A stretch of 64,000 bases of DNA, taken from Bryoerythrophyllum caledonicum. Taxonomy: Eukaryota > Streptophyta > Bryopsida > Pottiales > Pottiaceae. Below, piece after piece: positions 1-64,000 of this stretch (within the stretch, counting starts at the first letter, position 1; each line of letters begins with the position of its first letter). The stretch is from the NCBI GenBank assembly GCA_963971425.1, contig OZ020524.1:3443773-3507772 (forward strand), read 5' to 3'. The notes under the pieces are model-generated. The model was given only the letters and a program-made list of their open reading frames with translations. It had not been told where the DNA came from and did not search any database. Position numbers and translations under genes: made by a program.

Positions 1-56
1 ACTTGCCCAAACCTTCAAGACTCTAGGCCATGGACTATTGGGCCTTTAGGGGTTAA
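1..56. mobile_element. Right end of a TTAA-type element (cut by window edge)
   Basis: The text ends in CCTTTAGGGGTTAA at 43-56, the complement of the terminus TTAACCCCTAAAGG seen at 21,631 and elsewhere in this window. The rest of the element lies before base 1, so the family cannot be set. Confidence 0.4.
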
Positions 57-59
57 ACA

Positions 60-660
60 TGTTTTTTTCAACAATAGTAGCCGTTGGCGCTTGTTTTGCA
101 ATGCTTTAGTCCAATCATTTCAATGTAGTTTTAATATTATAATTTTTTTTCAAAATTTCATCCACACTATAATTTTCATCCGTTGCAAAAATTTCATCCA
201 CAGTCTGATTTTTCCGCAGTATGATTTTTAATCGGCAGACTAATTTTTCATCCGCAACCTATTTTTCATCCGTTGTGTTGTTTTTCATTTGTTGCAAAAA
301 TTTCATCCGTTGCAAAAAAATTCATCCGCTGGAAGATTTTCCACAGAATTTCATCCACAGTGGATGAAACTATTGTTTTGGCAGAATTAACTTAATAACT
401 TCCAAAATATTCATTTTTTAAAATTCCGACTTTGGATTTGGGCTTTTTAGGTGCGTTTTCATCTAGTAGGAAAGCAAAAAAATTATCACAAAAGTTTCAA
501 AAATTTGACTTTTTTGAGTGTATTTAAAAAAAACATTTTAGGGACTAAACTTTGGAGGTAGATTATGGCTAGAGAATATGTTCATCACATTTGCTTTCAT
601 GCATGTTTTTTGTGTGTTAGCTGTTGGTTGTGTTTTCCAATATGTTATATATAGCAATAT
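60..660 (+). repeat. Dispersed AT-rich repeat with TTCATCC motifs, copy 1
   Basis: Many irregular copies of TTTCATCCGY / TTTCATCCAC lie at about 150-370, followed by a conserved stretch ('gactttggattt', 'aaactttggaggtagatt'). The same order of blocks occurs at 8,545-9,090 and, on the other strand, at 31,055-31,500. No coding potential is seen. The block from 660 to 1,220 holds only AT-rich DNA with no feature I can support. Confidence 0.55.
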
Positions 661-1219
661 TCATTTAAAGGACATGTAAGATGTCTCATTTGAAATCTCA
701 TTTGAAACAATAACATGATGATGGACACCAAAAGAATACAATTGGATGGAAGGGGACGTTGCCAAAGCGTGCATGAACCCTAAACATGCAAAGTTTGAAT
801 CAAACTTTTAACTTTTCCATCCACCTGATTGAGGTGTAAATATTTAGAAGAATTTTCTACAACAAAAAGCAATCAAAACATTTGTTTTCACTGTTTGGAT
901 TTGCAAAAGCTAGAAAATAAATTTGTAAAAAATTACAATAGTTTTGGTTATATCTTGAATTGCCGCACCTTTTACAATCTTGTTGGAAATGAAGAATCCC
1001 CTAATTACTACAACGGAGTCCACCCTAATTAATTTTAGACGCTTAATAATCTTTATAGTTTTTTTTTTTTTAAGTGAGCTATGACAAAAAATAGGGGGTT
1101 GTTGCCCCACAAGTGCATGCCCACTTGAGGGGCCCACTCATCTTCAATGCAAGGACTAGGTATATTTTTAGGGTCCAAGGCCTATTGATTTTGCATAAAA
1201 CCTGCTTCACCCAATGTAC

Positions 1220-1595
1220 ACAATTTTTTTGGATTTATGGTTTGAATGTTAGTACCACACAAAGTTAGAAATGGGGACTCCGGGCACCTTCAAGATTTTG
1301 CCAGATGTCTCTATTTATATTGTGTTTTTCCATATATGGAGAGATTATTAAGTTTTTTGATGATGTCAATCTCCTTCTTGTCTTTAGTGTTTTTTTTTAC
1401 ACCTTTTTTACATTTGAAGCAAGCCGTGCGGTCAAACTCTATGAAATTTTGTGAGTATGTTACTTAGTAAGTATTTATGGAGATTCTACGGTGAAAAGAA
1501 ACAATATAAGGTTTTGTTTCCTTCCGTACTCATTGCACTAGAACAAAAAATTTGAAATGTTGTTGGTGTGAATTGTCACGCGGTTTGAGGGATTA
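1220..1595 (+). repeat. Shortened copy of the 0.94-kb TTAA repeat (family R)
   Basis: The text from 'ttttttggatttatggtttgaa' and 'ggggactccgggcacc' to 'gagggattaaag' matches parts of the complete family R copy at 21,631-22,564, including 'ggatttgtggtttgaa' and 'ggggactctgggcacc'. It is shorter than that copy, so it is an internal-deletion derivative or a relic. Confidence 0.45.
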
Positions 1596-1653
1596 AAGAA
1601 ATATAATTGAATAGAATAGAAAATACACCCTTGAATAAAAATATCCAAAATAA

Positions 1654-1659
<6 letters not shown>

Positions 1660-1700
<41 letters not shown>
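1660..1700. repeat. (AT)n microsatellite
   Basis: About 20 uninterrupted AT units. Short ORFs reading Tyr-Ile repeats across it are artefacts. Confidence 0.95.
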
Positions 1701-1702
<2 letters not shown>

Positions 1703-2013
1703 ACCATCCAAATTAGAAAAGCATGCAATACATTTTGAACTAGTACTATACTTGTAGTCATTACTTATACTTCCACAATACTATTTGCAATTCTAGTATT
1801 ATAGTAGTACAGAGGTCAACATGCTACTAGTAATAGGCGGTCCGAAAATGCTCGCATGTCGAGGGCCAATTCCATGTGTCGCTAAAGCGTGTGATGATAT
1901 GTGATAATCCTCCAGCGTTGTCTTTCCTAGTGGAACACAATCTACCCACATACAAGTGAAAGGTATCCGCAAATTCTTGATTTCTGAAATATTACAAAAC
2001 TTCCGCCCTCCTG

Positions 2014-3335
2014 CTACAGTCTCTCGTACTCTTTAGACATGGTCATGCCATTGATCCGTTGAACTATTTGAGCCGTTGCATACTCCTCCGAAGCCTTTAA
2101 GTACTTCAGAATCATTTGAACATCAACACCGCGTCTGTATAAGAATGCAACTCTAGGATCCACCCACCACCTTCTCTGCAGAGCCTCAACTATTGCCTTT
2201 GCATCGGTGAACGTGTACAGTGATTGCATTAATTCGCTAGACACGGTTGTCATGCCCCAATCATAAACTTCGATGTAGACTTGCGATTCATCGTATAGAA
2301 AATAAAGGAGGATATTGTTCGGAGATAAGTCGTTGTGAAGGTGACCGCTCTTGTGTACTTCATTCATGTTGTGCAGCAATGCCCACGCAAGCTCAGTCTG
2401 TTTCTTGCAAAATCTTACGAGTTGATGACCACGAATAATCTCATCCTCTGGGTAATTCTCATACAATAGATGAATGTTCACGTCATCACCGTACTGATAA
2501 TCACGATTGAGCATCTCTCGTATCGTCCCTCCATTCCACCAGTACGCATACCCTTCGTATTTGGACGGATAGATGGCTGCAAACCGTATAACGTGCGAGT
2601 GTGGAATTCTCACAGCCATTGATTTGTTCTAGTGTTCTATTTTGGCTAGGTCCGGCGTGGTTTGCGCTTGGTTGGATAGTTTTGCAGCAAACTCCCAAAA
2701 TGGTTCAATGCTGGAAGCTTCTTCAGTCTGTATTTTTTGCATCCTGGCATATCCACCTCTCTTGATTGCGCCGTCCACTGGAATGTCTCTCGCCATAGGA
2801 GGAATTGCAATTAAATGCGCCATTTGATCTTGTTCCTCCCGCCTTCCCTCCTTTCCTCCTCAGAACTCGACCACCCACAAATCCACGCCGGTTCCGATTT
2901 TTAGCAAACGGCTTCATGTGAGGGACAAATGAATCCGCACTCAAAATCACCGCGATGAATGCTTTGTCACCTTCTCAACGATCTCTACCGTATTTCGCCA
3001 ATAGGTTTTTCAAATTCCATAGAGCATCGAGCACCCTGCTCTCTAGAAACTTTGAATACCCCCGCTTGTTCGTCTCCGCGTACCACTCCGAAACATGCAG
3101 CGCAGCCATCATGTACTATGTCATCTTCACCTTGAATTTGTTGGAACCCTCGTCATAGTATCTCACGTATTTGCTCTCCAAAGCTCGTACGATATTTTCC
3201 TCATAGAATCGGACGACCAATTCCATAGGAAATCCCTGCACTCCTGAGATGGAATGTCTTGAATCGGATGCAAATTTGGCGCACCGAAGTCCGCCATCTT
3301 CTATTTCTTCTTGTCCCTCGGCATCTTCGTTCATA
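2014..3335 (-). pseudogene. Kinase-like protein, decayed copy (left arm)
   Basis: Read on the minus strand this is a diverged protein-kinase-like gene. Its carboxy-terminal 201 codons (2,619-2,014) are open and contain a catalytic-loop-like HNDLSPNNILL (HxDxxxxN pattern, Arg of HRD replaced by Asn) followed by DWG in the place of DFG. Upstream, a glycine-rich RRGGYA stretch may be the remnant of the nucleotide loop. Breaks: an in-frame TAG separates KIEH from NKSMAVR (the other copy has Gln there, so CAG to TAG), and several frameshifts lie upstream; a TAG also follows an initial MPRDKKK. The second copy at 5,495-6,614 is homologous along the whole length. Family membership beyond 'kinase-like' is inferred from the two motifs alone. 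Confidence 0.65.
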
Positions 3336-3589
3336 ATTTGAATTGAGCTTAAACGTTAAACTCTAGATAGTTTTTAAAAAACTTTGTAGAGTTTGACGAA
3401 ATACAAAGTTTTTAAAAAACTTTATAAAATTCGGCGAAATCTCCCCCTCCAAATAAATACTTTTCAACTTCCAAAAAAGAAGAGCCAATGGATGGATTTT
3501 GCCAGCCAAAGCCACTCCGCATCCACTCAAAATATATGAGGTGGAGAAGAAAAGTGAGAAAAAGGTAGGGGCGGTTGGCCTCTTGGCAG

Positions 3590-4020
3590 GATTGTCTACA
3601 TAGACGGACAGGGGCTCAAAGATAGCAGACGGACAGGACGGACAACACCCTTATTGGACAGATGCCTAAAATATTCCTAAAATATTCTTTAAGACTATAA
3701 GAATATTTCCAAATATAATGGAATATTCTTGAATATTCTCTATCGGACGGACAACAACCTCTACCGAACGGATGCCGGAACAACCATGTCTCTTGGCCGT
3801 CCGCCCAATCGGTTGGCCGCGGCCGGCCTTGGGCCGTCCGCTCGATCGAACGGCCGGGAGCCTCTCGACCGATCAGCGGACGACCGCGTGCTGTCCACCG
3901 GTCAATCGGTTGCCTGCCCTTTGATTGGCCAATTGGATGGCCGGGAGGGCTTTCAATCTAAACAGACGGCCCCGATTGATCTATTTTAATTTACTATCAA
4001 ATTTTCATATCCTTGTTTTC
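3590..4020. repeat. GGACGG / CGGCCGTCCG-rich stretch
   Basis: Repeated GGACGGACA units at 3,600-3,660 and 3,745-3,780, then a GC-rich CGGCC/GTCCG block to 3,985. Similar blocks lie at 5,040-5,265 and 12,200-12,360, always upstream of a decayed gene. AT-rich 'aatatt' repeats at 3,665-3,740 interrupt it. Confidence 0.5.
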
Positions 4021-4281
4021 ATTGTTTGTCTGCGGTAAACGTTTATTACCACGAGACGCTCGGTCCGACCGGACGTCCGGATGTTGCCGTCCGCTGGACG
4101 TCTTTTTGGACGCTCGGACCTTCAGGACGTCAGATTGGTAACTCAGGCTGCAAAGGCAACACCCGCAGGGTATTTTCTTGATCCAAACATCATTGGACAC
4201 TCTATGCTCTTTTTGCTTTTGACAGGGAATGGTTCACTACTTCCAGTTCTATAATTCGTAACTTTGAGTATATTTTTGCAG

Positions 4282-4392
4282 GGATCAACTGCATTGGATT
4301 GCGCGGAGGTGTTGGATGCAAATCCTATCCCAGCTATTTATCATGTACTACGCCTCCTCATTGATGATGCTTGTGCAAGGGCGCTTGGAAAG
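4282..4392 (+). other. Exon-like segment with both splice sites
   Basis: After 'atatttttgcag' comes a 111-bp segment open in phase 0 (37 codons: GSTALDCAEV..., ...RLLIDDACARALGK), followed by 'gttaga'. The peptide looks like real protein but I do not recognise the family; 'STALDCA' loosely recalls ankyrin-type sequence. It sits alone inside the TIR-bounded unit, which suggests capture from a host gene. A downstream segment starting at the ATG at 4,618 and ending at 'cggtaagt' (4,691) is a weaker second candidate. Confidence 0.4.
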
Positions 4393-4466
4393 GTTAGATC
4401 AAGCCACCCCTCTTGATCTCTCTTCGGCTTTTCACTCTGTTTCTTCTCGCAAATGGGCGGACGAGT

Positions 4467-4594
4467 GATAATACTAGTGAGTGTACCAGCGATCACACTA
4501 CTTGCCAAGTCCCAACTCTAAACCATTCCGCCCACTTACCAGTATTTCCTTGGCGAGTAGTGTGATTGCTAGTGCACTCACTAGTCTTATCCAA
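4467..4594. repeat. Short hairpin-forming inverted repeat
   Basis: Arms of about 40 bp ('actagtgagtg...cactacttgccaag' and its near-complement 'cttggcgagtagtg...cactcactagt') surround about 40 bp. This could be a tiny MITE nested in the surrounding unit. Confidence 0.7.
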
Positions 4595-5039
4595 TATTAT
4601 CTACTAAGAGGCAAGAGATGGGAGCGGGAGGAGATGGGGGAGATCGCAGAAGGAAAGACAACCCACGCGTAGAAGATCTTTCTTTAATTCGGTAAGTTCG
4701 AGAGGGTCCTTGGAAATGACAGGGAAGATGTCCTTCGCCATGGAAGTCGCTGGATTGAAAGAGGCCATGCTTCTTACCTAGGTCTGTAGTGATCCTCAAC
4801 GTGATTCCCTTTTTTGTGTCCTCTTCTCCGTGTACTATGGGTTTTACATAGGCTCACCGCGCGCTTGAATGCGTTCATTTGTAGGGCCCGGATGCTCGTC
4901 AGGGTTACCAATCCGACATCCTTGGGGGTCTAAGAGCGTCCTAGGACGTCCTAGAACGAGGACGTCCGGACGTCACGTCAGACGCACCGACTGGGGGGTA
5001 AAAACCATTTACGGAAGGCCCTGGTAAGTTTTTTGGACC

Positions 5040-5330
5040 GTTGGATCTGACGAAGTGTCACACGGCCAGATCGCTGCCGTCAAATTGCGATCCGCCGTCC
5101 GATCAGTCGCTGCCGTCGGGGCGATCTGACAGCATCTCGGCCATCCGCCTGATCGGACGGCCGCGATTCGATCGCATGGGCGCACGACGGCCGTCCGATC
5201 AGGCGAACGGCCGATTGGAGGACGGATGGCTGTGGTGGCGGTCGGCCTCATGGCCGTCCGCCATCCTATAAAAGGTCATCCGCCCTCCTCTCTCACTCTC
5301 ACTTTTTCTTTCCCCTCTCAAGAATATATT
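5040..5330 (+). promoter_or_regulatory. Putative promoter of the right-arm kinase-like copy
   Basis: A GC-rich run with many GATCGGACGGCC / GGCCGTCCG motifs ends in TATAAAA at 5,267-5,273, followed by a pyrimidine-rich leader (CTCTCTCACTCTCAC...). The gene's ATG lies about 220 bp beyond the TATA box. The same layout (GGCCGTCCG block, TATA, leader) precedes the unrelated decayed gene at 12,059. Confidence 0.45.
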
Positions 5331-5494
5331 TTTGAGTGGATGCGGAGTGGCTTTGGCTGGCATTTTTCCATCCATTGGCTCCTCATCTTTGGAAGGAAAA
5401 AAATGATTCACATTGGGGGGGGGAGGTTTTGTCATTTTTTTAAAAGTTTTTCTAAAAACTTGTTCTAGTTTCAAACAGCGGCGGTTTAAAGAAG

Positions 5495-6614
5495 ATGCCA
5501 AAGGACAAGAAGAAGCAAAAGGTTGCGGACTTCGGTCCAAAGCTTCATCCCATCGACGAGGTTCAATCGCGCGGCTAATGGAGATTTCAACGACGTGCTG
5601 TTGAAGGCTGATTTATTCGTGGCCCAGATGAAGCCATTTGCCAAGAATCAAAACAGGCGCGGCTCCGTGGGATGGTGGAACTCGACGGAGGGGCACCAGG
5701 AGGACTTGTTGCGGAAAGCTCATCTAATTGTCATTCCGCCAACAGCCACGGTTATACCGATGGACAATGTCAATCGAAGAGGTGGATATGCCACCATCTG
5801 CAAAGTCCGCATTGCGGGTGCTTTGGGCATTGAACCATTCTAGAAATTTGCGGCCAAATTGTGAAACCAATCGGAGACACGGCCGGACTTGGCAAAAGTG
5901 GTGCATCAGAACGAGTCGATGGCGGTGAGGATTCCACATCCGGGTGTCATCCGTTTTGTGGTCATTCATCCGGACAAGTACGAAGGCTATGCGTATTGGT
6001 GGAATGGCGGGACAATTCGAGAGACGGTGAACCGGGATTCCGATTATGGTGACGATGTCTTTGTACATTTGAACAATGGAAGATTCCTCGAGGATGAGGT
6101 TATTCGAGCTCATCAGTTGGTTCGTTTTCACAAAAAATGGACCGAGCTTGCGTGGGCGTTGTTGCGCATCATGAACGAGGTCCACAAGAGCAACAATCTC
6201 CACAACGACTTGTCTCCGGACAATATCCTCCTCCACTTCCCTCCAGATGAATCGCGAATGTATATTGGACTATGCAATTGAGGCATGACCACGAAGGTTA
6301 CAGAATCAATGCAGTCTCTTTATACGTTCATGAATCGTGAAGACATGGCCGAGACTCTGCGAAGGCGATGGTAGGTGGATCCGCGGGTTGCGTACTTGCA
6401 CAAACCACATGCGGATGTGCAAATGATTCCGAAGTTATCGATGGCTTCGGAGGAGTTTGCTACGGCCCGTATAATGCAACGAATCAACAAGCGGACAATG
6501 TCCATGGGCTACGAGAAATTGCAACGCGAATCTTGGAGTTTCGTAGTTTTCTCAAATCAAGAATTTGCGGATACATTTCATATGTACATGGAGAGAGTTT
6601 GCAACAAAAACTGA
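5495..6614 (+). pseudogene. Kinase-like protein, decayed copy (right arm)
   Basis: It starts MPKDKKKQKVADFG and, after a frameshift near 5,577, continues through a region homologous to the left arm: MKPFAKNQNRRG, VNRRGGYAT, MAVRIPHPGVIRF, a kinase-like YAYWWNGGTIRE block and the catalytic-loop-like HNDLSPDNILL. Damage relative to the other copy is telling. The DWG box reads N-stop-G (D to N, TGG to TGA), RRWW reads RRW-stop (TGG to TAG), and EPFW reads EPF-stop (TGG to TAG). All are G-to-A changes. The final segment (6,375-6,614) extends beyond the stop of the left copy. No function can survive here; the intact founder was probably a multicopy, perhaps transposon-borne, gene. Confidence 0.65.
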
Positions 6615-6619
6615 GAGGG

Positions 6620-7430
6620 CGTTGGAGAGTTGTTTCATATCATTACACGCTTCAGCGACACATACAATTGGCCCACGCCTCATAAGCATTTTCGGTCCAC
6701 GTATTATTAATACATAGGTTTTACTTTATTCCTTCCCGCATTATTAGACTGTATTAAATAGTATGCACGTTTTAAAGTGACTATAGCAATAGTCTTAGAT
6801 TAATATGTACTACATGCCTTTGAAATTTGGGCACAACTAGTAAAAAAACTTTTTTTCATATAGCCGTGCAAAGACCGACATTTATTGTATTTTATATGGT
6901 TTTGCTTGTGGCAAGGTTCCGATTTTTTAACTTATCAATATGTTCTATTTCAGAATTCTTGTAGAAATTTTTTTAAAAGAAAATCACTTCAAAATATCCA
7001 AATCCAACCTTATGATGATATTTCCCTACACACCAATTTTTAGAGGTAGAGAAGAACTGTAGCATATTCAAATCAAGTGCGCAAATACTGGAGTTTAAGA
7101 AATGCCATTCCACGTTTTATTTTTTTGTAAACTAAATTTGATTTCAAATGATAATCCAAACTATGAGTAAGAAGGTTTTCACTACATGTTGTTGAAAAAA
7201 CAAAATGTGTAAAATATGACGATCTCTAGGTTTTATGTAGAGAAGACGTATTTCAAATTTTACGAGTTTGGGTTCAAAATTTTTTGATACTGCCCATGGC
7301 ACTAAAGTCTAAATCATACATAACCTCAACCATTTTATGTTTTTTGAATATAATTTAGAATTTCTAGAAATTATCCCCATTTGAAACGCCTCCTCAGTCC
7401 CGACTCCCTACTCATACAACATGTCTCATG
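6620..7430. repeat. AT-rich DNA with a family R fragment
   Basis: From about 7,010 the text ('acaccaatttttagaggtagag', 'tagcatattcaaatcaa', 'ggttttcactacatgttgttg') matches the interior of the family R repeat, without recognisable ends. Nothing else is seen. Confidence 0.45.
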
Positions 7431-8379
7431 TATCCCCTAAGGTACCGTGACAGTTTTGCACCAAAAACACTTCAAAATTGTTGGATTCTAGTGCAATGAA
7501 CATAGAAGGAAACCAAAACTTTGATTTCTAGTTTTGACCGTAGGATCTCAATTAAGACTTATTAAAAAATATGTTTACAAAATTTCAAAAACTTTGACTG
7601 CACAGATTGAAATATTATAGTGTTTGAAGTGAAGCAAATAGTTCATTTTCTTCACTGCGTTTAGTGGATTAGCAGACTTTGACTTTATCTGGTGTCAAAA
7701 TTTTGTATTACACAAGGTCTAAATCCATTACCTTCTTGTTAAGCATGATGTTAGTTCCTTAGACACCTATTTTTTGAGGTAGAGGACAGGTGTAGCGTAT
7801 TCAAAACAACTGTGCAAGTAGTGGAGGTTCAAAATTTGCCAATTCAAACTTTAATTTTGGTAGACTTAATGTGTTTTGGATTACTAATCCAAATGGTCAA
7901 TAAAAAGGTTTACACCACATATTAATGTGGAAAAAACAAAATGTAACAAATATAAAGATATGTAGGTTTTATGTGGAAATGAATAAGTTCTTTTGGTAGC
8001 TTGTCCGACAATGACTGACAATGTGTGAGAATGTTTGACTTGGGTTGGTATGCTATTTTTCAATAAAGACAAGACTTGTTTTTTTACAATATCAAGGGAA
8101 GAAATATTACTTGCGAGTATTGAAAATCTCACTTTCAATAGAGTGTCCTAGCAAAAGTTTTTGGAGGTGCCCAAGCTGCCCACTCTCCCCATTGGAAATT
8201 CAAAACCCTATAATTTTATCATCATATGTCCAATTTAAGAAAAAATTGTCTTCCCACTAAGATATCGGTAATGCCTTTCTATAGTAAAATTTCAAAGAAG
8301 AATGTTGGAAATTCACACCATAGGAACCTAACCAAACTTTCAAAAAGCCCATTTTTGACACTTGATCCTTTAGGGGATA
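7431..8379. mobile_element. TTAA-type repeat, family R copy (949 bp)
   Basis: The left end TATCCCCTAAGGTACC and right end GATCCTTTAGGGGATA are inverted partners. Length and interior (for example 'gacagttttgcaccaaaaacacttcaaaattg', 'caccaatttttttgaggtagag'-like text) match the copies at 21,631, 23,054 and 44,326. The TTAA edge is degenerate here (TAT/ATA). Short ORFs inside recur between copies only because the DNA is repeated. Confidence 0.6.
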
Positions 8380-8544
8380 TACTTACTTGCCTTAGAAGTT
8401 AAATATTCATACTTCAACATTTTTACTCTGTCAAAATATACTAATTTTTTGTCTCTTTATATACTTTTCAATACACGTCTAACAATACGAGAATTTGAAA
8501 CTTCTGTATGGAGTAATTTCCAGACCCATTTGCATCTATAGAAG

Positions 8545-9090
8545 TTTAGTAGCGGTTCGCGCTTGTTTTGCAACGCATTTGAACAACCATTTTAATGCGT
8601 TTTCTATATTACAGAATATTATGAAAAAGATTTATTTCAAAATTTTATAGAAAATTGGAAGAGTAGAGAAGGAGCGGGTTACAAACATTAAGTGTTAGTT
8701 AATAGTGTTCGTGATGATTTTTAACACTTTGCCATAGTCATTCGCGGACGATTTTCCTTCCGGAGACTAATTTTCGTCCATCGACTGTTTTTTCAACCAC
8801 GGACTACTTTTCCATCCGCAGACTATTTTCATCCGCAATGGATGAAACTATAATTCGGCCATATTATATTAATAGTGAGTTAATATCTCCTAACATAATC
8901 ATTATTCTTGAATTCTGACTTTGGATATCGGCTCTCTAAGGGGGTTTTCATTCAGTAGAAAAAATAAATTGCGTAGAAAGTTTTTCAAAAACCACATTTT
9001 TGTGAGTGTTTATAAATCATTTTAAGGAAGTTCAATACCTAACTCTGTAGGTAGATTGCTAGGGCATATTTACTCGGTTTTAAATATCCA
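8545..9090 (+). repeat. Dispersed TTCATCC repeat, copy 2
   Basis: Matches 60-700 block by block: 'gcgcttgttttgcaa', several CATCCGCA / CATCCATCG motifs, 'tggatgaaact', 'gactttggat', 'ggtagatt'. The stretch 8,380-8,545 and 9,090-9,270 holds nothing I can name. Confidence 0.55.
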
Positions 9091-9269
9091 TAACAATTTG
9101 AAGCAATGAAGTATATGCAATGATTAATACAAACATGCATACATTAAAATGCAGAGGCATCCAAATATGAATAGCAAAAATGCTAATAGGAAGATTTTGT
9201 TGTATTCATTGATATTGTATAATGTATTTGGTCTACTATTTCGTGTACTCTATGGAGTAATTTCCACAC

Positions 9270-10678
9270 ACTAAAATATCCTTAGAGCAGAACTCATGGC
9301 CATACACCAAACACTACAAATCATCACAACAAAATACAACAACGAACCCGCACACATATTCACTGACTGTATCAATGCACTTTATCTACTAAACACCCAA
9401 ATAACACACCCTACCCTCCACAATAGCCACCCCGACCAAACTATTTTAATGTCAATGGTCCACATGTTACAAATACCAAACACATATAACAAGCCTTCAC
9501 AAAGTTAGAGTCCATGCCAATATCGATGGAAACGAACAAGCATAAAAATGAGGGCCGCGAAAAATTGCATAAAATTGCCAAAGATTTGTACAAATATGCA
9601 CATGCTACCCCATACTACTTCCAAAAAGAAGATTGGCCTTCTAAAGAAGATACCCCCAATAAAGGCCCGGTTAGACTCTTAAACAAATATCTCAAGAAAC
9701 AAGACCTCTATAACAACCTTGACACAATCGCAGAAAACTTCCCTATTATAGAAAATGGGTTGGCAACAACAAAATAGACAATGAACTCTCTACGAATTTT
9801 TGGAAGAATCCCATCATCTCTAACTCACAAATAACATGCGTCATCAAATTCCATAGTAGTCGATATATGGGAAACGCCCGAAAACAACTCTTATTTGGAA
9901 TGAAAAAATTCCCATCTATAACATGCCACATATGCACTTCCACATACCCTGACAAATGGCTCCATGTTCTACTCAAAATGCCAAAACCATCACATACACT
10001 CCTTAATTGTCAAAAGACATAACAAAGCGGTATGGAAAATTCGAAAACTATTTACCTCCCATAACAAATCACGATGCTTTATCCTCATGAATGCCGGCAC
10101 CTCTATTAACAACCCACAAGGAAATACGGTCCCTCCTTGGTTACTCCCATGTACATGCGCAACTTAGCGCTGTCACTGTAACGCTAGACTCAAAGCAGAC
10201 ATACTTTGCATTCGGGGCCTACCATACAATGACCCCACACCCGACCACATTAACCAAGACTGTACCATTCAATTCATCAAATTCAGATATTGTAATGATA
10301 GATTCTCCCCATAAACAATTGAAAACAAAATAAATAAATACCAACCCCTTATTAATGACATCATTGCCCAGGGATGGAAAGTGGACCCGCTTATTGTAAT
10401 CACAACCGGTGCTCGTGCCACCACCTTTATCTCATCTATAAAAATCCTTGAAGATACCTTTAAAATCTCCATCAAAACAATTTCACAGACTTTCAATATT
10501 ATTAACACCGTTGCCATTCAACAGGCCATGTCCATTCTACTACACCAACGCAAAATTGAAAAACAACCAAGCGCTCCCCGAGACGGTGTCTGGTGGGCAT
10601 GGTCTCAGTGGTGGAACGAACAGACCCTTTATCCACGCCGGCCCCTTTGCGGACCGGCGTTCTTCTTCTTGCTTTAAC
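9270..10678 (+). pseudogene. LINE fragment: RNase H and carboxy-terminal region
   Basis: A 5'-truncated non-LTR retrotransposon end. It opens in the RNase H domain (RAELMAIHQTL with the catalytic Glu, then HIFTDCINALYLL with the next catalytic Asp, and HANIDGNEQA). A downstream domain has the zinc-binding-like pattern CHIC...HVLLKC, common at the tail of LINE proteins. Frameshifts occur at about 9,500, 9,780 and 10,160, and in-frame stops at several places, so it is dead. The protein matches the RNase H fragment of the minus-strand LINE at 43.4 kb (shared LQNI-RA-MAIH-TL), so both come from one LINE family. The coding remnant ends at a TAA at 10,675-10,677. Confidence 0.75.
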
Positions 10679-11039
10679 TTTTGGATGAGAAATACTCAAG
10701 GAATTTTAGAGGTACAGGTTGTAAAAAGAAGTTTGTTGAACATGTAATGATATGAAATACTCTTGAACTTATATGAGGTGATTGAAAAGTTGGAATGTAT
10801 AAAAATTTCTCATTCCACACATCACTTATACTAAAATTATCAATAAAATTCATTTGGAAATACGTAGCATGCATTGTACATTCATCATCCACATTGACAT
10901 GGCCGCAACGTAGAAATATTGAATAAACATCCATTTGAAGATCTTAAAAAATGACCTTCTAAATTTACAAAATAGTCAATATTGTTCTCGCACGAAGACA
11001 TTATCCACATGGATTACATTACAACGTGCCCATGTATGA
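10679..11039. other. AT-rich spacer, no feature seen
   Basis: Between the LINE remnant and the 3' end of the minus-strand decayed gene. It may include that gene's 3' flank; no ORF or repeat was identified. Confidence 0.4.
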
Positions 11040-12059
11040 TTAATCTGAATCTGAGTCAGTATCACGTCTTTGACTTGGCCTAGCGCCACTTGAGTACGGC
11101 TCACTTGAATAAACATCATACAAGTTTATTGTACTGCATGTGCATGTGCGGGATTCATCTTCGAGCATGGGGATGTACTCTTCCTAGCTCTGTATTGTGT
11201 CTTCACGCATTTGTCTCTCAAACTCAACATCTTCATCCTTACGAGGTCGAAATGTTGATGGAGGTGTGTTATCACTTCCATATGTGCTTTGGCCATATCC
11301 ATCGTAAGAGACGGGTGCATAGTTTGGGGTGTAGTGTTCTTCCTCTTTTCCATGGGAATTACAACCAAAGTCGTACGTATCCCTTGGATACGTTGGCGTA
11401 TAGCTCCGAGGGGTGTTGATCCTTGTACCACATTGGCCGCCTTCGTAGTAATGGCTGCCACTCCCCCCTCCAAATGATACAGGCGCGGAGCCCATATCAT
11501 TGCCATAGTTGTAGTCGTTGAAGTTATAGCCCCCGTACTCCTGTGGAGGTGTCTACCGTTGTTGGTGGGCATCGGGATCGTCTTCGGATCTTCGGTTTGA
11601 CCAACGTGGCCTCGGTAAATTCCAGGTGGTTGGTATAAAATGTTGGCTTCGATCCATGAGGTTGACATTACGACCCGCCACGGTGCGCCAATCCACATCC
11701 TTGTGTAGGACAATTTCCGCCGGAACCATGGCCATGTTCGGATACAGCATGATCTCCGGCCTCGAGCTGCGCACACCCGCCGCAGTAGTGACCTCATGAT
11801 ATCGATGCAAGAAATGATCGCTGTGACAATTGCTCGCTAGACCTTCGCGCCGTGGCCCCAATATCCTCGCTTGTGCCCTGGGCCACAACTTCATAAGGTG
11901 CTTCATCTTCACGTACCTCTTGCACATGGTCCAAGTCCACAGCCTCTCTTCCTCATCCAGCCATCCATATTCTGCGACAACATCTGGATCGTCCGTTGCA
12001 TCCCAATCCATCTCGGGAGCTTTCCCCTTTGGAGCAACGGGCCGGTTAGACCTTGGCAT
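11040..12059 (-). pseudogene. Unrecognised protein, frameshifted
   Basis: The first ATG after a pyrimidine-rich AG (possible leader intron) is at 12,059: MPRSNRPVAPKGKAPEMDW. The first part is rich in W, R and acidic residues (WLDEEERLWTWTMCKRY, LMKLWPRAQARILGPRREG) and stays open to 11,553. A frameshift there moves the reading to a Tyr/Gly/Ser-rich tail (SFGGGSGSHYYEGG, SYTPTYPRDTYDFG) that has an internal TAG near 11,184 and ends SQRRDTDSDSD at 11,040. The tail looks intrinsically disordered. I do not recognise the family. Its start and upstream DNA resemble those of the kinase-like gene, suggesting a shared mobile carrier. Confidence 0.5.
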
Positions 12060-12099
12060 CTTCCCTAAATAGAACAAACAATTAAATGAATAAAAGGAA

Positions 12100-12470
12100 A
12101 TTAAATGAATTAAAAAATAATGCGCCACTCGAGGGGGCGCAAGCGATTTGGCAGAATATGCCAAAGCGACCAGCTCGCCCACTGAAGTGTCGGAGAATGG
12201 TTGGCCGTTCGCCTTATATGCCGACCGCGGATGGCGGACGGCATCGGCGGACAGTCGGGGAATGGTCTGAGCCGTCCGATGGCGGACGGCCACAATGTTG
12301 CCTCGGACGATCGCGGCCGTCCGATTTGATCCGTCCGCGGCCGATCCTGATCAGACGACCTCCCCTCTTCGCTCCTCCACTTCTCTACGCTCCCTCCCCT
12401 CCTAACTCGCTCCCCTCCCAACTCCCTTCCCTTGTCCTCCACTTCCTTTTCTGGGACGGTTGACATTGCA
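12100..12470 (-). promoter_or_regulatory. GGCCGTCCG-rich putative promoter
   Basis: On the minus strand, many GGACGG / GGCCGTCCG motifs (12,230-12,360) precede CATATAAGGC (12,211-12,220), a possible TATA box about 155 bp before the ATG at 12,059. A purine-rich run lies upstream. The arrangement parallels 5,040-5,330. Confidence 0.4.
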
Positions 12471-12879
12471 CGTGCACTCCAAATCTAGAGATCCAGTCAC
12501 GTGCATTAATGGTCGGAAGAATGTCGGAAAGATTTTATGCGCATCCACGAGGATATTCCATTGTGTGCGTGGAAGCACAGAGTTATTTAGTTTCTTAATA
12601 ATGGTTCCACTTAAAATATCCTACATAACAAGCAATAGATGCTTGTATCATTTTTTATGTTTGACTCACCAGGAGGAAATTGGAATGGCCCACAGGCACA
12701 ATGTTCCAAGGGCCAAGGGTACATTGCCCATGGCATAGGCATAACTTTGTATGGGAGGATTTTTGGCCTCTACATGACTAAATCTCCTTCGCAGCGAGTT
12801 TTCAATTTTGGGCAGGTTTCTAGAATTCGAATAAGAAGAAACAACTTTCAAAAAATTTATGTTAGTTTGTCCCTGGGAA
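12471..12879. other. No feature seen
   Basis: Moderately AT-rich DNA without convincing ORFs or repeats that I could match within the window. Confidence 0.4.
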
Positions 12880-14275
12880 GAGCTATTTGAATGTATTAAT
12901 TTTTATTTTTTTTGGATTTGTGGTTTCAAATTTAGTACCACCCATAGTGAAAAATGGGGAGCGCGGGCATCTAAAAACCTTTTATAGAATTTTCTATTGA
13001 CATTGAGGTTTTTCATACTCATGAAGAATATTTCTTTCTTTAAAGATTTCTCCAAAAAATGATTGTCTTTATTGAAAATTCGCATTTTATTCCTAGTAAA
13101 ATATTTTCACCATTTTTTGTGCAATGTGCAACAAAACTTCTTCTTTTCCTCAACAAAACTTACAAATTCTTATATTTTTCACTTCTTGTTTTGTTCTCCT
13201 AAAAGATGTGATGTACACCCTTTTATTGACCAATTGGAATATGGATGAGCATTCTAAAAGATATTTAGTTCACAAGTGATTGTAACGTGAATTGGCCATT
13301 CTTGAACCTCCACTTGTTGCTGAATTTTATTGAAGATGCTACACCCCTCTTTTACCTCTAGAAATTGGTATATTGGGTATGAACATATGCTTAACTTTTA
13401 AGACAACGGTAAAAGATTTGGAACTTCTGTACTTTAAACATTACATAGAAAGTGAAGTCAAAGTCTACGAACCCGGGACGAAAACTCAACCATTGTTTTC
13501 ACGTTAGACACTATAATCTATTGATTTGTGCAGTAGATTGCAACTAATACAGTATGGCATGTTCATATATTTGGTTCCCATCCACCGCACGGATAGATAA
13601 ATCATGGTGTTTACAATCCAAACAACAACTCATTCTCTTCCATGCGTTGATCCATATTCATCAGACAGTGAGACTGTGACAACACTTCGTATCATATTTA
13701 TGTAATATGCAAGGTCTAAATATTTTACCCTTGTTTGAAACTCTAAAGGAACATGGCCAATTTAGCTAAAAAATTAGTCCAAAACTGTCACATTGAAAAA
13801 GAGGCATAGCAATCACATTTTTCAAGTGATCTTTAGATTTTAAACTGTAAGATCCTAAAGTAGACTTTTATATGAACACACCATACTCTTATGGTTGCAA
13901 TCCACCGCATGATTTGATAGATTATAGTGTGTAAAGTAAAAAAAAATGTTCATTTTCTTCCATCATTGATTGGTACCCTAGACTTTGACTTCGCTTTCTA
14001 TAAACTTTTTACAATCCAAAAGTTCGTAATTTTCTATTGTTCTGTGAAACATGATGTCAATTCCATATACACCAATTTGTAGAGGTAAAAAACGGGAGTA
14101 GCATATTCAAATAAATCTGTGCAAGGAGTGGAGGTTCAAACAAGGCCAATTCACATTTTAATTTTTTGTGCACCAAATATCTTTTAGAATGTTTATCCAA
14201 ACAATAAATGAGAAGGTTTATAACACATCTTGTACAAGAGAAAACAAGATGTGACAAATTTAATAAGGTGTACAT
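12880..14275. mobile_element. Two inverted family R copies forming a palindrome
   Basis: The left copy (from about 12,880, 'ggatttgtggtttcaaatttagtaccaccc') runs in the same direction as the 21.6-kb copy. The right copy starts near 13,738 with AACTCTAAAGGAACATGGCC, matching the complement of the 22,564 end, and runs in the opposite sense. As a result 'gatgtgatgtacacccttttattgacca' near 13,205 pairs with 'aataaatgagaaggtttataacacatc' near 14,200. Confidence 0.5.
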
Positions 14276-14860
14276 TTATAATTGTCCCTCTCTCTCTCTC
14301 TCTGGTTCTCTTCTCCTTCTAGTTTACTTGAGAGTTTAATTTATATTTGGTTGTCCCTCTCTTCCTTTTGTCTTTTAAAATAAAATTGGGATGTTCCTCT
14401 CCAAACTCACACCTTCTGAATTACTTAATATCTAAATCAATAATTGTTTCTAAAGCCTAAACCCTCTTCCTTCCCTTCTAATTTAATGAAGACTTCATTT
14501 ATTATTGTCCATCTCTTGTTCTTGCCTCCCTTTTTTTTTTGTTTTTTGAAGAACCTTCTTAATTTTATTTATAATTTTTTGCATTCTTCTCCATTCCTTC
14601 CAATAAAAAGAAAATGGAATTATTTTGCCTTGGATCCTCTTCTTCTAATTTAACTAGGATCTTCTTGAACGATTGTCCATCTCTCCCTTCTCCACTCACT
14701 CCATCTAAATTAGATGAGATCTACATTTATAAATGTCCCTCTCTCCCTCCCTTCTCTTTCTGTTTTAGTTCAGATCTGGAATTTTGTAGATTGTCACTCC
14801 CTTCCTTTTGTCCTCTTCATTTATTTATTAGTTTTTTTTTTCTTTGGTTTTTTTAAATTC
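14276..14860. repeat. Pyrimidine-rich low-complexity tract
   Basis: Starts with (CT)n at 14,284-14,304 and continues as C/T-rich, repeated 'gtccctctctc' and 'ccttcttctaatttaa' phrases. The ORFs across it are low-complexity Phe/Leu/Ser/Pro and are not credible genes. Confidence 0.6.
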
Positions 14861-16059
14861 CTCTCGACTCCTTTAACCCCTAATGGTCTAAGCGATTTTA
14901 GATTAATCTCTACTTTGTTGATTAATAACTACGAAGAAGAACTTATTGAAATTATAACTATAGGATTTCTTTCTAAACTCATATGAGATAATGTGGTCAA
15001 AATTTTGTGAATTCTGATTGTACGGATTGAAAGCTAATTGCTTGTTAAAGTATACATTAATGTACCCTGGAGACACTTGGGCTAATAGGGGTTAAATTGG
15101 CAAATAGAAATGAAAGCCTTTGTGCCTTTTGTTAAAATAAAAGTCAACTTAGAAACGATGAGTAGTTTCTATATCCGCATACGGTAAAACAAACTTATGT
15201 TTCTGTATCCGCTCAAAGTAAAGTGAGCTTGTAGTTTACTTTACCTTCTACGGTGGGAGGAAAGTATAATGTATATAAGGCAACTCTCCCACGAAGTTGA
15301 AAAAGCTTCTCCATAGGACCAAAATCTAGTTGATGGAAGAATGTAAAATGCTCCTATGTGATGATAAAACATTACTTTCATCCAAGTTTTTGTGAAGGTG
15401 TTGTCAATGAGTGCATGTACCACATGCACTGTACATACCCTTCATAAAGTGTGTATCTTTTTCTCTAAACACGAAAATGTTTGTGACATGGAACTCAACG
15501 TAGTGTATTTTAGAAACTTCCTTTAGGTCTAAATCTGAATTTGAGTCATTAAAATGATATTTTTTGAAATCGAGTCCAACTAATGAAATGAATTTTATCA
15601 AATCTAGTTTCCAATTCAATTTGAAAATTTGAAAAATACATAAAATTGAGTAAGTTATTGCAATTTGAACTTTGGGCCTATTACCATGGATGACCAATTT
15701 TCTAATTTAGCTGAACATAGAAGTTTCATCTACACCACAAGTTTCAGCACAATAATGTACACCTTCAGTGAAATGATCATATTTTTTACGCAAAATTTGT
15801 ACATGATATGAAAATTCTTCAAATTTTCTTCAGAAAATCACAATAATTTGAATTTTCACCAAAAAATTCTTGTGTTGTTCAGTTACATGAACAAAAACAT
15901 GTGGTGTCATCTCTGAAAATGAAATAAAAATATTTCCGCTTATATTTGATGAAGAATTAGAGCACATATTAGAATGAAAATCGGGATTGATGCCACGGTC
16001 ATAGCTCCGTGCTTTAAGGGTTAAGCCGACTCTGTTCGCCACTGCAGCACCACTGGCAA
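14861..16059. other. AT-rich DNA, one possible TTAA-type tip
   Basis: 'gctaataggggttaa' at 15,081-15,095 resembles the right tip of the TTAA elements, and 'gctttaagggttaa' at 16,012-16,025 is a second weak match. No partner ends were found. No gene is seen. Confidence 0.3.
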
Positions 16060-16960
16060 ATTGTCACCCAAAGGTAGGACCCCAGTCCAGTCCAGTCCAG
16101 GCCTGGGCCACCAAGGCGTACATTGCATCCACTCAGGTTGTCCTCACTTCACTTGGGTTTGCAACTCCACAGTGCCAACGTATGGAATCGCCCAGCATCT
16201 GGCTTCCCACACCAAATTCCTCCCACAAGCCAGGAGCGCTATTTTTACACGCATTCTCATCGTCCTCCAGCTTGCATTTGTCCCGGAGTAGGTGAAACGG
16301 GTCCAGAATATGCACTTCTTCTTCCTCCACTTACTCTTTCTTCTCTCCAACCCAGTGTCCCAGGGGCAGCGCTCGTCGGATTGAAATATATTTAGTGATA
16401 GCTACAGTTAAGTAATTAACCTAAACATACTACAACTTTTTGTTCTTGATGAACTCTTTTGCCAACTATGGTCATGAAGGTAATGTGCACTTATGACTAT
16501 GGACGCGTTTGTTGTAGGTCAAAATATTCACCTTCGATAAAAACTTCTAGTCAAGTTCAAAAAAAGTTAGTATGGACAACACTAAATATCATTATTAGAG
16601 TAGTCCTTTAGTCATGCTTGGCTCTCTTTTTCTCTAGATTCTTCGTATCAAAAGTAGTCAACGATTCTTATTGTAAGTGTGGCGGATGTGCTAAAAATAA
16701 CCTGGATTCCCCTTATTTCAATCTTTTTCCAATGAACACCAAGTTCCATGGAAGCAGGTGGAAAAGAGAACGGAGCCTGTCTGTGATGGAGTGTGAGTTG
16801 CAGAAAGTTCCATCCTAATGAAATGAAAAGGCTGCAGATCTTGGGGGAATTGCTGCGAAGCAAAACAAAGCTGGAGGGGCTTTTTAGAACCTGCCTGCAT
16901 GACAATAAGCAACTACACCAGTAAATGTAAAGCTGCACTTACTTTCTACGGGCAATCTCT
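16060..16960. other. GC-richer island, gene status unclear
   Basis: About 16,060-16,380 is GC-richer than its surroundings and begins with a short CAGTC repeat; ORFs exist on both strands without recognisable domains. At 16,826-16,925 'ctgcag' is followed by an open run ILGELLRSKTKLEGLFRTCL... ending CAG-TAA, which could be a terminal exon. Nothing connects it to other exons, so I give it only as a candidate. Confidence 0.2.
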
Positions 16961-17002
16961 GCAGTCATTCTACACCGCTCTTTATTTGTCACTGGTCCAC
17001 CC

Positions 17003-17233
17003 TTAACCCTTAAAAGTCGTGTAGAATACAAAACACGTAGTAATTTTACACTTTAGAATACACAAAATGTAATAAAGTTTAGCAAGACTTATACCTTTGG
17101 ATTGAAGATTCTTCAACTTACATCTTTCATTTGGAGGTCATTTCAATATCTGAATTTCATCATATTCAAATGCAACATTATACATGTAAAGTATTGTGGC
17201 CATCACTAGCACCTTCTCATGTTAAAGGGTTAA
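17003..17233. mobile_element. Possible 231-bp TTAA-type mini-element
   Basis: Starts TTAACCCTTAAAAG and ends GTTAAAGGGTTAA, i.e. TTAA-bounded with inverted CCCTT tips. It is much shorter than the other families; homology inside was not established. From 17,234 to 18,485 I see no other feature beyond short AT-rich ORFs. Confidence 0.3.
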
Positions 17234-18485
17234 TGTTATGTAAGTCACAACGTGAGCATCAATATTTTGACTTTGTAAATAGAATATGCATCAATCATCA
17301 TAGAAATTACTCACAAAAGTATGTAAAATTGTTGTAATGTAAGTCAATCCAAAACCGGCCAACATCCCTATATTGCTCCTTTCTATATCCTTGCTAAATT
17401 CCATGGAGATAATGTAGCATGTCTTTGGATGACTTATGCATTGACCAATGATTTCACAAGTGATGTGATGACCGGCTACATTTCCTCCTTGAAATCTATG
17501 AAGGGTATAGAAAGGAGCGATATTGGGTCAGTCCGTTTTGGGTAGTCTTATCTTATATCCCATGTGTAGCACTCCACCACTCGACATTTGTGGGTGTAAA
17601 ATAAATTCAAAAAATGAAAATGTGACAATGTGCACATAACCTTTTAAGGCCTAACATTTATTTTTGGGTTGTTTGGGCACATTAACCTTTGTAGCAAGCG
17701 CTAAGGTAGAGGCACCCAATTTTGATCACTTAAGCAAGTTCGGGACTCAAATGACATTGTATGTAAAAAACATTTAGGTAGAAAGATGCGGAATTAGGAA
17801 TGAAACTCAACAAATATTTTTTCAAATTTAATCTCAAAGATTTGGAATTGATATAGAATTTAAAGCCCAAAAACCACCGGAGCCCATAATCAAACCCTAG
17901 AGTAGGTGAGATTTGGTGCCCTCCTTCACCCAATGCCAATAAGTGAGAGTGAGTAAAAGAGAGAAGACATTCCATGGATAACCAACTCATGGAGGGTACT
18001 CAATACCGATCGGCCTTGTTCGACTTTCAAGGCAATGCCACCAATGAGAGCTCAATTGAGGTGGAGCAACCCAAAATTGCACACATCATGACCCAATGCG
18101 GATAATGACCAATGTTTTCAAATTTTGAGTTATCGGTTTTGGGTCACTTCATGCACCATTTTAAGCATTTGCCATTTTCATGCACCATGCCATGCATACT
18201 CTACTGATTGGAATGGGGTGGCCGATCGGAATTAGGGGCCTCTACCTTACAGGCCATCTCCGAGGAAATTTGAGGAAAACTCATAGGCGGAGCAAGATGA
18301 GCTTCTACACAGACCAACACCACCAAAATCGATGGAGCCATTGGCAAACTACAATGATTTCTGTGAAGTGGGGTCGATATAAAATATACATGTTGTGTAG
18401 AGATGTTAAACATGATCTATCACCTACATGGTTTGTTCAATGCGTCTGATAGCCTGATGTGCCTTGCTTGCGTTGTTTCGTCTAA

Positions 18486-19284
18486 GGGGCTGTTTACACC
18501 TGAAGGTTTGGGTTGGAGCCCATAGACACAAGTGGTACCCCGCTTGAAGGATGAAACCATTGTAAGCGGGGTACCTTCCACCAAACAAGGGAGTTCTAAG
18601 TGGGTTGTGGCCCAAAAATTAGGTGTAAGCCCGAATAGAAGGGTTGTGGCCCATTATGTTCTTGGGCTGAATTTTTAAGTAGTTATATGAAAATGGGCTC
18701 TTTTGAGAACTACCCCATAGTGAAAGAATTTGTATTATTTAAATTACAAAAACATAAATGTAACTTCAGCAGTAAATTTCAGCAGTAATTTTCAGCATTA
18801 AATTTCAGTAGTAAATTTCAGCAGTAATTTTCAGTAGTAAATTGCAGCTGGAAATTTCAGCAGTAAATGTTAACAGTAAATTTCAGCAGTAAATGGCGGC
18901 AGTAAATGTTAACTTCAGCAGTAAATGCCGGCGGTAAATGTTAACTTCAGCAGTAAATTTCAGCAGTGAATGTCAACATGAAATGTCAGTAATAAAATAT
19001 TACAAATGATTGGCTGAAATTCGTTTTGAAAAACACTCTCCCGGACTTCGGGAAATACAACCTCCTAGAGGTTGTAGGAAATAAGTCTCCTTAAGTTCCG
19101 TAAAACACTATTCAAAGCTGCCTGTAGGATTCCAACTAGGTTTCTCATCCACGGAAAACACTTTGGGCCACAGCCCATATTTTGATTGATGTAAACCCAT
19201 TTCCGGGGTACCTATTCTTTACTCCAATCACAACTCGGGATTTCTTTGGGCTCCAGCCCAAACCATCTAGATGTAAATAGCCCC
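18486..19284. mobile_element. Tourist-like (PIF/Harbinger) MITE, 799 bp
   Basis: The ends GGGGCTGTTTACACCT (left) and GATGTAAATAGCCCC (right) are inverted and each is flanked by TAA, the 3-bp TWA target duplication of PIF/Harbinger. Inner blocks are also mirrored ('gtttgggttggagccca' against 'tgggctccagcccaaac'; GGTACCCCG against CGGGGTACC; 'gggttgtggccca' against 'tgggccacagccca'). It encodes no protein. The Harbinger transposase relic at 42 kb shows the superfamily is present, though a direct link is unproven. Confidence 0.75.
18763..19000 (+). repeat. Minisatellite, about 12-14-bp unit (AAATTTCAGCAGT)
   Basis: About 16 imperfect units such as 'aaatttcagcagt', 'aattttcagcagt' and 'aaatgttaacagt' in one direction, at the centre of the Tourist-like MITE. 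Units are contiguous with no spacers, so it is a tandem array. Confidence 0.85.
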
Positions 19285-19289
19285 TAAGG

Positions 19290-19612
19290 GTGTTTCGGGA
19301 GATTTGAGACAGGAAGAGAGTGACAGAAGCATTGCCTTCAAGCCCTGCGAGGTGGTCCACCTCTCATACTCAGAGCCAATGCCCCCGCATGCCGAGGTTG
19401 GCAAGAAGGTTGCATGTCGTCCCCTATTTTCTGACTTGATTTTGTTGTCGTCTGATTCGGAGGTTAAGGGTGAGAGCTCCTCCCAAGGGGGCTTCAAAGG
19501 CTATGTTCAAAAGTTCCAACCCTCTTGGGCAGCCTCCTTTCCTTGGGCCAAGCCTGTCTACAACGATGCCGGAGTTGCGGAAATGGTGAAGTGTACAATC
19601 TGTACAAGCAAA
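19290..19612 (+). pseudogene. Zinc-finger exon fragment of transposon-derived type
   Basis: An open frame (no ATG needed if entered by splicing) reads ...FKPCEVVHLSYSEP... to KFQPSWAASFPWAKP and VKCTICTSK, where it meets 'aaa|gtagga', a usable 5' splice site. The order 'KFQ..WA..-PWA......VKC-IC' is what I expect from BED-like or related zinc fingers at the start of hAT-derived proteins. The finger would be completed in a further exon, which I could not find. The exon starts within a few bases of the Tourist-like MITE's end. Real, broken or captured cannot be decided. Confidence 0.4.
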
Positions 19613-20236
19613 GTAGGAACTGTAACTTCACATGCACAAGAATTCTTTTTTCCGAAGTTTATACATACTGTATTTGTTATTGCAAAGGTACATTTCCATG
19701 GTCAATGCTTGTAGCATTAGCCATTAGATATTACTGGTACTGTGCAGACTCCAGAGTTACTAGGAGCTGTCACATGGACTCCATGTACGGTTCTCTGTAG
19801 ATTCTTTAGGTTGTGACTTGTAAAAGCACCCACTTTTTAAGGCCCAGGAAGTTTTTCCTTTTTTTTAATTTATTTATATTTGGACATACATGGAGAGGAA
19901 TTCCACAACTTCTGCAGGGGAAAAGGAGGAAAAAAAGGACAATACCGTACCCCAAGGTTAGTTCAACAACCTTGTGTCGAATTAATTATTTTTTCCTCGC
20001 ACAGTGGTTCGGACATAATGGGTATCACCTAGATATTACACAAGTATCACATAGATATTACATGAGTATGACCTTGGCATCACATGGGTATCACCTTAGA
20101 CAAAATGTATATATTTTCCAAGAAATCTAGACACCGTCCATTTTGAATTAATTATGTACGAAGTAGACCTCCACGTAGGATAATCCAAGGTCCCAAGAAA
20201 TTACTACCGTTGCCACACAACGGATCTCTCTATTTA
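19613..20236. other. No gene seen
   Basis: Mixed DNA with several short ORFs but no domain. Repeated 'atcacatagatattac/atcacatgggtatcacc' phrases at 20,024-20,095 form a small degenerate tandem repeat. Confidence 0.4.
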
Positions 20237-20484
20237 CACTGGTCGAGCGTTGCACCAAGCCTTAGCCTTGGATGGTCCATTTTACTGGCCTTTTAACTTT
20301 GGGGTTCTAGAGGCTTTTTTTGGAAAAAAAATGCCAAATATGGGGGATGTGGCCCCAAGTTACCCTCCAAGACCACCCTTATGATCAAATAGGGCCCCCT
20401 CCAACATAGAAATAGGGACCAGTTTTGTCCCTACCCTCCCCCTACCTTCCAAGCCTAAGGCTTATAGCAACGCTCGACCGGGGT
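20237..20484. mobile_element. MITE, about 248 bp, flanked by ATTTA
   Basis: Inverted ends of about 40 bp: 'ctggtcgagcgttgc...aagccttagccttgga' on the left and its near-complement 'tccaagcctaaggctt...gcaacgctcgaccgg' on the right. ATTTA sits directly outside both ends (20,232-20,236 and 20,485-20,489), a likely target-site duplication. The superfamily is not certain. Confidence 0.7.
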
Positions 20485-20528
20485 ATTTAGACAAATCCCC
20501 AGATAGCCACAAGTAAGCAAGAATTATC

Positions 20529-23057
20529 TGAACCCTTTCGTGCCCACAGACCCAAAATGGGACTATGGAGGTGTTAACTCTTTACCACCTAGAGATGTTA
20601 CTGGAAAACCAAGATTTCTGCTGATTTTTTTCTTTGAACCGGATTTGATGGAAATACAATGACTAATAATAATATCTAACCTTACAAAATTAAACTTAAC
20701 CCATGACCTAAACTTTGGGGAAAATTTTCACAACATCCAACGGTTGATGGAATAGACTATAGTGTTTAAAGTTACCGTATATTGGTTGTGAAAATTGTGG
20801 AATTTGAAAGGTGTACTACTTTAACCATCAATAGATTCTTGCATGATTCTTTTAACTTCGAATTAGAGCGGTTCACATGTGCACTAGGTTGATAGCTTGG
20901 CATTGACATATCATATGTGAAGAAAATATTTTTACACAGTTATTGGTGATTTTTTTGCTTTTCTCTACTTGATTGTAACAAAAATATTCCAACCTTATAC
21001 GAATCAAAACGGAAGTTTTGTATGTGAAGAGAGAGATCAACAATCACAAAACAATGAAGAATGTCTTAAAGACAAAGTTCAATCAAAATTTGAGACGAAA
21101 ATCAATGTGCATGTGTGTGAGGTAAAACATAATATGTGGCATAGTATTCACTGTATTCATTGTATTTTAGTGTATTTGGTGTATTTTGTGTTGTATTATG
21201 AGCTTTTCCAAGAGTTTTGTAAAACCAAATCATGATCTGATTGTTGGAAAGTGTTCGTGTAATGAGCGCACAAATCAAAACCTCATATTTTGAAGCCTAG
21301 TTCCTCATGGATTTCATGCAAATTGAGTTTTAGCACCTCCGGAGTCCCATTTTGGACTTCCTGGGCGCTAAAGGGTTAAAACTCAAGTTGCATGAAATCC
21401 ATGAGGAATTAAGTGGTGAAACTTGAAGTTCAGATTTGCACACACATTACATGAACACTTTGCAAAAATTAGATTATGATTTGGAGTTGTAAAACTCATG
21501 GAAAAGCTAGGAATACATCACAAAATACATTAAAAACACTAAAATACACTTAATACCATGTCGCATGCTATGTTATGTTTCATATACAAGCAAAATGATT
21601 TTGGTCTTATATTTTGATTGAAATTTGTCTTTAACCCCTAAAGGACCAAACGTCCCACCGGGGTCAAATTGGATTTTGGGCATGTACCTACAATTTGAAA
21701 AAAAATCCTTTTTTATTGAAAATTTTATACAAGATAGTTTCTGATAAGAGCTTCGTGAAGATATTTTTATTTTATTTTTTGGATTTGTGGTTTGAAAGTT
21801 AGTACCACTTAAAGCCAAAAGCGGGGACTCTGGGCACCTCCAAAAATTTTGACAAAAGTTTCTATTGACATTGAGATTTTTCACACATATAAAGAATATT
21901 TCCTTCTTGGGAAATTTCCAAAAAAAATTCTTGTCTTTGGTGTAAAAAGGCATTTTATTCCAAGTCAAACATTTTCACACATTGTCGGGTAATGGGGGAA
22001 AAAAAATTAATCTTTTCTACATAAAACCTAGAGATCTTTATATTTTTCACTTTTTCTTTTTTCAACAACAATATGTGGTGAAAACCTTCTCATTGACGGT
22101 TTGAATTATCATTCGAATACATACGTAGTTCACAAAAAAATAAAAGGTAAATGGCAATTTTTGAACCTCCACTCCTTGCACACTTGTTTTGAATATGCTA
22201 CACTCCTTTTTTACCTCTAAAAATTGGTGTGTAGGAAAATAACATCATGCTTAAGACAATGGTAAGAGATTTAGACCTTTTACAATGCAAAAATTTGATT
22301 CAAAGTGAAGTCAAAGTCTGCTGATCTACTCAACGTAGGGAAGAAAATGAACCATTGTTTTTTCTTTGAACACTAAAATCTATCAATTTGTGTGGTGGAT
22401 TGCAACCAAAATTTTAGATGCATGTTTATATAGAAGTCTATTTTAAGATCTTATGGTTGGAAATCCAAAATTCACTTTAAAATGTGATTTTTATGTCTCT
22501 TTTTGGCAGTGGCAGTTTTGGACTGGTTTTAGAGCGAAAGTGGTCATGGTCCTTTAGAGGTTAAGAGATTCATCATTGTTTGTGATTGTTGATCTCTCTC
22601 ATTGCATACAAAACTTGAGTATTAATTTGTATAAGTTTGGAATATTTTGTACACAATCAAGTAGACAAAAGTTTTAAAATTCATCAATAAGCATGTATTT
22701 ATGATTTCTTCACATATGATATATCAATGCAAAGCTATCAACCTAGTGCACATTTAAACCTCTTATATTCAAAGTACAAAAATTCTTGCAAGAATTTGTT
22801 GATGGATAAAGTAGTACACCCTCCAAAGTCCACAATTTTCATTACCAGTATAAGGTAACTTTAAACACTATTATCTTTTCCATCAATCATTGGATGATGT
22901 GCAAATTTTCAACAAAGTTGAGGTCATGGTTTGAGTTCAATTTTGTAAGGGTAGATACCAAAATTAGGCATCATGTTTCCATCGGATTTTGTTCAAAGAA
23001 AAAATTTAGCACATATCTTGTTTTTTGTAAAACATGACCTAGGCACTAAAGGGTCAA
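20529..23057. mobile_element. Tail-to-tail TTAA-type pair (foldback), interrupted
   Basis: Copy 1 (20,529-21,379) has ends GAACCCTTTCGTGCCCA and TGGGCGCTAAAGGGTTAA, with 'aaaatgggact' inside both. The following DNA is an inverted copy of the same interior, ending GGCACTAAAGGGTCAA at 23,057. Long blocks match in inverted orientation, for example 'gtgcactaggttgatagctt' against 'aagctatcaacctagtgcac'. The right arm is split by the separate element at 21,631-22,564. The ends are cousins of the other TTAA families (CCCTTT in place of CCCCTA). Confidence 0.7.
21631..22564. mobile_element. TTAA-type repeat, family R, 934 bp, nested
   Basis: Starts TTAACCCCTAAAGGACC and ends GGTCCTTTAGAGGTTAA, inverted with one mismatch, TTAA at both edges. 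It interrupts the right arm of the foldback pair, whose homology to the left arm stops at 21,630 and resumes at 22,565. No transposase is encoded; the longest ORF (131 codons, minus) is Lys/Phe-rich and changes between copies. Confidence 0.8.
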
Positions 23058-23169
23058 CTTCAAAATTCCTTTGACAATTTTACCTACAAAAAACTTCAAA
23101 ATTGTTGATTTTGGAGCAATGAGTACCGAAAGAAAACTTTTCTTTCTAGCTTCAACACCAAGATTTCAA

Positions 23170-24041
23170 TAAACCCCTAAAGGACAATTTGTTCCTACAG
23201 AAGACAAATTGGTTGGGGCAAGTTCCTAAAAATCCTTTAATGAAGGTAACTTCTTGAATTTTTTTATTGAGAATATATATATGGGTTATCTTTGGGTGGA
23301 ATTTTTTTTAAAAATTGAACTTATATGAAAAAAGTTATGGTGCTTCAAACACAAAAACTCGACTCTTTTGGCAGCTAGGCAAGGTACTATAGCAATAAAT
23401 AGTGTTGTTGTAGAGTTGAAAATTGTACTTTATTGAAGCGGGTAGTAGTGATGGAAAGTTCTTGGCAACCTTCATTATTTTCACTAAAAGATGCATAGAA
23501 ATTAAGGATTTTACTACATTTTATTTTTTTAATTGTTAGATTAGCTCATAATAATTCTATTCGCCATTGGAATTTTAGATCTAACAATCAATTCTTTATT
23601 TAAAAAACAAAATTACTTTCCTACATAAAGAGCCACTTTCTATACCCCTAATTGTTGAAGGTTCATTTTTCTTATAGTAAACACCTCCATTACTTGTGAT
23701 TTTTGGCATGCAATGACTTAACACAAGGTAGAACATAGATCGATTGAGTTTATGTAATGTGTAATGGAAAAACATGCCATTATCTTGAGTCAAAGTATGA
23801 TGAACTTGTCCGGGCACAGTAGAAGAAAACAATTTTGCACTCTTCAAATGCATTTATCTTTTGATCCATATGGTCAAAGTTTACGAAAACTGTAGGGTGT
23901 TTTCTTGTAGTAGTTAGCTTGAAGATCCAACGGTTGATAAAGCTAAAAAGACGTTTGAATAAATCGAATAATATCTCATGTCAAAGTTGCAGTTTTTGCT
24001 TGGTTTTGGTGGAGCACAAGGCTTGGTCCTTTAGGGATTAA
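23170..24041. mobile_element. TTAA-type family B, copy B1 (872 bp)
   Basis: Starts TAAACCCCTAAAGGACAA and ends GGTCCTTTAGGGATTAA. Its interior is an inverted copy of B2, for example 'gggttatctttg' and 'gtgcttcaaacacaaaaa' against 'caaagataaccc' and 'tttttatgtttgaagcac'. Confidence 0.7.
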
Positions 24042-24047
24042 GATTTA

Positions 24048-24928
24048 TTAACTTCTAGGACCAAGATTATGTTTTCACCAAAACCACTTCCAAACTATCT
24101 ATCTTAGATGAGACCTTGCAACACTAATCTAAACAATTTATTACTCTTTTCAACCTTAGGATCTTCAAGTTCACTATTACAAGGTGACACTTAAAACATT
24201 TCGTAAACTGTGACGGCACAGATTGTAAGATACACACATTTGAAGAGTTTAATATAACTTTTTTCTTTTATGTGGGAACATGATCAGTGTACTTTGACTC
24301 AAGATAAGGCCGTATTTTTACGCTAAGCATTGCATAAAGTTTACATATCCATTTTCTACCTTGTACTAGGTCATTGAATGCCAAAAATCACATGTAATGG
24401 AGGTGTTTCAGATAAGAAAAATGGACTTGCAATGACTAGGGTTACAGAAAGTTGCCCTTTACTCTAGAGGCGCGGTTTTATTTTTTAAATAGAGGAGCAA
24501 TTGTTGGATCAAAAATTCAAACAATGTATAGAATTATTATGACTTATTCTGACAATAGGAAAATTTCAAAAGTAGTAAAATCCTTAATTTCTATGCGTTT
24601 TTAAGTGAAATCAATGAAGTTCGCCAAGAACTTTCCTTCACTACTATCTGCCTCAAAAAAGGGCAATAATCAATTCTATTATATTGTTATTCATCTTTTT
24701 AGTACCTCATCCAAAAGTCCCAGCTACCCCAAAGTCAAGCTTTTTATGTTTGAAGCACCAAATTTTTTTCCTATAAGTCCAAAAAACAAGAAAACATTCT
24801 TTGCAAAGATAACCCATGTTCATGTTTTGACTAAATGAATTCAAAAAGTACTCTTCAAAATTGAATTTTTAGAAACCCGCCCAAAAAAAATTTGTATCCC
24901 GTAGATACAAATTGTCTTTAGGAACTAA
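24048..24928. mobile_element. TTAA-type family B, copy B2 (881 bp, inverted)
   Basis: Starts TTAACTTCTAGGACCAAG and ends TTGTCTTTAGGAACTAA, decayed forms of the family tips. It lies 6 bp from B1 in opposite orientation. A shorter third copy of the family is at 32,598-33,225. Confidence 0.7.
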
Positions 24929-25753
24929 GTAACATACTCATAAAGTTGCATAAAGTTTGACCGCACATGTTGAAAAGATTATAGTGTTTGAAGTAGGGGA
25001 GTGGTCAATTTCTTCCTTGCCTTGAGTGTGTACGCATACTTTGACTTTACTTAGTGTCAAATTTTTGCACTACACAATAACAAAATTCATTAGCATCATG
25101 TTCAGCATGATATTAGTTTCTTGTACACCAATTTTTAGAGGCAGAGAAAGGATGTCGCATATTAAAGACATTTTTGCAAGAAGTGGAGGCTCAAAATTTG
25201 CCAATCCATAATTTATTGTTTTATAATCTTAATATGCTTTAGAATTGATAATTCAAACGGTCATTAAAAAGGTATTCACCATATATTGTTGTGGGAAAAA
25301 TATAAAATACAAAGATCTCTAAGTTTTATGTGAAAAAATAAGAAGTTTTTTAGTACCTTGCCCAACAATGTGTGGCAATGTGGGAAAATATTTGACTTGA
25401 ATTTAGATGCTATTCAAGTCAAATATTCTCCACTAAAGACAACAAGTCTTTTTGACATAATGAAAGCAAAATAATATTACTTGCTAGAATTGAAAATCTT
25501 GCATTTGATAGAGTGTCCTAACAAAAGTTTTTTGAGATGCCCAACGTGCCCGCACTCAAGAAGTTTTCCTTTAAAATTAGATAATTTTTTTTCTATAGGT
25601 CCAATGAGAATAAAAATGATATTTCCATGTTACTCTTGTCTTCTAACATCATTGCACAAAAAGTCAAGAATTGTAAACATAAATTGCAACCACAAGAACG
25701 TGTTGCATGTTTGCCAACAACCCACCTTGAAACTTTTGTCATTTAGAGGTTAA

Positions 25754-28700
25754 TGGATATTTCATGAATGAGGTTTTGGTTTGACAGAAAAATCATTTGC
25801 AAGACTAGAGTACTAAAAATATTGGACATCATTTGAAGGTATATACAAAGATAGGAAGATAACTACGTTGATTATGATGTTTTGTATAACTACATTATAC
25901 GATTCAAAAGTTCTATATTTAATTTATTTTTATGAAGATTTTACTTAGAGCACGACTATCTATTCTACTTAAAGGGGGTCATCATTGTCAACTAAGTTGA
26001 TACATACATTCATCAAAACAAAAAATTATAGCATTAATAAATCATAGAGTCAGGATACACTAAACATCATAATCACTGTAATGAAAATCTCCATTTTTGC
26101 CAAAGTCGTCTTTTATAATAAGGTGATTGTGTGGCACTACAGTTCCAAGTCTGACAATGGAATTTGGAATACAAATGATGATAAATGTCTTTTATAAGAG
26201 TTCCACTTTAGAATATGGCGGCTTCCCACTCTCACTACTATTCATGCTCTTGTCTTTATTCTTACTTTTATTTTTTACTTCTACTCCTAATTCCACTTCC
26301 AAGTTAGATTTTTTTTACATGAACCTTGAGCTTGTTTCAGCTTTAGTGCACTCGGATTATGATGAAATTTGCAACATAGTGGCCACCATAGATGTACTCA
26401 AGGGCGCATGTATAAGTAGGCCAATATACAATTGATGACATAAGATGTTTCATTTGACCATTTTGCACTACAACATGCCTTGTCACTTTACTCCCAAACT
26501 TACTCAAATTTTTATTTTCACCTTTACTCTCATTTTCACTCTTAGTCTTCAATTTAAGATGTTATTGGGCTTAAATCTTAGGGGGTTGCGATGTAGAGCA
26601 TGTGCCATAAATGTGCTCAACAATACGGATAGAAGCTAGTTTTTTATACAATTTAAAACATATGTCTTATTTGACCATGACAACCAAAATTTGTCATTTT
26701 CTCATTTTCACTCCTACTCTCACTTGAGCTTTTGAGACTACATATAAGTGTAGTTTATTTGTAGGTAGTAAAAAAAATGTCACAATTTTGTTACATTTAT
26801 TTTGGAGGAGCCATATAGCGGTTGCCATAAATGTGTTCAATGGTACAAATAAATTTGTAAAATGTGAATTTAACAAAGGGGCTTGTAAGGTGCCATTTAG
26901 ACACGTCTCTACCGTGTGACCAACTGACCTGATAATATAAGGTATTTTTTTTATTGAAATGTTCTCTTTTGGAAATATATTAAAACGGTTATTGTATATA
27001 TTCATCGCATGTTTGTGGCCCAAAAGCTTTTATTTAAGATATTTTTTGCTTCAATATCAAATTGTAGAGGTATTTAGGTAGAAATTCCAATCGAGTTTCC
27101 AAAAAGATATTACATAATTACATTACATTTATAAAGAGCTATCAATCTTTTGTCCAAAGAAATTGAAGTTGTTATATGTTTTAAATAGCAAATGTATACA
27201 TGCTTCACCATCTTCAAAGTATGAATCTACTAAAAGTATATAAGAAAGGAAAGCATACAAATTCAAGAAAGAACAATTTTCAAAAGAAATCACAAATACG
27301 ATATAATATCAAGTTTCTTATGCTTAAGGACAATTACATGTAATTTTTAAAACATTATTTTCATGTTCAAAATTTGGCAAGTGCCTAATATTTACTCTTC
27401 ATCTTTTACAAAGTTTCATCAATTGTTGCTTCATTATCTATTCTACAAATTGTACTACACTTCTCATTTCTCTATACAATATTGCTCATATGAGCTTCGC
27501 ATATGCTCCTTTTTTTAAAGTCATATAAGCCCAATTTCAATGAGCTATTGCATTATATGGATATAATAACACTTCAAAAGTGGGCTTTACCTTCCAAAGT
27601 GAAATTTGCTACAAATTTCCATCAATCCCTTTTTTGATGATGATATGACCATATTTTGGCATATCAAGCACCAAAAAGTCAAGGTAATCAATCCGCACCC
27701 ACCATTAAAAAAATAACATATCTTGAAACAAATTGATAAAACATCAAATAGTTTGTTTAAATAGAATGTATAATATAAATATCAATGCTTTGAAATAAAA
27801 ATTCTCCAATGAAAATTGATCTTGTTATGAAATATCCCAAAATAATAAAAGACTAATTCATTGATGTTAGCCAAAGAAATTATAGTGCAATAAAAAGTAG
27901 TTCAAGGCAGTAAAAGTGATTGGATATAATGTAGTTTCAACAATGGGTGACTATTTTGGATGATAATTGTTTGGTCGATGAAAAATGTGTTCTCGGGTAG
28001 ATTTCTCATCCAATTGAGGTCATTAGGTTTTAGAGGGGAGTGAGGGATAGATGCCCTCCCTCTTCTCATTTTCTCTTGTTGTAGTGTGGTGTGTGTATGT
28101 GTGTATGTGTGGAGTAGTGTAGAGATCTAGTCAGAGTTGGATTTGTGAATAGGAGGAGTTTTGAGGTGTAGTTAGGCCTGGTTAGGGCTGGATTGTACAA
28201 GTTAAGAGTGTAAACCGATATGTGAAAACCTTACGTATGTTTTGAATGAGATGTGCCTTTACAAGTGGAATCTTGGTAATTTGATGTGTTTTTTGGAAGT
28301 TTTGTGTTGTGGATGTTGTGGATTGGGAGTGAATACCTTTCAGATTTGACCTAAATCTATTTGATCTATACAACCTTAATCCTTTTTGTTTATAATTAGG
28401 AATTTAGGCTTGAGGATGGTGTGCATTGAGTTGTAAAACACCGGAGATCCACTCAAAACCACTAGATCTTTTTGAAAGAGAGTAGTAAATCCTAAAAACA
28501 AAACCCTAGACAGCGTTAGAGGTTGGTTTAGGTGTTGGACTTGATCTTCATGCACCCAAGACCTCAAAAATTGACCGAGTCTGGTCAAAACAATTGGAGG
28601 TTAATAAAAAATCTCTTTTTAACAATTAACCATGTAAACAACAACTAATTACTACTATTACATTACATTGTCTCATACCTTGTTATTCAATATGGGGATC

Positions 28701-29600
28701 ATAACATGGGATTAATATTGCCTTTGGTTCTAAGTTCTAAAGTATCAACGCAGGTCATTGCATATGATGCAATTTTCTGTACTGAACAAGAAATATTGTT
28801 CAATGCAAAAGATGGCCTTTACTACAATCAGGATGGAATAAGGCTCATGCAACATAGTGTATTAAGTAGATACACATATGTTGGGGCACATCCATTAGTC
28901 TAAGAGATACAAAAGCTTGTCAAGTGCATCATCATAAATTGTCTGCTATGGTAGGAAATGCAATTTGAGCACATTTTATGGAGGCACGTCGTCCTTAGAA
29001 GGTGATGAGAGAGCTGGAGGAATACCATAGCGGTGACACGTGATGTGTAGGTGACAAATCAATCTTTAGAACTCATTTGAAAGATGCTTCTATTGTTACC
29101 AATATTTGATATATAATGTTATTTTAGATAACTTATATAGAATGTTCGTTGTTTGTATTTCTTTCCACTAGATTTAAATTGCTTGATTATGTAAGCTTTT
29201 GCATATAATATACAATGAGCTACTTTACACCTTATCACTTCTTTACGGTCGTTTTATCGTATTTCTTATAAATTCTATTAGTAGTGCAATACTTCAAATT
29301 TCTATAACAAATATGAAATGCATATTTAAAAAGTGTAAGAAAATCAATTCTAGTCACAAAAAAATCAAGAATTTGAATTCTATGTTGAAGCTCTTCTAAA
29401 GTCCTTGCAATTTTCATAGTTGAAAATGCAATGAATGCATCCATTATTTACCTCTCAAACAAAAAATGAAACATTCATATGGCCTTATATTGATTCATTT
29501 CAAATAAGAATATTACAAGTTTTGTATGACAAATTCACTTGCGTAATAATTTATGACGACATGAAAGGTGTCTTTTTCAAAGACAAGTAAAGATAATATA
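25754..29600. other. AT-rich intergenic DNA, no gene seen
   Basis: All ORFs are short, low-complexity and without domains. A small TG-rich tract lies near 28,085-28,115. A 65-codon ORF at 28,706-28,903 is not recognisable. No element with matched ends was found. Confidence 0.45.
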
Positions 29601-29990
29601 ATAATAAGCTTGGATTAACGTCCTAAGTTCTCTGACAATTCTTCAACAAAAACACTTTTTGACTACTCTTTTTGAACACAGAGAAAAAAAGAACACAAAA
29701 ATGTTTTGTTTCCTTCTTTAACTGTAAGATCACATGATAATCACTACTTAAAGGACAAAAATCACAATTTTTTTAATGAAAGTTGATGGCACAAATTGAA
29801 AGATTGTAACATTATTCAGGACAAAACTTTTTTTCTTTCTAATATAAAGAAGATAGACACACTTTGATTTCATTTGGTGTGAAAAATTTGCACTATAAAA
29901 GGTCCACATTTTAATGTAAATGATGTTTTCTTTACGTATACCAAGAGAAACAACGCACATTCCTTCTTTGAATTACTTTAAAAAAACTAA
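29600..29990. repeat. Family R fragment
   Basis: Blocks such as 'ttcttcaacaaaaacacttt', 'gttgatggcacaaattgaaagattgtaac' and 'ttgatttcatttggtgtgaaaaatttgcactataaaaggtc' follow the order of the family R interior. No clear ends. Confidence 0.45.
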
Positions 29991-31054
29991 AAATATCCAA
30001 CATGGCCATATGAATTGGCTTCAAAACTATTCACATCATTGCCTTTCACCATGCAGTGCCCACTCTAGTATATAAAGGAAGACTAAAGCCCTCTTTACAC
30101 TAGAGGCAAGAAGCCGTGGAGAAAACCTCACAAGGGCCATGGCTCATCTTTGAGAAGCCAAACTTTGAACTTGACGGCCTTTGGATATAGTATAAAGTGA
30201 GAAGGGGCCACAAAATAAAGTGCTAATTTTTAAAATATATTTTCTAATATAGGGTTGGTCGTAACTTCCACTACACTACCTCCCATTTCCACCCTCAATC
30301 TTAAGGTTCCAAAATGAGGCCCTCCTGATTGTTTTTTTGACATTTTGAGGATCATTTCACTTCCATACGCTTGTACATGAATGTACTAATAAATATTACT
30401 ATGAAAATTCAAGGATTAATACCGGATACTCACCTAATCAAAAATGAATTCAAATTCTATCTACGAATACTATCTAAAGGATAAGGATAGAAGCGGGCAA
30501 CTTGCATCTGCAAAACCACCAAACTTTGTGATTCACCGATCATTACCACCAGCTAGCACATGTTCAACCACAACCCCCCACATAGAAAGGTCTTTCCGGC
30601 CATCAATTTGACTTCACTCCTACGTACCCTATCACAATCTACGGACAACAAGAAATGGGGCCACAGGAAAACACCGGCAGCAAGCCCGCAATATGAGGGA
30701 AATACCATTCAATAATCTAGAAATCAAAACTAGATTCTCTTCTCCAACAACAAAAAAGCACAATGGACATGGGGGTCAGAGCCACTAGCATACGCATGCA
30801 GTAGATGGTGCCAAGTTGCAATACCTGCAATGCAAAGAGAAACACTCAAAAAGTGTTCCTCCATGTCTGAAACTATGGAGGAAATGGGATTTCTATGGTT
30901 GCGGTGTTTACAAACACAAGTTCCCTCAATGAAAAATCAGTACAGTAAGTGACAAAGGCGCCACAATATCAATCCAACACAAGATTGAATTAACAACAAA
31001 AATCCCTAATTGTAGGCACAACTTTCACTAAAAATCGAATTAAATTGCCCTAGT
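29991..31054. other. No feature seen
   Basis: Unremarkable AT-rich DNA with no convincing ORF, RNA gene or repeat end. Confidence 0.4.
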
Positions 31055-31500
31055 TATGTACCTCCAAAGTTTAGACTATATAAACTTCTATTTTTATTTT
31101 CTAATAACAACCCACAAAAATGTGATTTTGGAAAAACTTTTTTATCAATTTTTTTTCCCGCAAGGTAGAAACCGCCATCGGAAGCTCAAAATTCACGATT
31201 GGAATTCAAAAATAGTAAGTATTTTGGAGGATATTAATTCATAGTTGAATACTTTTGCCCAAAATATAGTTTTATCCAGAGTGGATGAAATTTGCGCACA
31301 AAGGATGAAATTGCAATAATAGATGAAAATTGACCGTAGATGAAAAACCGTAAAAGAAATTTGGGCGGCGGGTGACAACTGCTCAGTGGATGAAAAATTG
31401 CAGAATCACGTTCAACATCTCTTCTTCTTTCAATTCTTGCACCGCTCACATCTTGCTAAAAAATTGTCCAATCCGAGCGCCAATTATTACGTTGGCTCCA
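31055..31500 (-). repeat. Dispersed TTCATCC repeat, copy 3 (inverted)
   Basis: 'acctccaaagtttag' and repeated GGATGAAA / AGATGAAAA motifs at 31,270-31,395 are the complement of the copy at 60-660, in reverse block order. Confidence 0.5.
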
Positions 31501-32597
31501 TCTTGACGCGCTCTACAACATCTTTCTATACGCTCATTAAAACATTTTACTCACCTTAGCTCAAATTTGAGAACCTAAGAAGGAAACATGGAAGGGTCTT
31601 TGTAAAGTGAAAGAGATGCAAGTCACAATGTAGTCAAGCGTCTCGCACGCCACGAAGCTTGAACGGAGAATCAACAAGTGCAAGATGGTGGGAAAGTATG
31701 TAGGAGCCTTTACTAATTACTACACCATCACTTACAAGCAATAACTCACAATCTCTACTCTCCACCCTGGCTCACGAAGCTTGACTTGATAAAGACGTCA
31801 AGTCAAGGACGTGTGTGGCGCTATATGCACACACACACAACCCTAAGTGGATGGAAAACATCCATGGATAAATGCAGCCCGCCGCCATACGTCCCTAAAC
31901 CCGTAGATAAGTAACAAACTAATCTTCGCTAAAAGTACAATAGGAGAGGCCCTAGATGCCACATCTTGTGACACTCAATATAACGTTGATAAGACAACAA
32001 CAATGTGTAGAAGTTGGCGCTAGCTGCTTGCAAAGATAGTTTTGACTTGACCATGTTTGGAAATTGGAAAAAATCGATCCTTGTTAATCACTGAAGTTGT
32101 TGGTGGTGTGTTGATCAAATGCAAGAAGACACAAATGAGATGAAGGTGGCTGACCAAATTCAAGAGACATTACAAGCCATCCTCTTTCCTCTTTCACATG
32201 GACTTCCTGTGACCTAAAACTTGTGCTTTTTTTAATGGCACAAATAGATGGAGGTGCAATTAGACTGAAGTTATCAGACATTTTACTAGACTCACTACTA
32301 ACTTTTGACCTCTACTAAGTTCTTACCACCTCCAACCACCGGTGTCATATTTGTTTCTAACGTATGTGAAAGATGAGTGTACTAGCAAGTTTAATGAAGC
32401 AAAAGAAACAAAGTAGAATGCTTGAAATAATATATTTTTTTATTTTAATATATATCAGCTTTTATTTGATCTTCAAACTAATTTTACATCTAAAGATTTC
32501 TAAGCTCTCTCATGCTAAGAAATGATTTGATATCTAATTTTGAAACATACAAAATGTTTAAGAGATTAACAAGCTCTTCCATATGCAATAGCTATCA
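31501..32597. other. No feature seen
   Basis: Contains a short (CA)n at 31,830-31,840 and no ORF or repeat that I can support. Confidence 0.4.
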
Positions 32598-33225
32598 TTC
32601 CTTAAAGGACAAGACTGTGTTTCACCAAAACCACCCAAAAATTGTCTCTTGAAGATGAGACATTGCAAAACTAATTGAAACAATTTTTTACTATTTTCAA
32701 CTATAGGATCTTCTTGTTCACTACCACAAGAAGGCCCACAATAAATTTTGTAAACTTTGACCGCACAAATTTTAAGATACATGCACTTGAAGAGCATAGT
32801 ATATACTTTTCCTTTTCTACGTGAATAAGGTCAACGTACTTTGACTGAAGATAGTAGCGTAGTTCCTTTCTATTCATTGCAAAACCTAAAACCCTTGATG
32901 CATTTTGAAGTAGAAACAATAAGGGATTTCTAAGACCTTGCCTTCAATGCTACCCTGTTAAAAAAATGCACTATTCATCCTTACAATATTACTACTTAGC
33001 TCTATAATACCTAGTCTAGTTGCCCAAACTTGAGCTTTTGATGTTTACATCACCATAACCTTTTCTCTGTAAGTCCAAAATAAGAAAAAATATCCCCATC
33101 AAACTAACGTGTATTCTTTTTCACTCATTGAAATTTTCAAAAATTGATTTTCAAATTTAAATAGTTAGGAATCTATTGAAACTTGGTTTCTATTCCAAAG
33201 GTACAAATTGTCCTTTAGAATTTAA
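32598..33225. mobile_element. TTAA-type family B, internally deleted copy (about 630 bp)
   Basis: Left 'ttccttaaaggacaag...gtttcaccaaaaccac' and right 'ggtacaaattgtcctttagaatttaa' match the two ends of B2. The middle, including 'gcacttgaagagcatagtatata', also matches B2, but about 250 bp are missing. Confidence 0.6.
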
Positions 33226-33760
33226 GAATGAACAAGTAGTAGTATGATAAATCAAAAAACCAATGTGTGATTGACTCTACAAATAACTAAAACCTGTGAG
33301 AAAATAAGAGGCAAGACTACTCATATGTAGCATCATTCATATTTAAACCCCACCCCCCTTTAAAAGTCAGGCCACAAAAAGGACTTGGAGAGTGAGCGTA
33401 GTCACCAAGGTAAGCCACCCTAAAATCGACAAGTTTAGAAATGTGCATATATGGAGAGAGGAGATAATTATACTTTTATTTTTCAATGATAGCCAATAGA
33501 ATTACAATTCCAACCCAAGTGATTTCATATTTTTTCAATGAAAACTGAATTAGTTATGAATTTTCGAACTGAGCAGCCATGTTTAGTGGGTAGCCAGCAG
33601 TAGGTACCGCCCAGAACCAACGACCAAAAGTAAGGGTCTTGACTATTAGCAAACCTCCATTTGGAGCTGAGTTGGTGGTAATGGGATGGAAGAGGGTTGG
33701 ATATACCCCAATTTCATAGGCATTGGCTATGGGTTTTTGTTGGTTATGAGGAGGCTTACC
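33226..33760. other. No gene seen
   Basis: AT-rich DNA turning mixed near 33,560. No supported feature. Confidence 0.4.
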
Positions 33761-33764
33761 CTTA

Positions 33765-34171
33765 GAGCATCTCCACCGGGGCATAGGGCCCCCGGAGAAA
33801 TGCCGTGTTTCCGTAACAAATAGTGGAAAAGTCCACAACGGGAGGTCCATGCCGGCGTCCTGGCCCACCGAGCTGAAGGCGCCGGTAGAAATCAATAGGA
33901 TATTCAGAAAAATTAAAGGGTCACACCGTAATTCCCCATTTCAGGTGTCGAATCACTAAATGACACGTGGAAATTATATATTAATAAATAAAACAAACAA
34001 ATAAATAAATTTATGAAAAAATAAATCAATAAAAAAAATAAAAATAAAAAATCTAGCAGAGTGGCCAATTCGGGGACAGGTGCGGGGAAGAGGGTAACCC
34101 CTCCCGTCCCCTCAAACTTTGGCACCTCTCCCCTGGCGTGGGAAATTCCCCGTCAGGGGGTGGAGATGCTC
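33765..34171. mobile_element. MITE with GAGCATCTCCACC ends, upstream of the NLP gene
   Basis: GAGCATCTCCACC on the left and GGTGGAGATGCTC on the right are exact inverted partners, each flanked by TTA, a 3-bp duplication typical of PIF/Harbinger-type MITEs. Further inverted GC-rich blocks lie inside the ends, with an AT-rich centre. It sits about 1.0 kb before the NLP start codon. It encodes nothing. Confidence 0.75.
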
Positions 34172-34175
34172 TTAG

Positions 34176-35191
34176 TCCAATCCAACTGGCCACAAAAAAC
34201 AAAACTCGAGAAAACCACAAACCCAAATAAAACAAAAACACCATGTTGTCCCACAGGACAAGGCTCTGTCCTGACTCGTGAGACCTTCACGACCCGGCCT
34301 GTGTCGCACTAAATTAAAATACCCCCAATACTTACCCACCGTCAAACCTCACATAAACGAACAACACCTTTACCGTACCGTATCACCATACAGTAAAAGC
34401 CCTTCCGCAGTAAATCCTAGTTGTTCAACACGCCTCCTTTTCCGTATTTTCCTAGTGGGTCCCACCACAGAAGTAACTTACTTCCCCTCACGTCCCACTT
34501 CATGTGGAGCCGTTCATTCCATGCATAATTGTAGCATCGATATTCACCGTACTGCAACGTCACATGTTAATGCATATTCTCTTATTCATCCAGACTCTGA
34601 ATGTAATGATGCCGTTTCATCCATTGGATGGGATTTTCATCGATCATTCCTGCAATTCACGAACGGCTTCCTCATCCGAAAGTCAACCTCAAGCGTAGTA
34701 AAGTTTCTACTCTGAATGCACGGAAATACTATTCTTTCATCCATCTATATTTTAGATGTAAGTCCCGTATTTCATCTAGATTTCCAGTAGAAGTTACGGC
34801 TTCCTCATACTTCCCTTGCGTGGAATCTACCCGGTAGTAACTTTCTCTGAAATCTGCAGTTTACTTACGCTCTCTGAAACCAACGAGAATCTCGATCCCC
34901 GGGCGCTGGTATTCCTATCATCGTCGCACTCCGCCTCTCGCTCGCCATCTTCATCTTCTTCGCGTGTGGTGGCCTCGATTCCTCGGGCGTGAGAGAGAGA
35001 GAGAGAGCGCGAGGGTTTGGTGATGGTGGAGGAGGAGGGAGTGAGCAGGGGGAGGCGGTTGAGGTCGTAGGCGTGAATGAAGGGAGGGGAGGAGAAGACG
35101 GGGGCGGAGTTGCGGCAGCACGCGGGTGGATGGGGGAACGGTAACGGGTAGAGAGAGGGGTCGAGGGTTTGAGAGTGAGAAGGAATTGGAT
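34176..35191 (+). promoter_or_regulatory. 5' flank and leader of the NLP gene
   Basis: This region should hold the promoter and 5' leader. GC content rises sharply from about 34,870. A (GA)n run lies at 34,989-35,008. Three upstream ATGs open short reading frames before the NLP start: 35,023-35,070 (15 codons), 35,077-35,151 (24 codons) and 35,130-35,144 (4 codons). If the leader includes them they would reduce or condition translation. No clear TATA box or transcription start can be fixed from sequence. Confidence 0.4.
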
Positions 35192-36409
35192 ATGGAGATG
35201 CCGTCTCCGAATGAGAGGTATCAGCCGCGATGGAGATCCAGCGAGCTGGTGGCGTTCAGCCAGCAGTTGTCGCCGGGGGGCCAGGCGGCGTTTCTGCCGT
35301 CGGGCGGGGGGGATTCCAAGTTCGTGATCGACGACTCGTTGCTGTCGGATCTCATGGATCTGGACCCGCTGTGCGATCAGAGCGGGGAGCCCTGGGTGGC
35401 GGTCGGGGGCGACTTCGGGCTGCCGTTTGCGGCGTTTTCGCCGGGTGCGTTCTCTCCAGGCAATTTTTCGCCGGTGGCCCTGTCGCCGCCCGCGCCCTCC
35501 CCCTCGCAGCAGCAGCAGCAGTACGCCTTGATTGGGCAGCAGCTGTCGCCGGGGGACGTGTTGATACCGGGGGACGGCGGGGTCCTGATGTCGTCGTCGC
35601 CGGCGTCCGAGGGCGCCATGTTCGCCTTGAGCCCTGGCGCGGGGGCGAATTTCGCCGAGATGTCGCAAATATATCTCTCGCAGCAGCAGCAGCATCAGCA
35701 GGGGCAGCAGGTGGAGGGGAGGATGGGCCCGTACGCGGGGAATTACGGGACGGAGAAGCGAGGCGAGGGAGAGGGATCCTACGCGGGGCAGCAGCAGATG
35801 GTGGAGCAGCCGCAGCCGCAGCCGCATCAACATCACCATGACGCGGGGGGTTATGAGTATATGAATGCGGGGGGCCAGGATTACACCAACGGCGCGGTAA
35901 TGGCGCGGCCGGGGAATTCGCGCAAGCGGCTGGTAGTAGGCGGCGCAGGGCAGTCGCTCAGGGAGCGCATGATGCAGGCTCTGCGGTCAATCGGGAAGTC
36001 GTGCGTGGACGTGCTGGCGCAGGTGTGGATGCCGGTGCGGACGGCCGACGGGTTTCTGGTGCTGTCGACGCGCGAGCAGCCGTTCGTGCTGGAGCACAAG
36101 ACGGATCGCATGTGGACGTACCGCACGATCAGCGAGAATTATGTGTTCGGGGTGTCGGGGGGCTTTCCGGGGCTGCCGGGACGCGTGTATCTGCAGCAGG
36201 TGCCGGAGTGGACGCCGAATGTGCAATTCTACAGCGATCACGAGTACCTGCGGGTGAAGCACGCAATGGCGTGCGACGTTCGGGGGACGCTGGCGGTTCC
36301 CGTCTTCGAAGCCACCTCGCGGAATTGCCTCGCGGTGATCGAGCTCGTCATGAAAGCGGAGAAGGTTCAGTATGCTCCGGAGATCGACATCATATGCCGA
36401 GCTCTGCAG
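35192..36409 (+). CDS. NLP exon 1: leader and first part of the GAF-like region
   Basis: 406 codons. The first 250 are low complexity, with Gln runs ([23 protein letters not shown]) and a His-rich [20 protein letters not shown] near residue 52 is an acidic, potentially activating stretch. Conserved NLP sequence begins at [12 protein letters not shown] and runs to ICRALQ. It ends CTGCAG|gtttgg in phase 0. The frame stays open through the intron to 36,733, so a retained intron would add 108 unrelated residues. Confidence 0.9.
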
Positions 36410-39400
36410 GTTTGGGATCCTTCCTTGTTGCACACACATGAACGAGTGATTTGTTCGGTGAAGGGAAAAATGATCGATCATAATTTGCTTCTCCACCAGT
36501 ATCCTGTAGCCATGGAAAGGAATATTGCTAGGAAATTGCGGATTAGTGGGGGTAAGAGAGCACCCTTGCTTCATCGCGACGTTGTGCATGACAATTTGAG
36601 CAAGAGAGAGCATTCTCTAGGTTTGAGCTGTGCTGGTTGTGGAGTGCGCGTGTCTAGTTGGGGTTTGTGGAGTTGTCTCTTTCTGGTATCTAAGCGTCTG
36701 TACCCGCTGGATCGCACTTTGAAGAGACGTTAATGTCGAGGTTGATTTCGACGATGTTATTGACCTTGTGGGCTGAGCTTTTGTGTACGCCGAAAACTAT
36801 CTCAATTGGATCATAGTTGAAGTTGCTGTTGAATCACGCGCACAGTAGTCAGTGGCAATTAAGAACTTGTGTGTATTTACTATTGTCTGTTGATCAACGT
36901 GCAGGCTGTGAACTTGTCATGCATGGATGGGGTGGAACTTCCTGCTCTAGAGGTGCGAATGCATTTTCCTATTTCACCAATCTTGTTGTCACAGTGAAGT
37001 AAAGAAGATTTTGTTAGGAATGGTTTTCACGACGAGTTTAGCAGTAGCCTTCTCTGGGTTTACTCAGAGGGAATGGATATTATTTTGGACAGTTAGCACC
37101 GTAACAGCAAACTCTGCTCGGATTGTCTGCCACAGATGAATTTAATGCAGGATGGCTAGCTCTATAGCAGGCGTAGAAGTATTCACGATCATCTCAAAGA
37201 TAGCGTGCCTTGTTTTTCCAATAGATGATTACGTAATTTCAAGTGGAATATTGTTCGTATGTTAAGGAATGAAGTAATTTCGTTACTCTAACTCGAGGTC
37301 TTGCAACAGTTCCGAACGCAAGGCCGCCGCTCTGCGCTCGCAGAGATCGCAGAAGTTTTGACGGCTGTGTGCGAGACGCACAACCTGCCGTTGGCACAGA
37401 CTTGGGTCCCTGGCAGCCACGTCGCGATGGACAAGCCTGCGAGCAATAAGAAGTCTCGCATCGAGAGTGGAGGGACCAACAGTGGCAGTGGAAGCCACGG
37501 CAACAGCCGGGTGTGTCTGCGCACCGGCGACGGTCCCCACTACGTGAAGGACAGCAAGATGTGGGGCTTCCGGCAGGCATGCCTGGAGCATTTTCTGGAC
37601 AGGGGGCAGGGCGTTCCCGGGAAGGCGTTTGTGTCAAATCAGCCAGCGTTCGAGAGCGACGTGAAGAATTTCAGCAAGATCGAGTACCCTCTGGGGCACT
37701 ACGCACAGCTCTTTGGGCTGACGGCAGCTGTGGCGATCAGGTTGCGTAGCATCCACACGGGGACGGACGACTTCGTGCTGGAGTTCTTCCTGCCGGTGAA
37801 TTGCGTGAGCAGCAACGAGCAGCAGGTGATGCTGAACTCTCTGTCAATCACGATGCAGCGCGTGTGCCGGAGCCTGCGGACGGTGACGGACAAGGAGTTT
37901 GCGGATGAGGTGAAGGCTGCATCGGCGGAGGAGAACGAGGAGGTGGAGAGCACGCTGGCGAAACCCGGGGATGCGGTGGATGAGCAGGGAAATGGCGGTG
38001 CGGGTGCAAGCATGAAGCCGTCAGCGGGAGGAGCAGCGGAAGAGGTCACGGCAATATTGAGAACCCAAGAGAAGGAGGTATTACATGCGCCAGTGGTGGC
38101 ACAGCCGGTGGCGGTAGGGCCATTGGATCGATCTCCGTCAGTGGCAAGTGAGAGCATACCAGCAGTGGAGTCCAATGCAGTTGTGGAGCCGGTTGCTCAG
38201 AGCGAGAAGCGAGCGATGCCGGAGGTCGGAGGGGTTCGAACTTTCACAAGCGCTGGACCTGCTGCGATTGGTGGAAACCAGAATCGAAGGCTTGACAGAA
38301 GACGAGGGACGACAGAGAAGACGATAGGTCTGGATGTACTGCAACAGTACTTTGCGGGGAGCCTGAAAGATGCTGCGAAGAGCATCGGAGGTGGGTTCCT
38401 CTTCCTCCGTGTAGGATAGACATCTGGGTTTGTTTGTTTCGAGTACGAATGTCCAGGAATTTCTGTGCAGAATTTTGTATGATTCAGTTTGTGGAGCTTG
38501 AGCATAACTGAGTAGTGTAGTTTGCTGTTGTTAATAGTGAACCCTTGTATCAGGCTGTGTGACTCATCATCCGGTTGTTTCCGTGCAGTGTGCCCAACTA
38601 CATTGAAGAGGATTTGTCGTCAGCACGGGATTTCAAGATGGCCATCTCGGAAGATCAACAAAGTGAGCCGATCTCTGAAGAAACTGCAAGGAGTGATCGA
38701 GTCGGTGCAGGGTGCAGATGGGACGTTACGGATCAATGCACTAAGTGGTGACATTGCGTCGGCAGCAGTTGCCGCTGCTGCAGTGACCGGGGGTGTGCAG
38801 GCAGCGAAGGAGATCCCAGGCGGTAGTGAAACAGGTGGCCCTGACAATGGCTCCCCTAGCGAGCATCAGAACGAGCATGACGGGCTCAGTAATGGAGAGA
38901 GCAATTTAACTCCTGTGGCGGGAGAGGAGGGCACGTCCTCTCCACGAGGGGATCCGCGTTCCTATGCCAAGGGCTGTCCTGGGAATGGGAAGATCAGCGG
39001 TGACCACAGGTCGTTGGTGGTCGAGGTAAACGACAGGGACAGGAATTCGGACGAAAGCTCTGGAGCTGGTGCTGGGTCCACAAACCATGACGGTGATGAG
39101 TACACTGTCTCAGCTGAGCTAGAGTCTGAAGGCACTGATCACAAGGGTGGGTACGGAGCCAGTCCCTTGGATAAGTCCAGGGTGCTGCATGGCACAAACA
39201 GTCGAAGCCAGACTTGTGGCTCCGAATGGGATAGGTCCCCGAACGGAAGCATGTCGGACTATGGCAGACACACAGATTCTGGAAGTGGGACTGGTTTTAA
39301 CGGCGGCGCGATTTGCGTGGAGTCGCGTGTGCATGGCGGCGGGAGTGCTCTGGCTGCATTGCGGGACTCAGATTTGAGTTCGTATGGTTATCCTGGGTCG

Positions 39401-39895
39401 GCCCACTATGACGCTGCCGGCGAATATGGCAAGTATGCTCCGGAGGATTCCCCAAGAGAGGTGACAGGGGGCCATCGCACAGGTTCCTCGCAGCACAATG
39501 GTAATGACTCGAGCTCTCCTTCATCTGGTGCCGATGGGCATCGGAAGCACTGGCCACTTCCAATGATAGAGCCGGACTCGGTGACGGTGAAGGCGACTTT
39601 CGAGGCGGACACGGTTCGGTTCAAGCTGCTTGTCGGCTCTGGGTACTTGGACCTAAGAAATGAAGTGAGCCAGAGACTGAAAGTGGATGGACAAGGGTTT
39701 GACCTCAAGTATCTGGACGACGAAGAGGAATGGATGCTGATCACATGCGATGCGGACGTGAAGGAATGCATCGAAGTGGCGCAGACTTTGGGGAGACACA
39801 CCGTGAAGCTGATGGTGCGGAAGAGCAATTCAAACAACTCCAGTGGAAACACGTCGAATGTGAGTCTGCAGGACATGAACTGCCAATTGGCTTAG
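35192..39895 (+). CDS. NLP: NIN-like protein (NLP) transcription factor, RWP-RK and PB1 domains
   Basis: Four exons joined by GT-AG introns: 35,192-36,409, 36,905-36,952, 37,298-38,390 and 38,589-39,895, giving 1,221 residues. The ATG at 35,192 ([11 protein letters not shown]) is the first in-frame ATG. In order: a Gly/Ser/Gln-rich leader; the conserved NLP amino-terminal (GAF-like, nitrate-responsive) region, residues about 253-600, with [18 protein letters not shown] and [17 protein letters not shown], about 760-815, with [13 protein letters not shown]; a long Ser/Gly-rich linker; PB1, 1,118-1,198, with Lys in VTVKATF and the acidic LDDEEEW...CDADV box. Family knowledge: NLPs are nuclear regulators that bind nitrate-responsive promoter elements and pair through PB1. 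About 1,220 residues is longer than the usual 800-1,000, mainly through the linker. All splice junctions keep frame. High confidence. Confidence 0.95.
36905..36952 (+). CDS. NLP exon 2: 48-bp microexon
   Basis: 'caacgtgcag|GCT...GAG|gtgcga' gives 16 codons, [16 protein letters not shown], phase 0 on both sides. AVNL directly after ALQ is exactly what NLP proteins show at this place, which is the main reason to accept so small an exon. Skipping it would keep the frame. Confidence 0.8.
37298..38390 (+). CDS. NLP exon 3: second GAF-like half and start of RWP-RK
   Basis: Entered after 'ctaactcgag' ([17 protein letters not shown]) in phase 0; the in-frame TAA at 37,289 rules out an earlier start, and 'ttgcaacag' 12 bp further is an alternative acceptor that would drop four residues. 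It contains [29 protein letters not shown] and [10 protein letters not shown], then an acidic linker and [21 protein letters not shown]. It ends in phase 1 at ATCGGAG|gtgggt inside the RWP-RK domain. Confidence 0.9.
38589..39895 (+). CDS. NLP exon 4: rest of RWP-RK, linker, PB1, stop
   Basis: After 'ttgtttccgtgcag' the codon G|TG completes Val, then [21 protein letters not shown]. The linker of about 285 residues is rich in Ser, Gly and acidic residues and is probably disordered. PB1 follows, with both the basic Lys and the acidic cluster, so it could bind either face of another PB1. The TAG is at 39,893-39,895, after QDMNCQLA. Confidence 0.92.
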
Positions 39896-40755
39896 AGTAG
39901 GTTTTCCTTACGTCGTCTAGGTTGTCGGAGTCGATTCCCACAGCGGGAGAATATTAAGTTTAAGTGTAGGGTAGGTGAATCCGGAGGACCGAGGTCGTCA
40001 GCCCGAGCGATGGATGTGAGAGCGTGCACTTCCAATCATGAGGGGTACTGCTGGTGTCTTTCTGTGGTCAAGGGCTGCGTGGAGGAACTCCGGTTGTATT
40101 TTTATGAAACATAGAAATAGGTCAGCACATACTTAGGGCTTCAGGTACTAGTCCCTTTCCATGATCTTTGGTGGATGTGATACAATCAACATTCAATCAA
40201 CTCGTTGAATCCTATACTCGTCCGTTCCGACGTTGCTTGTTACGCTAAATTCCTCATGTTGTGGCCATCCAATTTTGGGTCGATGTAGGAAGATTCCCTG
40301 AAATCTGATGATCATTCTGATCTCCAACTGTGCCGACTGCGAGGCGGATGTTGGACCTGTGCCAGATTCTAGTTTTGGCTACACTCGAACAGCGCTCGCT
40401 GTAGTTGTTCTCCCAGATTTAGGCAAAGCGTGCGGTGTCCAAGTAGATTAGGGCCAATATTAACTCTTTTTAGAATCTGCGCTCTGCAGCACTTGTAGTA
40501 TTCAAGCGCTGGCATGTTCTAATAAGCTGCTGCATTTCACGAAGCTTCACCCTAGATCCTATTCCGGGTCGCTCATGGATCAACTACGGATCGAACTCCG
40601 ATTGGCACGCCTGATTCCGCTAAAAGCCGAGGATGACAGTTACAGGAGAGCGCATGCTAATCGTGGTCCAGGTGGGGCCCATCTCACAATACTTGCGGGA
40701 GTGCTTCCTCTGGGCTGCGCCGTGTCGCTTACGTTGGAGTATATGAACTGTTTAC
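39896..40755 (+). other. 3' flank of the NLP gene
   Basis: Presumably holds the 3' UTR. I see no definite poly(A) signal ('aaacatagaaatag' near 40,105 is only suggestive). No ORF of note. Confidence 0.35.
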
Positions 40756-41085
40756 CTGAATCAAACCAAGGACTCCACCACTTTTTGAACACGCCCAGTT
40801 GCGGGAGCGAATCTTCCAGGATTTCTTGTCACTAGACGGCACGACTGATGCTATATCCGGTGGCTCCGCTGCAGTGGTGCCATCGCAGCCGCTCCGTGCA
40901 TCCTGGATAGGCGGAATCTCCATCGTGTCTGGTACGCAATCATCTCCCAAGCTGCCATTTCGGGCGGCCCGACTCCCGCGCCGCAGCGCCGGGGACGTAC
41001 ATTCCTGCCACCCTCTCAACCGCTCCTCCTTTCGCTTCCTGGAGCTTGCAGGGGCAGACACGCCCTTGCACGAACCGGGGCTCAT
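40756..41085 (-). CDS. Possible first exon of an unrecognised minus-strand gene
   Basis: From the ATG at 41,085 a 110-codon open run (MSPGSCKGVSAPASSRKRKE... to ...GGVLGLIQ) ends at CAG|gtaaac, a good 5' splice site, in phase 0. Just upstream on this strand are TTTAGGG repeats and GGCCCAT, resembling the telo-box and site II motifs common near plant housekeeping gene starts. The peptide is basic and Ser/Gly-rich and not recognised. No second exon was found before the NLP gene, which runs convergently. An ORF in the opposite strand overlaps, so coding direction is unproven. Confidence 0.3.
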
Positions 41086-42022
41086 GATGGCCCTAGACCC
41101 TAGACCCTAAACCTATGGGCCCTAAAGCCTACACCTTGGGAGGAAGCTCATATTCAGGGGCGGTTCACACTACGGCGGTCGAGCCTAGAAGACAAAGGCC
41201 AAACTCCATCTAAAATTTAGCCAAGAGGACAATGTAGGAGTGGAATAAACAATTTGTCGTCTTGGTCGCTCATTAGAATTATTTGTAAAGGGAACTGGTC
41301 TTTTGTCCTCCTTTTTTCACGGAAATGAAAATCTAACCTGTATTTGAGTGTAGCCGCAAAGTAATCATGTGAAATAAATTCAGGATTTGAGGGTTTCATG
41401 GAGGTGTTAGTTACCACAAATTGGCACAAATCTCCCAAAAACAAACAAGAACAGTGTTGAAGAGTGTTGGCTAATTGGACCAATGTGGTATGCATATTTA
41501 GCAAAGTCATTGACATGGTTGATTGAACAAGTGTGGCCCATATAGATGCAGAATGTTGCTGACATGGCTAACTTGAACAGTGTGTACCATGTGACAACAC
41601 TTGGTGCTCAATAAAAGCCAGGCTCAAACTAGAGTTTGGGAATCTTGGGGCTCAAATCTTAATATGTCCAGTGTTCTATTCAAGGTCTACAGTAAAACCC
41701 TGCCAGTGAACTTGGCGACCCTGGCTTTTCCATTTTACACGTCAGAAACTGAGGATTTGAGGTACTTTGCGGATAACTCTATTGTGTAAAGCCCCAAAGG
41801 AAAAGTCCACTAGCCATTACCCTTACCATTTGGAAGGCTCTAATCCATCTTTTACCTCACATACCACTCCATTTTCTAAAATTTTCTTCTCTCTTTGTAT
41901 TTAGCCTTGGATCCTAGAAAAGAACACATTCATGTTTTGCTTTCCATGGTCATGGTTATGAAATACGTTATTGTCGGCATTTTGGCATTGCAAAAATTGC
42001 AATTTTCCAACATAATGCACAA

Positions 42023-42063
<41 letters not shown>

Positions 42064-42119
42064 AATGGTGATGATGATGGCGGTTTACACCATGGAAGGA
42101 CATAAGGTGAATACAAGGA
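41086..42119. other. Spacer with a (GAT)n microsatellite
   Basis: A near-perfect (GAT/ATG)n run lies at 42,024-42,078. The rest is AT-rich. ORFs reading poly-His or poly-Ser across the run are artefacts. Confidence 0.7.
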
Positions 42120-43385
42120 CATGTTGGCAATGGGAGCGGTATGGAGGTTTTTTGAAGTACAATCTCTTGAGGTCATATTCGGAGGTTGATTTTTGCAAGT
42201 GAATGAGGGTAAGCATATCTACATTCAATTATTTGTGTACTCTTTTGAGGCCTATCTTGAAGAAGGAGGAGACACGTTTAAGGCAAAGTATTCTAGTAGA
42301 GTGTAGAATTGTTGTAACTCTTTCTTGGTTAGCTAGTGGTAATACTCTGATAATGATTGGTGGTTTATTTGGAATAGGGAGGAGTACAACTTCAAAAATT
42401 GTAAGGGAATGTTGTGAAGCAATTAGAATTTGGCTAATGCCATTGGTTTTTAAAAAACCAGCCTTAGGTTGAATGAAAAATATTGCTTTTAAGTTTGAAG
42501 CATTACATGGAATTTCGCTTATCATAGGGGCAATAGATGGTAGCCACATTCCCATCATAGCACCTCCTCATGACCCGACATCATATTATTGCCGAAAAGG
42601 TTTGTACTCATGCTTATTACAAGGGGTTGTGGATTCAACACGGAAGTTTTGGGACTATGATTTTGGATGGTGTGGACAAATGCATGATTGGGCATTGTTC
42701 CAAAAATGAGAAATTGGGAAGAAGACAATGAAAGGTGTATTTTAACCATTCAAATTCATTGGAGATGCCGCTTACCCTATGCGGCCTTCATTTATTCACC
42801 ATTTAAAGGAGAAAAAGAGAGATTGAGTAGGGAAAACGCATATTGGAATTTCATTCAATCATGCACCCAAATGGCTATAGAGAGCGCTTTTGGTATTTTT
42901 AAGGGAAGATGGTGCATATTATTGAAAGAAATGACACGCCTCTCCAAAATTTGGCAAACATTATCACCGCAAGCATATGTCTACATAATCTGTGCATTAT
43001 GGAGGGTGACGTATTTGACATGAATCGGGCAAAAATTGCTGAAATAAAATTACAAAAAGAAGCAAATGATACATTAGGTAATATGCGTGAGACTAAGATG
43101 TTTCATGTACTTCAATGATCATTGAGGGAAATGAGAAAAATATAGAACAAAAATCTAGGGGCTGAAGAGGCATCAATCATTGAACCAAAGGAAGAACAAG
43201 AAATTGAGAATGAAAATAATATTGACCACCAAGAAACAAAGAAGGAGCGCCAAGAAAAAATGAAATATATGTTGGCTGATGTTGTACGTGTTCATGAATT
43301 GTTGGCTGAGAGTTTTTATAGAACATAGTTGGCCGAGAAAACAACCATTGAATTTGAAGGCTACAATTTTAATTCCAAGTAGTTC
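42120..43385 (+). pseudogene. PIF/Harbinger transposase, frameshifted
   Basis: The amino part (from the ATG at 42,203) reads STFNYLCTLLRPILKKEETR and an HTH-like TMIGGLFGIGRSTTSKIV-type segment, then the DDE domain: IGAIDGSHIPI (first Asp), GQMHDWALF (second Asp) and AIESAFGIFKGRW (Glu). All three acidic residues can be seen but not in one frame: there is a stop at 42,470, a shift near 42,700 and another near 42,910. A Glu/Lys-rich tail (EEQEIENENN, ETKKERQEK) ends near 43,330. DDE_Tnp_4-type enzymes cut at TWA sites. No inverted ends were located. Its right edge abuts the broken LINE RNase H at about 43,385. Confidence 0.75.
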
Positions 43386-44325
43386 ATGGGGCACTGTGAA
43401 AATGTGTGCCAGTTCGTTGGGGGTATTGCATGGTAATTACCGTAAGGGTTTTATGGATAGCCATCATTTTGGCTCTAATGATGTTTTGAAGTCTATGTAG
43501 TCTATTGGCAAGTATAATTCTTTTGGTGGGGTTGTATGTTCTATAGCCGGCTTTTTCCGAGTGCAAATGTCCCAGGCTTACTTCGGTTGGTTCTTTGAAG
43601 GAAATGTCGATGTAGTAACTAAAGTTGGGGTCAAAATTGAGAGGGGTGTGAGTTTGGTAATTAGATAGTAATAGGATTGGAGGGGTTAGTGGTGTAAAGT
43701 TGTTCATAGAGGGGGTCTTAGACGATTTTTTATTGCAGTTTACATGGATTTGTGTAGGTGTGGGTGGGGCAATCGCGGTGTATACATTATTGATGTTGAG
43801 ATTTTTGTAATTAGTGTGAGTTGATCTAGGTGTTCTATTGTGCCAATTTCTTGGTTCTGGTGATGTATACATAGGAAACGTAGGGTTGATGGTTTAATAT
43901 GGGGCTTTTGTATTTCTAGTGGTAGAGTAGGTTTCATGTATGTCATTGAGTCCGATTTGAATAATGCTATGAAATGAGAGTCCGGAAATGGGCCTGACTG
44001 TGGATTAAAGATCTGGTACCAATTGGTGTCGGATGTGATGATAATAGTGGTGGAATGATTAGGGTCGTTGTTTGCTGCTAGTCACGCCCATTGCTTTGTT
44101 TGTTGTGATTCTTTGTCATTGTGGGGATGTGCAAGGCCTATTCCGTTACATCTATAGTCAAATGCTTTCCCAAGTGAACCAAATATTTTATCTTGCTCGT
44201 ATTCAGAGTAGAACTTTGAAATTTTTGTGGATCATGTGACGGGAGATGAAAAGTATTAATTTTTTATGTCAAATGATGTGATGATAGAGTCTAACAGAGG
44301 GGCTGGTAGTGTGTAGTGTGCATGT
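43384..44325 (-). pseudogene. LINE segment 3: RNase H domain, broken
   Basis: Minus-strand coding of the long LINE continues here: a connector (THFIALFKSD..., KPTLPLEIQKPHIKP), then RNase H starting YYIDISFKEP (first Asp) and IIRAKMMAIHKTL, where the catalytic Glu (RAELMAI in the 9.3-kb copy) is Lys. Frameshifts are frequent. The domain stops in HIFT just before its next catalytic Asp, where Harbinger-related DNA begins. Confidence 0.65.
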
Positions 44326-45275
44326 TTAACCCCTAAATTTCCAAGAGTCTCGTTGGGGACTCTAGAACGGTCGGGCAGGTTCCTATGGTGTCATTTTATA
44401 ACAATCTTCTTTGATGTTTTTCATGTAGATGGACATTGCTAAAAGCTTTGTGTGAGTCCAATTTTTTCCTAAATTGGACATTTAATGAAAAAGTTATAGG
44501 GTTTTGAAGTTCATATGGGGAAAGCGCGCATGTCGGGCAACTCCAAAAACTTTTACTATGACATTCTATCGAATGAGAGATTTTCTATACCGACTAACAA
44601 TATTTTTTCCTTTCAAATTGTCAAGAAAAATCTCTTGTCTTTAGTGAAAAAAGCATATAAATCCAAGTCAAACATTTTCACACATTATCGCACATTGTTG
44701 TGCAAGGTACCAAAAAAACTTCTTCTTTTTCACTTAAAACTTTGAGATCATCATATTTTTTACTTTTTATTTTCTCCGCAGCATTATGTGGTGTAAGCCT
44801 TCTTATTGACCATTTGGATTCTCATTCTAAAACATACTAAGTTCACAAAAAAATATGACGCAAATTGACAATTTTTGAACCTCCACTCCTTGCACAATTT
44901 TTTTGAATATGCTACACCCTTTTTCTACCTCTCAAAATTAGATTTCAAGGAACTCATTTCATGCTTAACATGATGGAAATGAATTTAGACCTTGTATAGT
45001 CAAAAAATTTGACACCAAGTGAAGTCAAAGTCTGTTGATCTACTAAAAGCAGGGAAGAAAATGGACCCTTTTCTCTACTTTAAACACTATAGTATTACAA
45101 TTTGTGTGGTCAAACTTTATGAGTTTTTAATGTAAGTTACTAAATAAGTCTTAATTTAGATCCTATGGTTAAAACTAGAAGTAAGAGTTTTTTGTTTTGT
45201 CCTTACTCATCGCACTAAAACAAGCAATTTTGAAGTGTTTTTGGTGTGAAATTGTCAAAGAAATTTAGGGGTTAA
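44326..45275. mobile_element. TTAA-type repeat, family R, 950 bp, inside the LINE
   Basis: The ends TTAACCCCTAAATTTC and GAAATTTAGGGGTTAA are exact 16-bp inverted repeats with TTAA at both edges. LINE coding sequence lies on both sides. Interior blocks ('ctccactccttgcac', 'gaatatgctacaccc', 'gtcaaagtctgttgatctact') define family R. No transposase gene. Confidence 0.85.
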
Positions 45276-45904
45276 AGGGGTTATTTTTTGGTATTCGGTA
45301 TTTGTATCTTTGGCATTGCCAAGCAAATTAGGTTTCAAATGGTTGGATAGTTGGTTTAAGGTTAATGGAGGTTTGTAGTACTTCATGGTATTAATTCCAT
45401 AGCCATTGGAATCTAACAATTGGTATAGTAATTAGGTGTCTACCGTCTTCTTCATGTATGTGGGCATTGTTTTGTTTTATTTTTATTGTGTTTGTTCGTG
45501 TAGAAATGTTGATTTCGGGGTTGCATTTGGTCGTGGAGATGTTAAAGAAGGAGAGGATATTGGGCAGTGTGACAAATCTTGTATCTCTAAGTTGCTTTTG
45601 GAGGTGATGTGTTTTTATAGTTTCTAGGGAAAAGTTGTTTTGGACTTGTTGGTAGTATTCTTTAAGAATTTTAGTGTTATGGAGTGAGGCACTTCAGTTG
45701 TGCCAAGGGAAAAAGTTTCTTTGTGGGAGCCATGTACTATAGGTGGTGTTATCGTGGCTCCAGTGGCATACGTATGTTGTGTCTTTTTTGCTTATTGTGT
45801 TAGAGTCTACATATGTCCTGTGTTTATGATGGGTTATGTTGTTTAAAGGGTACATTGAAGGATTTTTTAATATGTGTGGTGGTGGAGGAAGGGAAGGTGG
45901 GAGG
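45276..45904 (-). pseudogene. LINE segment 2: region between RT and RNase H
   Basis: Minus-strand text reads HWSHDNTTYSTWLPQRNFF, LHNTKILKEYYQQVQNNFS and LRDTRFVTLPNILSFFNIS over three frames. This is protein-like and fills the gap between the LINE's reverse transcriptase and RNase H, split off by the two flanking insertions. Confidence 0.5.
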
Positions 45905-46287
45905 AATGCTATCTTGTGAGTGGTGAGCGGCGAGCGGTGAGCAATGAATTTATAAGAGTTTTTTGCATGGTTTTTATTGTGGAATGAAATGGAACGCCTA
46001 TCACTGTGGCTGCATGCGAACTATTTTTACAAATTTGTGAAAAAATTGTAGGACAAAAAAATGTGGACCTCGAGCTCCATTATATTTTCTAAAATATCAA
46101 AGCAGCGCCTATGACCATCGTTTATATTTAGACTATTTGGACCTAATGTCAAAATTATGATATTATCGATCAAGTAAAACCCATCCGTCAGCGATACATT
46201 CAGGAATGTAGTGAGGCCATTGCAACTGTAATAACCACAAATCAAAATCCTCATGAAAATAACCAACACAAAGAAACAAAATGGATG

Positions 46288-46899
46288 AATCACCATTCCT
46301 CTCCAGACAATTCTTTGTGGCTAACCTCGTCGATAAATGGTTCACCACTACCTGATCTACTACCATCTGAATTAGTACTAGCCTCCTCTGCCTCTATGTG
46401 TAGAAAAATCTCTACTTCCGGGGCCAGCTTAGTGGTCGGTGGACAACGTGGAGGCAACGGCTGCGCTGCAAATGCAACAACGACAGCCTGTGCATACTCA
46501 GGCAAGACATGCGGCTACTCCAGACTGACAAACACGCTTGCCAAGCAAGCCAATACTCTAACCTGAGGAGTTGATGGAGAAGCCATCAATGACGGCAATA
46601 ACCGTCTGCAAACAATTTTGATTAGAGATGCGACTTGATAGAATACAAGAAATAGAAAGTAATTTTAGAGGAAGAGGACTTACTTACAAGTTTTCTTTGG
46701 CGCACTCTTGATAATAGGCTTGTCATCGCCAACATCCAACGGCCGCTTGTCAGAAGGCTCCTCCACAAGCTCTACATTTGCAAACTCCACCTCCATTGTG
46801 AGGGGAATAAGAATCGGAGCACTTCATCAACCAAATCCTTGTCTGCCTCCAAGGCAAGGATATGGCGCTTGAGAGCCTCGCAAGCCCTGATGGATGCGC
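46288..46899 (-). pseudogene. Unrecognised two-exon remnant in the TIR element
   Basis: After 'ctttctccag' (46,900) an exon reads ASIRACEALKRHILALEADK, loses frame once, then MEVEFANVELVEEPSDKRPL and IIKSAPKKT, ending at a GTAAGT donor (46,687). After 'gtttgcag' (46,606) the next segment reads LLPSLMASPSTPQV, passes a TAG and continues AQAVVVAFAAQPLPPRC to a stop at about 46,288. The acidic, Pro-rich protein is not recognised. Confidence 0.35.
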
Positions 46900-46984
46900 C
46901 TGGAGAAAGTGTGGAAAACATCGGAGGTTACAGTTAGAATTATGAAACCATAAAATTAGTCAGAGAAAGTAATATATCAATCCG

Positions 46985-47551
46985 TAGATGTGGTGAGGTC
47001 CATGCCAACGCGAATTGGCATGCTGCTTAGCAAGTGTATGGTAGCGGCGACAAAGACGTCTCTATGGAAAATACATAATGGACATGCTTGTTCCATTGGA
47101 CAAAGTGCCTTCAACGAGCAACCACCAGGAACATTCTCCTTGCCTTCCAAGATCAACACATTGCTCTTTGCAAGATATGGAAGAACGCTAAATCACAAGA
47201 AAAGGCTAAAGCACAATATAACGTCATTCGAGCGTGGTGGGTGTCATCTGGAGCCACTGCCGAGAGCAAATGTCGTGCCCTAGAAGATTGGATGGTTTTT
47301 TGGCACTTTTGATATCGACAATGGAGTCACGCAATGCAACTTGTAAGTTCTTCCCATGCCTCTTTAAAATGATCTTGTTCGTTAGAATGACTTATTAGTG
47401 AACCCAGTAATGAAAGTGGATGTGTCTTATTAGGACCTTACACTCGACGAGCGAGCTAACTTGCCATCCTGCAACCTTGCGAAGACAGCCCACAAGCGGT
47501 GGCTCCGACAATCTGGAAATACCATGACGTGTTTATACACGGCTACAATGA
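46985..47551 (+). pseudogene. Upstream part of the SWIM-type gene, frameshifted
   Basis: Plus-strand phrases HIALCKIWKNAKSQEKAKAQ and RAWWVSSGATAESKCRALED followed by FDIDNGVTQCNL and a GTAAGT donor at 47,342, then ANLPSCNLAKTAHKRWLRQS, lead towards the SWIM frame. Protein-like but spread over several frames. An ORF on the opposite strand (LILEGKENVPGGCSLK) overlaps, so the direction of the first 180 bp is uncertain. Confidence 0.35.
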
Positions 47552-48830
47552 ATGACCTCATCCGGGCTTCATGTAAATCACTTCGTATTGAGCATGGTTA
47601 AAGGGACGCACCTCCAAGAAAGGTCTAGACAAAGGTACACTTTGTTTAAAGATTCTGGTGATTTCAAACTCATAGCAAAAGCCTTCAGGAGTTTCCCGTG
47701 GGCGGAGTATCTTTTCACAAAGACGGACAGGCTTGAAGGGGCGGAGAGTTTTGGGTCTACCAAACGCAAGCTTTGGTAGACCATGCCACCTGGTTCCACT
47801 CACAACTCCCACCGGTTCGATATGGTGAACTACTCAATTCCATGGGATGGCACAAAGGTGACTCGAGCGCGGATTGAAGAGGCCCAAAGTGGAGAATACT
47901 TCAGAGCCGGACACACAACATCAGTGTTGGAATCCGACTGTGATCCATTAAAGTGGCACATTGCGCGCCTCTCAAAGAACCCTCACCAAAAATGCCAGGC
48001 ATTGTAGGCTCACACTAGTGAAAAGTGTGACGCTAGAGTTGGGCGTGGGAGCCATGGTTTACCAGCCTCAACATATGTTGGTAGGAAGAAAGAATTCAGA
48101 TCACCTCGGAATACTTCTGTTGAGTTTTGGATTTGTGCTGATGATATTGGCCGGTGCGTGAAGGGCTCAAAGAAATCATTTGTGGTAGATTGGTCATCAG
48201 TTCCAATGACGTGGCTAGTGAAGCTTGGCACTAATTTGACAACATAAGAGGTTTTATCGTTGGAAGGAGCAGGTTTTCAATTAGAGCAACGTGGAGTCCT
48301 ATCACCTCGAAGACAATTTGAGGTGTCTTTGAACATGCCTCTCCCACGGTCCCACTTCCCCATTCCAGAGAATCCTACTTCATACCATACCTTCCGCAAC
48401 GGCTACCAAATTCACAAAACCCTTGATGCGCCGTCAATCGAGCACTAAAACAAGTGGTCAAGCGCCGCGCTCATGAATAATTTTTATGTCTCCAATCTTT
48501 ATGCCACATCGTATCCAGGATGGGGATGCATTATCACTCTTGACACCGGGAAGGAGCAGCCTTATTGCATCACCTTCATGGACCTCCCAGGATGTTCATG
48601 CCCTAATTTTTTGAAGATGCAATCGAAGGCGTTGGGGTAGAAAGGGCAATGGAAATATTGTAAGCATGTGTATTACATCTTACGTTACTTATGGAAGATA
48701 AACTACAAGGAGGACTTATTCATGCATGCCCCAAGGTACAACTATAACAAAGTTATGCGCATATTGAAGTTTGTTAATATTGCGGAGCAAGCATGTCAAA
48801 CGCAAGGAAGTCCTATTCTTCATCACTATT
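47552..48830 (+). pseudogene. SWIM zinc-finger protein (transposon-borne), five stops
   Basis: One reading frame runs from 47,552 past 48,790 without indels but with five stops (47,777, 48,005, 48,245, 48,446, 48,638), all TAG or TAA. The SWIM motif is clear: CSC at 48,593-48,601, then 19 codons, then CKH at 48,659-48,667 (CxC...CxH), preceded by YPGWGCIITLDTGKEQPYC. SWIM domains bind zinc and typically sit at the carboxy end of Mutator-like transposases and relatives; no DDE part is seen upstream. The lack of indels against five stops suggests decay by point mutation, such as CAG/CAA to TAG/TAA. Confidence 0.6.
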
Positions 48831-49508
48831 TCTATTTATAGACAACTTGTATTCAAACATGTTGAATCGGTATTGCATCTTATCGTGTGGCTAATAGTCA
48901 CTGTACCAATGTTTTTCTCATTGCTATTTTTTCTCTATTTGTTTTTTCCATTATTTTTTTTTCTTCTGTTATGTCGTGCAGAATGTGCTATGATGGCAAC
49001 TTGCGGCAGTTCCGTCAAGTAGAGACAGGATATCATAGCAAGGATTTGAAGAAATCAGGTATCTACCACTCTAAACCCGGTAGTTTAGAATCATCCTAAA
49101 TCGTTGATACATGAGTACAAACATCTTGTCGTATTGCTTTGACAAATTAAATATCTTACTCCATATCCGCTTCTTCAGCACTTGGTTTCCATTCTAAGTT
49201 TTTACATTTTGATTCCGTGTGTATGAGGCCCCTAAAAATATTATCTTGTAGAGCAAATAAATAATAAAATTCATTATTACAATTCAAGGATAAGAGTGAA
49301 GAAAGAGGAAAAAAAATGTCAATAGTTAATGCATCTATAGCTATAGGATACTTTTTTAATTTATAAAAAAAATCAACATTTTCTATCAAAATTTACAGTT
49401 ATACCATTATATTCCTTCAAAATCCAATTTTTTTAAAATTACGTTCTTTTACTGTTTTCAGGCTTTTTTCTGCTCACTACTCACCCCTCACGGCTCAAAT
49501 GATAGCTT

Positions 49509-52500
49509 CGTTGGGGAAGGTGGGTGTGGCTAATTAATGACGTTTGATGGGTGGTTAATTTCAGGTTGGATGATATTGTTATCAATGATGTACGAGCTAT
49601 TAAGTGTGTAAGAGGGAGTGTGAGTGGGGCACGGGGTGGAGCATGTAAAAAGGCAAGCAGAGTGACAAAATAGTTGTTTATCAATGTTGAGTGCACTTTT
49701 TAGAAGCTTGGGTGGAGTACCATAAAACTTTATATAGTTATTTTCATCCATAAGGTGTGTTTTGTTTGGAATTGTGATTTGTATATGATCGGTGATGTTT
49801 ACGGAGAATAGTTTTTGTAAGAGTTTAGAAAATAGTTGGCGGTCGAGTCTAGGGGAAGTTATGAATTTCATTTTCCCAAATTTGTTCTAGTGGTGCGGGA
49901 CGAAATAGAAAATTTTCTAGCGTGCTCTATCAGAATGTTTGGCCTTTTGTTTTGAATAGGAAAAGTATGCGGGTATTAGGAGACCGCATGCAGTTGAATT
50001 TTTTAAGTCTTTGGAGTTTTTTGCACCCCCATACTAGAAGAGAAAATGGCAAATAAACCCGCTGAAGATTTTACCAAGTTGCCCCTTGTCGTTGAGGGCG
50101 CTTTGGAGTTGTTCCCCAATACAACGGTGATAGGCATTTTAGAGAGAAGGTGCCTAGTCCAAATAGATCTTGGGGGAGTTGTGTTATGACATTGGGTGTA
50201 TGATTAGGAAGTTCACATACTTTCTTTTGTATAGCTATGATTTTTTTATTGAGTTTTTTTTATGGCGGGCATTGAGTAGGGGACTGCATAGAAACTATAT
50301 GAAATTCCCGGTCGTATTACAGTGTCGATCATTTTATTTTTTGTTGCATTGTGGACAAGTATAGCGTCAAATTTGTACATTGTTTAATGAATTTTGAAGC
50401 AGTAGTTTGGATTTGTATTTTCCATTTTATTAATGGAACAAGGTTTATTCCAAGATAAATATAAGGTTTATTTTGATGTAGAATCGATATTGGTTGGTTG
50501 AGGTAGTTGATGTTGGTGGCTTTGATTAGGGCTTTGAAGGCGGTCGGGTTTATTTTGGATTTGTTGGGGCATCCAGTTACAGCACATTTTTTAACCCTAA
50601 GATTCATACCAGTCCATAGACAAAATTTATCTATTTTGTCTACATGGGTTTGAAGTGATTTAAGGCATTTAGAGACGGCGGTAAGGTCGTTTGCGTATGT
50701 AGCCAAATTGATGATAATTTTTTATGTGCCAAAGGTGTAGCCATTGTTACCTCTTTGAAGCCATTGCACTAAGGGTTCTAGAAAAATAATGAAGAGATAA
50801 GAGCTTAATGTATCACCTCGGATGGTGCCACGTTGTATGGGGATGGGTCTGGTTTTCCCAAAGTATTCTCCGACACATGTGGTGGTAGATTGAGAGTAAA
50901 TATTATCGACCAATGTGACCACGTCTATTGGAAAGCCTTTGTCACTCGTGATGGCGAGGAGTCAGGGGTGGTCAATGGATCCGAATGCATTTTTAAAGTC
51001 TATGTAGAGTATGTAAATATTGCGGTTGGTGAATTTTGCGTCCTCTAGAGCATAAATAAGGGTTTGGAGTTGTCGGGTGGTACTACGCTTGGCTCTAAAC
51101 CCTTCTTGGATGTCATGAAGTATTTGATGTTTTTCTCCATATGCCGATAATATAGATGTCAATGTACTAGTGTATAATTTACAGACTGCTTTAGCTAGAG
51201 CTATGGGTCAATGGTTAGGTAATACGGATGGTTTCTTTTTTGTATAGTAGAATTGTGAGACTTGTTTTCCAAGACGGAGGCATCATTTTTTGTTTGTAGC
51301 AATGAGAGAAGAATCGTGATAGTAAGTAGTGGAATCTTACGGGCATTTTTTTAGAATCGAGTTGGGTGTGTGGTACAGACCAAGGACTTTGTTATATCCC
51401 AAGATTTTTAGGCACATATCATATGTATTTCTATTGTAGTATATATGAAGTGGGATGGTTGGTTCTCCTCTTTTGTCAATAGTAAATCATATTAAATACT
51501 TACCATTTTGTTGTTTTGATCCAATACACAATCGAGGGGTAGGTTAACATTGTCTTTAAAAACCTGTCTATTGATCTTTTTGGGGCTTGTTTCACATAGT
51601 TGGCTAAATTTGGAAATGGCTTTATAATGCAATCTCTTGTATATTTTGTAGTTATTTTTTGGGCTAGTTTACTGCCATTTTTTTGCATTGATTGCAATTT
51701 CATTTAGCCATTCATCGTGTGGGGAATCGGGCGGTGGCTTTTGAGGAATTTGAATGTGGCGCAAGATTTGCATTTCATAAATGATAGGGTGAGTCTGCCA
51801 GTTAGGGTTGGTTTTAGCAATATAGATTTGTTTTTTGTATGGTGTGGTACGTAGTAAGATGTTGTTTCCAGGTTTTAGCTAGTTTTTGGAGGTGATATCC
51901 TCCTTGTTGTGCGGTCCTAGGTGTGAGTTGTGGTATGGGGGGTGCTTTGCAAGGTTTTTCTAACATATTAGAGATTGCCTTGATTAAACTATCAAGGGTG
52001 GCGCAAGCTTCTTGCCACTATATTTGTGTGAGGTATTCATGGTTGGAAAGGATAGTTGTACTATTGTCAACTGTTTTTTAGAGTTTTCTTTTATAAATGT
52101 TGTATTAAAGATTTGCATGTTTTCTTTGGGGATAGGGTTGAGTATTTTGATTTCATTCAAATAGGTGGGTGTGATGGATTTACGAGGAGGGTGTTGTGTG
52201 GTATGTTAAGTTGGATTGGAAAGTGGTCGGAGTTTAGGTTAGTTATAGTGTTAGTGTGTGATGTGTATTGGGTGAGGTTGGATGATTTGATGTAGAATCC
52301 ATCAATTAGGCTAGTGTGTATAGTTGAGTCTGCCTTGTCTAGATTATTGAATGTTGATTGGGATATATGTTAGTTTTATATTATCTGTGTAATTTCTCCA
52401 TTGGTGGTCTATTTCAAGTGGGGAGGGTAAAAACAAGGTTGTTGTGTCTACCAATGAGGGCAATGTCTCTGTTAAAGTCTCCAGAAAGTAATATTGTATG

Positions 52501-54499
52501 GTTAGTGTGTGAGTTTATTTGATTGGTGATAGAGTTTTGGATATCCAGAATGAGCCTAGAGTCATTTAGATGTGAAGGCATATACAGGTGTAGAATGAGC
52601 CATGGTTGGAGTGGTTGATTTGCAATTCAATAATTTGTTGGTATGGTGATATTTTTATTGGGGTGGGGATTTTAGTGATATTTCTGGGGGAAGCATAAGA
52701 TTGATGTATGAGCATGAGAAGACCACCTCTCACCGGTATATATGGCGTTGGTTGTTGAAAGCGCCTTGCGAGTGCATGGGTATTGTTGAATATGAGTTTG
52801 TAATTGGAAAATATTTTTTGTGTATACTTTGTGGATTTTGTAGCGGTTAGTTTGGTTTCTTGTATGGCAATTGTAGCCGGGGAGGTATGTTAGTGCTAGA
52901 GACTAGGTTATGAATACATGGGAAGGCGGTGTTTAACGTTGAAACATTCCATGTTGTAATGTAGGTGTTTCTATTTTCTATATCTAAGTTACGAGGAGGA
53001 GGAGGAATGTAGGGAGGTGGTGGTGGGGGATGTGTATATGCATCAATTGGTTCAAAGCATGGAAGAGCCTCGTAGGTAAGATTGTTCAAGAAGAAAGGGA
53101 ATTTTGATTTTATTGTTTTGAGGGTGGAAGGTGGAAGGTGGAAGTTGAATGAAGTTATATAAGTTGTTGTGGAGGGAGTTTTTGTGTTGTAGGATGTGTT
53201 GATTTTCTTCTAGGAATTTGGTGTATAGGTGTTTGGTTTTGATGCGTCTTTTGGGGGGATTTTGTAATGTAGAGAGAGTGTTTAGTAGTAGGTTTGTCCA
53301 GTGTATTGGATTTGTATTAGTATAATGTCGGCCAAGGATGTTAATACCTTTGTCTATGGACGAGCTTAGGGTGGTAATTAAGGCATAGAGAATGTGTGAG
53401 GGTGGGTGATTGTTTTTCTGTTGTATGTATTCAGAGATGTTAGGGTAGAGTGAAGTGTATCTTTGATGGAGTACATGGGTGTTTTCTAGTAGCAGTACAA
53501 AGGAAGAGATTAAGTTTAGGTATTCCGGATAGAGTTTTATTGTGTTGGGATTGAAATATGTGTTAGCCGACTTTTTGTGTGTTTTTTGGATGATTATGGA
53601 AGACGTTAGGCATTGGTCCAAGGTTAGCTTCGATATCACCGCACAATAAGAGTAGAAGTTTGAAGTGAGTGACGGTTTCGGTTGGTAGTTGTATAAGTGT
53701 AGGACGTGTGTTTTTAGAGATGGATTTTTTATGTTTTTTTTTATTATTATTGTTGTTATTTTTGTGATTATTTTGTTGGTGAAGTTGTGGTAGGATTATA
53801 GTTGCTAGGGCTTTATGTGTTATGTTTGTGATATGAGTTGGAAAGGGGGTTTGAGTTATGATTGTGAGTAGAGGTGGGGTGGGAGGGAAGTTTTTTGGGG
53901 GGTAGTAATGGGTTGTAGAGTGGTAGGTTAAATAATTTTGGGACAGATGGATGGTAGTTTAGGGTATGGCAATTGGGTGGTATATTTGTGTTTACAAACC
54001 TATTTGTATTTATAAGGGCGGGGTATAAGTAATTTGATTGTTGTATGCGATTGTCGTTGGTTGTATTATGTTTTCTGTGGGTATATTTGTTTTTGTGTTA
54101 GTAGCATTTTGGTGTATGTTTTTTTACGTACGTAGGGGTGATAATTGTTATGGAGATTAGTGCTCTGGGGGATAAGGGGTTTATGTTCAGGGTAGTATAT
54201 GTGTGTATGATAATGTGGATGTATTTGTGTGTAGCTTTATTGTCAAGTATGGGGGTATGTGTATTTCTAGAGAATGAAGTTTTGTTTGAAGTGACGTTTT
54301 TGTTTGTAGTGTTAGGTTGTGGTGTTTTGAGGCAGGATGAATTTGAAAATGTATGTGAGGTTGTGGATGTTTTGCGGAAGTTTTTGTAGGTGATTGGTAC
54401 TGACCGTTCCTCCTTCATCTTGTTGCTCATGTCTCCTGTATCGTGTTTCACCAAGAATGTTGCGCATAGGTTGTCACTCTCACTATTTGTGAATATCAT
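49509..54499 (-). pseudogene. LINE segment 1: ORF start, 2A-like motif, endonuclease, reverse transcriptase
   Basis: Read on the minus strand: a Ser/Thr/Asn-rich start (54,499-54,098), the 2A-like site (53,614-53,661), a 195-codon open stretch (53,639-53,052), then APE-type endonuclease with ITTWNVSTLN near 52,960 and NSDHFPI near 52,225. Reverse transcriptase follows: PPSWKTSLTILLYKK, EGFRAKRSTTRQLQ, YILYIDFKNAFGSIDH (first catalytic Asp), GTIRGDTLSSYLF, and YANDLTAVS at 50,695 where YxDD is expected (second-to-last Asp is Asn). The family encodes endonuclease, RT and RNase H, and inserts by target-primed reverse transcription. Dozens of stops and frameshifts make it inactive. The copy at 9,270 is a shorter relative. 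Confidence 0.75.
53611..53670 (-). other. 2A-like ribosome-skipping motif (degenerate)
   Basis: The frame KLLLLLCGDIEANLGPM is open upstream for over 40 codons. Apart from Leu (CTT) where Pro (CCT) belongs in the final N-P-G-P, it matches the 2A-type consensus D-x-E-x-N-P-G-P following a Leu-rich stretch, with a residue after it where the new chain would begin. Such motifs are known in APE-type non-LTR retrotransposons. The change is a single C-to-T; with Leu here skipping should fail. Confidence 0.6.
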
Positions 54500-56349
54500 T
54501 TTTCCACTCTGACTTCTTCTTGCTTCACGTTTTCTTCTTCTATTGGCTTCAAGAACTTACAGTCTCTTAACAACTTTTTAATTTCCTCTCGTGAGTATGC
54601 TAAGTACTCTGCTAAGTACTACACCCAATCTCAAAAGTTGCTAAAGCTGCAGACAACTTCTACTCTCTGCTTCTCAAACTTTGTAATTTTACTATTTTGA
54701 TTAAGCTTAGTGACTATTCTGGATATATGCACAGATTATTTGGAAGAAAATTCTTTCCATAGAGTCCAACCTCTAGAAATTAATATTTTTTAATTCTTTC
54801 AAACTTCAATACTCTTGGCAGGTTTCTGTGAAGGATGTTAACCAACAGAATAAGTTTTTAACTCTACAAGAGAAATTTTTTGCTATCAGCTGTGTTAGGA
54901 CATCACCTGCACCTACTTCTTGTGTATTTTACTTTTGATCAACATATAGCTGACTTGACAAGCTTTGAATAGTGAACTTTGGGCATGACTCTTGCATTAC
55001 TTTCGGCTGCATGGAGATCTCGTATTTTGATTTGCTCTTGAGAGAAACTATGTGTATGATCATGTTTGCTTTAGATCATAACTGACTCTGAAGGACCCAT
55101 TATGCATGACTCATGCGTTTAGTTATTGAATTATTCCCTTCTATACATACAAGTTTCAGCAACCTCAATCCTGCTCTTCACTATGTGCATATTGTTTTAG
55201 CCATTAGACTGACCTATTTGTGAGTAACACAATGCACACACCTGTCGAGTATCTTTCAACATGCCGACGAGTAATACTATCTTTCTTTTGAGGTGTCTTT
55301 GATGAACAATCCTTGGTTCTATCTATGTAACAACAATCTCTTTTTCCTAACTCATAAATTTGACTAAAAATAGTTGATTCTTGCAGCCATCAGAAATAAT
55401 GAAACAAAATAGACTACATTCTCTTACCTCAAAGACGTCTAGCGATCATGCAAACAGATGCCTTTTGTAAGCACATGCGCTCTCTACCACTCCTCAGATG
55501 ACATTGTTATGCAGGCCAAGTTTTTGTATTCTTGATGCAACACTGTGCACTTCTCGCGTCTTCTCGTTGCTTCAGTCCTTGTGCGCCAACTAAGGTTTTC
55601 GATCTGGACTCTCCAACTTCTCTCCTCACCCCCAAACCCTTCGCAAGTGAGTTTCTTCAACTTCCTTCTTGAAACTCACTCTGCTTGGCGAACCGTTGGT
55701 TCTCACAAAATCATCATTTCAACCACGTGAATGCCATGCATTCATGGTTCAACCGGTAGCCTACTGGCACCATATTCCATATATGTATATTACTATATGT
55801 ATATGGTATGTATAGTATACAATCCGTTCACATACTATATTTCTATTAACTACTCTTTATCCGATTCAACAACCTTTCCCAATTGTTCCAAGTTCCTTGG
55901 CTTTTGATTTTTTTGTTTTTTTTTTGTTTTTTTTTTAATTTAATGATTTACTTATTTAATATTTTTATTTTTATTTTTATTTTCTGAATTATTTTCCACT
56001 TTCATTCATTTAAATAATTTTCTCTTTTACATGACTAGGTTTTTATTTCCGAATTTATATTTTAATTTTCCTTTTCCGAATAAATTGCTTAAAAGCTTTT
56101 ATGTAATCATAAATTTGAGACATGAATTGGGGTAGAAAATGGCTTTTATCACAATAATTATCACTTTGAATGTAAGCAATCTTGAGGATTTGAGTATAAT
56201 TTTTGTAAGGGTTTAACGAATAAATTACAAGTTTTATTAGTTAAACAAGACAGTTTTTGGCAAGGTTATGAATTAGTGGTAAATCGAACTCGTAACCATT
56301 TAAACAATTTTTAGATATTTCCCACATTCATCCGGATAGTTTAGGGTCA
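54500..56349. other. Spacer between LINE and gypsy; possibly LTR-containing
   Basis: T-rich DNA with a (TATATG)-like tract at 55,775-55,815 and T-runs at 55,905-55,980. A purine/pyrimidine-rich tract before 56,150 could belong to the gypsy 3' end. I could not match it to the DNA beyond 63,150, so no LTR is claimed. ORFs are short. Confidence 0.3.
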
Positions 56350-57844
56350 TTGCGGACTAGATCACAAAATAACTTAAAGATTTTGGCTTCCTTTTTAAAA
56401 GGTGACTTGCCCTTAAGTTACATATTTTTTCAAACTATATCCATTCTAGCCTGTTGCATGGACATTTCCCGCAAAATCCTATAATTCTACGGAACCATTG
56501 GGATAAGACTTAAGAATGCGATATGGACCAAACCACCTTCTTAAATTTACCCGGAAACTTCTGAAACCTACTATCATAAAGTAAGACTAAATCATTTTCT
56601 TTTAAGACTTTAGGTTGTAGCTTGCTATCGTGATAGGTTTTCCGTTGTTTTTGGATGACTTCCATATTCATAAAAGCTTGAGCTCTTATTTCATCAAGCC
56701 TTTCTAAAGTGTCAAACCGTTCTCTTAAAGATGCAATGTTTCCAAGTCACTCGGTTATTGCTACTCTTAAAGAGTGTACTTCTACTTCAATAGGTAACAT
56801 TGCTTCTAATCCATAAACTAATTGGAAAGGAGTTGCTTTAGTTGTGGTTTTTATGGTACATCTATATGCCTATAAAGCATTATTTAACTCATAGTCCCAG
56901 TTGGATGCCTTACCTTTGAGTGTTTTAGTGATGATCTTACAAAGTATGCCATTAGATTTTTCGGTTTGACCATTTGCTCTAAGATGATAGAGTGATGATT
57001 TTCTATGTTTGATAAAATAGTTTTTAAAGATTTTTTCTAGAATACCATTAATGAAATGAGTCCCTCTATCACTTACTATTTCTTTAGGTCATCCAAATAT
57101 AATAATAATATTCTCATAGATGAATTTAGCTACGATATTTGCATTGTCACTTTTAGTTGCAATTGCCTCAACCCACTTAGTAACATATTTTGTGGTTACT
57201 AAAATATAACATTTTTGTCCTTTTCAACTAGGAGGTTTAATGGGACCTACAAAATCTATTCCCCACTTCTCAAAGGGAATCTGTGCTAAGATTGGATTTA
57301 AGGGCATTGCTTTAGTGGTGGTTGGTTTACCAACAAGTTGACAAGGATTGCATTTTTGTACATAACTAGTGGCATCCACAAAAAGTGTAGGCCACCAATA
57401 GCCAGCCTTTAATACTTTTTGTGCAGTTGCCCATCCTGCAAAATGTCCCCCACATGCATCACTATGACATCCTTTTAAGATCATTTCAACTTCACTAGGA
57501 TTTATGCAACGTCTTAATACATCATCTTTACCCCTTCTATAAAGAACTCCACTTATCATGGTGTATGGTAAAAATTGATGAACTAACTTAGTCTTCATGT
57601 CTTTACTTGCATACTCTAGTGGAAATGTTCCTTTGGGTAAATAATAAATTATATCCGTATATTCCTTAGAATTAATATCAACCACATCAATGTTGTCTTG
57701 AACGGAAAAGAGGTGTGCATCCGAAAAACTATCATCAATGGAATCTGGATTTATAGTTTCACTGAGTCGTGATAAAAAATCTGCATTTTGATGTATTTTT
57801 CCAAGTCTTACACTAATGGTAAAATCAAACTCTTGTAATAACAA
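56350..57844 (-). pseudogene. gypsy integrase
   Basis: A zinc-binding HHCC region (CHSDACGGHF ... CNPCQLVGKP) is followed by YWWPTLF, WGIDFVGPI (first catalytic Asp), VSDRGTHFI (second Asp) and ANGQTEKSN (region of the Glu). Then YRCTIKTTTKATPFQLVYG, LEAMLPIEVEV and a carboxy domain with GPYRIL. It is open from 57,844 to 57,224 and then broken by stops. Confidence 0.75.
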
Positions 57845-60060
57845 AACCCACCTTGCAATCCAACCACTTAGTCGAGGCTTTATTGATCATGTACTTTAAA
57901 GCATCATGATCAATGTGAAAGGTAAATTTATATTCCAACAAGTAATGTCTATACTTTTGAACAGAAAAGATCATGCCAAGACCTTCTCGCTCTGTTACGG
58001 AATAATTCCTCTCTACAACACTCAATTGTCGACTTGCAAATTAAATTGGCCTATCATGTCCTTTAGAATTTTCTGACTTAACCCCTGAAGTCGAAATCGA
58101 CCAGAATGTGGTCGATCTGACTCTGGTCAGGCTCTCAGTTACTAAATTTAGATCGTATGAAGTTATTACCATGGAAGATTGTAGAGTTTTCCCAGACCTT
58201 TAAAATGACACCATTCATGCTTCAAAATTCCTCATACTTTAGGAGATATTCACGGTCAAAGTTTGAAAACACTGTTAGGGCATGCTGAAATCTGCCCAGA
58301 ACTGCGGTATATGCTCAATTATTCTCAAAATCTGCCCAAAATCAATTAGATCGCAGTAACTTCAAAAATTCACCAAAAATTGAGATTTTATTTTTTTTCG
58401 AATTTTGTTTTTCGTACATGTAAAAGAGGTAGTAAAGCATGATCTCACCGTTTGGATTTTCAATCGGATAATTTTTTACATGCCTTTTTAATTGTTGAAA
58501 ATGGGCATTTGTATTTGTATTTCAGCATACCTCCATGTGAAAAATGAAGCATTTCTTTAGGTTTTATAGGTCCTATGAGGGTAAAAATTATATGGACATA
58601 TTCCTTACTCACATAGGAACAAGAATTTGAAGAGCCTCATGTCAAATTTCCTTTCAAAATTGGTTTTTTTGGCCCCCAAAACATTAGTTTTCCATTCTAC
58701 AGCAAGGAAAAAATCTTTTTTTTCAACTTTGAACATTACGATCTCCCAAATGGAGAGGAATTTGAATCTAAGATTCGGTTTGCATGTACATGTACAAGTT
58801 AGGTACTAGATCTTACGGTTACATACTCGAAAATTTGTCAAAAGTTAAAAATTTTCACCTTTCATTGAAAGAGGGCAGTTTTGAGGGTTTTTGGCAGTTT
58901 TGAGGGCTTTCGACTTTAGGGGTTAAAACACTTCCAATCGCTACATTGGAAGCATCAACATACACTTCAAAAGGTTTGGACCAATTTGGTGGAATTATGA
59001 TGGGTGCTTTACTAAGACGGCGTTTTAACTTGTTAAAGGCTTTAGAACAATCGTTTGTCCATATTCTTGGTATTAAAGTTTGTTTTGTTAAAGCATTCAC
59101 AGGTGCGGTTATAAATGGAAATTTATAAATGAACCGTCTATAATAACCCGTTGCACCAAAAAATTCCTTAAGTGCGATTAAATGCTCAGGTATTTCCATT
59201 TGTAGAATAATGGCTATTTTATCAGGGTCAACTGCTATTCCCTTTATGGATACTATATGACCTAATAATCTACCCTACGCAGCGACAAACTCCAATTTAG
59301 CAGCATTTATGGAGATACCATATTCATGACAACTATCAAAACATTGTTTTAAAGCCGCAGGGTGATCCTTCTTTGACCCAAACACACAAAATCATCTAAA
59401 AATATTTCCATAAATTTTCTTAAATATTTTGTAAATGCTTGTGTCATGATCCTTGGGAATGTAGCCGGAGCATTGCACAATCCGAAGGGCAAGACATTAT
59501 ATGCGAAAGTTCCCCAGTTAGTTGTAAAAGTGGTTAGGCGTCTATCTTCTGGGGTTATATGAACTTGATTATACCCCAAAAATCCAGCTAAAAATGAATG
59601 GCACTCATGTCACGCAACACCATCTAAAATGGCATCCAAAAATGGCAAATGAAAGTAATCTTATTTAGTTGCTTTGTTAAGTTGCCGAAAATCTTGGCAA
59701 ATGCAACTTTTACCATTCTTTTTTGGGACAATTACTATAGGTGATATCCACTCACTAAATGGAACTGGATAAACAAAATTACATTTGAGCAACTTATCTA
59801 TCTCTTCCTTAACCATTAAAGAATATTTTGGATTCATCCTATATTGTCTCTATTTAACCGGTTTAGCATCCGCTTCTTAAATGATTTTGTGTTGACAAAC
59901 ATTTGGAGATATGCCTTTAAATTCTTTACAAGTCCATGCAAAGGGATCCTTTTCTTTTTTAAAGAATTCATGCCATTCATCATACTCTTGAGGACTTAAC
60001 CTATCGTACACTTTAATGGGCTTAGGATCTTCTTTAGTGCCTAAGTTCATTTCCATGGTA
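57825..60060 (-). pseudogene. gypsy reverse transcriptase and RNase H, split
   Basis: RT: YRMNPKYSLMVKEEIDKLL, PIVIVPKKNGKSCICQDFRQLN, FLAGFLGYNQVHI (the usual first catalytic Asp after FL is Ala), LPFGLCNAPATFPRIM and FLDDF (the two Asp retained). The RNase H part begins PFEVYVDASNVAIGSVL and is cut at 58,926 by a TTAA element, resuming at 58,077 with SENSKGHDRPI, SVVERNYSVTERE and YKFTFHIDHDALKYM. Stops and small shifts occur in both. Confidence 0.75.
58078..58926. mobile_element. TTAA-type element, family C, 849 bp, inside gypsy RNase H
   Basis: Begins TTAACCCCTGAAGTCGAAA and ends TCGACTTTAGGGGTTAA, inverted with one mismatch in the shared part; TTAA at both edges. Gypsy coding stops at one edge and restarts at the other, so TTAA is the target site. 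The interior is unlike families R and B and has no transposase. Confidence 0.85.
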
Positions 60061-60416
60061 TTTTTTTATTAAAGGACATACACTAGGTATTTTTTTGTCC
60101 CCTATTAATTCATCAGAATCTGATATATATGGAGGTTCATTATCAGATTTTTTCTCTATAGTAACATTAAAGCTGATGCATTTTGCCATGCCTCAATGGC
60201 AACATCCGAGTCATCCACTTGACTTGGAGGAACAAAATGATTTTCAAGACTTAAACTTTTTAAGGTTGGCATTTCTAAAACAATATTAGTATCTTCTGGT
60301 TGAGTTTCAGATTTGGCCTCAGTTGTCCAATCCAAATCCTCACCGTGATACTCTATTGGAAACATAGGTAGGATAATTTTACTTCTACCTTTCCCTATTG
60401 TTAACGTTCCTTTACC

Positions 60417-61088
60417 TCAATCGTTCTTGGCCTTGGTTAGTGATAGCCATGGTCTACCAAGAAGGATAGGACAAGTAGAAATAGACTGACTTACCTTAGA
60501 TACAATATAATAAATTTTATTCTTAATCCCACAAATTCTAGTACTTAACTGGGATAACTTACCAAGAGGTTTAACTCGACTTTGGTCAGCTATTCTTAAG
60601 ATAATGGGAATAGGTACTATGTTAATTATACCCAACTCTTCCATAGTGTCAATATTCATTAAGTTGATACTACTTCTACTATCTAAGTATACTCCATCAA
60701 TCAAAGTTCCAACTATGATAACATCAACTGTAGGTGCTCCCGGATCTAAGAAAATATTATGGACATTTACAACTTCAGGTTGAATTTTACTTGCCTCATT
60801 TTTTGTTTTTGCCTTAAGATTTTTAACATTACTCTCTTCAATTGTTTTAGCTTTCTTACAAATTAATGAGGATGTTAATTCATTTTTGCAATATGGTGAT
60901 AAAGCAAGTAATTGTCTCAATGATATTTGAGGTTGTAATCTATCCAAATCTGTGAGTATATCATAAGGATTCATTCCTACAGCTAACCTCATGATTCTAT
61001 TATGTTTTCTCTTTTTTAAAGATAATGATGGTTCTTTAATTATCTTCTTTGATGGTCTATAAAAAGTAGATTGTTCTAGTGGCTTCAT
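60417..61088 (-). pseudogene. gypsy protease domain with altered active site
   Basis: An open 223-codon stretch. GVYLDSRSSINLM occupies the place of the retropepsin D-S/T-G: the Gly is Arg. A hydrophobic segment and CPILLGRPWLSL near the end support the assignment. The domain would be inactive as an aspartic protease. Confidence 0.65.
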
Positions 61089-63147
61089 AGAAGTACTTGA
61101 TTTTCTACATTTAAAGGTTTGGGTACTTCTTTAACTGGTATAGGAATTCGTACAGGTTTTGCTTGAGAGTCACTACTAGTCATTTCAACTATTTGAGGTG
61201 ATGGTTTAAGCACCTCAAGTCTCTTAAGTATAATTGGTGCATTTCTACCAACTACCGGTTTGGTTTTTATTTTGCTATAGTCACTTTCAAAGCTACTAAT
61301 TGGTTCTTTTTCTAAAGCTTTTCTTGCTTGTGACTTAGCAATGAAAACATCATGTGGTTCTGCTATTGCCATGTAATTAACATTTCTAGAATTAGATGAC
61401 TCTACTTCTTGTATTTGTACTTGTTTCGTTACATTGGGAAATTTTGTGATAATAGCAGGACAATAGGTAGACATGTGACCAGGTTGACCACATTGATTAC
61501 GAATTGGATTATATCCAACTTGTTGTCGAGGATTAAGACATTCCCTGGAATAATGACCTCGCTCTCCGCATCTATAACATACTATTTCCTTATTTTGATT
61601 CCTTATTCCTTATTTCCTTATAACATACTATTTCCTCTAGGATTTCTATTGTCTCCAAGCCTTGTAAAAGGTTGTTTAGACGTGACACGGTAGGGCGGTT
61701 TTTGGTTATTAGAAGGTTGATCTTAGACTAGAGCTTTGACTTCTTTCATATTTCTACAAGTAGAAATATCATGTCCTTTTGCACCACAATAAACACATTT
61801 AAGACGAGGTACACCATTTATAGGATATCTACACTCAATGGTTGAATGTCCAAGACCCCGATAATTACTACACCATATATTAGTTCTTTGGTTAATAGCT
61901 TTAGGTCTTTTATTTCTATCCACATTAATTTATACTGATAATTCCTTAAATTATTTTTGTAATGCCTTCAATTTAGATTCTTCACTACTGGGAGGAGGCA
62001 TTAACACTAATGGTTGTGGTCTAGAAGGTGTAGCTCTAATATCTAAAGGTGGTTCATTAAGAACTGCTTTAGGATAGTAATCTCTACCACAACTATCCAT
62101 TCCAATTTGATTAGGTAAGTTTAAAAAATAAGGATCATGATAGTGAGGTTTAGTTTGCAACAACATATTGGATCGCTGCATAGCAGCTTCCCAATTTTGT
62201 GCAGCTTTATATGCTTCATTTAAAGTTGCAGGGTTGGATAGTTTTACTCAATAGATACACATAGGTTCTAACAATCCCCTAGTAAAAGTATTAACCATCC
62301 AAGGTTCAGGCATTCTATGATAACGCCATTGATTTAACAAATTTCTTAAACAAGTATAGTACCCAGCTATAGTCTTTGTAGGGTACATCTGAAAACTTTG
62401 CAATTGGTCTTGCAAAGTATTGTGGTACGCTTGCGGTCAAAACCTTGCTAAAAATGCTTCTTTTAAATCATTCCAGATAGCAGGACAAGGGTTTATAGCA
62501 ACATACCATCTTTGAGCTTTCCCTACTAGATTCCCAGGGAATCTAATTATTTATTTATCAACATGTAAATCATTTGCCGTAGCAACCACCTGAAATCTCT
62601 CCAAGTATGAATCTGAGTCTTCTCCTAGTCACCATGGAATATGGGAAAATGTACTATATTTAACATCCTATGATGTGCCATATTAACAAAATTATTTCTA
62701 AGTGCTTCAAGAGTAGGAGGGGTTGAAGGTGATGAACTCTTGGTAGAACTTGAGGAAGATGAAGAAGTTGGAGAACTAGTAGAAGAAGAAAATAATTTAC
62801 GAAGTGGGGACCATCTAAATGACTCTGAAGATGATGTCTCTGAAGATGATGACTTGTTTTCTTCTGCCTTTCTACTACCACAATAAGTAGCACTTCCTCT
62901 AGAGGTACTATTACCCTCCTTACTATCAATTAGACCTTTTTCTTTTATGTTGTTAAGGAATGGTTCTTTTTCTACTACAAATGATGGTGCCTCTTCTTTA
63001 GGTTGGACTATAGAACTACTATCCACCGTATATCATTTATCCTTAACTAGTGCTCTAGACCTTGACCTAGATCTATCACTCCAAGTTTCTAGTTTTAACT
63101 TTTTTGTACTAGATGTAGTTACTAGTAGTAAATTTTTTAATTTTTGA
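61085..63147 (-). pseudogene. gag-like region with four zinc knuckles
   Basis: Starts with an Arg/Ser-rich stretch (DRSRSRSRALVKDK, stop) and a Ser-rich block (63,026-62,625), then capsid-type sequence (FPGNLVGKAQRWY, WNDLKEAFLARF, LQDQLQSFQM) with stops. Nucleic-acid-binding knuckles follow: CSNYRGLGHSTIEC (second Cys replaced by Tyr), CVYCGAKGHDISTC (intact), CYRCGERGHYSREC (intact) and RNQCGQPGHMSTYC (first Cys replaced by Arg). Four knuckles is more than the usual one or two. Confidence 0.65.
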
Positions 63148-64000
63148 TAGTTTCCTTTTGATAGTGTGAATCAAATGTGTTATATGTTAAGTTACTTCCA
63201 TTTTGACATGATAATGTGAATCAAATGGATATATGAAGTAGTTTTGGTAGTTAGAATATGGAAAGGCATGATTGTATAACTACTTAGGCTATAAGATAGA
63301 GAATGAAGAAGAGTGAAAACACTATACACTTAGCATTTTTAGCGATATATCTTACGGTGTTAGTCATCATCTTAGCTTGAATCTATTTGATCATATCTGC
63401 TATCAATTATAGAACTTAAAGTATCACATAGTAATAGCAGTTACATTGTGGTATTCAACTGGATTACCATATATATGATATCAAATCGATGTCATGATCA
63501 ATTGGATATAAGTTGTGATGTTGGATTGGTTAACTGCCACCTCTGAACTATCAACTTGATCATGAAATGCACACACTGATTTTGGAATCAAGTAGAAGTC
63601 AAAGTCAGTCTATTAGATGGTAGGTTGAGTTACAGGTTGAAGTATATGTTGACAAAAGTATGGTAGAATCAACTTCATAAGAGAGATCAAGTTGATGTGT
63701 GGCATCCAAGAGAGGTCTGTGGTTGTCAGAGAGTTACAACCATGACTATCAAATGGATCAGAGAAGTTAATTGTAGAGACGACGGTCTTATAACAGCTAA
63801 GACATGAGCTCCTATCAACTGAATATGTGATTGTATATTGGCAAGGATGATGTCAACGTATAATATTCCGATCATGGATAGAGTATACATAGTTGAGAGG
63901 AAATGTGAATGATTGATTAAGTTATGTTCTATTGGATGTGTGTTTGGCCAACCATGTTGATTAGATGATTTACATAACGGTCTGATATGTGAAAGCCGTG
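63148..64000. other. Flank of the gypsy element, possible LTR
   Basis: AT-rich, with a repeated 'gtgaatcaaatg' phrase at 63,168 and 63,220 and many short GATCA-containing phrases. It is where the 5' untranslated part or LTR would lie, but no primer-binding site or matching 3' copy was recognised. Confidence 0.25.

Follow-up and report, generated by a model that had tools for sequence, protein, structure and literature searches.

The TTAA-bounded elements of this moss sequence very probably belong to the piggyBac superfamily as non-autonomous, MITE-like elements, and would be moved by transposases of full-length piggyBac elements in the same genome. Within the window, the whole 64,000-nt stretch of DNA analysed, element matches covered 10,782 bases (Table 1). 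A first-pass annotation had proposed several non-autonomous families moved by one piggyBac-like transposase encoded elsewhere in the genome; tips, empty sites and transposase-bearing elements supported this proposal, except for the single transposase. Sequence comparison likewise confirmed that the R, B and C interiors form separate groups.

Table 1. Elements and element fragments in the 64,000-nt window.
Feature	Position	Strand	Basis or remark
R element, beta end	1..56	-	Exact tip at 44-56; rest beyond window edge in L082
R-related fragments	1223..1580 (1223-1390, 1420-1580)	.	Sequence matches
R core fragment only	7012..7253	-	Sequence matches
Family R, full length	7431..8380	-	CCCC/GGGG tips; flanks GTAT/ATAT, no TTAA
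Two decayed R-related copies	12760..14272	~12,760-13,569 (+), 13,570-14,272 (-)	Sequence matches
F element 1	20574..21381	+	Right tip TTAACCCTTTAGCGCC; 88% to L060:491-1297
F element 2, inverted, split by R 21,631-22,564	21382..23054	-	Likeness to F element 1
Family R, TTAA both sides	21631..22564	+	87-92% to the R copies compared from own subfamily; empty site in F element 1
R alpha end fragment, ~0.1 kb	23051..23165	.	First-pass copy at 23,054
Family B	23170..24041	+	Tip and sequence matches
Second B copy, inverted, tips decayed	24048..24925	-	73% to 23,170-24,041
R-related copy	24926..25753	-	One recognisable tip, 25,741-25,753
Decayed B copy	32599..33226	-	Sequence matches
Family R, second subfamily	44326..45275	+	Tips TTAACCCCTAAAT
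Family C, TTAA both sides	58078..58926	+	Within Gypsy-like retrotransposon

The elements start with CCCC and finish with GGGG, in keeping with the CCC...GGG terminal inverted tips of piggyBac, and at least two tip classes were distinguished. The genome-wide tip search proposed earlier showed that such tips are abundant: TTAACCCCTAAA occurred 16,396 times in the 437-Mb genome, compared to 95 occurrences of its reversed control. Further tip counts were 5,910 versus 0 and 6,996 versus 8, and the class represented by TTAACCCTTTAGCGCC gave 2,315 versus 3. Within the window, TTAACCCCTAAAG with up to two mismatches matched 15 times (2.69 expected; maximum of 7 among 100 shuffles).

Empty sites, also proposed as a check, contained one TTAA for family C, for family R, and for R as a target of a transposase-bearing element. 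Joined flanks of family C yielded 40 matches in the genome, with a single TTAA in 12/12 of those read; for family R there were 41 junction-crossing matches, and all 7 that were read had a single TTAA. The R copy at 21,631-22,564 has its single-TTAA empty site inside the window, in F element 1, and where the transposase element PB-A interrupts an R copy, the empty site likewise contains a single TTAA. Target duplication agrees with the TTAA duplication of piggyBac, the exception being the copy at 7,431.

A search for the DDE_Tnp_1_7 domain (PF13843, piggyBac transposase) returned 120 genome matches (best E 6.2e-81). Three transposase genes proved to have intact reading frames, of 793, 835 and 465 aa, and Pfam E-values of the transposases were 1.9e-81, 6.5e-77 and 4.6e-77. 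The three catalytic aspartates, D268, D346 and D447 in T. ni piggyBac, were aligned with aspartate in 21/21 copies compared (the 20 best loci and L056). The solved structure of Trichoplusia ni piggyBac (PDB 6x67) was matched at 1.3e-28, and that of piggyBat (PDB 9c0f) at 1.4e-24. As had been anticipated, transposases were found inside elements whose ends bear such tips: PB-A, a 6.6-kb element at two loci, has TTAACCCCTAAA tips, and PB-B, a 4.9-kb element also at two loci, carries the second tip class; in both, the DDE_Tnp_1_7 transposase lies within elements with the same ends. The idea of one transposase did not survive, however, as there are many copies, falling into five groups at 65% identity among the 21 compared, and at least two tip classes.

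PB-A also has subterminal sequence in common with R, B and C. Alpha-end likeness extended across R, B, C, the L017 family and PB-A: in 12/12 pairs, no more than 10 of 1,000 shuffles equalled it. Among beta ends, R and PB-A were the only clear match (0/1,000 shuffles in 2/2 pairs); the comparisons of C and of B with R gave 44/1,000 and 43/1,000, and that of PB-B with F, at 139-146/1,000, was at chance level. These weaker beta-end results, like the missing TTAA around the 7,431 copy, count against the piggyBac explanation. The subterminal regions at the two ends of these elements are unlike each other.

We considered whether another TTAA-targeting superfamily, Sola3 or Kolobok, might be the mover, with the piggyBac genes a coincidence. 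Sola3 also prefers TTAA. According to PMC9587614, Kolobok likewise duplicates TTAA, but its termini are 5'-RR and YY-3', which the CCCC...GGGG tips observed here do not match. Since PB-A encodes a piggyBac transposase and has identical tips together with the alpha-end sequence, we regard a Sola3 or Kolobok mover as very improbable. Slightly less credible still is a centred TA duplication in the style of Tc1/mariner, inside a preference for TTAA and with ACCCC...GGGGT ends. TTAA is palindromic, and a single-TTAA empty site looks identical for a 4-bp and a centred 2-bp duplication; nevertheless, the transposase elements with such ends encode piggyBac, not mariner, transposases, and 84% of CCCCTAAAGGACC tips retain the complete TTAA. 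The first-pass annotation named as a refuting outcome that the tips are a piece of a longer ordinary repeat with no transposon boundary. In its favour, L012, L013, L015 and L016 have common flanks through one insertion having been copied along with a larger repeat. It can practically be discounted, because the two PB-A copies differ immediately outside TTAA and empty sites restore uninterrupted flanks, refuting it for the copies tested.

Under the piggyBac explanation, a DDD transposase, encoded by full-length elements elsewhere in the genome, would recognise two unlike ends. Both consist of the tip plus a motif, which in the alpha end is subterminal and CAAAACTGCCA-like and in the beta end GGGCAGGTTCCTA-like. 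The enzyme would excise the element and reinsert it at TTAA, leaving TTAA on either side. R, B and C would be mobilised by PB-A-type enzymes, and the foldback F elements by PB-B-type enzymes, a putative pairing made by the tip alone. We infer from the likeness of ends that these transposases move R, B, C and F, presumably by cut-and-paste excision, and they may be active today.

The foldback, placed by the first-pass annotation at 20,529-23,054, resolved into two inverted F elements of ~0.8 kb, the second of which contains the R copy at 21,631. F element 1 holds an uninterrupted TTAA at 21,066-21,069. With the R insert removed from F element 2, the two F elements were 80% identical in a 729-column alignment that runs through one TTAA.

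Family R comprises two subfamilies. Between them, identity was 75-85% in the core (columns 301-780) but 49-66% in the ends. Within group 1, identities were 77-95% for the ends and 90-97% for the core; within group 2, they were 74-85% and 75-89%. Inside the subfamilies the ends are nearly as conserved as the core, which favours replacement of the R ends over constraint on a slowly evolving core. No obvious repeat was found at the boundaries. Two roles for the core were rejected: as a functional RNA, since the window had no Rfam match at gathering scores, and as a coding sequence, since the longest stop-free run in nine copies was 56-114 codons.

A broader joint reading, which we offer tentatively and consider rather doubtful, is that several piggyBac lineages with modular ends and interiors inhabit one moss genome, with PB-A possibly active. 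On this reading the ~480-bp R core is flanked by either of two sets of end sequence that are unrelated to each other, one alpha-end design is common to R, B, C and the L017 family despite unrelated interiors, and swapping of ends and cores may give rise to new miniature families. PB-A, which is near-identical at its two loci and contains R- and C-related sequence, would then be a piggyBac native to plants and so recent that it could still be active.

piggyBac is a familiar transposon of animals, and versions from insects and bats serve as a standard genetic tool. The system described here is not new in kind: the superfamily is known, and it is the host that is unusual. The moss elements resemble T. 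ni piggyBac and piggyBat in the DDE_Tnp_1_7 transposase with three aspartate motifs, the TTAA target, the CCC-type tips and a subterminal sequence that is not the same at one end as at the other. They differ in their land-plant host and the co-occurrence of several lineages, in the long N-terminal extensions of the 793- and 835-aa frames, and in that most copies are non-autonomous, at ~0.8-0.95 kb. PiggyBac is one of seven angiosperm MITE superfamilies in PMC10004981; like the moss copies, those MITEs are non-autonomous and classified by TTAA and tips, but the moss genome itself also yielded transposase elements whose ends match. No title among the matches listed concerned a piggyBac native to a moss, and a limited search returned little literature on land-plant piggyBac, in keeping with the suggestion that a land plant would not ordinarily carry such a load. 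The intact transposases and thousands of TTAA-bounded ends would offer plant-adapted enzymes to test, raise the question of whether the superfamily reached mosses by descent or transfer, and provide natural material for studying movement in trans and the origin of miniature elements.

Among the individual copies first reported, those at 21,631-22,564, 23,170-24,041, 44,326-45,275 and 58,078-58,926 were as claimed, with slightly variant tips; some of the others were decayed or fragments. The 7,431 copy is a genuine R copy (77% to 44,326-45,275; 86% to the L009 copies), though not the TTAA-flanked one described. The 24,048 copy stood as a B element without intact tips, the deleted copy at 32,598 is a decayed B copy (32,598-33,226), and 23,054 marks merely a piece of R end. 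The end at 56 does belong to an R copy, of ~0.93 kb, that extends past the window (L082:109-1049; 76-78% like R copies; far tip decayed). R-related sequence absent from the first list lies at 1,223-1,580, 7,012-7,253, 12,760-14,272 and 24,925-25,753. A 6.5-kb tip pair in L009 on C1, considered as an autonomous element, was found to contain two inverted R copies ~4.7 kb apart and no frame above 131 aa. L010, with tips 1,993 bp apart, appears to hold two tandem R-type copies, judged solely from repeated translated frames. Nested in PB-A is a 96% relative of the family C copy at 58,078-58,926.

The TTAA-bounded elements of the window are a new occurrence of a known transposon superfamily, piggyBac, in an unusual host. 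Self-comparison of the window and comparison with genomic copies defined four families (R, B, C and F), whose matches span 10,782 of the 64,000 bases, a sum that excludes the uncertain queries starting at 14,873, 15,094 and 17,003. A scan allowing two mismatches found 15 tip matches against 2.69 expected. The first-pass annotation had listed TTAA-bounded elements of 0.85-0.95 kb with CCCCTAAAG tips, and its copies at 21,631, 23,170, 44,326 and 58,078 fit that description. Those at 24,048 and 32,598 are decayed, and the one at 23,054 represents just part of an R end. At 7,431 the R copy is full length, but TTAA does not flank it; either its target was non-canonical or both of its sites have decayed.

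Locations of elements and other features in the window, in fetched regions (L0xx:position) and on contig C1
Feature	Location	Observation
Kinase-like gene fragments, inverted pair	1825-2959, 5586-6712	1.1 kb at 69% identity; one of the two matches Pkinase weakly
R copy	7431-8380	flanks GTAT and ATAT
Possible further TTAA family	14873-15097	~225 bp, tipped on either side by TTAACCC-type sequence
Possible further TTAA family	17003-17231	~225 bp, tipped on either side by TTAACCC-type sequence
Minisatellite	18755-18996	13-bp and 32-bp units
R copy	21631-22564	inside F element 2
NLP transcription-factor gene	35081-39895	several exons; GAF_NLP, RWP-RK, PB1
R copy	44326-45275	
Probable LINE	48000-56000	GC and AT strongly skewed; includes a frame weakly matching reverse transcriptase (50329-50721)
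C copy	58078-58926	inside a Gypsy-like retrotransposon
PB-A	L049:633 to L057:787	6,555 bp
PB-A, second copy (contig C9)	L050:677 to L058:752	
PB-B	L059:2491 to L052:4523	4,933 bp
PB-B, second copy	L054:1773 to L060:314	97% identical
F-type tips	G000 C1:6143215-6162769	

The retrotransposon hosting the C copy has an H2C2 integrase match nearby. The C flanks, joined with one TTAA, gave at least 40 genome matches (87-96% identity; 40 of 322 candidates scored) starting at query base 1-3 and ending at base 239 of the 240, and all 12 empty sites read held one TTAA at the junction. Flanks of the R copy in region L015, joined likewise, gave at least 44 rows (40 of 967 candidates scored); 41 crossed the junction, reaching just 26-48 bases past it, and three were left flanks of occupied copies. 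A single TTAA was present in 7/7 R empty sites examined, which lay in L077-L081 and in neighbouring copies of regions L013 and L015. Within the window, F element 2 carries an R copy and F element 1 shows the site without it: once the R copy is left out, the two elements match through one TTAA (80% over 729 columns). Elsewhere an R copy is interrupted by PB-A, with TTAA on both sides. Duplication of a centred TA would leave empty sites of identical appearance, but the identity of the transposases decides for TTAA.

The piggyBac transposase profile PF13843 (DDE_Tnp_1_7) matched at least 120 genomic stretches at E <= 0.001 (best 6.2e-81) among the 116 of 305 candidates scored, and none of 14 control genomes. 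Because a few genes yield two stretches, the transposase copies among those scored number somewhat fewer than 120. All three frames read, of 793 aa (L032), 835 aa (L044) and 465 aa (L037), contained DDE_Tnp_1_7 in Pfam; a 279-aa frame preceding the last had no Pfam match. Among solved structures, the L032 protein matched piggyBac 6x67 (1.3e-28) and piggyBat 9c0f (1.4e-24); a third match, 8tm0 (0.00098), is unrelated and was taken as chance. Twenty-one stretches, from the top 20 loci plus L056, formed five groups at 65% identity and three at 50%. Under a strict pattern, 14 of the 21 showed the full set of three catalytic motifs, and aspartate occupied all three catalytic columns in every aligned stretch.

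Two full-length transposase elements of different tip classes, PB-A and PB-B, were delimited. PB-A contains an R-like and a C-like stretch, and its two copies, with different flanks outside TTAA, agreed completely (100%) in the first 355 bases and showed identities of 99.4% over 5,070 and 99.6% over 757 columns, with ~0.4 kb lacking alignment between the 355- and 5,070-base stretches. PB-B has TTAACCCTTAAACGCCCAGG tips; its second copy appears to interrupt an R copy. Ends of other transposase lineages were not found, and region L055 had no CCC tip under the patterns used.

The elements have two unlike ends, termed alpha and beta. Inward of the 17-bp tip, sequence at the alpha end was alike among R, B, C, PB-A and a further small-element family (L017) in 12/12 pairs, with 0-10 of 1,000 shuffles per pair reaching the likeness. 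At the beta end, no shuffle reached the likeness of R to PB-A (0/1,000, 2/2 pairs), and counts for the remaining 10 pairs ranged from 2 to 720 per 1,000, with C and B weakly like R (44 and 43 per 1,000). At both ends the pairs were hand-picked, the shuffles preserved base composition alone, and the counts are uncorrected for the number of comparisons. From these ends, R, B and C were likely moved by PB-A-type enzymes. F may pair with PB-B on the basis of its tip; their beta ends were no more alike than chance (146 and 139 per 1,000). Two R subfamilies (window copies at 21,631 and 44,326, with L009, L012, L014, L025 and L082) were 75-85% identical in core columns 301-780 and unrelated in their end regions (49-66%), whereas within each subfamily end and core were about equally conserved. 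The subfamilies look as though they exchanged ends.

The genome's LEAFY gene (SAM_LFY, 1.3e-27) has KPKMRDYVHCYALH in its DNA-binding part, whose aspartate we take to be the moss type, and we infer that the host is a moss. A literature search of limited coverage turned up no account of mosses with piggyBac elements of their own. Published work describes the TTAA duplication as common to piggyBac and Kolobok, with RR/YY ends in Kolobok (PMC9587614), and includes PiggyBac among angiosperm MITE superfamilies (PMC10004981); a table from the C-fern genome counts 1,230 matches to PiggyBac, amounting to 0.00% of that assembly (PMC6890710).

Across the 437-Mb assembly, TTAACCCCTAAAGGACC occurred 5,910 times (reversed control, 0) and its 13-mer without TTAA 6,996 times (control, 8), so that 84% of 13-mer tips keep TTAA. 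The tip TTAACCCCTAAA occurred 16,396 times (control, 95) and a second tip class, TTAACCCTTWAVYGCC, 2,315 times (control, 3). Half of the 16,396 tips at 0.93 kb each gives roughly 8,000 elements, or 7-8 Mb, which decayed tips and the second tip class would raise and lone ends would lower. The window holds five exact TTAACCCCTAAA tips per 64 kb, ~2x the genome mean, and is therefore likely richer in these elements than average. Twenty C1 regions, selected for convergent exact tips, contained 22 tip pairs; 18 span 815-971 bp and are partly dependent (flanks are common to L012, L013, L015 and L016, and likewise to L027 and L028). The remaining four were 6,483 bp (L009), 1,993 bp (L010), 1,421 bp (L011) and one spanning two L020 elements. 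By eye, left and right flanks were alike in TTAA alone. At one C1 locus, like-oriented F-type tips recur every 840 bases, a spacing suggestive of tandemly arrayed F elements.
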